Assembly: GCA_009760855.2 (NCBI GenBank)
Contig: WPIO01000035.1
Span: 1,458,501-1,522,500 of the forward strand
Direction: 5' to 3'
From: Cristatella mucedo
Lineage: Eukaryota > Bryozoa > Phylactolaemata > Cristatellidae
DNA: 64,000 nucleotides
Shown: positions 1 through 64,000 of the stretch, in pieces
How positions within the stretch are numbered: position 1 is the first letter of the stretch
Layout of the letters: the number at the start of each line of letters is the position of its first letter
Translations under genes and position numbers: made by a program
The notes under the pieces: generated by a model
The model's database searches: none
What the model was told of the DNA's origin: nothing
What the model saw: the letters and a program-made list of their open reading frames with translations, nothing else

Positions 1-1410
1 TTGCGTTAACTAAGATAATTATCTCCATCAAAAGGATTTTTTTCAGGAAACGGAACGAAGCTTTATAAATTCAAAAAATCGGTGACCTGAATTTGTTCTC
101 GGACGTAATTCACTATTTATTTGTCAGTTTATAAAAACTTCCATACTTCTATTTTATTGGCGGAGCATTTGGATGTCACTGGCTAGCTAGGCTCGGAAGC
201 CAGCTGTTGCATAAGCCAATACGCTAGTGACACCACGAATATTACGTCATAAATATAAATATTTCAATCGGTGCAAATTATTAGCTTGCGAATGCAATAG
301 TTTAAGAGATGCGTACAGATAACATGCTGTATCTAATCCATGACGCATTTTATTTTTCTTGATTACAGTTGAGCTTCTCTGTGAGGTTTTACATGTTGGG
401 TTACATCGGCCGGCATGTAAACACGGACGACAGTGCATACTCCTAGCAGTTGCTGCTCCTTAATCTAGCTATTCCAAACTAGATGTCACATCTTGTTACT
501 TAAAAGCAACTTGTTTTAAATCGAGTCTAGCAAAAGGAAGGATTCTCTTATTAAAGAAAATAGAATAATTATTAAGGCTATCCAGTAAACCAAATGCAAG
601 TTTAAATATATAATCTTAGGCCAGCACTAAAATGATCTAACTAGAAAGTTTGGTAAGTGACACCAGAATTGTTTTATTGCGTTGACAGTGCAGCACATAC
701 AATTGACCTTATAATATGTGAGGTTCATAATTCTAGCTGACGGAAGCATCACAGCTGTAACGTGTCATTTCAACTTTTAGAAGTTTCTGTTAATGAAGCG
801 ATCAACTAACTGTATTTTCTTGACGTTTGGATAGGCTCCTATAGAGGAGTGGGGTACAATGCTCATAACCTAAGTAATTTATTCCATCCCCGACAGAAAA
901 TTTGCTTTTGTAACTTTCCAGGAGGTATGTAATTATGTGCATATAGGTTTCCCCAAGCAAAATGGTAACATAAGCAATCCTCTGCCTCTAGCAATTCAAC
1001 CTTGCTCCCTTTTCAGCATGAATAAAGTGACTTTTAAGAGATTAAGTTGTCTGATGTCACCGGAGACGTTTGTTGTTACTATTATCTTGTTATGTAATCA
1101 CAGCTGTCGTGATAACCGTCATAATAACCTTACAGTTCAAGATCAGATTGCGCAATATTCTTTCTCTCAAAACAGCAGCTCTGTAAAATAAAACTGATTC
1201 AATACTACAGGTGTGGAAATATTGAAAGCCCCCTTGAAACGTGCAAAAACCTTAGTTGTATGGATTTAAGTAATTACAAAAAGAAATGAAACGTCAGTTG
1301 CTGTGATATAAAAAGTAAGAGTCACGTAATACAAAGGGATATATAAAAATATATATACACGTAAACAGATATATATGTAAGAAATAAAGATACTTTTTAA
1401 CGTTATAACT
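1..1410. other. Unassigned AT-rich DNA, no supported gene
   Basis: I see no transposon match in this stretch. An open frame at 922-1191 follows a good-looking acceptor (CTTTCCAG). It contains a short run resembling the B-C strand part of exon 3 (SPETFVVTIIL against SPRNFIKVTWL), but it is in phase 0 and runs into a stop without a convincing donor, so it is not called as an exon. Confidence 0.4.
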
Positions 1411-1414
1411 CAGG

Positions 1415-1590
1415 ACTTGTATTTAGTTTAATGGAATCATTTGTGTAGCAACTGAGGGGGCTTAATGACTTTAACCACCTCTTGCAGTGAGCAACGAATT
1501 TTGCGAAACATGCTGGCCAGAGGAATTGAACTCACGACCTCGGTTTAGAAGATCAAGCACCTTACGATCTGGGCTATTACGGCCCATTAT
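1415..1590 (-). mobile_element. SINE-2, diverged tRNA-derived copy
   Basis: On the minus strand this reads as a tRNA-like head with a B-box-like GAGTTCAATTCC. After it comes the SINE-2 body (CACTGCAAG, GGTGGT, then GCTACACAAA and an ATTAAA-type end), as in the copies at 20741 and 52611. It is diverged. A LINE A 3' end follows directly. Confidence 0.55.
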
Positions 1591-1626
1591 GAAACTGTGG
1601 CTGCTAAGCGAACTTAATATTTTTGA

Positions 1627-3968
1627 TAATAATAATAATGTACTTGATAAAGCGCCCTCAGAAAACCTAATCTCTTTCTAGGCGCTTTACATTTGCTGCG
1701 AAGGGAAATGCAATTGAATGGTAAGTAAAATCATGCTTGAAAAACAAACAAAATAAATAACATGGTTAGGGGTGACATGCACAGGGTCAGCATGCAAATG
1801 TGGTAAGTGGCAGCACGCACAGTGTCAGCACACATGAGCACGTGAAGGAATAATCACAGGGACCCACTAGATGCTGTCCTAAATTGGTGTGTTTTTAAGT
1901 TCCTTTTAAATGTGGTCAGGTCTTACTAGTTATGGGCAAATCCAGTGTGACTAAGAAATTGGAAAGGCTGACTTTCAAAATTGGCTCTGCCAGCATATCT
2001 CCAGTTGACTTGGCTCGAAATCTAGGTGTCATATTCCAAAGCGACCTCTCGTTAGACGACCACATCAGCTCCACAGTCAAATCTGCCTATTTTCAGCTTC
2101 ATAACATTGCTAAAATTAGGGCTTGTTTAGATAAGGATACCACGTCTAAGTTGGTCCATGCATTCGTGACATCCCGTCTCGACTTCTGCAACTCACTGCT
2201 TACTGGCCTACCAGCATTTGCGATCAGGCGACTGCAGCTGGTGCAAAACTCTGCAGCTAGGCTTGTCTGTCGTGAGCGTCGCAGTTGCCACATTACTACA
2301 CTTCTCGCCGACCTGCACTGGCTACCAGTGAGGCAACGTATTGACTTCAAGGTTTTGTCGCTCACTTTTAGGTCTCTTCATTCTATGGCTGCAGCCTATC
2401 TTTCAAATATATTACCCCATCAGGCCAAGCATCGTACCACCTGCTTCCCGGAATCCAACATTCTGGAAATACCTCGTAAAAACCTTAAATCCTTTGGAGA
2501 CCGTGCATTTAGCTCGTATGCTCCCAAAGCCTGGAACTCCCTCCCAACCTGCGTCAGAACACCCCATGACCTGACCACATTTAAAAGAAACTTAAAAACA
2601 CACCTATTTAGGACAGCATGTAGTGGGTCCCTGTGATTGGTCCTGGATATGCTTATGGGTGCTGACACTGTGCTTGCAGCCACTAACCACATTTGCATGC
2701 TGACCCTGTGCATGTCACCCCTAACCATATTATTCATTTTTTTGTTTTTCAAGCATGATTTTACTTACTATTCTATTGCATATCACTTTGCAGCAAATGT
2801 AAAGCGCCTAGAAAGAGATTAAGTTCTCAGAAGGCACTTTATCAAGTCCAATATTATTATTATTATTATTATTAGGTCAGGGGATGTTCTCACGAAGGTC
2901 GATAGGGAGTTCCAGGCTCTGGGAGCATACGAACTAAATGCACGGTCTCCAAAGGATTTAAGGTTTGTACGAGGTATTTCTAGAATGTTGGATTCCGAAA
3001 AGCGAGTGGTACGATGCTTAGCCTGATGGGGGAGTATGTCGGAAAGATAGGCTGGAGCGATAGTATGAAGGGACCTAAAAGTGAGCGACAAAACCTTGAA
3101 GTCAATCCGTTGCTTGACTGGTAGCCAGTGCAGGTCGGCGAGAAGTGGAGTAATGTAGCAACTGCAAAGCTCACGACAGACAAGCCTAGCTGCAGAGTTT
3201 TGCACCAGCGGCAATCGCCTGATCGCACATGCTGGTAGGCTGGCAAGCAGTGAATTTCAGAAGTCGAGACGAGATGTCACGAATGCACGGACCAACTTAG
3301 ACGTGGTATCCTTATCTAAACAAGCCCGAATTTTAGCAATGCTATGAAGCTTAAAATAAGCAGATTTGACTGTGGAGCTGATATGGTCGTCTAAAGAGAG
3401 GTCGCTTTGGAATATGATACCTAGATTTTGAGCTGATTCGACAGGAGATATGCTGGCAGAGCCAATTTTGAGAGACAGCCTTTACAATCTCTGAATCTCA
3501 CTGGGTTTGCCCAAAACTAGTAAGTTAGTTTTGTCATTGTTTAGTTTTAGAAAATTTGCTGCTATCCACGTGCGGATGTCATGAATGCATGCAGCAAGTG
3601 AGTTGAGAGAATTTGAAGTGCTCGAAGGCAGGGAGGGATCAAAGCAAAGGTACAACTGAGTGACATCCACATAGAAGTGAAAGCCTAGATTGTGCTTGGC
3701 AATCACATCAGGAAGAGGGAGAGTATAAACCTTGAAAAGAACCGGACCTAGCCCGGAGCCCTGAGGTACTCCATATTTCAGAGGTACTTCAGATGATCTT
3801 TGTCCATTCACGTCAATACGCTGGAGTCTTCTACTGAGATAAGACCTGAACCACTGCAGAGCAGTGCCAGTGATGCCCAGGCGAGATGAGAGGCGCTCTA
3901 GAGAACTTTGTGATCGATGTTGTCAAAAGCTGCAGAAAGATCGAGCAAAACAAGCAGAGACACTCTAG
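1627..3968 (-). mobile_element. LINE A copy (outer), split by a nested LINE A at 1923-2873
   Basis: The (AAT)n end and the 3' hairpin (GATAAAGCGCC ... GGCGCTTT) lie at the left. The C-terminal part of the ORF and the reverse transcriptase follow on the minus strand after the interruption. The RT core is at 3482-3811, with YVDV where active elements carry YADD. It is 5'-truncated near 3968 (RT N-terminal half and endonuclease missing). The left part ends and the right part resumes with the same pentamer AGGTC (1918-1922 and 2874-2878), the target duplication of the nested element. Confidence 0.85.
1923..2873 (+). mobile_element. LINE A copy (nested, 5'-truncated)
   Basis: One open frame, 1932-2636 (234 codons), covers the region downstream of the RT active site: LTFKIGSASISPV, LGVIFQSDLSLDDH, DLHWLPV, FGDRAFSSYAPKAWNSLP and a C-terminus ending GSL. 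It is followed by a 3' UTR with the terminal hairpin and an (ATT)n tail at 2851-2873. The element lies head-on inside an older copy of its own family and is flanked by AGGTC on both sides. Truncation at the 5' end plus a simple-sequence tail is what target-primed reverse transcription leaves. Confidence 0.88.
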
Positions 3969-4560
3969 AAATTATAGCTACGCCCATACGTTGTAAATAT
4001 GTTCTAAATCCTTTTTTCTTGCCAATATTATTCCTTGGAGGTTTTTTAAGCAAACTTATTATAATATTTTTCAAAATTTCATCAATAAATATACATACAT
4101 ACTTATTTCAATCTAATTCCATGATATGACAATAATCTATATAAAGCTGAGCCTAACTTATGTTCCAACATTCATGTCGACCCTTTTCAGTCTAGCTATG
4201 TAACTTGAAGAATACTGGCGGCCACTGCTGAGAAGATTCTAAAAGCAGACAAGGGAGGAAGGTTACAAATAATACCAAAGGGAATGACGAGCTACTTGGC
4301 TTGACGTCATAGGACGTCGAAACGACTACAACTAAGCATTTACTTATATTTCACGTTTACCATGGTATTATTAACCTGTCACATATATTTACAAAGCACT
4401 CGAGACGCATTGCGAGAAAATGCTTAAAAAAATAAATCCTAGGTTTTAATCAGACCTAGCCAAATAAGGTCAAAATACACGAGAGAGACTGCTAAATGAC
4501 AAATGAGTAATGACGAGATTTGTTTAATCATAACTGAAATTTGCCTAGCTGTGGTAATTG
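3969..4560. other. Unassigned AT-rich DNA
   Basis: I recognise no gene or repeat here. Confidence 0.4.
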
Positions 4561-4564
4561 GAGG

Positions 4565-4985
4565 TATAAAATCCTCCTAGAGCCCCCAGGTCTTGCATGG
4601 ACACTATATGAACTGTTCTATTCTCCGCTTAAACTCCACATCGACGGAAGCTTTTGTCTCTACTGGTCCTAGAATGTGGAACTAACTCCTACCACGCTTA
4701 CGCAACACAAATTTCTCTCCTGCTGCCTACTACGTCACATAGTTTCCAGCCGTCATAAAATGCTACTTCCATGCTACTAGCTACATCAAATGCTCTCCTG
4801 ATCGAGCTATGATTCTCAATATCTCTTCAATGCTTGAGATTAAGCCTGTTGGCTACCGAATGTGTACCAAAAGCCGCTTTGGCTGGGATTGTGCCAGAAA
4901 AACACTCTCCTGCGTAGCATTCACAGTCTTTGTGGCTTTATAAAGTTACAGAATGAAAATGGTTATATTACATTTTTTCTGCTAC
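4565..4985 (+). mobile_element. LINE B 3' remnant
   Basis: Degenerate match to the last part of the LINE B ORF (region around LWNSLPQF...THYLNCSP...KSVGYRMRT) and its 3' UTR (CACATGGTCTTTATGACTTTG-like stretch), ending near TTATATTACATT. No open frame survives. Confidence 0.7.
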
Positions 4986-5111
4986 TATCGTCAGAGAATA
5001 GCACCCAAGAGAATATCAAGAGCATTAGAGAGCTTATGTAGAACTAAGGTTTCTCACGACATCGGTTGGTCTATGTAGGTGGGTTCCAAGCCTTAGGGTG
5101 CTAGTCTTATA

Positions 5112-5256
5112 TTAGTATATTATTCCTTTTTATAACGCCCCAAGAGAACTTCACCTCTATTCAGGCGCTTCACATATGCCTCGGGGCTCGAGCCCACGAC
5201 CTCAGCAAGGCCTTAGTCAGGGCTAGCACCTTAACCACTGGACCAAATCAGCTCAT
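5112..5256 (-). mobile_element. SINE-1, tRNA-derived
   Basis: On the minus strand an A-box-like TGGTCCAGTGGTTAAGG is followed by a B-box-like GGGCTCGAGCC near 5184-5195. Next comes a tail of about 45 bp that aligns with the 3' end of LINE A (shared GCGCC, AGTTCTCT and GGGCG blocks). The right border is at CAAATCAGCTC. No target duplication is obvious. Confidence 0.75.
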
Positions 5257-5477
5257 CTTGATGACAGGTTCTTGTTTCCAGAGCCAGATCGAGGGTGCGA
5301 GTTGTGGACTGGCAATTACTTGCTTCTCAGTGACTATGAAAATTATAGCCACTAAAAATTCTGTGCAGCTCAATTTATTAGGCTGTGTAACAGGATAGAT
5401 TTTTACTTTTGAGAACCGATCTTTCTATATCACCACAGGAATGACTTATGGTGGTATTTAAATAGGTCTGTCACGAT

Positions 5478-7925
5478 AATAATGATAATAATAATAAAAT
5501 TAATTCGTTCGATATAGCAAATTCTGAGAACTAAGTCCCTTTCTAGGCACTTTACATCTGCCACAAAGGAAGCACAAGAGTGGTTAGTGATAGCATACTC
5601 ATGAACAACAACAATATCAAGTGCATTATTATTATTATTATTACCTATAAAAATAGCATAGTCAGGGCTGACATGCACAGGGTCAGCATGCAAGTGTGAT
5701 TAGTGCCAGCATACACAGAGCCAGCATGCACAAACTCATACAGGACGAATCAGATGGACCCACTAAATATTGTGATCAATAAATACGCTTGTAGTTTCCT
5801 CATTAGTTTGGGTTATTCAAGGGATGTGGTGATGCGAGTCATAAGTTTTGTCGAGGCTTTGGCAGCATACCAATAAAAGGCAGGGTCTCTAAAGGATTGG
5901 AAATTCGCAGGCCTTGCACGCAAATGATTTCATTTGGAAAGCGGGTGGTAAGATGCTTAACCTAGGGGAGTAGAGCTGACAAGTAGTCTGGAGGCAAGTA
6001 ACGGCTAAACAAAAGTGTGGGTGAAAAAACCTTGAAGCCAATGCCATGCTTGGCTGCACGCCTGCCGGTCGACGAGAAGTGGTGTCATGTGGCAACTGTG
6101 AAACTCATCACAGGTAAGTATAGCTGCAATACTTTGAGCCAGCTGCCAGTGCCTGATTGCACAGGAACGTCGACGAACAAAATGCGACTTAAAGATGTCG
6201 AGATGGAATGTTGAAATGCCTAGATCTATTTAGATGTGGCATCAATGTCTAAAAAAGCTTGAATTGTAGCATTGTTAGTAGCTGAAAGTAGGACAACTTG
6301 ACTGTGGAGCTGATGTGATTGTCTCATGAAAGGTAACTGTGGAACACGAGGCCTAGATTTCCTGCAGATTCAAGAGTACGTATGCTGATAGAGCTGATTG
6401 TGAGCTTTAACCTTTCCAAGCTCTGAATAACACTTTGCTTTCCAATGGCTAGAAAGTTGATTTTGCCATCTATAAATTTCAGAAAGTTTGCTTCCATCTA
6501 TGTGGGGATGTTTCTAATATTTGCATCAATGGAGTCAATTGAATTTGAAATGAGAGTAGGCTTGGTGGGATCAAAACAAAAGTATGACAGAGTTTCATCT
6601 GAAGAGAAGTGAAAGCCTAGATTGTGCTTGGCAATCACATGGGTGAGAGAGAGATAATAAACAGGGAAAAGGACTGGAGTATCCACAAGCCTTTAAAATA
6701 CCACACATTTAAGAAATTCCTCGAATGATTTTTGTACATTCCAGTCAATACGCTATGCTGTCCTATCAAGATAGGACCTGAACGATTGCATTGCAGTACC
6801 AGTGATTTCCGGGCGAGATTAGAGGTGCAAAACAAGAGTTTTGCAACCGATAGCATCACAAGCCGTTGACGGATTGGGCAAAACAACCAGAGATACTCTA
6901 CCTAAGTCTGCACTCCTTCGTAGGTCTTTATATATCTAAAGCAATGCAAATTCTCTGGAGCATTTAGCTCTAAATCCAGACTTAACTTTCTAGCAATGTT
7001 GGAACATTTGACATATGAGTTTAGCTGGGCTGCCTCAACTCGTTCCAGTTTCATTACTAGGAATGGTCATTGAGAAATTGTGTGGAACTCGTACAAGTTC
7101 TCTTGGTCTGGTTTTGCTTACTTGAGAAGTGGCCTGGCTACTGCCTTTTTAAAGATTCTGGGACATGATATGACGCTAATGATATGCTTATGACGTTAGG
7201 TATCCATGCAACAGCAGATCTATGCACCGTTGAAGCAGGACAATGTGAATATGATAAAGAGGATTAGTTTTTTGGTTCGACTGCTATATGGGCTACATAA
7301 CAAGTTTATTAGTGGCCTGCTTTAATGTAGAATTTAAGGTGCTGCATAGAATTGAGTGAAATGTTCCCTGGGGCTGCTCCCAACCTAAGGATGGACTTCC
7401 TGGTCTTGCCTATCTTTTTGACAAAGAAGGTATAGAACCGATCAGCTAGAATGTCACGGGAATAATTAGGTAAAGATCTAACCTGGGAGAGGTTAAGGAG
7501 ACGGTTGATCATAGACATCCACATTTTTGGATTGTGAGTCTGTGATTCAGCATTGATTTTATAGTGGCTATAATTGTCCATTACTCGGATCGATTAGTAT
7601 GATCAACTGTAGTTCTCATGTGCCCATCGATGAACTGTCAGTTTTGAACTTTTGCACGTTTAAATTAGTATTCTTACCTAGTTTAATACCTGTGGTCAAC
7701 CGCAGGCCCTCTTGGCTAGGGCACACGGTGCATTTAGTCAGAGGTTCTAAATCGTCGACTGGGTCAGCTAGTCTTATGTAGTAGCAAGCTGCTAAGGATG
7801 ACTGGTCACGAGAGGGATTGAGCAGCTACGAAGAAGCAGATAGTCTTGCACAGACAGCTTTGATTTTAAGGATCTTGAAGTTTCGCGATTCGCATGTGAT
7901 TTTAGATTTGAAGAATTGCAGAAAT
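5478..7925 (-). mobile_element. LINE A relic, about 2.4 kb
   Basis: An old, heavily mutated copy. It starts with an (AAT)n tail at the left and passes through the C-terminal ORF region, an RT core remnant (FHFSSDE in place of YADD near 6590), the RT N-terminal region (7060-7190) and the linker after the endonuclease (7300-7900). It contains many stops and indels. A stub of the same family's 3' end in the opposite orientation sits inside it at 5609-5642. Confidence 0.78.
5609..5642 (+). mobile_element. Very short LINE A 3' stub inserted in the relic LINE A
   Basis: About 34 bp reading TATCAAGTGC then (ATT)n match the extreme 3' terminus of LINE A in plus orientation. They interrupt the minus-strand 3' UTR of the surrounding copy between AACAACAA and the AGTCAGGGCTGACATGC segment. 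Confidence 0.55.
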
Positions 7926-8164
7926 AGTAACCTTAATAGTTTGAAAGGGTTATGTAATGCAATGTCATGTTTTCGAAGCACCCTCATGTAATTACCGTTT
8001 GTTATTTCGGCACCGATAAGGCAGTACTGGTTCACGACTACTTGTACTGGTTCACCTTTGCATTAGTAATTATATACCCTAGAAGTTTACAAATGAGCTA
8101 CATCTTAAGTGTATCGATATTTCCCTTTTACAAGGCCACTGCAACTGGCAACAAGGTTAGTTAA

Positions 8165-8735
8165 CAAATTGAAGAGGCTTGACCGTGTATCTCTTTTGCT
8201 AAAAGAGCCAAGATGGCTGCTGGCTGATCAATGGCTGCAGAGCAAAGTTCTAACGTTGACGTACAAAGCCCGCCACGTCTTGGCTCGTCCAATACCTAGC
8301 TAAATTGCAGAAACAGTTTCATCCTCCTCGTGCCCCACGGTCCTGTATGAACTATCTGAATAGACGGTTTTATTTCATCCAGGCCGTTGGCTACAAAATC
8401 TTTTGCTTAGCAGGTCATATACCGTGAAACTCACTACCGCTATATTTATGCAAAAATAACTATTCTTTTGCTGCCGACTATGGCACGACCCGTCAAGCCG
8501 TCCTGAACTGCCACTCCGTGTCACTCACTAATTTTGGTGCACTACTTACTTAGCTATGCTGTTCAGTTTCTCCTTGTTCGGTGAGATGAAGCCGGTTGGC
8601 TACCGAATGCGTACCGAAAGCAGCTTAAGGTGTGAGAACGCTATAAAAAAAAACTCATCCACAAAACTTCCACATAGTCTGTGTGGCTTTATTGACTTAC
8701 AGGCTGAGATGTATATTACTGCACAACATTATTGA
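8165..8735 (+). mobile_element. LINE B 3' relic
   Basis: Matches the LINE B C-terminal ORF region (KEPRWLLADQWLQSKVLTLTYKAR against KELEWLPVEQRIQSKVLTLTHKAH of better copies) and the 3' UTR down to GAGATGTATATTAC. It contains stops and deletions. Confidence 0.72.
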
Positions 8736-10050
8736 TGAATTACGGGCGACAGTTTTGGCAAAAGATGAATCAATATTCTCAATCTCAATTATTCGTCCTA
8801 ACGATTTTAACATACGCCGACAACGTTGAACAACAGTAATCTGATTCATTTCAAGTGCTACCATGTATTTCTAACCTAACATAAGCATCCTCTGAACTGT
8901 AAAACTTTGGATGAGATCTTTTCTGAAGAAACTTTCAAGTTGCTCGCATCACTGGGAAAAGGACATCCATTGAGGTTTTGAATTACACTGTAATTAATGA
9001 GAACTGGACGTCGTGGACCTTATTTCGCCAGATCCGCTCACATATAGGCAGGAAATTACCAAGCAGACATGATGGGATTTTAGTTTTATGCACTATACGG
9101 ATATAACTGTGAATTAATACGTCGGGCCTACAGCATTTTGAATACTGCTACTTCATTTGCCTAACAAATCAATGATATTCGTGCCTAGATGGCAGATGAC
9201 TCTTCACGCTGAATGACACTACGTGAAGCTTACGTATTTTATAATAAGACACAGCACTGCTCAGAAACAAATATTATTGCTTTCAAAATTAGCTGGCTAA
9301 GAATACCTTGCGTAGTGTTTCAACACCATCACGGATCCTTGTTTTAATATACCTTTCACTAGATTAATCATGAGCTCCAAAAGCTTACAGCCTTCATTAA
9401 ATTTAGGACAATATAAAAATGGAAGTTTTTAATATTCAGTATTTTGTAACCTAGCTGGAAAATGATTCATATACACAAAATAAGATTTTGTTATATTCTA
9501 AAGCGTCTAACAATCTTTTGAACAAATTTCTAATCGCCTATCTGCCTTGCATACAAATGGCCAAGGTCATGGGCTCGGACATAATAGCGTTTGTGAAGCT
9601 CATGAATAGAAATCAGGATCTCTTAGGATGCTATACATGTATCATACTTCCTTTTTTCAATCGTAAAGAAAATAAAAAGCATAGCATAAATATAAGATCT
9701 TCTTTTTCCGTCAATACGCCTGTCACCATCTGATCCAATGCATTTAATCACTTAGCCATCATTTGCATAAACCTAAAACATCTCGATGCTCAAGCATTCA
9801 TCTTTAATGTAACGATCGTCAAAAAATCAATTTGGAATTTACTGAAAATCCAAAATGACTTGAAATCTTAAAAAAGATCTATCCTTTACTGTTCCCCAAA
9901 GGGAATTTGTCCTACTATTTCCCTGCACCTGTAAAACGGAACGATTTACTACCTGCTGCTTTGTTAAAGACTTTATTTACCTGTTCACGTGGCTGCTTCA
10001 AGTTAACCCTACAGCGTTTTCCTGAGCGTGACGAACGCTTGATTATGCTT
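8736..10050. other. Unassigned AT-rich DNA
   Basis: I see no transposon or exon I can support. The open frame at 9488-9733 has no recognisable domain and no clear splice borders. Confidence 0.4.
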
Positions 10051-10054
10051 ATAC

Positions 10055-11148
10055 AGCTAGTCATCATATCCGATTCCTATCTAAGATTAGGAACTGTGTT
10101 CTACAGGGGCATGCAAATAATTTAATTAGCTCCTTAGTTTTGTAGCGGCTTTTTTATTGTAATTCCTTTTAAGCAAAGGCTGCCAAAGAATGCATTTAGG
10201 CCACTAAAGCTTGCTATGAATATGGATGCAAGGCTAGTCTACAAGTTCCAGAGGTTTTTGCACGCGTCTCCTTCGCTAAAAGAGCTAGGATGGAAGCTGG
10301 TTGATCAACGGATACAGAGCAAAGTTCTTACTCCAACCCACAAGTTTTGCCACGGCTTATAATTATAATAATGATAATAATGCACTTGATAAAGCGCCCT
10401 CAGAGAACTTTATCTCTTTCTAGGTGCTTTAAATTTGCTGCAAAGAGAAATGCAATTAAATGGTAAGTAAAATCATGCTTGAAAAACAAGCAAAATGAAT
10501 AATATGGTTAGGGGTGACATACACAGGGTCAGCATGCAAATGTGGTTAGTGGCAGCATGCACAGTGTTAGCACCCGTAAGCACATGAAGGACGAATCATA
10601 GGGACCCACTAAATGCTTTACTAAATAGATGTGTTTTTAAGTTCCTTTTAAATGTGGTCAGGTCAGGGGATGTTCTGACACAGGTCGAGAGGGAGTTCCA
10701 GGCTTTGGGAGCATACGAACTAAATGCACGGTCTATAAAGGCTTGGCTCCTTTGTACCTAGCTGAACTGCTGCAGCAGTTTCAGCCTCTTTGTGTCCTCA
10801 GGTCCTGTATGGACAATAAATTGGCTGTTCAAATCTTTCGCTTAAATACCGTTGGCGACAGAGGATTAGGCTCTGCAGGTCATAGACTGTGTAACTCGCT
10901 TCCAAAATTCTCATGCAACGGAAACTACTCCGCTACTGTCGACTATGGCTCATCTTTTTCAGCCATCCTAGGCTGCTATTTCCATTCTACTTAGTACCTT
11001 AACCGCTCTCCTGACTCTGCTATGCTTCTCAATTTCTCTTTGTTGCGTGAGATGAAGTCGGTTGGCTATAGAACGCCAACCGAAAGCCGTGAACAAGTTA
11101 TGCAAAACTCAATCGAATAACACTCATGCAGATCTTCTGGCTTTGTTG
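10055..11148 (+). mobile_element. LINE B 3' part, split by a LINE A at 10359-10739
   Basis: The left part (10055-10358) covers the segment from CCGATTCCTATC to CACGGCTT. The right part (10740-11148) resumes at GGCTTGGCTCC and runs through the C-terminal ORF into the 3' UTR. GGCTT occurs at both junctions (10354-10358 and 10740-10744), the 5-bp target duplication of the nested element. It ends against an inverted LINE B copy. Confidence 0.85.
10359..10739 (-). mobile_element. LINE A 3' fragment nested in LINE B
   Basis: An (AAT)n tail lies at the left, then the 3' hairpin, the 3' UTR and the last codons of the ORF. It is truncated at the GTCTCCAAAGGATTT position of the consensus. Flanking GGCTT repeats mark the insertion. 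Confidence 0.88.
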
Positions 11149-11430
11149 TATCTCCGTCAGTAACTCCACAAAGTCAAAAAGACCATGTGGGTGTTACGCA
11201 GGAGAGTTTTGTATAGCGCACTCACAGCCTAAGCGGCTTTCGGTACGCATTCGGTAGCCAACAGACTTCGTCTCACGCAACAAAGAGAAAGTGGGAAGCA
11301 TAGCAGAGTTAGGATAGCAGTTGAGGTAGTTAGTAGCACAGAAGTAGCAGTTCAGGACAGCTGAAAAAGATGTGCCATAGTCGGCAGTTGGAGAGTAGAT
11401 GTCATTGCGTAAGAAAGTTACACACTGAGA
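11149..11430 (-). mobile_element. LINE B 3' fragment, tail-to-tail with the preceding copy
   Basis: Reads on the minus strand from the LINE B 3' UTR (TATCTCCGTCAGTAACTCC at the left) into the C-terminal ORF. It stops near TCATTGCGTAAGAAA and lacks the ATTAC tail. With the plus copy to its left it forms an imperfect inverted repeat. Confidence 0.8.
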
Positions 11431-11689
11431 TTTCTACCTAACTAACTACGTATATACACACATACTTGCACGAACAGAAGTATTTGACTCTAGCCTCCCG
11501 AAAACCATCAATAATAGCGTATATTTGTATTGGAAAATGTTCTTGTAAAACCTTCTGAGTTCTCTTGAAGAACAAATACCGACAATAGTACAGCTAAGTC
11601 CATTTAAAAGCATGTAGTTGTTTGAATTTATTCCATTGAAATTAAACGTTTTACCACTTACTTTTTAGTCCCTTTAGTGTCTAGCTTCA

Positions 11690-12070
11690 GCCCACATATA
11701 AGAACTTACCCCCAAGGCTAAGAATCCTACAATCTGCTATTCTGATTCAGGTTGTTAAGCGAACCTAAGTCATTGGAGACCCCAATTTAAGTTTCTAGGC
11801 TCGCCCAAGCCGGGAGCTCTCCACTAATGGACGTCATAACATCTCCCGACATAACTACATTTAAATAAAGCTTAAAACGGATCTGTTTCTTACAGCATTT
11901 TGTTGGTCTTTGTGATTATTCCTTTGTGCCCATATACCTGCTCAAACTATGCCTGCCGTTTGCCAACACCGACACAAAATATTTGGTAACGCTTTCTATG
12001 CAGCATCTGTGAAGGGCCTAGAAAGTCATTAATTTGTTTGAATGTGATAAACAGAGTATGCTTGTTATTG
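11690..12070 (+). mobile_element. LINE A 3' relic
   Basis: A degenerate match to the C-terminal ORF (GDPNFKFLGSPKPG region), then the stretch where other copies encode THLFRTAFSG, and the 3' UTR with GGGCCTAGAAAGTCATTAA. It has many changes. Confidence 0.55.
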
Positions 12071-12204
12071 CTATTATGATGCTTCCTGACTTTGCATTTC
12101 ATAACACTGATCGACTTTGAACGTTAGTACATTGCATACTATCTTTACCAAAATGTATGTTATATAATCATTTCTAAAATTCTTAAGCAACACAATGTTT
12201 TCTT

Positions 12205-15200
12205 CTTGAATAATAATATTAACAATAATACACTTGATTAATGACATCAAGGAACTCAATCTCTTTCTAGGCTTTTAAATTGGCTGCACAGAAGTCATGG
12301 TCGATTGGTGAGTGATATGATGCTTGATAAACTACAAGAATAACCTAGGTTGGGGTGACATGCACGGGGTCAGCAAGGAAGTGTGGTTTGTGGCAGCTTG
12401 CACGGTGTCAGCATGCATAAGCACATCAAGGAAGAATCACCGGGACCGAATAAATGCTGTCATAAATATGTGCATTTTTATTTCATTTTAAATCTGGTCA
12501 ACTCAGGAGAAGTCGTGACGCAAGTCGGTAGTGAGTTTCAGGCTTTGGGAGCATGCGAACTAAGTGCATGGTCTCCAAAGGATTTGAGGTTTGTACGAGG
12601 TATTGGTAAACTGTTGGATTCCGGAAAGCGGGTGGTACGATGCTTGGCCTGGTGGGAGAGCATTTCTGAGAGACTGGCTGGAGCCAAAGAATGAAGTGAC
12701 CTAAAAGTGAGCGACAAAACCTTGTAGTCTCTGGGTTGCTTGACTGGGAGCCAGTGCAGGTCGGCGAGAAGTGCTGTGATGTGGCAACTGGGACTCTCAC
12801 AGCAGACAAGATTAGCTGCAGAGTTTAGCATCACCTGTAAGCCTTGATTACGTATGCCGGTTGGCCAGCAACCAGAGTATTACAGAGGTCAAGACGGGAT
12901 GCACAAAATGTATCGACCAGCTTGAATTTCGTATGCTTATCTCAACAAGCCAAAATTGTAGCAATGTTACGTAGCTGGAAGTAGGCAGAATTGATTTTGG
13001 AGCACATGTGGTCGATTAAAGAAAGATCAGTTTATAATATGACACATACATTTCGTGCAGATTCAGAAAGAGATATGTTGGCAGAGATGATTTTTAGCCT
13101 TAGCCCTTCCAATTTCCGAATCACACTTGGTGTGTCTATTAATAATAAGTTAATTTCATCTTCATTTAATATAAAAACTTTGCTGTCATCTAAGTTTGGC
13201 TGTCATTAATACCTGCTGGAAAGGAGTTAAGAGAATTCGTGATGCTCGAAGGCTGGGAGGATCAAAGCAAAGGTACAACTGAGTGTCATCCGCATAGAAA
13301 TGAAAGCCTATATTTTGCTTGACAATCACATCAGCAAGAGTGTAAAACGGGAAAAGAACGGGACACAACACGGAGCCCTGACGTAACCTATATTTCAGAG
13401 GTACTTTGCATGATCATTGTCTATTCACATCAATACTCTAATGTCTCCCACTGAGATAGGACCTGAACCATTGCAGAGCACTGCTAGTGATGCTCAGGTG
13501 AAATGAGAGGCTAGCAAGAATGACTTGTTGATCGATATTATTAAAAGCTACCAAAAGATCGAGAAAAAAAGCAGAGACAATCTACCCATGTCTGTTTTCC
13601 TAAGTAGGTCGTTGTACACCCGAAGCAATGCTGATTATGTGAAGTGATTAGCTCTAAAGCCAGACAGTTACTTACTAGCCGTTTGCAGTTTCGATATATG
13701 AGTGCAGCTGCTCTACCACGAATCGTTCCAGTGTCTTTGATAAGAATGGTTGAAGGGAGATTAGACGGTAATTGCTCAAGTTATTTGGGTCTAGTTTAGC
13801 TTTCATGAGAAGTGGCCTGACTACAGCCATTTTAAAAGGTTCCTGAACATGACCAAAGGCTAATGACAAATCATTGATCTTAGAAACTCATGGCAACAGC
13901 AGATCAATGCAACGAAGAAGCAGAACAGTAAGAGTCAGGTCCAGAGGACTTGTTGCCTTCTTTTATTGGGATATAAACTTGAGGACGAGATCACAACTGA
14001 CCTGCTTGAATGCAGAGATTGCGGTGCTGTAAGGAATGGAGGACATCATTCTAGGGTGGAAGCTGCCATCGTAGCAATGGCCGCCATGATCTTGTCTTTC
14101 GTCTGGACAACGAATTTATAGAAGCAATCAGCTAGATCCTCATTGGGAACATCAGGTGAAGAGCTAATCTGGGAGTGGTTAAGGAGATGGTTGAGATCAG
14201 CATTTTTGGTTTATGCACCTGCGATTCAACATATTTTTATAGAAGCTACAATTGGCCTTTGCTAGGATACATTGGTACGACCTACAGTAGTCCCTGCCTG
14301 CATGTCGATGGAAGTCAATCCTGATTTTGTGTACGTTTTTTCAAGCTTGGCTAAGTAGACCCAGGTAGTGTAATGTCTGTGGTAAACAATAGGCCGTCTG
14401 GTCGAGGGTGCACAGTGTGCTTAGTTATAGGTGCAAACTCGTCGAGCATGTCAGCTAGTGTCGTGTTGCAGCTATCTACCAATAATGATAGATCAGAGTG
14501 GGACTGAGCAGCAGAGGCCAGGTAGATATTCTTGCACGCACGGCATCGATGTCAAGGTTCTTGAGGTTTCGCGATTCTGTGGTGATTTTGATGGAGGAGG
14601 AGATAGGCACACAATGTAGACTGAACGAGATCTGCATGTGATCAGATATGCAGGATTTGGTAATAATTATTGATGACAAAGTGCAGTTGTATGAGAAAAT
14701 TTGGTCGAATGTGTGACCCTTGATGTAAATAGGGCCATGCACATGAGCCAACAGAGACAATGAGTCAGTCACTGCACGAAACTCAGTGCTGAAGGCCTCA
14801 GATAAGTTATCAAAGCGAATGTGGAAATCCCCCATAGCGAGGCAGGATCGATTTCTTCCTCAAAAAATTGAAATGAGATCGGATAAATCTGAGATAAAGT
14901 AGGATTATGTACCTGGATGGCACTAGACTATTGCCACCGTCCATAGCTTGATTTTGGCGGAAATCGAGACAGTGGATTCAACAGACTGCATCGAGGGTGC
15001 TGCTCATCTTTTGAAGTTGAATTTCGAGGTCACGAAAACCGGAACTTCACCTCCAGTTTTGACTGATCTACGGGTGTGACAGAATGAGGAACTAGTTGAG
15101 GTAGTGTCTTTCATTGTCGGCCAGTTTATCGATTTTAGCTATGTTTAAGTTAGGGCGAGCAGGTCAAGACAATTTTCAGAAATAAGGTCGCTTATTACCA

Positions 15201-15600
15201 GAGGCTTATTGCACATTATATAAATATTTATTTCAGTTGTATAGCGCCATAAGAGAACTAATCACTGTTCAGACGCTTCACGTATGCCTCGGTGCTCGAG
15301 CCCACGACCTCAGTCAGACCTTAGTTGGGGCGAGCACTGTAACCGCTGGACCAAACCAGCTCGGACACATTGAGCACGGATTCCCAAGGCAGCCACTAAG
15401 TTGGGCCGCCAGAGAGATAACAGGCCTGATGACCACTAAATGAGAGAGATTCAAAGTGGGGCTTATGTGGGAGCGTGTTGAGTGGTTCGAGACTACACAA
15501 GGAATAACAAATAAGTGGGTATTCAGCTTGCAGCTCTCTCCAAATGAGCAGCATCTAAGCTGGCGGCTCCGGCCACCACATGGCTCTGGGGTGATTTTCT
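12205..15600 (-). mobile_element. LINE A, near full length but degenerate, carrying a SINE-1
   Basis: One of the two longest LINE A copies. From right to left it holds the N-terminal/endonuclease region (about 15600-14480, including a GDFHIRFDNLSEAFS block and a QISFSLHC end), the linker, the RT N-terminal part (13675-13869), the RT core with an intact [12 protein letters not shown] near 13300, the C-terminal region, the 3' UTR and an (AAT)n tail near 12211. Stops and frameshifts are scattered throughout, so it is dead. A SINE-1 sits at 15218-15365 with a 6-bp CACATT duplication. Confidence 0.85.
15218..15365 (-). mobile_element. SINE-1 inserted in LINE A
   Basis: A 148-bp insertion bounded by CACATT at 15212-15217 and 15366-15371; the intact LINE A copy at 35950 shows the uninterrupted sequence. 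The minus strand gives a tRNA-like head (GGTCCAGCGGTTACAG, B-box-like GGGCTCGAGC), then a LINE A-like tail (GAAGCGTCTGAA ... AGTTCTCT ... GGCGCTATA) and an AT-rich end. Confidence 0.87.
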
Positions 15601-16200
15601 GTAGTTAAGATTCTGTGGTGATGTTCTGTACACTAACATCTAAGAATGCATTGGATCTACGATGAAGAAGCGATAACAGCTTTGCACGGTCATAACTAAC
15701 ATGCAGCTGCCGGTGTAGCTAAGGCTGCTGCAGGAGTGGGAGATCCAGCAGCCTGAAGTGAAAGCACTTAGGTATTCATAAGCACACTTTTCCTTAAGTG
15801 CTGCATTCAAATAATAATCAGAATAAATTATAATTGGTCTCAGCTGTATCGTTTCCGTTTGAGATATTTGCAAGAACAATAAATTTCGGAAGAATTATGC
15901 AACGAACAGTACACCCGGTGGGTCAGTGCGTTCCACGTCCTGAGGCAAACATACAATATTATAGCATGTCATTTCCAGTTGACCTGAGTTGCAACGTTTA
16001 CACTACCATCTAACTCAATTGGCCCTATCAATCAGCTATTACATTCCGTAGGGTGTTTTCAGGTTTGAGACATTTGCATTATTTTGCACAATTATATTTC
16101 TGTCGGTAATTAAAGCTTAATTTTTTCAAGATGAAAATAAGAATGTACCTATGAACGTAAGTGTAATTCCCTGTAATTCTATGCAGGTGACAAATATCAA
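15600..16200. other. Unassigned DNA
   Basis: I recognise no gene or repeat between the LINE A end and the hAT-type element. Confidence 0.35.
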
Positions 16201-16210
16201 TGATCTAGAA

Positions 16211-16397
16211 CAGTGGAACTCGATATTTCATTAGCGGCGACCTTTCAATACAGTTCATCATGTTGTAGTTATTTCAAACGATACAGTTATTGTGTGTTAA
16301 ATGTGGTCAAGCACGCTTTACGATTGTCTTAGGCGACCACTGTGAACTGGTCGTTCGACCATTAAAAGGGACGCGACCCACAGGTTAGGAACGGCTG
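16211..16397 (+). mobile_element. Short non-autonomous hAT element, SPIN-like
   Basis: A 187-bp element starts CAGTGGAACTC and ends with the stretch CTTAGGCGACCACTGTGAA, GGTCGTTCGACC, GGGACGCGACCCACAGG, then GGAACGGCTG. It is flanked by ATCTAGAA (16203-16210) and ATATAGAA (16398-16405), an 8-bp duplication with one mismatch, as expected for hAT transposition. The terminal sequence strongly recalls SPIN-type hAT elements. There is no room for a transposase. Confidence 0.8.
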
Positions 16398-16724
16398 ATA
16401 TAGAACAAGTTACCGTGGGCTGACATCGGTGAGTTCGAGTCCCTGGATTTAAATAAAAAAAGAACCGCTGCAAATGGCCACGGTCGGAAGCAAGTTACTT
16501 TAATAGCACAAATGCTACAGCCGCCTTGAGTGTTGGCTGTTTTTATCTATTCAGAATAAAGTTTGATAAGAAGTATCAGATGCAGCCTGCACAGCAAAGT
16601 TGCTTTGGTAGGCGAAATTTTAATCGGTACTTCTTCCTAATTGGAGAGCATTAAAGTGTGGTTAGTCTTCAAAATTTACTAGCTGCACAGCTAAGCATTA
16701 TACAAATGTACCCTAGTGTAAGGG

Positions 16725-17060
16725 GAGCCTCAGAACCACCATGCCCGGAAGGGAAAAGCCTGGGGTGAGCTCCCAGAGGACCAAGGACCGGAGTCTGGGA
16801 TTCTCATTCTCAAGCTCACTCTCTTTCGGCCGAAGCTCTCGACTGGGGCAGACGTCGAGTCGGACCATCCGAGAGTTACTCAGCTAGCCGGATCTTTGAT
16901 GGCTTTCGCTTCTACCCTTGGGACGGAGTTACTACACAGGCGGGATTTCGGAAGCCTACTGAGTCAGTGACACGTTTGTTCGAGAATGCTTCCTCATCTT
17001 GCTCTATCATTTATTGTATATAGGATCCTCCCTGTCGACTTGTCCATCCTCCTTTTGCCT
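16725..17060 (+). repeat. LTR-like interspersed repeat R, copy 1
   Basis: Shares ordered blocks with 21490-21636 plus 22380-22520: GAGCT then CTTTCGGC, GCAGACGTCGA, a GAGTTnCTC block, GGCTAGCCGGA, and later TAGGATCCT then GTCGACTTGT or GTAGACTTGT. Similarity is lost just after 17060. Terminal TG/CA ends and a target duplication were not resolved, so solo-LTR status is an inference. Confidence 0.45.
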
Positions 17061-18219
17061 AGTGCTTGCCCATGTCTTATAGGAAGTGATATGTACCCGG
17101 TCGATCTTTAAATTAAACTACTTTAATTTAACTACATTAAGTTTATTAAACTACTGTTGCTGGAGGCCCTTCGTGACGATCAAGAACTGGCATGGGATAT
17201 AGGTGGCCATTGCAGGAATAGGCCAGCACCCGGTGAACTTGGCTACATTTGAGCGACCATTGCAGTGACGAACACTTTAGAAACCTTCTGATATTTATGG
17301 AAGAGGCTATATTCATTTTGTTACTTGTATTTTATATGCGTAGATAGTTACCTCTACGCCTCGCTAAGCCGTTCTATACAGGGTTTGGTGTCTTGAGTTG
17401 CAATTGGTTTGCTCTTTCACTTGAGTTGTGGTACAGCGACACGAAGGGAACCGATGCAGTAATGGCCAAAAGCAAATATCCCAGCTATTCAATAGATCAA
17501 GAGGCGTTCTACTGGTCGCAGGCCGGCCAACTGTTGTGTTACACAGCGTGTTTAGACGAGGTGACTTGTATTTGGTACGAGCATGAACGGCCACGATAAC
17601 AGCAGGACTACAGCGACCCGGCTCGGATCCGGCTGTTGTTTCAGCACTCAGATGATCAGAGCCCCAAACGCTTAAAGCCTGGCAACTGGAGATGGGCGTT
17701 GGTTGGGAGCCACCGGCAGTCTCCTGAAATCCAGGCTCAGTACCGCGATTAAAGGGATTCAGTGCCGATGTGAGCGAATCCGTCGTGAACTTGAACGAAC
17801 GTTGCTGTGTGTTTGTGGAGGGCTGTGGTTAGCTTTGTATATCCAGAGGAATATAGCTAGGAACGTTTTCCGAGGGAAGAACGACAAGGATGTTCACTGG
17901 AGTGGAGGAACCTGTAGGCACTAGTTACACCATGGAAAAGCTAGTAGATGCGCTAATAGGTACGTTTGAACTGTGTGGGTGGCAGGATTCTGTAGTGTAC
18001 GCTTATGCCCCATGCTATAGGCGTCTCAGTAAAGCCTATGTTACTTTTGCTAGCTAATCTTAAAAGATGAAGTAACTGAATACACCACAATGGCTGCTGT
18101 GGAACTCGTTGAGGTATTGCTTGCTCTTTTTGTGCACGGAATGAGCCCCCAGATATGCCAGCATTTATACCGCCATAGGTGTTGCAGCCTTGAGGATGCC
18201 TTGTGATATGCTTAACGTT
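17061..18219 (+). other. Possible internal region of an LTR element with weak gag-like traces; otherwise unassigned
   Basis: Downstream of repeat R. Around 17935-18230, broken frames give VDALIGTFELCGWQDS and, later, LVEVLLALFVHGMSPQI with a LEDAL stretch. These resemble the spacing of retroelement gag helices, but stops and frame changes intervene. I could not find a protease or polymerase. Treat this as a guess. Confidence 0.22.
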
Positions 18220-18380
18220 GAGAAGCGCTCAGAATCCAATCGTTTACCAATACCTCGTAAAAATCTCAAATCCTTTGGAGATCGTGCATTTAGTTCGTAG
18301 GCTCCCAAAGCGCGAATTCTCTCCCGACTAGCGTCAGAACATCCCCTGACTTGACCACATTTAGAAAGAACTTAAAAATA
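18220..18380 (+). mobile_element. LINE A C-terminal ORF fragment
   Basis: Matches the IPRKNLKSFGDRAFSS ... APKA segment with a stop in place of Tyr. It ends where a second LINE A piece from further upstream in the element begins, so the order is scrambled relative to a normal copy. Confidence 0.7.
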
Positions 18381-18383
18381 GGT

Positions 18384-19328
18384 TCATGTTCTTGGTCCCT
18401 TTCTTTTCACGGTGTAGGCTCTCTGTAGCCGATGTGATTGCCAGGCAAAATTTAGGCTTTCACTTATATGCAGATGACGCTCAGTTGTACCTTTGCTGTG
18501 AGCTCTCTCAGACCTCCAGCACGTCAAATTCTCTCAACTCCTTTGCTGCACGTATTGCTTCCTTGCTGCACGTATATAACATTCGCACATGCAGGGCAGA
18601 AAACTTTCTTAAATGGAATGATAAAACCAACTTCCTAGTTATCGGCAAACCTAGTGTGATTCAGAAATGGGAAAGGTTAATGCTCAAAATCGGCTCTGCC
18701 AGCATATATCCTGTTGAATCTGCACAAAATCTAGGTGTCATGTTCCAAAGTGACCTTTCATTAGACGACCACATCAGGTCCATAGTCAAGTCTGCCTACT
18801 TTTAGCTCAATAACTGTGCTAAAATTCAGGCTTATTTAGATAGGGGCACCACATCTAAATTGGTCCATGCATTTGTGACATCCTGTCTTGTCTTCTGCAG
18901 CTCACTGCTTGCTGGTCTACCGGCCTGTGCAATCAGGAGCTTATAGCTCGTGCAAAACTCTGTAGCTAGGCTTGTCTGTCGTGAGCGTTGCAGTCGCCAC
19001 ATCACACCACTTCTTGCCGACCTGCACTGGCTCCCAGTCAAGCAACCGATCGACTTCAACACACCTATTTAAGACAGCATTTAGTGGGTCTCTTTTATTC
19101 GTCCTTCACGTGCTTACGTGTGCTGACACTGTGCATGCTACCACTAACCATATTTGCATGCTGACCATGTGCATGTTACCCCTAACCATGTTGTTCGTGT
19201 TGTTTATCAAGCATGATATTACTCACCATTCAATCGCGTTTCCCTTAGCTGCAAATGTAACGTGCCTAGAAAGAGATTTAGTTCTCTGATGGTGCATTAT
19301 CAAGTGCAGTAATATTATTATTATTATT
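18384..19328 (+). mobile_element. LINE A RT-to-3' end copy with an internal deletion
   Basis: The open frame 18386-18805 includes the RT active-site block LYADDAQLYLC, then NFLKWNDKTNFLVIGKPS and SDLSLDDH. It continues through a stop into the thumb-like region. At about 19058 it jumps from the DFN position straight to the last codons before the stop, losing roughly 200 bp. The 3' UTR and (ATT)n tail are present (19310-19328). Confidence 0.85.
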
Positions 19329-19512
19329 TTCATTGAGAATACTCAACAACCCGTCTCAGGCCGACAGAAGGGGTAGTAAGCACACGGTAGCAGGGCCAAG
19401 ATAGGTGTGTCAGCATGAGGCTGCAGTATGTTCGGTGGTTACCAATGAACCGCTGGAAGCATAGTAGCAGCATCTTTTGGAGTGCGAGGCAAACATCACC
19501 TCAAGAAAATAA

Positions 19513-19605
19513 TAACACGCACACACACATTTGATAAAGCCCCCTCAGAGAACTCAATCTCTTTCTAGGTGCTTAACACTTGCTGCAAAATAAAAAGGCA
19601 ACACG
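19513..19605 (-). mobile_element. LINE A 3' stub
   Basis: AATAATAACAC...TTTGATAAAGCCCCCTC, then AGAGAACTCAATCTCTTTC, match the terminal hairpin region on the minus strand. The copy is about 90 bp long. Confidence 0.7.
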
Positions 19606-19639
19606 AGCTAAAGCCGGGGGGATGATTGGGCAGTGGTCA

Positions 19640-19835
19640 CAGTGCAAGGCCCTTTGAAGCCTTCTAGCTTAGCCTAAGAGATACGGTGCTGGCTCCATAC
19701 AACCAAGGTCACGGGTTCAAATCCTACCGTGAGCAATCTCTTATTGCCAACTGTAAGCAGTGGCAACAAACATTAAGAATTTTCTGCCGATATACCAATG
19801 ATGCCGTTAAATCAGCTATTTTTAAATTATTTTTT
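19640..19835 (+). mobile_element. SINE-2, diverged
   Basis: Contains a strong B-box-like GGGTTCAAATCC near 19712-19724. The SINE-2 body follows (CAATCTCTTATTGCCAACTG, AAGCAGTGG, TTCTGCCGATATACCAA, CGTTAAATCAGCTATTT). A proper folded tRNA is not present, so this is not a tRNA gene. Confidence 0.68.
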
Positions 19836-20314
19836 ATTCTACAAGACTGAAAGTGACTTTGACATGCACATTCAGGTAAACAGCAGCACAAATCGGTCGC
19901 GACAAATGAACCAACTTGCTCTGCAGATTTGAACCAGGCTACACTAAGCCAGTGATGGCTCGAAATGAAGCCCAAGTGCTGGCTGTGCTCTTGGCCAGCT
20001 TAACAGATGACTAGGAAAAAGGCACAGGAAGCACCAAGGAAAATCACAGATGACACTGATACACCAGTCACCAATTAAAAATAGCAGCCAGAAACTGATA
20101 AGAATGACAGGTTTGCATAGCACTCTCAGATGACGTAACCTATTTGCACTTTACATACGCTGTAAAAAAGTATGACCATTTGGTTAACAGCAGCATTCTC
20201 AGTGCCATTATGCATTATAGAACTCGGGCCTATAGGGACACGTAGGATTTTAGGTACTTCTTGCTGTCAACAAATTAGAAGATGACCTTATGTAAGGAAA
20301 TGACCTTATGTTTG

Positions 20315-20375
20315 GATGAGTTCCTGGCTTTAGGAGCATAGTTGCTGAAGGCTCGGTCTCCAGTGGATTTCTTGT
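20315..20375 (-). mobile_element. LINE A fragment
   Basis: About 60 bp matching the GAGTTCCAGGCTTTGGGAGC...CGGTCTCCAAAGGATTT stretch of the LINE A C-terminal ORF. Confidence 0.45.
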
Positions 20376-20404
20376 CCGAGTTCCTAATTCTCATACGAAC
20401 TGAC

Positions 20405-20695
20405 GGTGCGAGTGGACGCCTGATGGGAACGACAACTACCATCCTACTGCCGACTATGGCACTTTATTTCCAGCAGTCCTGGGCTGCTACTTCGATGTGA
20501 CTCGCCAGCTCAACTGCTCTCCTGACTCAGGCATGCTTCTTACTTTCTATTTTTTGCGTGAGATAAAGTCTGTTGGCTACAGACTGCATAGAAAAAGCGT
20601 CTTAGGCTTTCAGTGCACCATAAACAACTCTCCTTCGTAACACCCACAAAGTCTTTTTTCAACGTTGAGTTACAGACGGAGATCCAGGAATGTGA
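20405..20695 (+). mobile_element. LINE B 3' fragment
   Basis: Matches the C-terminal ORF from CGACAACTACC through the AGTCTGTTGGCTAC block and the 3' UTR to GACGGAGAT. Its ATTAC tail is missing or eroded. Confidence 0.75.
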
Positions 20696-20740
20696 AACAT
20701 GAGAAAGTAATTCTGACCGTTAGGGCCTGAGCCCGGGAAG

Positions 20741-20945
20741 TGAGGGGAGCCGTGATTGCACACTCGGTAAGGCGGTTGCTTTCATTACCTCGGTCCGAGG
20801 TCATGGGCTCGATTCCTGCAGTGGACGATCCTGTATCGCCAATGCAAGCTGTGGTGATAGCCATAAAGGCTCTTCTGTCCCTATACAAAAAGAGGCTGTT
20901 TAATCAGCTAGGATTTACTTTATCTATTTATTATAGGCCAGTGAC
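20741..20945 (+). mobile_element. SINE-2, tRNA-derived
   Basis: Starts with GAGCCGTGATTG, then an A-box-like TCGGTAAGGCGG and a B-box-like GGGCTCGATTCC (20805-20816). The body is CGATCCTGTATCGCCAATGC, AAGCTGTGGTGATAGCC and AAAGGCTCTTCTGTC. It ends with TTTAATCAGCTAGGATT and a T/A-rich tail. It shares its layout and length with the copy at 52611. Confidence 0.82.
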
Positions 20946-21249
20946 AGCGTCTAGAAATGCGTGAATACCATTTGAAAGTACCAAAGGAAAGTGACTACCA
21001 TGCATAGGAGTAGCCAAAATGGGCGATTTACAGTAAATTGACAGCCGATTCAATGCAGGTACTGGCGGCGGATCATTTAGAAAGCACGGGCTGGAAGAAG
21101 GAGAAGGCACAGTCACTCAGTCGATCAGGCAGCAGTCATTGCTATGTGGCTCCCTGCCGCGCGGCTGTGACAAGCAAAGCGGTCTCTGTAGCATGCTGGA
21201 CTGGGAAAACCAAAACCACTCTGCACGGAGTCTGCTGAGAGTGCCGCAA

Positions 21250-21636
21250 ACCCTCAGGAAAGAAGTGCGGGTTCCCCAGGTCTGTGAAACCTCTGTTCAT
21301 CCATGGTGAACGGAGGCTGGCCAAGTAAGTCCTGATGTTGGACCCTCCCGGCATCTCATAGTTCTGCACCTGGATGGGTTCAGGCTTGCTCGGGCGATGC
21401 GGCCAAGCAGGCAAGGCGACGAGTACCCAAGGCCCGAGCATAGCCAAATAGCTTATTGTTACCACTTGTGTATTCCGAGTTCCCTCTGTAGCCTGTTCGT
21501 GGCCCCTCCCCCGTGAGCTGACGTCTTTCGGCAAAATCTCCCTACTGTCGCAGACGTCGACTACGACTCTCCAGGAGTTTCTCGGCTAGCCGGAACTTTG
21601 AAGGTGCACTGCTCGTACTGTTAGGACAGAGTCGGT
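21250..21636 (+). repeat. LTR-like repeat R, copy 2 (left part)
   Basis: Blocks from GAGCTGACGTCTTTCGGC to GGCTAGCCGGAACTTTGAAGG (21515-21606) align in order with copy 1. The part before 21490 does not align clearly. The repeat is interrupted by LINE B and resumes at 22380. The left limit is uncertain. Confidence 0.42.
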
Positions 21637-22379
21637 ACATCACGTCCGATCCCTATCCAAGATTAGAAGCTGTCTCCCACAGTGGCTTGTAAAAAATTTA
21701 ACTAGCTCTTTAGTTCTGTCTTGGCTCGATTATTGTAATTCTTTTTTGGCTGGGCTGCCAAAGAAAGCTATTATGCCACTACAGCGGACTATGAATATGG
21801 CTGCAAGGCTGGTCTTCAAGTCCCAGCGGTTTAAGCACGTGTTGCCTCTGCTGAAAGAGCTAGAATGGTTGCCGGTTGAGCAAAGGATACAGAGCAAAGT
21901 TCTTACGCTGACCCACAAGGCCCACCACGGCTTGGCTCCTTCGTACCTAGCTGAACTGCTGCATCAGTTTTAGCCTGTTCGCGCCCTCAGGTCCTGTGTG
22001 GAAAATAAATTAGCTGTCCCATTCTTCCGCTTAAAGACAGTTGGCGACAGAAACTTTAGCTCTGCAGGTCCTAGACTGTGGAACTCGCTTCCACAATTCT
22101 TATGCAATGACAACTACTCTCCGACTGCCGACTATGGCACATCTTTTTCAGCGGTCCTGAACTGCAACTTCTATGCTACTCACTACCTCAACTGCTCTCC
22201 TGACTCTGCTATGCTTCTCACTTTCTCTTTGTTGCGTGAGACGAAGTCTGTTGGCTATCGAATGCGTACAGATAGCCGCTTAGGCTGTGAGTGGGCTATA
22301 CAAATCTCTCCTGCGTAACACCCGCATGGTCTTTATGACTTTGTGGAGTTACTGATGGAGATACATTACATTACATTAC
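21637..22379 (+). mobile_element. LINE B 3' copy inserted in repeat R
   Basis: 5'-truncated copy. Open segments 21746-21973 (NMAARLVFKSQRFKHVLPLLKELEWLP-type region, one stop near 21970) and 21998-22318 (WNSLPQFLCND ... KSVGYRM ... WAIQISPA end) are followed by the 3' UTR and a short (ATTAC)n tail. Repeat R is split by it; TACA on both sides is a candidate target duplication but overlaps the tail motif. Confidence 0.85.
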
Positions 22380-22520
22380 AACGGCAGGACCGAGGAAGCT
22401 GAACGGGCAACCAGCACTTCGTTCTAGCTTTCATCATCGTCGAACGCCCCTATAGTTTACTCTGTGTAGGATCCTAACTGTAGACTTGTTTAGTTGCCCT
22501 GATCTTCTGTATAGCTTGCG
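22380..22520 (+). repeat. LTR-like repeat R, copy 2 (right part)
   Basis: Resumes with ACGGCAGGACCGAGGAAGC and runs through TGTAGGATCCTAACTGTAGAC, matching copy 1 around 16947-17050. Confidence 0.42.
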
Positions 22521-23130
22521 ATCATATACAGAGATTTAACCTGACGGCTATTTTTCTTACCCTAGCTCAGGGGCATGGAGAGTTTCGGCATAGCCAGGGC
22601 ATGTAGAGTTGACTGGAAATAGCCCCTGACCCATTGATTTCGGCTACAAAAGTAAAAAGTTTACTAAGTAAAGTGTACAGAGTTTAAAAGTAAATAGCCA
22701 GTAATTAAGAACATCTAATCTTTGATAGTTATTAATACTGTGCAGTTTTCAAAAAGAATAAGTAGCCAAAGGGTACACAGATTACCTTAACAATTGGTGG
22801 ACAGTCGATCAGCTGTAGCCACTGCACAGCGCTAGTGTATCCTTTTTGAAATGCTAATTTTAATTGCCTACCACGCAAGGTGAATGGCTTACCAAGTTAA
22901 CTTCCAGCTTTGCAACATAGCCTAACTAAATGCTCGTTAAGACCAGGAATCACTTCGAAGGAGTTTCAAGCGTTCGCCACATTCAAATGCCAGTTAACGT
23001 GACATCGAATTGATTGTTTTTACCAATGGGTCAATTAATGTGTACCTAGTTTTTGCAAAACAAAGTGACCAAGCTTGTTCACCATTCCTGCACCTTGGTT
23101 CTATAGCAATCAGCCAAAAGTAAATGTCCA
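22521..23130. other. Unassigned DNA
   Basis: No match that I recognise before the LINE B copy starts. Confidence 0.35.
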
Positions 23131-23134
23131 ACTA

Positions 23135-25285
23135 TCAATTCTCCTAAAGATGCCCCGGGCCAAGCACATGATTGAACGTCGTTTCAAGAAATCGGTGTCT
23201 AATGCAGATTTAGTCAATTTCCACGACTTCTTTCGAATTTACACCCCAAAGCTTAAAAAACGACAGCTTCTTTTTTAATTTGAAAGCTGAATTCCTGCCA
23301 GTCAGACACTCAACAGATTTATAAGACAGTAAACCATTTACTGGCCAATGCTGTGAGGTCAAACTCCCCAGATATTAAGGGCAAAGCCGAAAGGTTTTTA
23401 GCCTACTTTACTAAAAAATTTGTGCACATTTGTGCCTCCATTAAGCCTCCTCTGACTAAAGCAATCACGGTTTCACAACCCGTGACCTTCCTTAAAAGGT
23501 TCTCTGAGGTTTCTGCATGTGATGTGGCTACCTTAATAAGGTCTAGCAAAATAAACTCGTCTACTGAAGACCGCATTCCCTCATCTCTGTGGTCTTCACT
23601 AGCAGACCAAATTAGCCCTGCCATAACCGAGATCTTTCATGCTTCTTTAGGAAAAGGGGTCATCCCTAAGTCCTTCTAATCGGTAATCGCTAGACCCATT
23701 CTTAAAAAGCCTGGATTAGACACAGAAGTCCTTGCAAACTATCGCCTAGTTTCCCTTTTTCTTTCTTATCAAAGATTCTTGAAAAAATTGTTGCTTAGCA
23801 GCTGGTTAAACATATCGAAAACAATGGAATGTCAGAAACGTTTTAATCAGAGTTCAAGAGGCAGCACTCCACCAAAACGGCTCACCTCTGTGTTAAAAAT
23901 GACATTCTACGTGGAAACGTCGACGGGAATGTCACTGCCCTAGCTCTGCTAGATCTGTCTGCTGCGTTCAACACCCTTGATAACGAGGTTCTGCTTGAAC
24001 GATTGAGAATAACGATCGGTCTGGCAGACGAAACACTGGCGTTGTTTAAGTCGTACTTGTCTGGTCGTGTTCAATCCGTGTCGTGTGGGGTCAAGTCTCA
24101 CACACGATAAGGGTCACCTGTGGAGTCCCTCAAGGGTCTGTACTCGGTCCCTTACTGTTCTTCATTTATACACATCATCTGGGAAAAGTGATTAAGCACC
24201 ATGGGATAGGATATCACTTCTATGCTGATGATACTTAGATGTATTTGTCATTCAAACCGTTGGAATCTGCTGCCGCAACTGAGAAACTGAATGCTTACCT
24301 TGCCGATATTCTATCCTGGATGTCGTACAAATTCCTGAAATTAAATGATAGTAAAACCGAACTGCTGCTCATAGGACACCCTAAGCGTGTGGCTGGATGT
24401 AAATAATTGCTCTTCTAATAGGTGATCCTATTGAGCGACCATCACCACGTGCCCGAAATTTATGTGTCGTTTTCGACAACAGCCTCAATTTTAAAAGCTT
24501 CATTCAGAAGGCGGCTTCTACCGCTAATCATCACGTCCGATCCTTATCCAAGATTAGGAGCTGTCTCCCACAGTTGCATGTAAAAAATTCAACTAGCTCC
24601 TTAGTTCTGTCTCGGCTTGATTATTCTAATTCCCTATTGGTTGGGCTGCCGAAGAAAGCTATTAAGCCACTGCAGGGGACTATGAATATGGCTGCATAGC
24701 TAGTCCTAAAGTCCCAGCGGTTTGAGCACATGTCTCATTTGCAAAAAGAGCTAGGATGGATGCCGGTCAAGAAAAGGATACAGAGAAATGTGCTTACGTT
24801 GACCCACAAGGCCCGCCACGGCTTGGCTTCTTTGTACCTAGTTGATCTGCTGCATCAGTTTCACCCTGTTCGCTCCCTCAGGTCCTGTGTAGACAATAAA
24901 TGAGCCGTTCCATTCCTTAGCTTAAAGACCGTCGGCGACAGAAGCTTTAGTTCTGCAGCTCCTGGACTGTGGAACTCGCTTCGACAATTCTTACCCAACG
25001 ACAACTACTCTCCTGCTGCCGACTGCGGATCACCCTTTTCAGTGGTCCTGAGCTGCTACTTCCACGCTACTCACTACCTCAACTGCTCTCATGAGTCTGC
25101 TATATTTCCCACTTTCTCTTTGTTGGGTGACACGAAGTCTGTTGGCTACCGAATGGGTACTGAACGCAGCTTAGGCTGTGAGTGAGCTATACAAAACTCT
25201 CCTGCGTAACACCCACAAGGTTTTTATGAATTTCCAGTGTTACAGACGGAGATACATTACATTACATTACATTACATTAAAATCA
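23135..25285 (+). mobile_element. LINE B, about 2.15 kb, linker plus complete RT-to-3' end, broken
   Basis: Begins in the region between endonuclease and RT (RFKKSVSNADLVNFHDFFR block). It keeps an open RT N-terminal segment at 23353-23679, then continues through stops and frameshifts. Recognisable motifs include TALALLDL-type, [11 protein letters not shown] and FYADDT followed by a stop (about 24220-24240). The C-terminal ORF and 3' UTR follow, ending in a clear (ATTAC)n tail at 25254-25280. It lacks the endonuclease. Confidence 0.87.
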
Positions 25286-26644
25286 GCTCAGTTAATTCAC
25301 ATCAATAAGCTATAATACTGATTTCACACGGTTTTCTTTGATTTTAGGTATCTAGCATCCATTGCTTGACACAACGATGAGACATTTTTCCGAATAGAGT
25401 AGTCATGGTTTAACTGTTCTTCTTGCTTGAGTACCACACTCAACTCAAGAACTTCTATGATAAACAATTATCTTTAAGTTTCAAATACCTCAAATGAATA
25501 AAACTAACTACACAAAGTAACTCAATTTGATATCACATCAAACATGAAAGATAAACTTATCAGTTGGTCGCATGATTCTCGAACTCAGTTTATACTTAAA
25601 TTTGAATGCATAAGATTGTTTAGGCTTTCTTCAAAATTATGAAAACGTTTTATGCTTCGGTAACAGTATATTTAATATGCCTAAAGTATATCGTGGTCAA
25701 AAAGAGTGGTAAATAAATTTTCTTGAATCACGATTAATTTGATATTGTTCAATTTTCCTAACAGCAGATTCAACCAGGGCTTCATCGGCTATAACCGAGT
25801 AAACGAAAACCTGATAGCTATTCTTTTTAATTATTTCGTACGACCAATTTTATAGTGCAATCCATCAATACTCTCTTAAATGATTATGAAATATTCCAAT
25901 GCACAAAGAAGTTCTCAAAGTAGTGCTGTATCTAGGTAAGTTTACTACAAGTGAGTACCAACGAAGGGTTAGCATCTGAACAATTAAATATGCCCAAAGA
26001 ATTGCAACCAAGGTTTACGCATTAATCAAACACACCATTTTATAGAAGGTTGTCGGTTTGACTTACTAGTATAGCAGTAGTGGTAACAGTGTGCAGTAAC
26101 TCAAGTATGCAATAATTGGCACTCTATTTCAACGGCCGTAAATAAATCTTTCAAAATTAAGACAATATAAAGGGAGTGCAAACTTTTCTAATATTGTGAG
26201 CATGTAAATTTATTTAAGATCTAAATAATAATCAGGATGCCTGATGTCATTCAATAAACCTCTAAGATCTATCTTTTGAAGTAGTTTTAAGCATTCGTGT
26301 CAACCTCTTTAGGCATCGGAAATACCACAAGTATATTTTAATTATATTCAGAAAACCAGGGATGCCAGAGCTGAATAAATAATTAAAGATCAGCTATCAT
26401 CATTTAGAGACTAACTGCTGACTCAGTTCCATAATTCACCAAAAGTAAAAGAGTAATGGCTATGTTATCCAGCGAAGGCACGGGATTCCTGCAGAGCAAA
26501 TAAATAATGAGTTCGTTTTTCCGAACGTTTTTGTAAAGCTGAAATAATGTTGAATACCTAAAGCAATAACATAGGCTAATTTTTTTCGAATTTAACTCTT
26601 TTCAAACAATTGATTTGATTCCAGCTGAACTTCTTTTAATTTAG
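25286..26644. other. AT-rich DNA upstream of Ig exon 1 (probable intron)
   Basis: No transposon or exon that I can support. It ends with the acceptor of exon 1. Confidence 0.4.
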
Positions 26645-27088
26645 GGTTATGTCTATATGCCGAGCCGGGAATTATCACAGGCGGCTTTCGTATGGTGACA
26701 ATTAATCAAAGTTTTATTATCGAATGCCACTTTTACCTTAAATGGGCTAGACATATTACTCAGGTGACACTTCAATACAGAAGGCTGAATCAACCTTACA
26801 CTACACCAGCGGACCACGGGACTGGAACTCAGCAGATAACCTATTGGATTCAGTCACCTAACCGTGTAGTATCGTCCAAAGGAGAAATGTTCTTTTCATA
26901 TGCGATAGCTGGGAAGCCGATAAGTTGTGGAATATGGAACACTTTTACACAGGACTTTTACTGTGAGTTTCACCTGGGTCCGGCCACTACATACAATTCT
27001 GGCCTATACAAATGCATTTATCATTCAAACTGGCAATCCACTGAAATCCTGAACAGTGCAGGGGGATTCAATCCTATTTTAGTAATAG
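26645..27088 (+). CDS. Internal exon 1 of a putative multi-Ig-domain gene (Ig V-like domain)
   Basis: This 444-bp open exon (148 codons) has a pyrimidine-rich acceptor ending in TTTAG and the donor G|GTAAGC. The reading frame gives phase-1 introns on both sides, so it is a symmetrical cassette exon. The product has an Ig-type plan: a B-strand Cys in a hydrophobic stretch (SFIIECHF, Cys codon 26725), a Trp about six residues later, and a late F-strand signature NSGLYKC (Cys codon 27013), close to the classical DSGxYxC. Extra Cys pairs (ISCGIW, DFYCEF) suggest a second disulphide. There is one N-glycosylation sequon (NQS). It is probably extracellular. The family is not recognised beyond Ig-like. 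It lies upstream and on the same strand as three further phase 1-1 Ig-like exons. Confidence 0.62.
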
Positions 27089-28489
27089 GTAAGCATACTT
27101 AATTATTGCTTACTATTATTTTATCTGCAGATGATGGATTACTATTTTTACCATTATTAATCTTTACAATAATTTCCTTACAGAGCTCCTTCAATTTCCT
27201 TCAGTTAATATAGAGTTAACATCCTTTTACACATCTTATTTCCGATTTTACCTTGATGTTATGCGATAAGCTTAAAAGTAATCATAAATAAAAAATGGTA
27301 CAAAATAAAAACAAAATCAGCTAGTAGAGTACCTGAAAGTGAAGAGAACAATGTTTGTTAATATAATAGATTACTTTCTACGGCTTTTATCAAAACGTTT
27401 AGTTTGATCAGCCACAAGTAAAAATACACAACTCATCGGGGGGGGGGGAGGGCCAGTTTTGTGAGGAATCATTTGCAGGTTAATCGCTTTACTTACATAA
27501 AACTAAGGGAAGGGGTGTTGTGAGCTCTGTATTCAGTAAGTCAGATGCTTAAAAAGCTTAGATAACACAAGTATTATATTCAGGGATTAACGTGCCAGAG
27601 AGCAGGCTTTGGGGACTCCAAATTAAGTGTTGACCTTTACCCAACTTTTTCGTATGGCATTATGGCGTTCCACTCGTATCTTTGCAGTGACTGGGCTAAG
27701 GCTATTCTCAGATAAGGTACTCAAGATAAGATATGTTTAAAATAATTTGTGATGCACCTATTAGTCACTATTTATCAGCTAGCCGTCTTCCAGGGGTCCG
27801 TAAAAACCTTAGAGCATCATGAGTTCGACCTGTCAAAAGATAAGATCGGCTGTACAACCTATACAATTAACATTTTCAGAGTTCTGTAAGTCTGGTCAAC
27901 CCAGTAGATGTCTCGCTTTTTCCTCAGAATGGAGTACAATTTCGACGTTTAGTAGTTGCTTGGGCTCCCATCAAATCCACTGGGCATTCTTTTGCAAAGC
28001 AGGTCATTGACTGCCTATTTAATTCCGCCTGCTAGTTGTCCACTCATTTTAAAGAAACGGGATTCTTATCAGTGATCAAGTTTTCAAAGAGAAGTCGTAT
28101 GCATTTCTAACTAATCTAGATGCAGATGGCTCCATGCTCTGGTGGCTTTGTTTCTGAAACTACTTATCTGGTTTTTTCTTTCAGAACTTGTGGTCTGACA
28201 AGCTAGTACTAATGGTTGTTGTCGAGGTTCAAGAATTATTTGGCTATATGAATTGCAGCTTTATTTAAGTGCAACCATTTGGAAATGTTACTCACACGTC
28301 CTCATTAAAGGATATCTAGCTCCCAGTTAGGATGTACTAACCTTGATCTACCATTGTAAATCGGTATAGCCTAACGAGGATTTTATGAATAATTCAAATA
28401 CACTTGCATGTGCTTCAGACCTTAATTAAAAAAAGAATGCCTCAGCAAGCATCATCATTAACCAAACAAAAACCTGCCCCACCTGTTTC
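27089..28489 (+). other. Probable intron of the Ig gene, unassigned
   Basis: Starts with the exon 1 donor GTAAGC. It contains a G10 tract near 27439. Some of the part after 27800 may be the decayed start of the LINE B relic that follows, but I could not align it. Confidence 0.35.
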
Positions 28490-30890
28490 TTGACTGCCTA
28501 TATAAATTCTGTTTGGTAAAGTACGTTAATAGTAGTGCTCATATCAGTAGCCATGTCCTAAATCTCTTTGTAAATAATGATATCTTTCTGGCTGACCTCA
28601 TTGTGAGCCGGCTGTCATCTACGGTAATCGCTCAGTCTCGTCAACTGTTCTTGCTCTGTATCACTTGCAACGTACCACGGTGTATGGCCAGTGATATAAA
28701 TTAAAATCTCTGAACCAGTTAAAGTTATAAATCCGTCGTTAGTTCCCGTCTTTTAAATCTGCACCCAGACACGGCTAACAGAATCAGCGAACTCAAAATT
28801 TAAGCGAACGTAAACGGTAAAATCGCTCTTAGCAGCACGGTAACCAAGATTAAGCCACAAAAAATGATCGTAAATATGTTTTTCGATTATCGAAAGAGCT
28901 TCGAGAGATATGCCTTGTTAAGCAAAGGCTCGTAAGCTTTTTTTACAGTCTGGATTAAGCAAAGCTTGAGCTAAATTCCATGGTAGGCTTCCTTGTAGCC
29001 CTCACCAGAAGCTTTGAAAAACACGGGCTTCTGTTTCATTGAACAAACTAAAATTATGCCATTCAAACCAAACCCAGGGTGGATTTAAAAGACGGTAAAC
29101 AATGTGCTTGGAAAATATGCGGGTCTCACTTCACCTATAACAATGGCTATTCTAATTTTCAGGCTTCTTTTTTAAAGAAACCTGTAGGTATTTTGCGTAC
29201 TTCCCTAAAACTACATGCAACTAAATGAATTATGGTGCTGCAGCTGAAATTTTTCTTAAGGGACCCAAGGCTTGAAGGGATGAATCATCCAAGGTTTCTT
29301 CTTGACGTGTAGCTTCACAAGTTAAGTCAGTTAAGCTCCGAAAGTCTCCAAAACGCCATACCTCATCCGTTAATTGTCTTCCGAAGACCAGCGAAGCAGA
29401 GTAATAACTAAAATTTGTAATGCTTCTCTAAAAAATTTTGTTCACCTAAGCCTTTCATGCTGAACACAGCTAGATTGATATCTAAAAGACCTGCATTAGA
29501 TTTACATAACCTTGCAAACCCTGGCAAACATTCAACCTCCAACACCCAGTCTTAGGTATACATTTTTGTAAAATTATCTTGAAAAAGTCTAAAACGGTTT
29601 ATAGGGAACGGGGAGAAAAATCAAGTGCAATGAAATGATATTAGTTTCTAGCAGCCCCGCTCTATTGACACTGATTTCCCCCATGCAAAAAATAGGATTG
29701 TAGGTAGTGGGGATGACTGGGGTGTCGCTGCTTTAGCCCTGCTAGATCACTTGGTAGTGTTTAACATTATTCATTGTTAAATCTAGTATTATTCCCTTTC
29801 ATTCAAGCCACGACGAATTGAAGGATAGAGGACAATATCAGAATTAACAGAAGTGGCCCCACCGTGTTTAAAACGTTAATCAACAATTTGTTTTCGATCC
29901 GTGGCTTGAGAATGTTTGGCCTCTCCAAACAGGTCATTAACCTGGGGAGTAGAGCGAGAGTCGATAATAATGCACTTGATACAGCACCCTCAGAGAACTC
30001 AATCTCTTTCTAGGCGCTTTACATTTGATGCAATTAAATTGTGAGTAATAGTTCTCATCGGTTCAATGGCTTGTGAATTTATACTGAGCCTTCGTGTAGG
30101 CATAATTTAAATGAATGGGATCTGATATCATGTGTTTGCTGGCGAAACTCACATGACTTTCTACTCTAACCACTCGGGATCTGCTACGCTGATAGACTAA
30201 CTGAAAGCTGGCCTTCAAAACCTTCGATAATAAATGCAATAACGTTTCCTTAAATTCAAAAACGACAGATCCTTAACTGAAACTGATTATATACAGCTAA
30301 TGGGGGATATAATGAAAAACCTTTTTCTTCTAGTAGAAGGTGTTGTTGTGGGACCATTACTCCCATAACAAACTTGGAAGCCCTCTCTGTTCTTTAGATG
30401 ACCATTTCGTCCGATGTCTACCTAAGATTACGGACTAACTACCATGTGGCTTAGAAAACAGCTTAACTGTCTCCCTAATTATGTCTAGGGTATGTTATTA
30501 CAATTACATTGTGATTATGACACTAAAGAATTAAACATAGCCACAGCAATTAATAAGTCAAATGATAGCAAGGCTAATTGCGAATTTTCTTAAAGTTCTA
30601 CCGTGTTTCTCCTGAAGTGGTGCTAGCTTCATGGTAATCAACTAATTCAGAGTACAGTTTTTAAAATGATCATGAAGACCCACTTTCCTGGGGTCCGTCG
30701 TGTTTATCTAAAGAGCTTCTACGGTTTCAGCACCTTCCTACCCCCAAGTTCTCTATCATTAACAAATTACCTGTACCGTTATCCTATGTTAAGCCGATAG
30801 CAGCAGTAAATTGTGCTCTGCAGATCATTGAATGTACAGCTAAATTCCATAACCCATACATAAATGATTGTATCTAATGCTGCCGATAAT
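28490..30890 (+). mobile_element. LINE B relic, very old
   Basis: The frame 28513-28704 (VNSSAHISSHVL, NDIFLADLIV) matches the end of the LINE B endonuclease (VNHSTHVGCHILDLVITKDI in the 52-53 kb copy). Near 29730 TALL-type RT motifs appear (GCTTTAGCCCTGCTAGATCAC). From 30390 on the C-terminal ORF region can be followed. The distance from endonuclease end to 3' end equals that in the 50-53 kb copy. A LINE A stub interrupts it at 29957. Confidence 0.65.
29957..30050 (-). mobile_element. LINE A 3' stub nested in the LINE B relic
   Basis: AATAATGCACTTGATACAGC, then the hairpin to GGCGCTTTACATTTGATGC, on the minus strand. About 95 bp, much better preserved than its surroundings. Confidence 0.75.
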
Positions 30891-32405
30891 TTAAAATCTT
30901 ATCCAGCATTTACAGTCTGCTACCTATATGCTAGTTACTAAATAAACGTTTTCCACCTTCAGCTATGCTTATAATTTGTTTATTAAAGGAGATACATTCG
31001 TGTAACTTTACAAAGCCCATCAAAAAGCCAATCTGTTTAGGTTAGAAGCGTATTATAGAAAACTGGCCGGTGAAGCTCTTACTGATTCTTTATGTGTTTT
31101 CAGAGTCACGACAACTATGTATTTTTTTAGGCTAGAAATATCTATAAATCTAAAAATTGTGTAGGCAAAACCTGGTTAGCATAGTTCGAATATCACGTCA
31201 TGCAATTAAAAACATGATTAGGAAGTTTTTTAGACGACTTAATTCGAAGAAAAAGCAAGAAATCAACCGGTTGGGAATACATGAATCAGGAAATAGACCA
31301 GTCAAAGGAAGAGTAGCTGTTGCAATTTAACGCGAAATTACTTTAATTCCTGACCAAAATTGTCATGGTAAAACTGCCCAACTTTGCACTCTGGGTATTG
31401 TATTACTCTAACAGAAGTATGGATTGGTTCGAGAAACGTAATTTTAAGATAGATATATTGAATGCCTAACCCTACTTACTCTTTATTTCCTGTAATCGAT
31501 GAAGTCAACACTTTGCAATTTTAACCTGCTAAACAAAGGGAAACTTGACAGTCCAGTGAAAGTGGGTACCAATCGACATTTTGGAATAGATGATACAACT
31601 GAAAATAAATCCATTGGCTTCAGGAGCTATAAATGTCAAGCTAGTTTTAGGAATTCATGTTTTCTCCTCTTCGTGACAGCACTTTTTTCGTTACGAGCAT
31701 ATACTTACACTCATATGGTTAAAACACAAGTGGATTAAGCCGCTTGGGGTTGCAATGATAAGGTTGGGCCTATGTACTTCAAGCGGCTACTTGTCAACTC
31801 CAGATCTTTACACAAGCTTAGCAGCGTGCCATTTTATAACAAATTCTAGACAAGATTATGGCTTGTTTTTAGTTTGGCTGGTTTAGAATAAGCAGTTTAG
31901 CTATACATGGTTAAAAATATAACTCTTTGGTACAATATTTTAGAAAGGTATGTGGAATAATATCGACTCTCAATGAAGGTGACTCTGAGGCCTTTTAGCA
32001 TTTACAAGACCTAAACGCATATGCATACCTTCAAGCTAAAAAAGAATCAAGAGTATGTGCAATGAACGTTGTGAAACTTCCAAAAAATCCTTATCAGTAG
32101 CAGTTACGCCATTTTAGCGTTAAACAACTTTTAAAGTTCGCCGAAAAAATCTGCTGAATTTCAGCAATACTCAGTCCTACCCTGGCAATCAAGCATTATT
32201 ATTAGGGCTATCACCCGTCACCTGGTCTCACTGGTTTGCATTACATCTATCGAGACCATACTGGACTTTTTTAAGCCCAGTGACACCCTATGACAATAAG
32301 CTTAGGGTAGTGTCCGACTTTCCCAAGGAATCCATGCAATAGTGGATATAGGTTATGCATGCTATTGTGGGTAAAAGTAAATGATTATTCAGCAGCTCAT
32401 CTAAC
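30891..32405. other. Probable intron, unassigned AT-rich DNA
   Basis: No repeat that I recognise. The open frame 31499-31738 shows an SYKCQA run followed by a hydrophobic stretch; it was considered as an exon and not accepted. Confidence 0.35.
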
Positions 32406-32493
32406 GTAATGTATCTCAGTCTGTAAGTGCAAAAAGCAATAAAGACTAAGTGGGTGTTACACAGGAGAGTTTCGTAGCACACTCAGAGCCTAA

Positions 32494-32790
32494 TAATAAT
32501 AATAATAATATTACACTTGATAAAGCGCCCTCTGAGAACTTAATCTCTTTCTAGGTGCTTTAAATTTGCTGCAAAGTGATATGCAATAGAATAGTAAGTA
32601 AAATCATGCTTGAAAAACAAACAAAATGAATAATATGGTTAGGGGTGACATGCACAGGGTCAGCATGCAAATGTGGTTAGTGGCAGCATGCACAGTGTCT
32701 GCACGCATAAGCACATCAAGGGCGAATCACAGGGACCCACTAAATGCTGTCCTAAATAGGTGTGTTTTTAAGTTTCTTTGAAATGTGGTT
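32494..32790 (-). mobile_element. LINE A 3' fragment nested in LINE B
   Basis: A TAA-repeat tail at the left, then hairpin, 3' UTR and the last ORF codons; truncated at GAAATGTGGTT. AGCCTAA precedes it (32487-32493) and recurs after it at 32801-32807 and 32818-32824, within two tandem 17-bp units TGTGTTTAAAAGCCTAA (32791-32824). Confidence 0.82.
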
Positions 32791-32919
32791 TGTGTTTAAA
32801 AGCCTAATGTGTTTAAAAGCCTAATCAGCTTTCGGTATGCATTCGGTAGCCAACCGACTTGATCTCGCCCTACAAATGAAAGCTGGGAAGCATAGCCGAT
32901 ACAGCAGGGAAGTTGAGGT

Positions 32920-35900
32920 CATAATAATAATAATATTATTAATGCACTTGATAAAGCGCCCCCAGAGAACTGAATATCTTTCTAGGCGCTTTACATTTGC
33001 TGCAAAGTGAAATGAAATTGAATAATAAGAAAAACATGCTTGATAAAGAAACAAAATGAATAACGTGGTTAGCAGTGACAAGCACAGGGTCAGCATGCAA
33101 ATGTGGTTAGTGGCAGCATGCACAGTGTCAGCACCCATAAGCACATCAAGGACGATTCACAGGGACCCACTAAATGCTGTCCTAAATAGCTGTGTTTTTA
33201 AGTTTCTTTTAAAAGTGGTCAGGTCAGGGGATGTTCTCACGCAGGTCGGGAGGGAGTTCCAGGCTTTGCGAGCATACGAACCAAATACACGGTCTCCAAA
33301 GGATTTAAGGTTTGTACGAGGTATTTCTAGACTGTTGGACGCCGAAAAGCGGGTGGTACGATGCTTGGCCTGATGGGAGAGTATGTCGGAGAGATAGGCT
33401 GGAGCCATAGAATGAAGGGACCTAAAAGTGAGCGACAAAACCTTGAAGTCAATCCCTTGCTTGACTGGTAGCCAGTGCAGGTGGGCGAGAAGTGGAGTAA
33501 CGTAGCAACTGCGACGCTCACGACAGACAAGCCTAGCTGCAGAGTTTTGCACCAGCTGCAATCGCCTGATCGCACATGCTGGTAGGCCAATAAGCAGTGA
33601 GTTGCAGAAGTCGAGACTGGATGTCATGAATGCATGGACCAACTTGGACGAGGTATTCTTATCTAAACAAGCCCGAATGTTAGCAATTTAATGAAGCTGA
33701 AAATAAGGGGTCTTGACTGTGGAGCTGATAGGGTCGTCCAATGAGAGGTCGCTTTGGAATATGACACCTAGATTTCGAGCTGATTTAACTGGAGATATGC
33801 TGGCAGAGCCAATTTTGAGAGTCAGCCGGTCCATTCTCTGAATCTCACTGGGTTCGCCCATAACTAGAAAGTTAGTTTTATCATTGCTTAGTTTTAGAAA
33901 ATTTGCTGCCATCCATGTGCGGATGTCATCAATGCATACAGCAAGTGAGTTTAGAGAATTTGAGGTGCTCGAAGGGAGGGAGGGATCAAAGCACTGGTAC
34001 AACTGAGTGACATCCGCATAGAAGTGAAAGCCTAGATTGTGCTTGGCAATCACATCAGCAAGAGGGAGAGTATAAACCATGAAAAGAACCGGACCTAGCA
34101 TGGAGTCCTCAGGTACTCCATATTTCAGAGGTACTTCAGAAGATCTATATTTGTCTATTCACATCAATACTCTGGAGTCTCCCACTGAGATAGGACCTGA
34201 ACCACTGCAGAGTAGTGCCAGTGATGCCCAGTCGAGATGAGAGGCGCTCTAGAAGAACTTTGTGATCGATGGTATCAAAAGCTGCCAAACATGATCAAGC
34301 AAAACAAGCAGAGACACTCTACCCATGTCTGCATTCCTAAGTAGGTTGTTGTATACCCTAAGCAATGCTGACTCTGTGGAGTGATTAGCTCTTAAGCCAG
34401 AATGGAACTTACTAGCAAGGTGTGAGGTTTCGATTTATGAGTTCAGCTGGTCAGCCACGACCCGTTCAGGTGTCTTTGATAGGAACGGTAATAGGGCGAC
34501 TGGGCGGTAGTTGTTTAAGTTCTCCTAGTCTAGTGTAGCTTTCTTGAGAAGTGGCCTGACTACAGCTTTTTTGAAGGGTGCTGGGACATGACCTGAGGCT
34601 AATGACATATTAACGATGTTAGTTATGCATTGTAGCAGCAGATCAATGCAACGTAGGAGCAGGACAGTGGGAATTGGGTCCAGAGGACTTGTTGTCTTCT
34701 TTGATTGAGATACGATCGTTAGGACTAGATCACCAGTGACCTGCTTAAATGCAGACATTGAGGTGCAGCCAGGAACCGAGGAACATCATTCTAGTGGGGA
34801 TGTTGTCATCTCAGGGATGAATTCCCTGATCTTGTCTATCTTCTGCACAAAGAATCGAGAGACCCGATCGGCTAGATCATCACAAGGATCATCAGGTAAG
34901 GAGCTTATCTGGGAACGGTTTAGGAGACGGTTTTTTGTCGACATCAGCATTTTAGGATTGTGGATCTGTGATAAAACAATGTTTCTAGAGAAGCTAGAGT
35001 AGGCCTTTGCTAGGATCGATTAGTACGACCTACAGTAGTCTTCATATGCCTGTCGATGGACAGTTAGTCTGGATCTTTTGTATGCTTTTTCAAGCTTTTG
35101 TTTTGTAGACTTGGCTAGTTTAATATCTGTGGTAAACCATAGGCTGTCTGGGCGGGGGCGCACAGTGTGCTTTGTCAGAGGTGCGAAATCTTCGAGGTTG
35201 ACAGCTAGTGTCGTGTTGTAGCTATCTACCAATGATGTCAGATCGGAGGGAGGACTGAGCAGCAGAGGTGAAGCAGATATTCTCGCACCGACAGCATCGA
35301 TGTCAAGGGTGTTGAGGTTTCGCGATTCACAGGTTATTTTAGATGAGGATGTGGGCACACACTGTTGATTAAATGAGATCTGCATGTGGTCAGATAAGCA
35401 TGATTTGTTTATAATTGGTGATGACAATGTGCAGTTGTATGAGAAAATCTGGTCGAATGTGTGACCCTTGGTTAGGGTAGGGCCCTGCACATGAGCCATA
35501 AGAGACAATGAGTCAGTCAAGGCACGAAATTCGGTGCTGAAAGCGTCAGATAAGTTATCAAAGTGAACGTTGAAATCACCCATATCGAGGAAGGATCGAT
35601 TTCTTGCACACAGAATCGAAATGAGATCAGAGAAATCTGAGATAAAGTAGGATTTGGTACCTGGTGGGCGATAGACTACAGCCACTATCGGTAGCTTGTT
35701 TTCGGGTGAGACCAGGACAATTGATTCAAAAGACTGCTTCGAGGGTACCGCAAATGGCTTGAAGTTGAATTTCGAGCGCACGATAAGAGCAACTCCACCT
35801 CCAGTTTTGATCGATCTAGGGGTGTGAAAGAACGTGAAACCAGATGGAGTAGCGTCTTTAATTGTCGGGCAGTTTATCGATTTCAGCCAAGTTTCAGTTA

Positions 35901-36174
35901 GGGCGAGCAGGTCGATACCATTTTCAGAAATAAGGTCGTTTATTACTAGAGGTTTATTGCACATTGAGCGAGGATTCCAAAGGCAAGCGTTAAGTCTGGC
36001 CGATGAAGTTACAACAGGCCTGATGACCACTAAGTTAGAGAGATTTACAGTGATGCATGTGGGGGAGCGTACTGAGCGGTTCGAGACAATGCTAGGAATA
36101 CCAAACGAGCGGGTACTCAGCTGGAAGCTCCTGCCCAACGAGAGGCGTCTGAGCTGGCGGTTCCGGCCACTGCG
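32920..36174 (-). mobile_element. LINE A, near full length (3.25 kb), best preserved copy
   Basis: Flanked by GAGGT (32915-32919 and 36175-36179). From the 5' side (right) it encodes an APE-type endonuclease, then RT pieces at 34525-34758 and 33688-34101, the C-terminal region 33157-33642 (ending RTAFSGSL), a 3' UTR and an (AAT)n tail. The 3' hairpin is perfect: AAAGCGCC at 32953-32960 against GGCGCTTT at 32985-32992. The RT active site reads YADV instead of YADD and the frame is broken several times, so it is not autonomous now. Whether 36174 is the true 5' end is unknown. Confidence 0.9.
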
Positions 36175-36213
36175 GAGGTAGTGAGTAGTACAGAAGCAGT
36201 AGTCCAGGACCAT
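35020..36213 (-). pseudogene. LINE A endonuclease ORF (APE-type), N-terminus borrowed from LINE B
   Basis: A 397-codon open frame. Endonuclease motifs in order: LNACLWNPRSM (N), LLALTETW (E), VVYRPPG, MGDFNVHFDN (D/N) and KSCLSDHMQISF (SDH near the end of the nuclease). A linker follows (HTVRPRPDSLWFT, KAYKRSRLTVHRQAY) to the stop. The first 11 or so codons lie in the LINE B target (VLDYCFCTTHYL matches VLNCYFYATHYL of LINE B), so the apparent start is an accident of insertion. The nuclease nicks target DNA for retrotransposition in intact elements. Here the downstream RT is broken. Confidence 0.85.
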
Positions 36214-37640
36214 TGAAAAGGATGAGCCACTGTCGGCAGTAGAAGAGAAGTTGTCGTTGCATAGGAATTATGGAAGAGAGTTCCACAACCTTGGACTGCC
36301 AGAGCTAAAGCTTTTGTGAGCAACGGTCTGTAAGTGGAAGAATAGAACAGCTACTTCAGTGTCCATGCAGAACCTGAGGGCGCTGAAGTGGGTGAAACTG
36401 ATGCAGCAGTTCAGCTAGATACGATTGAGCCAAGCAGTCGCAGGCCTTGTCGGTTAGCGTAAGAACTTTGCTCTGTAACTTTTGATTAAGTGGCAGCCAT
36501 CCCAGCTCTCTTAGCCAAGGATACACGAGATCAGGGCTCTCGGACTAGAAAACTAACCTCTCAGCCATATTAATAACAACCTGCAGTGGCCTACTTACTT
36601 TATTTGGTAGCCCAGACAGAAGGGAATTGCAGCAATCAAGACGAGCCAGAACTGAGGAGCTAGTTAATTTACAGCAAACCACTGTGGAATACAGCTCCTA
36701 ATCTTGGATAGGGATTGAAGTTGATGGCAGGAATTAGATGCAGTCTTCTGAATGAAGATTTTGAAATTAAGTTGCTGTCAAAAAAGGCACCAAAATTTTG
36801 AGCGCATGCTGATGGTCTCACTACAGCAATAATAATTAGAAGAGCAAAGCTTCTTAATCCAGCCACATGCTCAGGGTGTCTTATGCACAGCAGTTCATTT
36901 GTATAGTCATTCGGTCTCAGGTAGTTTTCTGACATCCAGAATCTAATGTCGAAAAGGCAAGCATTCAGTTTATTAGTTGCTGCCGAAGACACCGGCAGTT
37001 TGAATGGCAAATGCAGCTGAGTATAGTAAGCATAAAAGGGATATCATTTTCAATGGGCCATAATCACTTATCCCAGGGGTTGAGTTTAGTTGGAAAACTG
37101 CAAGCGACCTAGGACGGACCGTTGAGGGACTCCACAGATGGCCAAATTCGTGTGTTAGACCTGACCCCAGCACGACACGCATTGAACACCGTCAGACAGA
37201 TCGGCATTTTCAATCGCTCAAGTAGAACTTCGTCACCAATGGTGTTGAAAGCAGCTGGTAGATCTAGCAGAGCTAGGGCTGTGATATTATCTTCATCGTT
37301 GCCACATGAAATGTCGTAGTTAACATGGAGGAGGGCAGTTTCAGTGGAGTGCTGCTTCTTGAGCACTGACAGAAAAGCTTCTGTCATTTATTTCATTTTA
37401 ATATGTGCAACCAGCTGCTTAGCAGAAGGTTTTTCAAGAATCTTCGACAAGAAAGGAAGAAGGGAAACACAGCAATAGTGTACTCTGACCTCGGTCTCTA
37501 ATCCAGACTTTTGATATATGAGTCTAACGATGGCCAATTGCAAAAATTTCAGTATAGGGTCTTCAAGAGACGAGCTATTTTTACTAGACCATATTAAGGT
37601 AGCCACATCGCATTCAGAAACCTCGGAAAACATTTAAAAA

Positions 37641-38355
37641 AGCTCACCGTAAATATCGACTCTCGAAAACTGCTATAAGTACTAAATTCTCTGAACAGGC
37701 ATAATTAGTAACCATATTTGTATGAGGGTCCCATTTTGGGTCACCGGACCAAAAAAAAATCTGAGGCACCATTACCGTGTGAAGCTTCTACTGTTTTCTA
37801 TTTAGTGAGACAAATACAAGCAATTTTCTGAGGTGATGCAAACTCAAATTTCGCAATGCCTAAGCACGAAACGGTTAAGAGGATAATCACTTTGCTGGGG
37901 AAGTTCAGTGAGGCTTAACCGAACTTTAAAGTTCGCTAAAGTAGATAGTGCATATCAGAGAGCCCAGTTAGATTTGTCAGATGGTTTCACTACTGTTAAT
38001 TGCAAATTTATTTCTAAAAATCGTACTTTTACTGCTCTATTCCTAAACTCTAACAGCTAATTCTGTCGTAACTCAGACGCATGAGTTTATGAACTGCTTT
38101 TGATGGATTCAGCATTAATTCATCGTCAATTTATTTAGGCTTGATAAAACTCCAATCAATTGCTGGTCGTTATGTAAGCTGTGATTGCAATTTTAAAGCA
38201 TTTTGCTTCACTCGGCTCTCTAAAATGCTACTTTAAGTACAAATCAAAGTATTCATTATTAGTCAATCAGCAGCTGAACTGAAATCTGGTGAAACGAGAT
38301 TTACAAGTGGAAAAGGGCTGGTACTAGATTTTCCAACTATGTAAATGGCTTTAAG
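37641..38355. other. Probable intron, unassigned AT-rich DNA
   Basis: No repeat recognised between the LINE B relic and SINE-1. Confidence 0.35.
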
Positions 38356-38359
38356 TATT

Positions 38360-38515
38360 AAAATATATATGTATTTTATTCTTTTGTATAGAGCCCTAAG
38401 AAAACCCAAGCTCTATTCTGGCGCTTTAAATATGCCTCCAAGCTCGTGCCTAAGACATCAGCCATTCCTTGGTCGGTGTAAACACCTTAACCACTGGACC
38501 AAAGCAGCTAGACCA
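38360..38515 (-). mobile_element. SINE-1, diverged
   Basis: On the minus strand: TTTGGTCCAGTGGTTAAGG (A-box-like), a decayed B box, then the LINE A-like tail (AAAGCGCCAGAATAGAGC ... GGGCTCTATA) and an AT-rich end. It lies about 255 bp upstream of Ig exon 2. Confidence 0.7.
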
Positions 38516-38770
38516 AACTGCTGGCAAAAATTGTATGCTGCAAACTTTAATATAATTATCAAAATTAATTTAAAAATTGGATTAAATTATGTACTTACAC
38601 TATAGCTCTAGGTGCACCTACATTGAGTGCAGTGTGAAAGAGATTGATTAAAATAAGATTTGCCAATAATTCTGTGCTGACTGGTTAATATACTATAACT
38701 ACAAATTTACAGCAGATATCATGTAATTTAGTGTGCTTGATTAGCTTCAGCAGATTTTTTTCCTTTATAG

Positions 38771-39151
38771 ACAAGCCATGTGTTCGGATAAGTCAAAGTG
38801 CTCAGCAGGAGAATCAGTGGTTTGGAGGCCTTGCCTACTTTGCCTGCTGTGAATGCTTATCTTGGGCATCCGCCGATGTTTATAAAGCAATCGTGAAATG
38901 GGATGCCTTCGGACCTATATCGGAGGATCCAAACAATGGTGAACTTGTCGACCATGGAAGTAGTCACAGTCGCCATATTGGAAAACCTGAGTGCAGCCAT
39001 AGATCTACTTTCATTTTGCCTCACTGGACAAAGACTGGAAGTGAAATAAAACTTGGTTGTACAGTAGACGTGTCGTACAAGCTGTATACAAATCACAGCC
39101 ATCCTAAATTTTTATTACCATCTCAGGAAATACTTAAAAGAATAAACCAAG
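38771..39151 (+). CDS. Internal exon 2 of the putative multi-Ig gene (six-Cys Ig-like domain, type 1)
   Basis: This 381-bp open exon (127 codons) has an acceptor after TTCCTTTATAG and a donor at CAAG|GTGCAT, phase 1 on both sides. It starts DKPC, then CCEC after about 21 residues, then a C-strand IVKW, KPEC, and a final RSTFILPHW...LGC block typical of the later half of an Ig fold. It has six cysteines and one sequon (NHS). It is the paralogue of the exon at 60282-60653, with every cysteine and Trp conserved at nearly constant spacing and close to half the residues identical. The donor's +3 G is weaker than usual. Without splicing, the frame would stop at 39166-39168 shortly after the boundary, so a terminal exon is the alternative. 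The matching donor position in the paralogue favours splicing. Confidence 0.75.
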
Positions 39152-40835
39152 GTGCATTTGACCTCTAAGCCATAAGTGCTTAACGCTGCCTACTCATTTT
39201 TCAGATTGTGCTATGAGTAGTAGAACGAACCCTTTAGTGAATGACTTCACAGGTAGTGAATAGGGAGAGAAAAATTATTCCCAAGATTTAGTCCTGCAAC
39301 GATGTAAGTTATTTTGTTGGTTTACAACTTGTTTTCTTGTTTTCAATTTGTGTGATTTAATGCCATTTTGATTGTTGAATCACTGATGTTTAAACTACCA
39401 AGAACTTGTATGAAAATAAAATAATCAGTGCTTGTAAATATTTTAGCTGAGCGCCGAAAGACTGAACTATGAAGCAATACATTGAAAGTTTGCAAATTTT
39501 ATAATTGCACGATTATGTCGGATCGCTTTTTTACTCATAATGAGTATGCAATTCGTAGTATGTCTAAAACATTCTGTTTGTGATCGGTTTAAAAAAATTC
39601 CGTATCTAAAATGTTCCATTTGAGAAGTTGTGTGTTTCTGCTACATTGCTTAATCTCTCTTATAAATAACCCAAGATGTGGTTACTAACAACCAAAACCG
39701 TCCACTATAGTCAAGAAAAGAAGGAACACTACGTTTCAGATGATTTTTCGCATCTAATTGTTTATTCATGGTTTTTAGCTTCTAAGCAATAATGATAAAT
39801 TACCTCTCCGATCTTCAAGCCACAAGGCATATCATCGCGTCATCGTTATAGTTCCTGCACAATATAATCAAGGAACAATGAAACCCATTTAAATTATGAC
39901 CTTGATAAGCACACAAATTCGCTTGGTATCTTTTAGATATCAGTGTTAGCATAAAGGTTAAAAGCATGAGATATATCACACAGCCCATTCAGAAGTATAT
40001 ACTTTCCACTGCCAAATAAGCTGAATTAAGTTTAAAAATTATTATAGGCCAAGTCTCGTATCTCGCAGCAACAGTGATGAAATGTTTTAGTAATAGTATC
40101 ATTAATATTGCCTCAATAAAATCCCCAGGCTACGATAGTAGAAACGCCTTCTACAACAGATGAAGGGTGTGAGGACAGTTTCCTATGCTTTAACCGATCT
40201 TTCATTAGACAAGCCCCTTAACTTCTGACCAGGCACCACAAGCACTGCATTGAATTTGGTTTTCTCAATATGTTGTCTTCAACAAGCTTTATTTGCATGG
40301 TCTTAGATCTACTTGAAAAAGTTTCCTTTGAATCTTTAATGTATTCCTCCCTTGGAAATTCATAATGGTTTCTCTATTCGGCTGGCCTATTTTGGAAATA
40401 TGAAGCTCTAGACCGTGTAACACTGAGACTCTCAATTAAGTAGGGACGGTAGTTAAAACAAATATGTACTCATTCTCGCTATTTTTGCTAATGTAAAGCA
40501 CCATTAGAACATGCAAGATATCTTGCTTGAGAGCTCGATCTTATTTTTAAAGTCATGCACTGTAACATCAATTTTTGTAACATGAGTTTCTGAAAGTATA
40601 GAAGTTCTGTAACAATCCCGAAGGAAAAAAAATTTCAAAAAAATCTGTTGTGATAACTTTAGTCAGATATAGGCAATGTGAGGGCAATGCAATACAGTTG
40701 TCAGCGACAATATGCTTACATAGAACAATCGATACTGCATACCTAAAATAAATCATTATGATTGTTTAAAATTATGTGCAGTAAAATCCTTAAATTCAGA
40801 TTATGTATTCCTAGTTTAAGTTTGAATTGGCAGCT
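39152..40835 (+). other. Probable intron after exon 2, unassigned
   Basis: Starts with the exon 2 donor. No transposon match was recognised. Confidence 0.35.
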
Positions 40836-40839
40836 GAAT

Positions 40840-40975
40840 GGGAGCTCAGTACGTAAATTTTCCAGGCTAAAGCTGCTCGATACGACGATGCTCGACCCCA
40901 CGACCTCAGCCAGGATGCAATGCAGGAGCTGGTGTTAACTTGCTTACATTTCTGCCACTGGTCTAGTCTGCGATT
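40840..40975 (-). mobile_element. SINE-1 relic
   Basis: The minus strand reads GACCAGTGGCAG, later GGCTGAGGTCGTGGGGTCGA, matching the SINE-1 head and B-box area. The tail is eroded. Confidence 0.5.
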
Positions 40976-41795
40976 GCAAGTGAAACGAGGATTTTGTAGA
41001 AAAATACAACACGTTAGAGATCTAGTGAAGCAGCACTTATCAAGACTAATTAAAAATTTAAAAGTTATGAGACCTCTTTCTAAGTAATTCAAAAACTTGA
41101 TAATTATTATACCTTTGTCATAGTAATTAAAATTATCTCATATTGAGGACACTACATTAGCTGATCTCTCACGTATTGACGTTAATTTTTTGCAGCCTTA
41201 ATACTTTAGATGCAAAAGCTTTGCCTCTCATTGTACTTAACTAGTAAATATAGCAACATCACAGTCAGCTCTAAAGGATCTCGGGATTACATATCCTTGT
41301 GCTCGGCCAATCTCTTTCAGACTTTAGCAACACAATACTTTGAAGATTTTATGTTATGAATATTATTAGGCTAATGAATGCCCAGCTGCAAAAAATTACA
41401 CAGAAAGGAGTGACGAACTTCTAATAAATATCTAATTCCCGGAAAAATGCATGCGTGCAAGTACATGCACCAAATCACAACTTTACCGACTAGTGGATGC
41501 TCAGTGACAATCAGTAATGGATTATGTCATTTTTACTCCTTTAATAATGAATGAGAGCAGGATCGGCTAGAATAAAAGTGTTCGACGAATATTGTTCAAT
41601 AGATGTCTTACTTTCATGAAGGAAATGGTAAACTTATTTTAAATTTTATGAGATACTACTGTTCAGTTCAAATGAGATACAATTTCCTATTACAATGCTA
41701 TGGAACAAATCAGAAGATATATCTATAAAAATATGTAATGAAAGTGAATCAGTAGTCTAGGGGCCATTACCTTGGCAAAAGAAGTGAGTTATCAT
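40976..41795. other. Probable intron, unassigned AT-rich DNA
   Basis: No feature recognised. Confidence 0.35.
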
Positions 41796-41796
41796 T

Positions 41797-42645
41797 ATAA
41801 TAACATTAGTACAATTATTATTACACTCGATGAAGCACCATCGGAGAACTCAATCTCTTTCTAGGCACTTGAAATCCGTTCCAAATGAAACATGATCTAA
41901 CGGTGGGTGAAATCGTGTTCGATAAACAGCATGAATAACGAAGTTAAGGGTGATGTTGGCAGGGTCAGCATGCAAGTGTGGTTATAGGCAGCATGCAACC
42001 GAGTCAGAATGCATAAGCACATACAGGACCAATCACAGGGACCTGCTAAATGCTGTCTTAAATAGTCGAGTCTTAAATTTGTTTTTAAAAGTAGTAATGT
42101 CAGTGAATATCGTCACACAAGTCGGGAAGGCGTTCTAGGCTTGGGAGTGCAATGACTAAATGCATGGTCTTCAAAGAAATTTTCAGTTTGTATGAGTTAT
42201 AGGTAAGGAGCTAGATTCCGAAATTTGGATGGTGCGATAGTAGGCCTTGCAGTGGAGTAGATGTGATAGGTAGGCTGCAGCCAAATAATGTAAACCTTGA
42301 CGTCAATACGTTGTTTGACTGGTAGCCAGTGCAGGTCGGCGAGAAGTGGTTTGATGTGGCAACATTGAAGCTCACGACGGACAAGCCTAGCTGCAGAGTT
42401 TTGCACCAGCTGTAAGCACCTGATTGCACAAGCCATTAGGCCAGCAAGGAGTAAGTTACAGAAGTCGGGACGGGATGTCACACATGCAGGGAGCAACTTA
42501 GACATGGTATCCTTATCTAAACAAGCCCGATTCTTGAAATAGTTATCTAGCTGAAATTAGTCAGACTTGACTGCTGAACTGATGTGGTCATCCAACGAAA
42601 GGCCACTTTGGATTATGTCACAGAGTTTGTGCAGGTTCAATAGGA
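41797..42645 (-). mobile_element. LINE A 3' copy, diverged
   Basis: Tail near 41797-41825, hairpin region, 3' UTR, C-terminal ORF with an internal deletion (42197-42505 keeps VQNSAARLV, LADLHWLPVKQRIDVKV), up to TAGGAGAT where the next copy abuts. Confidence 0.8.
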
Positions 42646-43098
42646 GATAATAATAATAATAATGCACTTGATAAAGCTCTCTCAGAGAACTTAATCTCTC
42701 TCTAGGTGATTTACATTTGCTGCCAAGGGAAATGCAATTGAATGGTGAGTAATATCATGATTGATAAACAGCGTGAACAACATGGTTAGGGGTGACATGC
42801 ACAGGATCAGCATGCAAATGTGGTTAGTGGCAGCATGCACAGCGTCAGCACACATAAGCACATGAAAGACGAATCACTGGGTCCCACGAAATGGTGTCCT
42901 AAATAGGTGTGTTTAAAATTTTTTTTTTAAATGTGGTCAAGTCAGGGGGTGTTCTGAAGCAAGTCGGGAGGGAGTTCCAGGCTTTAGGAGCCCAAGAACT
43001 AAACGCACGGTCTCCAAAGAATTTGAGCTTTGTACGAGGTACTAGTAGACTGTTGGATTCCGAAAAGCGGGTGGTACGATGCTTGGCCTGGTGGGGGA
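42646..43098 (-). mobile_element. LINE A 3' fragment adjacent to the previous copy
   Basis: (AAT)5 tail, hairpin, 3' UTR and C-terminal ORF up to the HQAKHRTTRFSESNSLL region (open 42899-43165, ending in non-LINE sequence). Well preserved. Same orientation as its neighbour. Confidence 0.83.
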
Positions 43099-43466
43099 AA
43101 CCAGTTGGTAAGAAAGATGCGGTCAGATATTTACCAATCAGCTCATCAAAAGTTATTAAATGCATAGGAGAAACTCTAGTGATATACTTGTATGTAATTG
43201 ATATGCTCTTCTGGAGCTCACAGCCTCAGCTATTGTAGAATGGTTTGATAGAACTCGTAGGATGTGGCCGTTGGGCAACTCAGTTCAGTAAGAGGTGGTG
43301 CTCGTATGAATGGAATATACGGACTTACTTCAGGCTAGCACATGTTCACGAAGACGGAGTCGGTTGGTCGACAGAGGGGGATTCAATTCCTTTGCATGGA
43401 GATGGAGTGACTACTGTTAGTCCCATGCTGTAAACTATTTATTTCCTGCTGGCAGCAACAATTTGT

Positions 43467-43645
43467 ATGATAATAATAATACATTTGTATAGTGACCTGA
43501 GTTAACTCAAAAATCTCTTCCTCGGCACTTAAAAATTGCTGTAAGGGAAGCATCATTAAATGGTTAGTGGTAGCGTGCTCAATGACAACAAGCACAACAT
43601 AATTAGAGGTGGCATACAAAAGGTCAGGATGCAAATATTGTTAAA
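43467..43645 (-). mobile_element. LINE A 3' relic
   Basis: AATAATAATAC tail and the decayed hairpin and UTR (GGTTAGTGGTAGCGTGCTC, GGTGGCATAC, AGGTCAGGATGCAAAT). Confidence 0.6.
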
Positions 43646-43649
43646 AAAA

Positions 43650-43733
43650 ATGCTAGATGATTTAACAGCCTCTTTTGTATGGATACGGATGGGTCTTGGA
43701 GGCTATTGCCACTGCTTACAGCGGCAATAAAGG
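43650..43733 (-). mobile_element. SINE-2 3' fragment
   Basis: Reads on the minus strand as GCGATCCTTTATTGCCGCTG, TAAGCAGTGGCAATAGCC and AGAGGCTGTTAAATCA, the 3' half of SINE-2. It is sandwiched between two LINE A copies. Confidence 0.72.
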
Positions 43734-43735
43734 AT

Positions 43736-44562
43736 CGCCCACGCAATAATGATATTGACAATAATAATAACACTGCACTTGATAAAGCGACCTCAGAGAA
43801 CTCAATCTCTTTCTAGGCGCTTTACATTTGCTACAAAAGGAACGTGGTTAAATTGGTGAGTAATATCATGCTTGCTAAACAGCATGAATAACATGGTTAG
43901 GGGTGACATGCACAGGGTCAGCATGCAAATGCAGTTAGTGGCAGCAAGCACAGTGTCAGCACGCATAAGCACATGAAGGGCGAATTACATAGACCCACTA
44001 AATGCTGTCCTCAATAGATGTGTTTTTAAGTTCTTTTTAATTGTGGTCAGGTCAGGGGATGTTCTGACGCAGGTCGAAAGGAGTTCCAGGCTTCGGGAGC
44101 ATACGAGCTAAATGCACGGTCTCCAAAGGACTTGAGGTTTGTACGAGTTATTTGTAGACTGTTGGATTCCAAAAAGCGGTTGGTACGATGCTTGGCCTGA
44201 TGGGGTAGTTTATCTGAGAGATAGGCTGGAGCCAAAGAATGAAGTGACCTAAAAGAGCGTGTCAAAACCGTAAAGTCAATCCGTTGCTTGACTGGTAGCA
44301 AGTGCAGGTCGGCCAGAAGTGGTGTAAGGTGGAAACTTGCTATGCTCACGACAGACAAGCCTAGCTGTGGAGTTTTGCACAAGCTGCAATCGCCTGATGG
44401 CATATGCTGGTAGGCCAGTAAGCAGTGAATTGCAGAAGTCGAGACGGGATGTCACGAATGCATGGACCAACTTGGACGTGGTATCCTTATCTAAATAAGC
44501 CCGAATTTTAGCAATGTTATAAAGCTGAATATAGGCAGATTTGACTATGGAGCCTATATGTA
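43736..44562 (-). mobile_element. LINE A 3' copy
   Basis: (AAT)n tail, hairpin, 3' UTR and C-terminal ORF. Open pieces 44047-44403 and 44276-44470 carry SLAPAYLSDKLPHQAKHRT and VHAFVTSRLDFCNSLL, with frameshifts between them. It ends at GACTATGGAGCC where the 700-bp direct repeat begins. Confidence 0.85.
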
Positions 44563-44564
44563 CA

Positions 44565-45268
44565 GGAGTACAAACTTATTTATGCATAAGTTTAAATATG
44601 GTATCACTTGTACTTATTACGTTATGGTTTAATCCTAACAATTGAGATATTATAGAAAATGATATAACCATAAACCTGATTAAAGAATGAAGATGAGACC
44701 AAGCTTCGTGAATTTACCTGCTATCAACTTTCGAGGCTGCAGAAAACAATAATGTCATTGAATGATGTCATCTCAATAAACAGCAAATGGTTGTTGCTTG
44801 TGTGGTAGCAAGAATGTTCAAATCGGTGAACATAAAACCGGCCAGGCGGTTTTACTTGGCTACAAGGTTATGTAAGCATAATACTAGAAGGTTAGTTTAC
44901 ATGACACCTATTAAGATTTAAGATATATTCAGCTTAGAAATAGAAGTTTTCCTATTTGAAACTACTGCGGGAGTTTTTAATAAAAAAAATTACACTGCAA
45001 CTGTTGATGGCAGATCATATTGAGTATCTTTAGAACAGCTCGCTAACACTAGTCCCACTTGAAAATATAGATGGAGCGCTGCAGCAGGCTCCCCTACTGT
45101 AAACTGAAACCAAGACTATGCAATCAGCATGTTTTTCTCCGAAATCTGCTCGAATGTTAAAGTTACTCAAAATTTAATCTAAGTGGAGCAACTTGAATAA
45201 AATCACACAAATACAAAACTAAAAGTACTTTGGTTGATGCAAATTGGCACTCTAAGAAGTTCCGAGCT
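44565..45268 (+). repeat. ~700-bp direct repeat, copy 1
   Basis: Begins AGGAGTACAAACTTATTTATGC and ends CACTCTAAGAAGTTCCGAGC. The same sequence recurs at 46200-46918 with scattered substitutions and a few indels. No terminal inverted repeats, coding frame or recognised family. Confidence 0.8.
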
Positions 45269-45269
45269 A

Positions 45270-46010
45270 GTTCCAAAGCTACCTTTCATTAAACCACCAA
45301 ATCAGCTCCTCTATCAAGTCTGCCCACTTGCTGCTACATGACAGTGCTAATGTTCGTGATTGCTTTGAAAAGAATATCACATCTAAATTCGTCCATGCAT
45401 TCGTGGCATTTTGCGTCGACTTTTGTAGGTCACTGTTTGCTGGTTTACCGGTCTGCAAAACCAGGCACCTAGCTCTTCTGTCTTTAGCATTGCAGTTGAC
45501 ACAGCGAACCACCAATTGCCGATCTTTACTGGTTCTTAATCAAGAGGAACGTCGATTTAAAAGTTCCACCACTTACTTTAAGGTCTCTTAATTCTCTGGA
45601 TCCAGCCTAAATTTCAGAAAAAATCCACCCCTCCACTAGGCGAATAATCTTACTACCGGCTGCTGTGATTCTACTCGTATAGCTATGCCTCGTAGGAAAC
45701 TTCAAACCGTTGAGCCCCATGCGTTTAGTTCCTATACCTGAAAAGCCTAGAAGCCACTACCTAGGCTCGTTACAACGTAACTTCACATGATGACAATATT
45801 AAAAGCATAACGCCAAAATGTTAATTGCAGTGTGAGTTGGCCCATTGGGACTCTTTAGTTTGCATGTACCTCATTACTTTGCTTGCTGCTTGCGAACATT
45901 CCCACCAAGCACGTGGTAATGCAGTTAATGCAAATCTGAAAAGAGCCAAGGAATACTTTCAGATCTGTTTAGTTTTTGCAAGCAATAGTCGCATTCCAAA
46001 CGAGAGCTCA
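45270..46010 (+). mobile_element. LINE A relic between the two direct repeats
   Basis: Degenerate plus-strand match: CCAAAGCTACCTTTCATTA (SDLSLDDH region), TTCGTCCATGCATTCGTGGC, TCACTGTTTGCTGGTTTACC, and on through a decayed C-terminal region. Confidence 0.6.
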
Positions 46011-46199
46011 CTCAAGTAAACCACGTGTGCATCAAAATTTGCCAAAAGCAAAATTAGAAGCTATCGAAATGCTTTCGAAAATAAACTTTCTGTTAAAGCA
46101 TGTTAGGCAACTCGGCATTCATAAGAGAAGCAGCTAAAGCGGCTAGAGCGGTCGCTCTAGTTACAGTACAACATGGATAGGTTTCAGTTGATTGATGTA

Positions 46200-46918
46200 A
46201 AGGAGTACAAACTTATTTATGCATAACTTTAAATATGGTATCACTTGTACCTATTACGATAGAGTTAAATCCTAATAATTAAGATATTATAGAAAATGCT
46301 ATAACCGTAAACCTGATTAAAGGATGAAGATGTGACCAAGCTTCGTGAATTTCCCTGCTATCAACTTTCGTGGTTGCAGAAAACAACGATGTCATTGGAT
46401 GAAGTCATCTCAATAAACAGCATGTGGTTGTTGTTAGTGCGGTAACAAGAATATTCAAAATGGCAAAATATATAATATAAAATATAAAACCGGCCAGGGA
46501 CTTTTACTTGGCTACAAGGCTGTGAAAGTATAATACTAGAAGGTTAGTTTACCAGACACTTATTAGGATTTAAGATATATTGACGATAGAAATAGAAGTT
46601 TTCTTATTTGAAACTACTCTGAGAGTTTTTATTACAATAATTAAATTGCAACTGTTGATGGCAGATCATATTGAGAATCTTTAGAAAAGCTTGCTAATAA
46701 TAGTCGCGCTTGAAAATTTAGATGGAGGGCTGCAGCAGGCTCCCCTACTGTAAACTGAAACCAAGACTACGTAATCAGCATGTTTTTCTCCGAAACGTCC
46801 TCGAATGGTAAAGTTACTCAAAATGTAATCCAAGTGAAGCAGCTTGAATAAAATCACAAAGATTAAAAAGTAAAATTACTTTGCATGGTGCAAATTGACA
46901 CTCTAAGAAGTACCGAGC
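46200..46918 (+). repeat. ~700-bp direct repeat, copy 2
   Basis: Parallel to 44565-45268 over its whole length. Includes an extra AT-rich insertion near 46462-46485. Flanks differ from those of copy 1. Confidence 0.8.
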
Positions 46919-47869
46919 ACTGGAATGAATGGGTTTTCACACTTTTCCATTCTTCCCAGTTTGTTCCTGTTGGACCTGTAACTTTCAAGTGCACTCCAAT
47001 TACATTCCTAAATCAAATATTAATGGCCCATTTTAAACCTGCATATTTATGAAACTCTAATTGCTGCGTAAAATTTGGCCTTTGTCAAATCCAGACCTTA
47101 CAGAGGCTAATCCTGTGACATTTGAACAAGTCACCTCTGGCCATGCTTCGGTGTCCAGCACATGGCTGACAGCAGCATCTCAGTAGCTTAAATAATTTAG
47201 CATTTACACTGCCTTGTGGGTGCTGTTGCTTACATAGCTAAAACTTAGTCTAAATATTATGAGATTTCTCATAAAGCTGCTTTGACACGAAACCTTAAAA
47301 ACATCAGTTAAATATCACTTAGAAAGAACTACAAAAGAAAGTATACCAACGCAAATTCTCAGTATTGATACAGATTACGATATATAGTGAAACATAAATG
47401 TAATACATATTTAAAATTTAAGAGATCTCAGAAAATTTTATTTCATGCTTACTATTACATTATAACTGTGCAATCAAAGAGAATGAGTCAAATCAAATTT
47501 ATGGGACCTTGAAACGTGTCCAAATTTAACTTCAAGTGAACTCAACTAAAATATTATTGCAGCTCCTAATAATCGGATCCAGTATACGAATAGAAGTTCT
47601 TAATTCGATCTTTTAAATTATAAGTTAAAGATTGAACTAAAATATTTACATTATCAATGATTACATGCAAGATACATTCAAAACTTAGCAAAAAGTACGA
47701 ACGCTTTTTAGTGTTTAAATTCATATAATAAGTTGTTAATTACATAGCACTAACCAATTAAAAATAGGATGCGACAAATTATAAAGCCTTACAATTTTAC
47801 TACCCAATTTCAAGCACCACAAAATTGACAACAGTCGGCAACTGCTAGGCATGAACGATGACTACATAA
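46919..47869 (+). other. Probable intron with a possible decayed Ig-like segment
   Basis: A strong pyrimidine tract and AG (46942-46962) precede a short frame FVPVGPVTFKCTP that could be an Ig B strand. The frame stops after about 30 codons and no donor was found. The rest is AT-rich and unassigned. Confidence 0.25.
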
Positions 47870-47883
47870 AAATATATATGAAC

Positions 47884-47915
<32 letters not shown>

Positions 47916-47922
47916 TATATAT

Positions 47923-47992
<70 letters not shown>

Positions 47993-48019
47993 ACGCATAT
48001 ATATATATATATATAAACA

Positions 48020-48096
<77 letters not shown>

Positions 48097-48155
48097 GTAT
48101 CTATCTATCTATTTATCTATCTATCTATATATATATATATATATATTGATGTGTA
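47870..48155. repeat. TA-rich compound microsatellite
   Basis: Long (TA)n runs interrupted by TAAATAAATA, CACACA, two ATAAACACGCATATAT blocks and a (TCTA)n stretch near 48100-48130. It ends about 130 bp before Ig exon 3. It cannot be coding despite open frames of I/Y repeats. Confidence 0.95.
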
Positions 48156-48286
48156 TTTATTTGCATATTTTTTAATTACAAATATACATCAAAGTTTTCA
48201 GAAATACCTGGAATACTTCGGAAATTTGAGTGAGCCTTCGATTTTCACGGTGATAAAGAAATAACAAAATATCTCATAATTTGTAG

Positions 48287-48592
48287 AAAGCCCCACGGTT
48301 AAAGTTACAATTATTTCTGAATCTAAAACTCTGTGGACAGTTCGAGTCGGCTGTGTGCTGCCTGATATTTCTCCAAGGAACTTTATTAAAGTAACCTGGC
48401 TACTAAACGGGAGCAATTTCAACGAAATGGTACCTGAAGAATCTACTTTCGATACTAAAGTTGTTCTGATGAGCACTTTAGAATTCAGATTGGTACCGGG
48501 GAATCACTCTATTCAATGCTTAAGAGATGTGAATATTAAAGGTGTGGCTCAACTGAGATCTGACGTGCTAGGAGTGTTCTTCCCACACCCAG
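48287..48592 (+). CDS. Internal exon 3 of the putative multi-Ig gene (compact Ig C-type domain)
   Basis: This 306-bp open exon (102 codons) has an acceptor ending TTTGTAG and a strong donor CCAG|GTAAGA, phase 1 on both sides. The domain has the Ig core: VRVGC (B strand), FIKVTWLL (C strand with the core Trp), a run TLEFRLVPG (E strand) and HSIQCL (F-strand Cys). Its length of about 100 residues is normal for a C1/C2-type Ig domain. It has two sequons (NGS, NHS). It sits about 130 bp downstream of a long TA-rich microsatellite. It is not close to exons 1, 2 or 4 in sequence, so it is a third domain type in the same array. Confidence 0.65.
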
Positions 48593-48904
48593 GTAAGACC
48601 AGAAGGCATGGAGCTTTCAAGCTGCAAAAGTTCTTATCCACAAGCATGGCATTGCTAGGCTTGACGATGTCAGACCTAAATAGATCTATTGAATTGTATA
48701 GCTACCTCAAAGTAGTTAGACATATAATGCTCATATAAATCGTTAGTGTCATAAAGCTTTGCATTCCAGCTGAGGGGATAGAAATATGGAGTTTGCTAAG
48801 AAGAATGGTCAAAACATGGTTACGATATGTGCCATCAAAACAAATTCGTTCAAATATCCCTGGCTCAAATAGATAAAATAAATATTGCCACTAGAGTTCA
48901 ATTC
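48593..48904 (+). other. Probable intron after exon 3
   Basis: Starts with the GTAAGA donor. Nothing else recognised before a LINE B relic. Confidence 0.4.
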
Positions 48905-49340
48905 CTGTATCTCAAATTGAAACTTTGTAAACAGTACGTTTGTTATGCAGCAGTGTTTTATTAGCATAACCAAAGCTGAAGTAGCTTTCTGGATGCGTTC
49001 GATAGCTGAAGGACTTCATCTCAAGCAAATAATTAAAAGTGAGAACCATAGCCCAGTTCCATGAGCTGCTCACCGAGTGATTATCATGAATGTCGAAGCT
49101 CAAAATGGCTATCTGAGATGTGCCATTGCATTGCAGGAGAGGTCTTTGCTGGGACTGTAAATCATTACAATAATATTGGAAATAATAAAACATGTGTATA
49201 GCTCACCTTGCATTGCTGAATACTTTTCTAAGCACCCTACAGATGACGTATAGAAACTTATAGGCCTCAAAGTTTGAGGCTGCAGTTTGAAAATGTCTAT
49301 GCATTCTTTTGGCAGCCCTGAAAACTCCATCAAGGGGCAT
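48905..49340 (-). mobile_element. LINE B 3' relic
   Basis: A decayed minus-strand match to the LINE B 3' UTR and the end of the ORF (GGATGCGTTCGATAGC, ACTTCATCTC). A small part further upstream in the ORF follows (GCATTCTTTTGGCAGCCCTG against the TTTGGTAGCCCAGCC region). Confidence 0.6.
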
Positions 49341-49394
49341 TTATAGTATTATGTAAACACAAAATAAAATATAATGACATTCAAAAAAACTAAT

Positions 49395-49500
49395 AATAAT
49401 AATAATTGAAAATTGTAAGACTAGAAAAATTGTAAGAATAGCGATAAATACATATGATATTGCACCTCATAACTAAATCTCTTTCTAGGCACACTGCCAT
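49395..49500 (-). mobile_element. Possible LINE A 3' stub
   Basis: AATAATAATAATTGAAA and, later, AACTAAATCTCTTTCTAGGC recall the tail and hairpin arm of LINE A. The intervening sequence is poorly matched. Confidence 0.35.
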
Positions 49501-49739
49501 GGAAGGAAGATAACATTCTAAAGTTTAGACTGTTGACTTTCAAGTTAGTAGGGAAGCAAAATTGCATTCGACGGACAAACCCTGTACTATATAAGGACAA
49601 TTTTATTACCAATCATTAGGTAAATAAAGTTAAACTAAATTTCATTGTTCACTGGGGATGGAAAACTTCAAAAATAGGTAAACGTATTTGGCATGCCTAA
49701 GGTAAGAGATTCTTGTAATTTTGTCCTTTTTTAACCTCG

Positions 49740-49860
49740 GGTTTAAGTTTTTAATCCTGACACGGCCATTTCATAGTTGCTCACGTTAAGTGAGAATGAT
49801 GGCCTTTCAAGCTTGTCAGCCTCAACAAAAAAGAGCCTCTCTAATCAGCTAACCTTAAAT
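49740..49860 (+). mobile_element. SINE-2 3' relic
   Basis: TGATGGCCTTTCAAGCTTGTC, ACAAAAAAGAGCC and CTAATCAGCTAAC match the 3' half of SINE-2. The tRNA-like head is lost. Confidence 0.5.
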
Positions 49861-50196
49861 AATCAAATCGGATGTAAGGAAGGCAAGTTTTATTTAATAA
49901 AAAATGTAAATGCAAATATGTCGAGCTATTTTTGGGCAGCCGTAGCAAATCAAATCTATCAACCCATTAAAAAAGCCGCTATGGAGCCATGTAAATAGTC
50001 AAATGAGATACAACCATTGTTAGGATTTGTCTTATTTAATGCTATGGTATGCTAGCCTTTTTAGCCTTTATAAACGACGTTATTTGTACATCTATCATCT
50101 AACTCGCACTCTAGTCAGTCCGGAGTTTATGGAAGCTGAAAGCATATAATGTATCTCCGTCAGTAACTCCACAAAATCATAAAGACCATGTGGGTG

Positions 50197-50973
50197 TTAA
50201 GCAGGAGAGTTTTGTATAGCCCACTCACAGCCTAAGCGGCTTTCGGTACCCATTCGGTAGCCAACAGACTTCGTCTCACACAACAAAGAGAAAGTGGGAA
50301 TCATAGCAGAGTTAGGAGAGAAGTTGAGGTAGTGAGTAGCATAGAAGTAGCAGTTCAGGACCACTGAAAAAGATGTGCCAAAGTCGGCAGTTGGAGGGTA
50401 GATGTCGTTGCTTAAGAATTGTGGAAGAGCGTTCCACAGTCTAGGACCTGCAGAGCTAAAGCTTCTGTCGCCAACTGTCTTTAAGCGGAGGAATGGGACA
50501 GCTAATTTATTGTCCACACAGGACCTGAGGGCGCGAAAAGGCTGAAACTGATGCAGCAGTTCAGCTAGGTACGAAGGAGCCAAGCCGTGGTGGGCCTTGT
50601 GGGTCAGCCTAAGAACTTTGCTCTGTATCCTTTGCTCAACAGGCAACCATCCCAGCTCTTTCAGCAGAGGTGACAGGTGCTCAAACCGCCGGGACTTGAA
50701 GGCCAGCTTTGCAGCCATATTCATTGTCCACTGTAGTGGCGTAATAGCTTTCTTTGGTAGCCCAGCCAAAAGGGAATTACAATAATCAAGCCGAGACAGA
50801 AATAAAGAGCTAGTTAACATGTTTACAAGCCACTGTGGGAGACAGCTTCTAATCTTGCATAGGGATCGGATGTGATGGCTAGCTGTAGAGGCAGTCTTCT
50901 GAATGAAGCTTTTGAAATTGAGGCAGCTGTCGAACACGACACCTAAATAACGAGCACGTGGTGAAGGTCGCAC
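50197..50973 (-). pseudogene. LINE B C-terminal ORF segment
   Basis: A 258-codon frame downstream of the RT active site: ARYLGVVFDSCLNF, SRLDYCNSLLAGLP, KELGWLPVEQRIQSKVL, SFSSAGPRLWNALPQFL, ending WAIQNSPA. This segment is diagnostic of the family and recurs in most LINE B fragments in the window. It is uninterrupted here but cut off from the RT core by a stop. Confidence 0.85.
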
Positions 50974-51299
50974 AATAGCATCACCTATTTGAACAGCAAA
51001 GCTATTTAATCCAGCAATACGCTTAGGGTGTCCTATGAGCAGCAGTTCGGCTTAATCGTCATTTAATTTCAGGAAGTTTTCCGACATCCAGGATTGAATA
51101 TTGGCAAGGCAAGCATTCAGTTTCTCAGTTGCGGCAGCAGATTCCAACGGTTTGAATGACAAATACAACTGAGTATCGTCAGCATAGAAGTGATATCCTA
51201 TTCCATGGGGCTTAATCACTTTTCCCGGAGGTTGTGTATAAATGGAGAACAGCAAAGGACCGAGTACAGACCCTTGAGGGACTCCACAGGTGACCCTTC

Positions 51300-52061
51300 T
51301 CATGTCTGAGACCTGACCCCCACACGACACGGATTGAACACGATCAGACAAGTATGATTTAAACCACGCCAGTCCAGTGCTTCGTTTGCCAGACCGATCG
51401 TTGTTCTCAATCGTTCGAGCAGAACTTCGTGATCAATGGTGTCGAAGGCAGCAGCCAGATCTAGTAGAGCTAGGGCAGTGACATTCCCGTCGTCGTTGCC
51501 ACGTAGAATGTCATCGTTAACACAAAGGAGAGCAGTTTCAGTAGAGTGCTGCCTCTTGAAACCTGATTGAAATGTTTCTGAAATTCCATTATTTTCAATA
51601 TGTTCAACTAGCTGCTTAGCAACAATTTTTTCAAGAATCTTTGATAAGAACGGAAGAAGGGAAACTGAACGATAGTTTGCTAGGACCTCTGTGTCTAATC
51701 CAGGCTTTTTAAGAATAGGTCTAACGATTGCAGATTTGAAGGACTTGGGGACGATCCCTTTTTCCAAAGAAGCATTAAAAATATTGGTTACGGCAGGGCA
51801 AAGTTGGTCTGCAAGTGAAGACCACAGAGATGAAGGCATCGACTCTTCAGGAGAAGAGCTCTTTTTGCTAGACCTTATTAAGGCAGCCACATCACAGGCA
51901 GAAACATCGGAGAACCTTTTAAGAAAGGTCACAGGTTGAGGAACGGCGATTGCTTTGGTCGGAGGGGGCTTTATGGAGGCACGAATGTGCACAGTTTTTT
52001 CAGTAAAGAAGGCTGAAAACTTTTCGGCTGAGCCCTTTATATCTGGGGAGTCAGACCTCAC
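51300..52061 (-). pseudogene. LINE B reverse transcriptase, N-terminal two thirds
   Basis: A 253-codon frame with RT landmarks: FKSAIVRPILKKPG, LANYRSVSLLPFLSKILEK, FQSGFKRQHSTETALL and [20 protein letters not shown] (motif A with Asp). The last residues are out of frame. RT continues in 51052-51351 with [16 protein letters not shown] and the catalytic YADD, so one frameshift separates motif A from the active-site Asp pair. A stop lies just after LNDD. Confidence 0.85.
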
Positions 52062-52610
52062 AGCATTGGCCAGTAAATGGTTTACTGTCTTATAAATCTG
52101 TTTAGTGTCCGACTGGCAGGAATTCAGTTTTCTAATGAAAAAAAAGCCCTGGCTTTTTTAAGCTTTCGGGTGTAAACTCGAAGGAAGTCTTTAAAATTGA
52201 CTAGGTCTGCCTCAGACCCCGATTTCTTGAAACGACGTTCCAGCGTGTGCTTAACACGGCTCATCTTAAGGAGTTTTTTTTTGTAAATTGAAAGGAATAT
52301 CGACGACTTTGAACACGGATAGAGCGAAAGGGAGCATGCTTTTCAAGAGCTCTCCCGAGTGTCATGTTCATGGCATCAGTGAGGGTATCGAGGCTGCCGT
52401 TCGAGTCTGAATGCAGATCAAGAAGGCCTGCATCACAAACAGATTTCAAAAACTTGTCCATGTCAATGCTTTGTAAGTTACGTCGTTTGGCAAATTCGAC
52501 ATTGCCCTGCACGTACGAGGTAACAGGAACAGTAAACGAGACCAAACAATGATCTGAGAGGGTCAGTGGGCACACCACAAAGTCAGTGGGGAGGATATCC
52601 TTAGTGATCA

Positions 52611-52797
52611 CGAGCCGTAATGGTTCACTAGGCAAGGCGGTTGCTTTTCACGACCTCGGCCGCGAGGTCGTGAGTTCGAATCCTGCGGTGGGCGATCCTT
52701 TATCGCCACTGCAAGCGGTGGTGATAGCCGTAAAGGCTCTTCTGCCGCTATACAAAAAGTGGCTGTTAAATCAGCTAGTATTTATTTATTTATTTAT
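52611..52797 (+). mobile_element. SINE-2, tRNA-derived, inserted in the LINE B endonuclease
   Basis: GAGCCGTAATGG, then A-box-like TTCACTAGGCAAGG, B-box GTTCGAATCC (52674-52683), the internal CCACTGC/GCGGTGG hairpin, CAGCTAGTATT and a (TTTA)n tail at 52781-52797. The LINE B reading DLVITKDI on the left and STHVGCHIL on the right belong together. A clear target duplication is not visible. Confidence 0.9.
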
Positions 52798-53751
52798 AGA
52801 ATGTGGCAACCGACGTGGGTGCTATGATTAACGAGTTGGGCCAAACCAAAATTCTCCAGACATTCAAGAAATGAGCTGACCTGGCTGTTGCTCGGGTTGT
52901 CAACGTGAATATTGAAGTCTCCTACAATCAGTAACGGCCTGTCACACACAAATATTTTAGCGAGGAACTCTGAAAACTCCTCTATAAACAAGTTTAGACA
53001 GCCAGGAGGCCGGTATATCGCAACGGTGTGAGGCATTGTCTTTGATGAAGACCTGATAGCTACCGATTCAAACGATGACCCATGCGAGAAACTGCACATT
53101 CGATAGCCAAACGATTCGTGAACAACAATTACAACCCCGCCACCAACCTTGTCAGAACGCATGCACTGATAGAATGAGAACCCGGGTGGGGTGGTCTCGG
53201 AAATACAGCTACTGGAACAAGGCGTCATCCAGGTTTTGGTAAGCAGAAATGCATCTAGCTTCTCCTGGACCACCTGATTGCGGATAAGTAACCCATTGGT
53301 TTATAGCGAGCGGACATTTAGTAGGCGGAATTTAAGAGGCTGTCCAACAACTGGGCGACGGCGATCAAGTGGCTTGTATTCTCCACCGTTTGCGTCCGGC
53401 CCAGCGAACGCCGGCTCTTCGAATTTGAATTGGACCTTGGTAACGGCCGTCGGACGACGTTTCACAACGTGCTGGGCTACGGCGGAAGGGCTACTACCGC
53501 AACAAGTACTATTTAGCGCTTTAAACTTACGAGTCGTAGGTTTGATAGCCGAGCTGTTGATAGGGCGAACGCAGGATGCAGGAAGGTTCTCACTGACCCG
53601 CCGGAGAAGGCCCGCCGGTAGGTATCGACTAATGGCGACATCGCATCTTATGCTAAGCAGGTCCTGTTTTGTGTAGCATATCCGAGGACAGCTCATAAAT
53701 AGTCACAGCGAAGATAGCATCGGAATACCCGAAGGTATTACCGAGAAATCA

Positions 53752-53799
53752 AGTAAAGGTCCACACCATGCTAGGAGTAAAGGTCCACACCATGCTAGG
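53752..53799. repeat. Two 24-bp tandem units at the LINE B 5' end
   Basis: AGTAAAGGTCCACACCATGC plus TAGG occurs twice without mismatch, just upstream of the first LINE B frame. Confidence 0.9.
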
Positions 53800-53849
53800 A
53801 GTCACCCGAGGCCGCTCTTTAGCGCGGGGAGGAATAATAAGATGTAGTA

Positions 53850-55050
53850 GCAGATTCGGCAGATGTGCTGGCAGAGCAGATTATTAGTGTTAACTTCTCA
53901 AATTTCTCAGTCACATTTTTTTAGATCATGACTAGTAAGCAACTTTGATCATAATTCAATGTCAGCAAATGTGCTGCCATCCATGTGAGGATGTCATCAA
54001 TCCATGCAGCAATGGAGTTGAGATAACTCGAGGTGCTCAAAGGCTGGGAAGAATGAAAATAATGGCACAACTGAGTTTCATCCTCATAAAAGTGAAAACT
54101 TAGACTGTGCTTACCTATTAGGTCACTTCATTCTTTGGCTCCAGCCTATCTCTCAGATACAATCACCCGTCAGGCCAAGCATCGTACAGCCCCCTTTTCG
54201 AAATCCAACAGTCTACAAATACCTCATACAAACCTCAAATCCTTTGGAGACCGTGCATTTAGTTCGTATGCTCCCAAAGCCAGGAACTCTCTTCCGACCT
54301 GCGTAAAAACATCCCATGACCAGACCACATTCAAAAAGAACTTAAAAACACACAAATTTAGGACAGCATTCAGTGGGTCCATGTGATTCGTCCTTCATGT
54401 GCTTTTGCATGCTGACACTGTGCATGGTGCCACTAACCGCATTTGCATGCTGACCCTGTGCAGGTCACCCCTAACCATGTTATTCATTTTGTTTGCTTAT
54501 CAAGCATGATATTAGTCACCATACAATCGCGTTGCCCTTTGCAGGAAATTTAAAGCGATTAGAGAGAGATTGAGTTCTCTGAGGGCGCTTTATCAAGTGC
54601 ATTATTATTATTATTATTACACATCGGCGAAAGAAAGGGTATACACAGTGAAAAAACCAGGCCTAGGACTGAGCCCTGAGGTTGCCTATATTTTGGAGGT
54701 ACCTTGGCTAATAATGGTCCATTCACGTCAATCGTAGGGAGTCTCCTACCGAGTAAGACATTATCTAAGGCAACCGCAGTGAAAGTAATGTCCAAGCGAG
54801 ATGAGAGGCTCTCAAGAAGAACTTGTTGATCAATAGTATCAAAAGCTGCCGAAGGATCGAGCATAGCAAGCAGAGATATTCTACCCATGTCTGCAATCCT
54901 AAGTAAGTCGTTGTACACCCTAAGCACTACAGATTATATTGAGTATTTAGCTATAACTAGGAATGAAACTTAATAGTAAGGTTTGAATTTTCAATATATT
55001 AGTTCAGCAGGTCAGCCACGACTCGTTTGAGTGTCTTTTAAAGGTGTCAT
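53850..55050 (-). mobile_element. LINE A copy (outer), split by a nested LINE A at 54117-54619
   Basis: The left part (53850-54116) carries the RT-downstream region and the region of the active site (CAACTGAGTTTCATCCTCAT). The right part (from 54620) gives RT motifs GSVLGLVFSL and DPSAAFDTIDQQVLLESL (frame 54559-54927) and decays near 55050. It is the same head-on arrangement as at 1.6-4.0 kb. Confidence 0.78.
54117..54619 (+). mobile_element. LINE A 3' copy nested in LINE A
   Basis: The open frame 54135-54386 (MAPAYLSD, KSFGDRAFSSYAPKARNSLP, ending FRTAFSGSM) is followed by the 3' UTR, hairpin and (ATT)n tail at 54600-54619. A target duplication could not be fixed. Confidence 0.85.
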
Positions 55051-55054
55051 ATGA

Positions 55055-55800
55055 AACTGTGAAATCCGTCAGAAGCGGGTTCCACGTTTTAAAGACATTT
55101 AAACTAAAGGCATGACCTTCAAAGAACTTGAGGTTTCTACGAGGCAATATAAACACTTTGATTTCAAAAAGCTGGTAGGACGATGCTTAGCTAGGTGCGA
55201 AATACGTAGAAAATAGGCTGTTGAGAAAATGGAGGGTCCTACAATTAAGTGACCAAGCCTTAATGAGGATACCATTCTAAACTGAGAAGTTGTGTAGGGC
55301 GACGAGAATTGTTGTGCTTTGGCAGCTGTCAGGTTAACAAGCAGACCAACCTACCTGAAACGTGAGCCACGGATTACAAAACCAGGTAGACTAGTAAGCA
55401 GTAATCGAAGCTGAGTTGGGATTCCACGAATGCATTAACCAATGTAGATGTCGCATCCCTTATTTAAGCTGGTAGAAATCGTATCAAGACATGTAGCTAA
55501 AAGTAGGCAAGCCTTACTGTAGGTCTGATGTTGTCTTCTACTAACTGACTACTTTGCAACCGGACTCGTAGATTGTGAGCATCCACATTTAGTAGCGTTT
55601 GAAGTGACCTAAAATCATAAAGGCACAACTTCAGGAATTGATTTATGCTCAAGTGCAGCTGCTTGTCCCACCATATGAAATTAGAACCTGGATCATGCCT
55701 AACTTCTTTAATCAGGAGGCTGACTTTAAATTTGGGAACTAGTTTGTCACAAGGTAAATCATGCATATGTGTTTTTTTAGTCTTCATTGACTAATGGTTC
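55055..55800 (-). mobile_element. LINE A relic
   Basis: A degenerate match from GTTCCACGTTTTAAAGACATTT through AAAGAACTTGAGGTTTCTACG and the thumb region to about 55800. No 3' tail. Confidence 0.6.
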
Positions 55801-55839
55801 TATGGGGAGGCGTTAAAGTATGAAGACTTCAAAATATGT

Positions 55840-57560
55840 GAAAGAATGAAGATTGCTAATCATTTTACATCTAGTGCATATGAAGCACGATGGAATTGCT
55901 TATGGTAGCATGCTCTATATACAACAAGAATAACGTGAATAGGTTGACCTGCCCAAGTCGAGCAACATGTACATTCTCAGCTGATACAATCATGTTAATA
56001 ATGACTCACACGGACACACAAAATTCTGCGGTTAGCAAATGTTTATTTCATTTATTATAAAACGAGGTCCAGTAGCCGGATGTGACTCAGGTCGCTTGTT
56101 AGGACCAGCCTTTCGGAGTATACAAACTAAATACACGTTCTTAAAAGAATTTGAGGTTGGCACGAGGGAGAAACAGTTATATTCCAAAAAGCTGGTTGCA
56201 CAATGATTAGCCTAGTAGTAGATCTAATAAGTAGGCTGCAGCAAACAAAAGAAGAGACAAAATAGAGAGCTACACAACCTTGAAGTAATGCATTGATTGA
56301 TTTGGAGCCAGTACAGGTCAGTGATAAGTTTGGAGAAGTGACAGACACAAAGCTCATGGCATACTCACCTAGCTGCAGAATTTTGCTACAGCTGTAAGCA
56401 CCTGATTGCAAGGACTGTAGGCCTGCCAGCCGTAAGTTATAGAAGTCAAGACAGGATAGTACACATGCGTGGACTAATTAAGTTGCTGTATCCTTATGTA
56501 AACAAGCCCGAATTTTAGAATTATTAGGTAGCAGAAAGTAGTTAGACTTGCTTGAGGAGCAATATTGGTCGTCCAATGAAAGTGCATTTTGGAACATGAC
56601 AACTATATTGCGTACAGATTTATTGCGTGATGTTATGGTCAGCAAATTTTGAGCATTATAGTTTCCGAATCACACTTGGTTCGCACGTTTATAATTAGTA
56701 AATTGGTATTATCTTTTGCAGTTTAGGAAACCTTGCTGCCATCCACGGCAATCGTGATAAATACAAGTAGAATGAGATTCGAGATAACTAGATGTGCTGG
56801 AGGGCTGGTAGGGATAAATGAAAAGGTTCGACTGAGTATAATCCACATACAAGTCTAAGACTCGAAAGGGCTTGGCAGTCACATCAGCAAGAAGGAGAGT
56901 GTAAGCTGTGCAAATGACAGTAGTAAGCACTGAGCCCCGAATTTTCTCATATTTCAGAGGTTATTAGGGTGGTTTCTGGCCTATCAAATCAATACTCTAG
57001 AAGCTCCCAATGGAATAAGACCTGAATCACTCAAGTGGAGCACCTGTGAAGTCCAGGCGAGAAGACTTTTGCGATCGATACTATCAAAAACTCCCGAAGG
57101 GTAGAGCAAAAAAAAGCAGAGCCATTCCACCTCCCTCAACATTCCCAAGTCGGTAGTTTCACTTCCAAAGCAATGCGGACTCGGTGGAATGATTTGCTGT
57201 AAAACTAGAGTGCAACTTACAAGCAGTGTTTAAAGTTTCGATACGTAAGTTTGGCTAATCTACCACGATTCGTTCTAGTGTCTTTGATAGGAGCTTTCGA
57301 AATGATACGGGGTAGAAGTTGCTCAAGTTTTCTGGGACTACTGTTTCTTTCTTGAGTAGTGGCTTTACTAAAGTCTTTTTGAAAGGTGCTGGAACATGAC
57401 CTGTGGTGATAAATATTTTTATAATGTAAGTTACACAGGGCAGCAGCAGATTAATGGGATGTATGGACAGAATGGTGGGGATATGACCCAAGTGATCAAT
57501 TGTTTTCTTCAATTGAGATGCGAAGTTCAGAGTGAGGTCAGTATTGGTATGCTAGTCTGG
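55840..57560 (-). mobile_element. LINE A relic, about 1.7 kb
   Basis: A decayed 3' UTR near 55860-56000, then the C-terminal ORF (56100-56400), the RT core area (YVDYTQSN in place of the active site near 56830) and the RT N-terminal part (57255-57512, GHVPAPFKKTLVKPLLKK). Many indels. Confidence 0.72.
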
Positions 57561-57599
57561 CGGGCTTGTAAAGCAAGTAACGTTATTAAGCTTAGTTGA

Positions 57600-60281
57600 A
57601 AGCTCAACAGAAATATATATTATCTCGACTGGCAATGTGCCGTAGCCTGATAATCTCTCCCAGCAAAACTGACCAAGGCAGAGGGCACCGCACAGTTAAT
57701 CCTTAAATGAAGAGCCTGGGATGGTAGCAACCAGGCGGTGCCAATCCTTTCAGTTGACTTTGCTTAAAAGTAAAAACAAATCTGGCTAAGAAATCTAAAC
57801 TAATCTAAAATCTAAATCTAAAATCTAAATCTAAAAAATCTAAATCTATAAATTTAGCTTCAGTATCCATATTAATGTCAGAAGGCATAATAGAGGACCA
57901 TCGTTCGCTCAACAAGATAATCAAAGCCAACGGTTTAGGCACTTTTCGGGTTCCCAACAACAGTGGTAGGCAAACGCTGCCTCTTAAGTAGATACTGCTA
58001 AGCTGGTACTCCAGTTTGGTTTAAGGGCTCTACCTATTTATTTTTAGTTTGATCTCAACTGAACTTTCGTCATTGTGTTCCATATCAATATTGCTGATTA
58101 TACGTCAGCTGTAGCGTGTGTTCATTTTAAAACTGACATCAGAGGCCGGTGTTAAAGAGAAGAGCCTGACAGGGACGGGTTCTAAATTCCTAAAAATGTA
58201 ATTGCAGTTTGGTTTATGAATGTCGCTGCTGCTCTTGGTTTTTCATCATCTAGGGCCTATTCCCGCCTTTAAAATGGGGCCATACATTTAATTCTGTCCT
58301 AGTGAGTCTTCTTTACCTCCTGAAGTACCATCATAGTCCTAAAGCTAATTTCTAACTCCTTTCACATTATATAAAGATTATATAAGCAGGCCAAACCTTG
58401 AGTGAAGCAACTAAACTAAACTAAAACAGCTATTCCAATATCTATAAAATTAAACAGAGTGCAACTAATCTATTAAATTGCATATATTAACCGGGCAAAA
58501 AGAACTTTCCTTAAGGTGCATAGATTTGGCATCGACTTCTTTTTAACTTGCCTGACAGTAATTTCCTTAAATGACGCTAAAAATAAACCAGGCGTTGTTT
58601 ATTTATTGAATAATTTACAGTTGTTTGTAAATTGATTTCTGAAGGAGACCCTATAAATTGACCTATCATGGCTAGGAAACGGTTTGAAAGGTTTCAGATA
58701 AGCCTATTGGCAATACATCCAGTAGCAAGCGATCAAAGGTATTTATTGACTTAACAGCATGTAGATGTTAATTTAGAATAAGAAAGGGACAAACAAGGAA
58801 ACAAGACACAGAAGCTGGTGGATGTTTTACACTCGAAGCAGTCGTGTGGCGAGTAGCTCCCTAATTATTGTATAGCCAAGGGAAAATCTGCTATCGGTTG
58901 CTTCAAATACAGACCAGAAGTCAGTAGACTGAGTATGAGGTTCAGATAAGGTTTTGATGTTGATAGCAACGTTTATATGCGTAAGTCAGTGTCACAAGTT
59001 CTCTCCCAATGATGCAGATGCCGGTCAATAGAACCATTTACAGCTTTAGAAATCAGTAGTAATTCTTATTGATGTCTTACAGTCAGGCCTATTACGCTAT
59101 TAAACCAGGTTGAAAAGCTAGTTTTCCTTGATCTTTCATTAGTCGTTTAAACTTGAGCAGTATTGGTACAAACTTTGTGACATTGAACCTATAAGGTGAG
59201 CTCAATACTGTTAAATCAATATGAATCTATGGGTGTGCCAAAAGGGCCGTTTGAATACCAGAAATATAATCTAGCTTATATCAGTGTCATTTGAACACGA
59301 ATTGTGACACAAAAATATAACTATACAAATTTCGTATGAACGAGCCCAATTATGTTTTAGTAAGTTTGATTTTGTTAGGAAAAAGCAATGAGACCAGATT
59401 TAAGCTCTATCATAAGTTGATAAAAGGTTTCCATATGATATACCGGCCTCAAAGGGCACAATAAGAACATAAAAATTGATGTCCTGAAGGCAGCTGAAAT
59501 GTAGCTAAGACCATAACTTGTAGGCCCACTACTTCCTGCTGTAAAATATATGGCTACTAAATTGAAAATACCAAACATGTATGGTTAATGGTGGCATCTT
59601 GACACTTAGCATCAAACTAAACTGAAAGAGACTTTCTAACCCATGATGCAATCAAATACATTTATAACTACTCACTCTGTAGCTAGGTGAGTTAATTATC
59701 ACCTTGGTACTCGATGCTTAATTTTCCATGCTAAAGAGCTTAAAACTAAGATATATTACATTTTCCAAAATGAGATTACAAGTTTAACAAATAAATCAGT
59801 CAGCTAAGTTGATTCAATGATACTGATTGCTCTAAGCGTCAGCATACTTTCGCAAATAATTGAGCAAAAATAAATGAGAAATTGTTTGATCGGGTTGGGG
59901 CCTTAATTTTCAGCTTTACTCTAAGCCGCTCCATGGCAATATAATAAGTGCAAAGTATACAAAATTTAACCATTTTAACAAGATTGTGAAAGTTCTCTAA
60001 CAGTTTGAGGTCTTAAGTTTTGCTATTGATGATAACATAATATAATACAACAAACTTTAAAGATCACAACTGGAGATATCCAACGGTCAGAACTATAGCA
60101 GGCCTCTAGCAATGAGTAAACATGTAATTCAGGAGAATTTTAGATGTTAAGCAACACTGGAGCTGAAGCTAATACTTACAGAAATTGTTATGTACGAAAA
60201 CACGTTTTTCACTAATGTAATAACCATGTGCTTCGCTGTGCGATTTTAAGCTCCATGAGGTCAGCCTCATTTTCGTTGCAG
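57600..60281. other. Probable intron before exon 4, mostly unassigned
   Basis: Contains a short run of AAATCTA-type units (57796-57852) and an 8-bp inverted pair GGCACCGC / GCGGTGCC (about 57686 and 57734). The part 57870-58260 looks less AT-rich than its surroundings but has no open frame or known repeat that I recognise. The remainder is plain AT-rich DNA. Confidence 0.35.
57796..57852. repeat. Short tandem repeat (AAATCTA-type)
   Basis: Irregular repeats of CTAAAATCTAAATCTAAA with length changes. Confidence 0.8.
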
Positions 60282-60653
60282 ATAAGCCATGTCTATGGAC
60301 TGAGGAAGCAAAGAATCAACTGCCTCACTGGCTTGAGGGTTTTTCTTACTTTGTTTGCTGCGAATGCTTGGACTGGGCATCAAGTGACCATTACCAAATA
60401 GTAGTAAGGTGGATAACTTCTGGACCGTTGCATAACAGCCCTAACTCAGCTGAATCCATGAGGCAGGGAGATAATTATAGCAGCAAAATTAGAAAGCCAG
60501 AGTGTAATCTGAGATCCACTTTCATTATTCCCCAGTGGAAAAAGAATGAAACTAAAATCAAAATATGGTGTTCAGCTGAAGTGAGAAAGCGGTTATCGCC
60601 TCATGTTGCAGTCACTATACAATCGGATGACATACAAAAAGAAGTTAAACCAG
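60282..60653 (+). CDS. Internal exon 4 of the putative multi-Ig gene (six-Cys Ig-like domain, type 1)
   Basis: This 372-bp open exon (124 codons) has an acceptor CGTTGCAG and a donor CCAG|GTATGT, phase 1 on both sides. The architecture equals exon 2: DKPC, a 21-residue spacer, CCEC, a WASSDHY turn, VVRW, KPEC, RSTFIIPQW and IKIWC. All six cysteines are kept. It has one sequon (NET). The first intronic codons after both type-1 exons are also similar (G-x-FD), as expected for a duplicated exon with flanking DNA. A LINE A 3' remnant begins less than 100 bp downstream in the intron. Confidence 0.76.
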
Positions 60654-60734
60654 GTATGTTCGATTCTTCAGCTCAATGTGCTTTTTATAACCAGTGCAAT
60701 TTATAATTGTGCTATGGATAGGCACAGTACCTCT

Positions 60735-61650
60735 TTCTAATATTATTAGTATAAAAATGCACTCAATAAAGCACCCTCAGAGAACTCCATCTCTTCCTCG
60801 GCTCTTTTAATTTTCTGCAAAGGGAAACGCGACTGAATCGTGAGTAATATCATGGCTGATAAACAACATAAACAACTCAGTTAGGGGTGACATGCACAGG
60901 GTAAGCATGCAAATGTGATTAGTGGCCGCATGCACAGTGTCAGCACCAATAAGCACATGAAGGATGAATCACAGAGGCCCAATAGATGCTGTCATAAATG
61001 GGTGTGTTTTAAAGTTATTTTAAAATGTGGTCAAGTCAGCGGATTACTGAAGCAAGTCGGGAGGGAGTTCTAGGCTTTAAGAGAATACGAACTAAATGCA
61101 CGGTCTCCAAAGGATTTGAGGTTTGTACGAGGTATTGGTTTCCAAACTGTTGGATTCCGAAAAGCAGTTGCTAAGATGCTTGGTCTGGTGGGTGACTAGA
61201 TTTGAGAGACTGGCTGGATCCAAAGAATGAAGAGGCCTAAAAGTTAGCGACAAAACCTTGAAGTCGATTAATCGCTTGACTGGTAGACAGTGCAGGTTTG
61301 CGAGAAGTGGCTTGCTGTGGCAACTGCTACGTTTACGGCAGACAAGGCTAGTTGTAGAGTTTGCTCAAGCTGCAATTGTCTGTTTGAACCTGCCAGTAGG
61401 ACTGCAAGCAGCGAGTTACAAAAGTGAAGTCAGAATTTCACAAATGCTCGGACCAACTTAGACGTGGTATCCTAATCTAAACAAGCCCGAATGTTAGCAA
61501 TGCTATGTAGTTGAAAGTAGGCAGATTTGACTGTAAAGGTGATGTGGTCGTCGAACGAGGGGTCACTTTCTTTGGTACATTCAACCTAAATTTCAAGCTG
61601 ATTCAACCGGAGATATGCCGACACAGCCAATTTTAGAGAAGCTACGGTGC
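60735..61650 (-). mobile_element. LINE A 3' copy
   Basis: Tail and hairpin near 60745-60815 (CTCAATAAAGCACCCTCAGAG), then 3' UTR, C-terminal ORF and thumb region up to the GCTGATTCAACCGGAGATATG block. Stops throughout. It lies in the intron just downstream of Ig exon 4. Confidence 0.82.
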
Positions 61651-61659
61651 TCAATTAAC

Positions 61660-61960
61660 CTTTCAAGATATTTACTGGCGATGTAGAACGGTAATAGACG
61701 AAAGGACGAATTCTCTAGGGACTTACAGTGGAGAGATCTATTTGATGAGACAAGACACTCATGCAAAATAGATTAGATGCGATCAAACCAGTAGGATTAC
61801 AATCTTACTGGTGAAACCATTGCCAGACCAATCGTAGTTCTCATTCCTTGAAGTACGATGTCGTAATCAATAACGTCAAATTAAGCTGATATACCTTGCA
61901 ATTCTTGTGCTGGATTGCTCCAGTCACCGTTGCTGCACACGATGCCATTGGTTGCACTTA
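61660..61960 (-). mobile_element. LINE B RT relic
   Basis: TTGCCAGACCAATCGTAGTTCTCATTCC, ACGATGTCGTAATCAATAACGTC and TATACCTTGCAATTC parallel the LINE B region around motif A ([16 protein letters not shown], 51380-51470). Degenerate. Confidence 0.5.
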
Positions 61961-63153
61961 GAGTTCTTTCACTTGAGCTCAGCTTTTTGATTCAAGATAT
62001 TACGTTTAATGAAATTCCGTTTTTGGAATGTGCTAGAAGCGAGGCAGAACGTATTTTGAAAAAAACATTTAACACAAAATGAAGCCTGAAGACTGAGCAA
62101 TATTTTGCATGTATATCCATAGCAGACCAGCTGTGCAAAAAAGGCTGACAATTCTAAAATTGCTTGTCATGGAAGTATTTAGAAAAATATAAATCATTCC
62201 AACTTAATGTTAACTTGAAATCATTTCGAGGATATACTGCCTGTCAAAAATGCCTTGAAGGCTTACATGTAATTTCTGGAACTATTCCTGGAGATTACTA
62301 GATTGGTCTGGTTGTTCTTAGATTACCTATCACGCTTGTCGTTAACGATTGGAAACATGGAGAAAATTGAGTATTTCATTCTGCAGTATTTATTCATCCT
62401 GACATGAAAAGCGAATCCAAGTTCACACATTTTAAACCACTGAGCACCTGTTACGACTGCAAAGCTTTGCATTTTCACTTTATGTGGGAGCATATAGGTT
62501 ATTGCATGAAGTGATAATGATTCCAAATCTCAGATAATAGACAAAAACTTGTTTTTTGCTTTTGAAAAACTATCGGATTCGAGCTGAAGGTTTCAAATGT
62601 TGCTGAATTAAACTACGACCAATTAGGAACCCTTACCTAAAAACTATTTCAAAACGGAGTTGTATCATTAACATCTATTTCTAATCTACCTATAAGTTTC
62701 ATTTCCGTTAAGGTAAACTTCAAAAATATTTTCCCAGTTTAGGTAGCATTTCAAATGAAAGGTGTTGATATACATCCAGGAAATACATGAGAGAATTAAC
62801 TTTAAATTGCAAAGAAGAGTAAATAAATAATCAAGAAAAAAGCAAGATGATGAAAACAGCTGATAGTTGGAAAATTAATTATAATATCTCAAAGTCCCCT
62901 AAGGCATATCAATTGAAATCATCCACATCTAAAGTATCAAAATATGGCTTCTTAAAGGACCAAATACAGTGAAATAGCATCACAAACAGAAAATAAACAA
63001 ACCTCATCAAAATTATAATACAAAATATGCCCATTTATTTTGTGATTCTAAAGTGGTTGAATATATAACACAAATTGGGGATAGCATTTCACATTTTTTC
63101 TTTGCCATCTAACGTAACCTGGTAAGTCTATTTTGTGTGAGCAGTAAGCTAAG
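61961..63153. other. Unassigned AT-rich DNA
   Basis: No gene or repeat recognised. Confidence 0.4.
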
Positions 63154-63161
63154 AATAATAG

Positions 63162-63348
63162 CAGTGGCTCTCAACTCGCCTCACGCCACGACCCTTAAAT
63201 ACTATTTCTTACGTTACGGCGACTACAAACCATAAAAATTTGGCAAACACAATGTAGAAATGCGTGTTTTCCAACGGTCTCAGGCGACCACCGTGAAAGT
63301 TTCGTTCAACCCGCAAAGGAATCGTGACACACAGGTTAGAGTATTCCG
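63162..63348 (+). mobile_element. Short hAT-type element, SPIN-like, diverged
   Basis: Begins CAGTGGCTCTCAACTCGCC and ends with CTCAGGCGACCACCGTGAA, CGTTCAACCCGCAAAGGA and TCGTGACACACAGGTTAGAG, parallel to the 16211-16397 element. A 5' CAGTGGNTCTCAAC end and a 3' CCACAGGTT-type end fit hAT termini. An 8-bp duplication is not clear here. Confidence 0.66.
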
Positions 63349-64000
63349 AAGCTTACCCTTACAAAATAATCATTATTAAAAATCAATGAAATACCAGTTG
63401 CTCATTTTAAAACAAGGTGTGCACGTTCGAGCAAGAGTAAACTCTCGAGGAATACACTGTTAGTATAAAACATGAGAAATGTAATCTAGCGATAGCCGAC
63501 TTAGCCCCATTGTTGGTAGGGAAATGGCTTCATTTATAAACTAGTCACCAAAGATAAAGCAACTATAACTGCCGCATTGAATTAGCATGCTGCATGACAC
63601 AAGTACATGACCCGAGTATTAAGTTCCGAATATTCAAAGATGCAAACAAGCTTTACCACAATTAAATGAAAAGAGTGATTTGCTTAAAGTTCAGGTCCAG
63701 ATAAAGATGTAATTGTAATTGTATTTAAATAAGCAAGTAAAGATGCAGATTATTAAAACGTGCTAAATTTAAGACTGAGAAACTTCACGAGACTTGTTAA
63801 CGATATGACTTGCTTCAATTAGCTTCTATTCTTTACCCAAAAAGGTAATTAAAGAATTAAATTCCCGTTGAAACTTTGCTAACGGTCATACGTATGGAAG
63901 AGGCAGGGGGGATTGTTGTACAATTTACTCTGCTCTACGATTAAAGGGCCAACTTATACGACCGAGGTATTTCACTGGAACACATGAGCATATGCGAAAG
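63349..64000. other. Unassigned AT-rich DNA
   Basis: No gene or repeat recognised up to the window end. Confidence 0.4.

Follow-up and report, generated by a model that had tools for sequence, protein, structure and literature searches.

Tandem, apparently mosaic genes with symmetrical domain exons that may encode type I cell-surface receptors

PMC12065747 describes the Fester co-receptors (FcoR) of the fuhc locus of Botryllus schlosseri as type I membrane proteins of 520-610 residues that are encoded by a multigene family. Their N-terminal immunoglobulin (Ig) domain is of the variable type, and additional Ig domains precede the transmembrane segment and the tail. According to the same paper, FcoR proteins feature one sushi and two C2-type Ig domains and tails that can bear ITIM, hemITAM or core-tyrosine motifs, and candidate allorecognition genes of Hydractinia bear ITIM/ITAM motifs (PMC12065747). 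Gene A, the gene to which the exons analysed here probably belong, resembles FcoR in its multigene setting and in a putative type I product with an N-terminal V-type domain, a transmembrane segment and a tail, but differs in its length (about 1130 residues) and in its D and d domains. The sushi family, present once in FcoR between the V-type and C2-type Ig domains, had no Pfam match in exons E1-E9 of gene A at E <= 10, within the filters of HMMER.

The allorecognition complex of Hydractinia, the subject of Huene et al. 2022, contains the Alr genes. These form a tandem cluster and encode type I receptors in which the Ig folds have diverged in sequence and the V-like domain farthest from the membrane is variable; the genes are smaller than gene A and have fewer extracellular domains. 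Gene A and Alr are alike in their tandem clustering and V-like tip, whereas the gene A model has eight domain exons. Arthropod Dscam is a multi-Ig receptor in which duplicated exons serve as mutually exclusive alternatives inside one gene. Exons are also duplicated in the array described here, but this array seems to repeat whole genes, since gene A and the broken copy that comes next are each followed by a terminal exon. A gene like VWDE (von Willebrand factor D and EGF domain protein) was also considered, as the N-terminal region of VWDE may include an Ig-like domain of comparable divergence; neither VWD nor EGF families are among the Pfam matches of the exons scanned.

The analysed window, a stretch of 64 kb, carries four open exons on the plus strand, E1 (positions 26645-27088, 444 bp), E2 (38771-39151, 381 bp), E3 (48287-48592, 306 bp) and E4 (60282-60653, 372 bp), each of which is preceded by AG and followed by GT and is entered and left by the frame in phase 1. 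Both strands of the window were scanned for splice-bounded open stretches of phase 1-1, 300-460 bp in length. Eight were found, i.e., E1-E4 and four others inside long ORFs; the translations of these host ORFs are LINE retrotransposon-like by eye, and one of the four has a Pfam endonuclease match. In 100 sequences simulated with the dinucleotide frequencies of the window, the mean was 0.41 and the maximum two stretches per sequence. The four same-strand exons of phase 1-1 with AG/GT borders that a preliminary description had claimed are thus confirmed by their coordinates, by the scan as compared with the simulation, and by paralogs in the same genome. The same description regarded them as the only coding signal apart from transposons; no other was met except for a tentative signal-peptide exon at 1018-1108, in a search that is non-exhaustive for short exons. 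Rfam at the gathering threshold and a tRNA scan gave no match in the window.

The window being full of LINE-like remnants, E1-E4 might be transposon-derived sequence or chance open stretches. The probability of such an origin is negligible, given the 0.41 stretches expected, the conservation of paralogs, dN/dS values below 1 for E2-E4 and the lack of minus-strand matches to three domain profiles (E <= 0.01) in 260 kb. Simulation, paralog conservation and strand bias refute it for practical purposes.

Homology links E2 to E4, which share 40% identity (E 2e-36), a feature that goes beyond the preliminary description, as do the extension of the gene past the window and its membership of an array. 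They represent a domain type, D, with a CCxC..W layout; in an alignment of 19 sequences, C25, C26, C74 and C96 are invariant and W43 is nearly so. E3 represents a second type, d, in which C22, W37 and C77 are invariant in four sequences. The Cys-Trp-Cys core layout of the Ig superfamily is found in both D and d domains. Three E1 rows, one of them a fragment, share C27, C94 and C106, and GLY(K/R)C is common to both intact rows, although conservation does not extend to W34. The Ig-type Cys/Trp layout formerly attributed to every exon holds for the E2/E4 and E3 types and is doubtful for E1, W34, the Trp that follows its first Cys, not being kept in its intact relative.

Matches to Pfam Ig families fall below the curated cut-offs. 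E3 and E6 match C1-set (19.8 and 15.5 bits, respectively, vs 21), E1 matches Ig_2 (13.7 vs 27) and E8 matches Ig_3 (15.2 vs 30), so that the Ig-clan search proposed as a check in the preliminary description yielded nothing above the cut-off, a common, not a defining, criterion of the superfamily. The E1 exon of gene B, a neighbouring paralog, matches Pfam 'ig' with an E of 0.0027 (18.4 vs a cut-off of 21.8), and Ig families are absent from the Pfam matches of 19 D members. A profile of d domains (E3, E6, E8 and one paralog) has 391 matches at E <= 10 among PDB sequences, the best of which (9.5e-7) is an IgA1 heavy chain; antibody C1 domains are found among the best 60 of the 391. E3 alone reaches an E of only 0.82. 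The D profile has two matches at E <= 10 among PDB sequences, neither of them Ig, the best being a chitinase-like protein (0.32). Compared with vertebrate LILR/NCR, TCR and antibody domains, d domains appear C1-like, whereas outside d sequence similarity is only weak: the best PDB match of E1, LILRB1 (E 0.09), involves the C-terminal part that includes the GLYKC region. No orthology is claimed.

Structure prediction, also proposed earlier, was more informative for E4 than for E1. The E4 model (pLDDT 84.7) is a sandwich of the Ig/FnIII-like kind, in which residues 56-68 form a helix; its structural neighbours are a tie of Ig, FnIII and other sandwiches, unrelated sandwiches scoring about equally. 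The E1 model, obtained from three sequences, is mostly beta and poor (mean pLDDT 50.5). Its weak Foldseek matches mix antibody and TCR V domains with viral and phage proteins and, because of the low confidence of the model, were not used as fold evidence. As to the four Ig-like domains originally claimed, the evidence for E3 is good, and E1 is probably Ig, as suggested by the sub-cut-off 'ig' match of its gene B relative. Ig identity is unproven for the D type (E2/E4), the predicted fold of which has no confident match. With 19 aligned members and no relevant Pfam match, the D domain is a candidate new domain family. Searches for its relatives in viral_contigs and genome_contigs gave 49 and 13 pattern matches, respectively, none of which was confirmed.

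Past the window, gene A continues with four further phase 1-1 exons (E5-E8) and a terminal exon, E9, which fits in frame and phase after E8 and contains a transmembrane segment, a tail, a stop codon and, about 130 bases past the stop, AATAAA. E1-E9 are all open and have AG/GT borders. After E1 (V-like), the domain order is D d D D d D d, the D exons being E2, E4, E5 and E7 and the d exons E3, E6 and E8. Joined together and with a tentative signal exon included, the exons would encode 1133 residues without a stop; the model spans about 83 kb, or 58 kb minus the signal exon. This candidate exon (1018-1108, plus strand) features ATGs at 1018 and 1054, a hydrophobic signal-peptide-like stretch and a weak phase-1 donor (C/GTGATA), which was picked by eye, a stronger donor of gene B being absent from gene A. 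The equivalent site upstream of gene B aligns with it and has both ATGs, the hydrophobic core and T/GTGATT.

In hydropathy profiles, the eight top-scoring 19-residue segments all lie at residues 995-1021, directly before the tail, and the E9 transmembrane segment has a mean of 1.99 over 19 residues by simple hydropathy. Provided that the exons are joined by splicing, as we infer, the product has the single predicted transmembrane segment and the cytoplasmic tail of a type I transmembrane receptor. The modular, multi-domain extracellular protein of the preliminary description is thereby supported and extended, through E5-E9, to a transmembrane gene model. The tail, of about 115 residues, carries one short YxxL motif near the membrane, LQYQGL, as compared with the ITIM consensus; the tyrosine at this position is absent from the sole other tail compared, that of the broken neighbouring copy.

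Searches of the genome with E4 and E3 returned 37 (E <= 10) and 29 matches, respectively, self included. Of these, 29 D and 23 d matches lie on the contig of the window, C288, all on the plus strand within about 660 kb (1.43-2.09 Mb), and by these matches several paralogs, gene A among them, stand in tandem. Continuous DNA covered the whole of gene A and, of gene B, its beginning. Two of the blocks read D d D D d D d, and three read D d D D d D d D d. In the 260 kb searched, a single relative of E1 is intact (C288:1626454-1626894) and others are broken or weak, a copy number that is a lower bound because of the region covered. The literature searched yielded the Botryllus analogue but no title recognisably on this array, which is weak evidence of novelty.

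Such an arrangement, with all D and d matches on one strand and symmetrical gene A exons that allow many combinations in frame, could also be that of one giant Dscam-like gene spanning the array, its repeated D and d exons being splicing alternatives. This is very unlikely. A terminal transmembrane/stop exon follows the D and d exons of gene A, a second is found at 1590k in the broken copy next after gene A, and an E1 and a candidate signal exon are present in gene B as well; separate genes therefore fit better (block ends are seen up to 1660k). Stops occur in 3 of the 29 D and 3 of the 23 d matches on the contig. Together with the weak donor of the signal exon, they would agree with gene A being a non-expressed relic in an array with broken copies, an improbable reading in view of the open, AG/GT-bordered E1-E9 and of dN/dS values below 1 in E2-E5 comparisons.

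Gene A looks like a mosaic, its nearest relatives differing along its length. E1, E2 and their introns resemble one set of copies, and E3 and E4 another. E2 shares its subtype with the D exon that comes first in each of the genes at 1635k, 1746k and 1856k, and the nearest relative of E4 is the exon at C288:2019407 (88% protein identity). The putative mosaic junction lies in the E2-E3 intron (41636-46903, no strand assigned), the 5' side of which aligns with gene B and the 3' side with a broken copy between genes A and B. In blastn comparisons, the last long gene B alignment ends at C288:1500135, and the next long non-repeat alignment starts at 1505404 and has its partner at 1569633-1572847. 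The dS between genes A and B is 0.18 at E2 vs 1.03 at E3. The symmetry (phase 1-1) of all domain exons means that single exons or blocks of them could pass from copy to copy without a frame break.

The highest dN/dS among the exons compared is that of E1, 1.16 (bootstrap 0.74-2.0; one pair of copies), not significantly above 1. E1 appears to diverge about as fast as its introns, with a nucleotide identity of 74.1% vs 75-82% in the flanking introns, and its variable stretch, chosen after the alignment was seen, spans codons 69-109. For E2, identity is 88.8% vs 74-76% in long pieces of the flanks, and dN/dS against three copies is 0.52-0.59, with an interval (0.31-1.17) that also spans 1. The values for E3, E4 (vs its closest copy) and E5 are 0.28, 0.39 and 0.52, respectively.

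Gene A might instead encode a receptor for adhesion in structure or development (neuronal, gamete or cell-cell adhesion), with no immune or self/non-self role, and its fast E1 might reflect relaxed constraint after duplication. Most multi-Ig type I proteins are adhesion molecules, the E1 interval spans 1, and no clear repeated signalling motif is seen in the tail. A tandem array in which some copies are broken, exons are mosaic and the outermost domain changes at a rate like that of introns is, however, a usual pattern of recognition families, and we regard an adhesion role as possible but rather unlikely.

We favour, as the probable reading, that E1-E4 are part of an animal gene whose product is a receptor or an adhesion protein of type I transmembrane topology, present as a tandem mosaic copy and working in cell-surface recognition. 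Gene A would be expressed and its exons joined in one transcript. A probable signal peptide would be followed by the V-like domain, which evolves fast and forms the tip, and then by seven more domains of one exon each (D d D D d D d), the transmembrane segment and the tail. E1, as the outermost domain, may contact a variable ligand, the D and d domains may form a spacer stalk, and the tail may pass a signal, possibly via its membrane-near YxxL motif. Copies would swap symmetrical exons or blocks with the frame kept. An immune or self/non-self role is a guess.

More doubtful is the proposal that the array represents a recognition locus of invertebrates that is so far undescribed, encoding receptors of eight to ten domains that change by symmetrical-exon swapping and rapid V-like divergence, with a D domain that is in no catalogued family. 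Such a locus would add to the examples of diversification among immunoglobulin-type receptors outside the vertebrate system, and be one in which exchange between paralogs would be readable from exon and intron similarity. The array yields gene models that are concrete and testable, as well as a candidate for the variable domain.

Re-reading of the sequence confirmed the positions of the four exons (E1–E4) singled out in the preliminary description, each preceded by AG, followed by GT and in phase 1 on both sides. Splice-bounded open stretches of this type (phase 1-1, 300–460 bp) occur eight times in the window when both strands are scanned, and 100 simulated sequences with the window's dinucleotide frequencies contain a mean of 0.41, and at most 2. 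The remaining four of the eight sit within long ORFs that, by eye, resemble LINE reverse transcriptase or endonuclease; one of these four has a Pfam endonuclease match. LINE-like remnants are packed in the introns of gene A, the gene model containing E1–E4 (window 35020–36267 and 50197–53300, minus strand; 21602–25185, plus strand; and elsewhere). Of seven LINE-like pieces scanned with Pfam, three gave endonuclease or reverse transcriptase matches (Exo_endo_phos, 3e-8; RVT_1, 8e-13; Exo_endo_phos_2, 0.001, the last below the cut-off), and four gave neither. The LINEs, together with the introns and the size of the genome, point to an animal origin.

Beyond the window, on the plus strand of the contig (contig position = window position + 1458500), gene A continues with E5 (1523450–1523821), E6 (1532529–1532843), E7 (1536235–1536606) and E8 (1539619–1539933), each of a length divisible by three and in phase 1-1. 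E9 (1542441–1542874, plus strand) is entered in phase 1; a hydrophobic segment and then a tail precede its stop codon, and AATAAA lies ~130 bases further 3′. A tentative signal exon (window 1018–1108, plus strand) aligns with the equivalent site upstream of gene B, a paralog in the contig block at 1635k. In both genes, this exon contains a pair of ATGs and a hydrophobic stretch and is followed by a weak phase-1 GTGAT donor; a stronger donor is present in gene B and absent from gene A. Joined together, the gene A exons, including the tentative signal exon, would encode 1133 residues with no internal stops. The modular gene originally proposed is extended by E5–E9 in this model. We are much more confident that gene A is a genuine coding gene with several domains than that the whole represents a surface recognition or adhesion receptor, a reading we consider moderately likely.

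The domains fall into three families. The D family comprises E2 and E4 (40% identity) and the later E5 and E7; in an alignment of 19 members, Y22, C25, C26, E57, C74, S78, C96 and S114 are invariant. The second family, d, comprises E3, E6 and E8. E1, the V-like N-terminal exon, belongs to neither and represents the third family; across the 260 kb of contig searched, a single relative is intact and the others are broken or weak. The Ig-type Cys/Trp layout first reported is conserved in the D and d families; Trp 34 of E1 is not retained in its sole intact relative in the same 260 kb. Pfam searches returned Ig-clan matches under the curated cut-off for E3 (C1-set, 0.001) and E1 (Ig_2, 0.077), as well as sub-threshold Ig matches for E6, E8 and the gene B E1 ('ig', 0.0027). 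E2 had no Pfam matches, E4 had a single weak and irrelevant one, and Ig families were absent among the matches of the 19 D members; E9, which carries the tail, and the E3 copy in gene B gave none. Against PDB sequences, the d profile matched Ig C1 domains at 9.5e-7, and E3 by itself reached 0.82 at best; the best match of the D profile was only 0.32, and E1 weakly matched LILRB1 (0.09). Ig identity is well supported for E3, probable for E1 and tentative for E2 and E4.

In the 572 Mb genome, E4 has at least 37 matches at E<=10, counting its own locus; at least 29 of them lie on the window's contig, all on the plus strand, from 1431249 to 2089453. E3 matches at least 29 places, at least 23 of them on the contig and all of these on the plus strand. 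These counts are lower bounds, since only scored candidates were listed. Of the 52 contig places, six contain stops; the weakest matches are 1962735 in the D family (E 0.77) and 1966116 in the d family (E 0.84). Grouped at gaps >25 kb, these places form plus-strand blocks reading D d D D d D d (gene A and the 2002k block) or D d D D d D d D d (1635k, 1746k and 1856k), with four further blocks that are shorter or broken. Pieces resembling E1 and D, interrupted by stops, are found upstream of gene A (1423967–1431608; L023, L024) and are the remains of another copy. A broken copy with D and d pieces (1562411–1590607; L031–L034) lies between genes A and B; its transmembrane/tail exon, near 1590180, is open. 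Neighbouring D and d matches, ~13 kb apart or less, are also present away from the array on contigs C111, C254, C376 (twice) and C299 (twice); those on C299 are weak, with E values of 0.017 or higher. The D-d pairing may represent an older unit.

A tree was built from 19 D exons, of which 17 are among the 29 contig matches and two are not; exons cluster in it largely by position within the gene. E2 falls in a group with the leading D exon of each of the genes at 1635k, 1746k and 1856k (support 0.94); E4 pairs with 2019407 (1.0), E7 clusters with 1798100 and 2036562 (0.95), and E5 pairs with 2077941 (0.99). Position is not an absolute guide: in gene B, the second D exon (1650k; outside the tree) resembles E5.

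The 5′ and 3′ parts of gene A have different nearest relatives, as evidenced by the partners of E1–E2 and E3–E4. Gene B aligns with E1, E2 and their introns at 74–82%, and the long pieces of the E2 flanks match the 1746k and 1856k genes at 75–76%. E3 shares only 60% protein identity with the gene B E3 (dS 1.03), and its flanks, searched for ~0.8 kb on each side, do not align with gene B at E<=1e-5. Its protein identity to the copies at 2009942 and 2070579 is 88%, and 3.2 kb around E3 aligns with a broken copy at 1569633–1572847 (72%). E4 and the copy at 2019407 share 88% protein identity; in their flanks, 426 bp 5′ and the full 1500 bp 3′ align at 85–86%, part of the 3′ stretch being a repeat that also occurs on another contig. 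The first D (2002638) of the gene carrying 2019407 is of a subtype other than that of E2. The nearest relative switches between window positions 41636 and 46903. On these alignments, exchange via unequal crossing-over or conversion would be the simplest reading of the mosaic; unequal loss of copies could mimic its look. A 275 bp AT dinucleotide array (window 47872–48146) ends 140 bases 5′ of E3, and a TA/TG-rich stretch likewise lies just upstream of the broken copy at 1570942.

dN/dS is 0.28 for E3, 0.39 for E4 against 2019407, 0.52 for E5, 0.52–0.59 for E2 against three copies (0.67 against one broken copy) and 0.62–0.75 for four other D exon pairs. With bootstrap ranges, E2 gives 0.58 (0.31–1.17) and E1 1.16 (0.74–2.0). 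E2 identity (88.8%) exceeds that of its flanks (74–76%, but 91% in the last 35 bases 5′ of E2), and E1 identity (74.1%) is at or slightly under that of its flanks (75–82%). Within E1, in segments picked after the alignment was seen, codons 38–68 are 74% identical, codons 69–109 are 29% identical (dN 0.51 vs dS 0.20; 34 vs 4 differences), and codons 28–37 are 20% identical with saturated dS. This pattern is compatible with a framework bearing a variable face; relaxed constraint is an admissible alternative. Between E2 (window 38771–39151) and its relatives L004, L006 and L007, dS (0.13–0.18) is lower than flanking intron divergence (~25%), a hint of either exon-centred gene conversion or silent-site constraint.

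Of the recognition or immunity role initially suggested, the receptor reading is retained. An immune or self/non-self role may be envisaged by analogy, given the tandem family, the mosaic copies and the fast outermost domain. Among the published families consulted, Botryllus FcoR (PMC12065747) is the closest one described: the sushi domain and the size of FcoR are not matched by gene A, and the plan is common to both.
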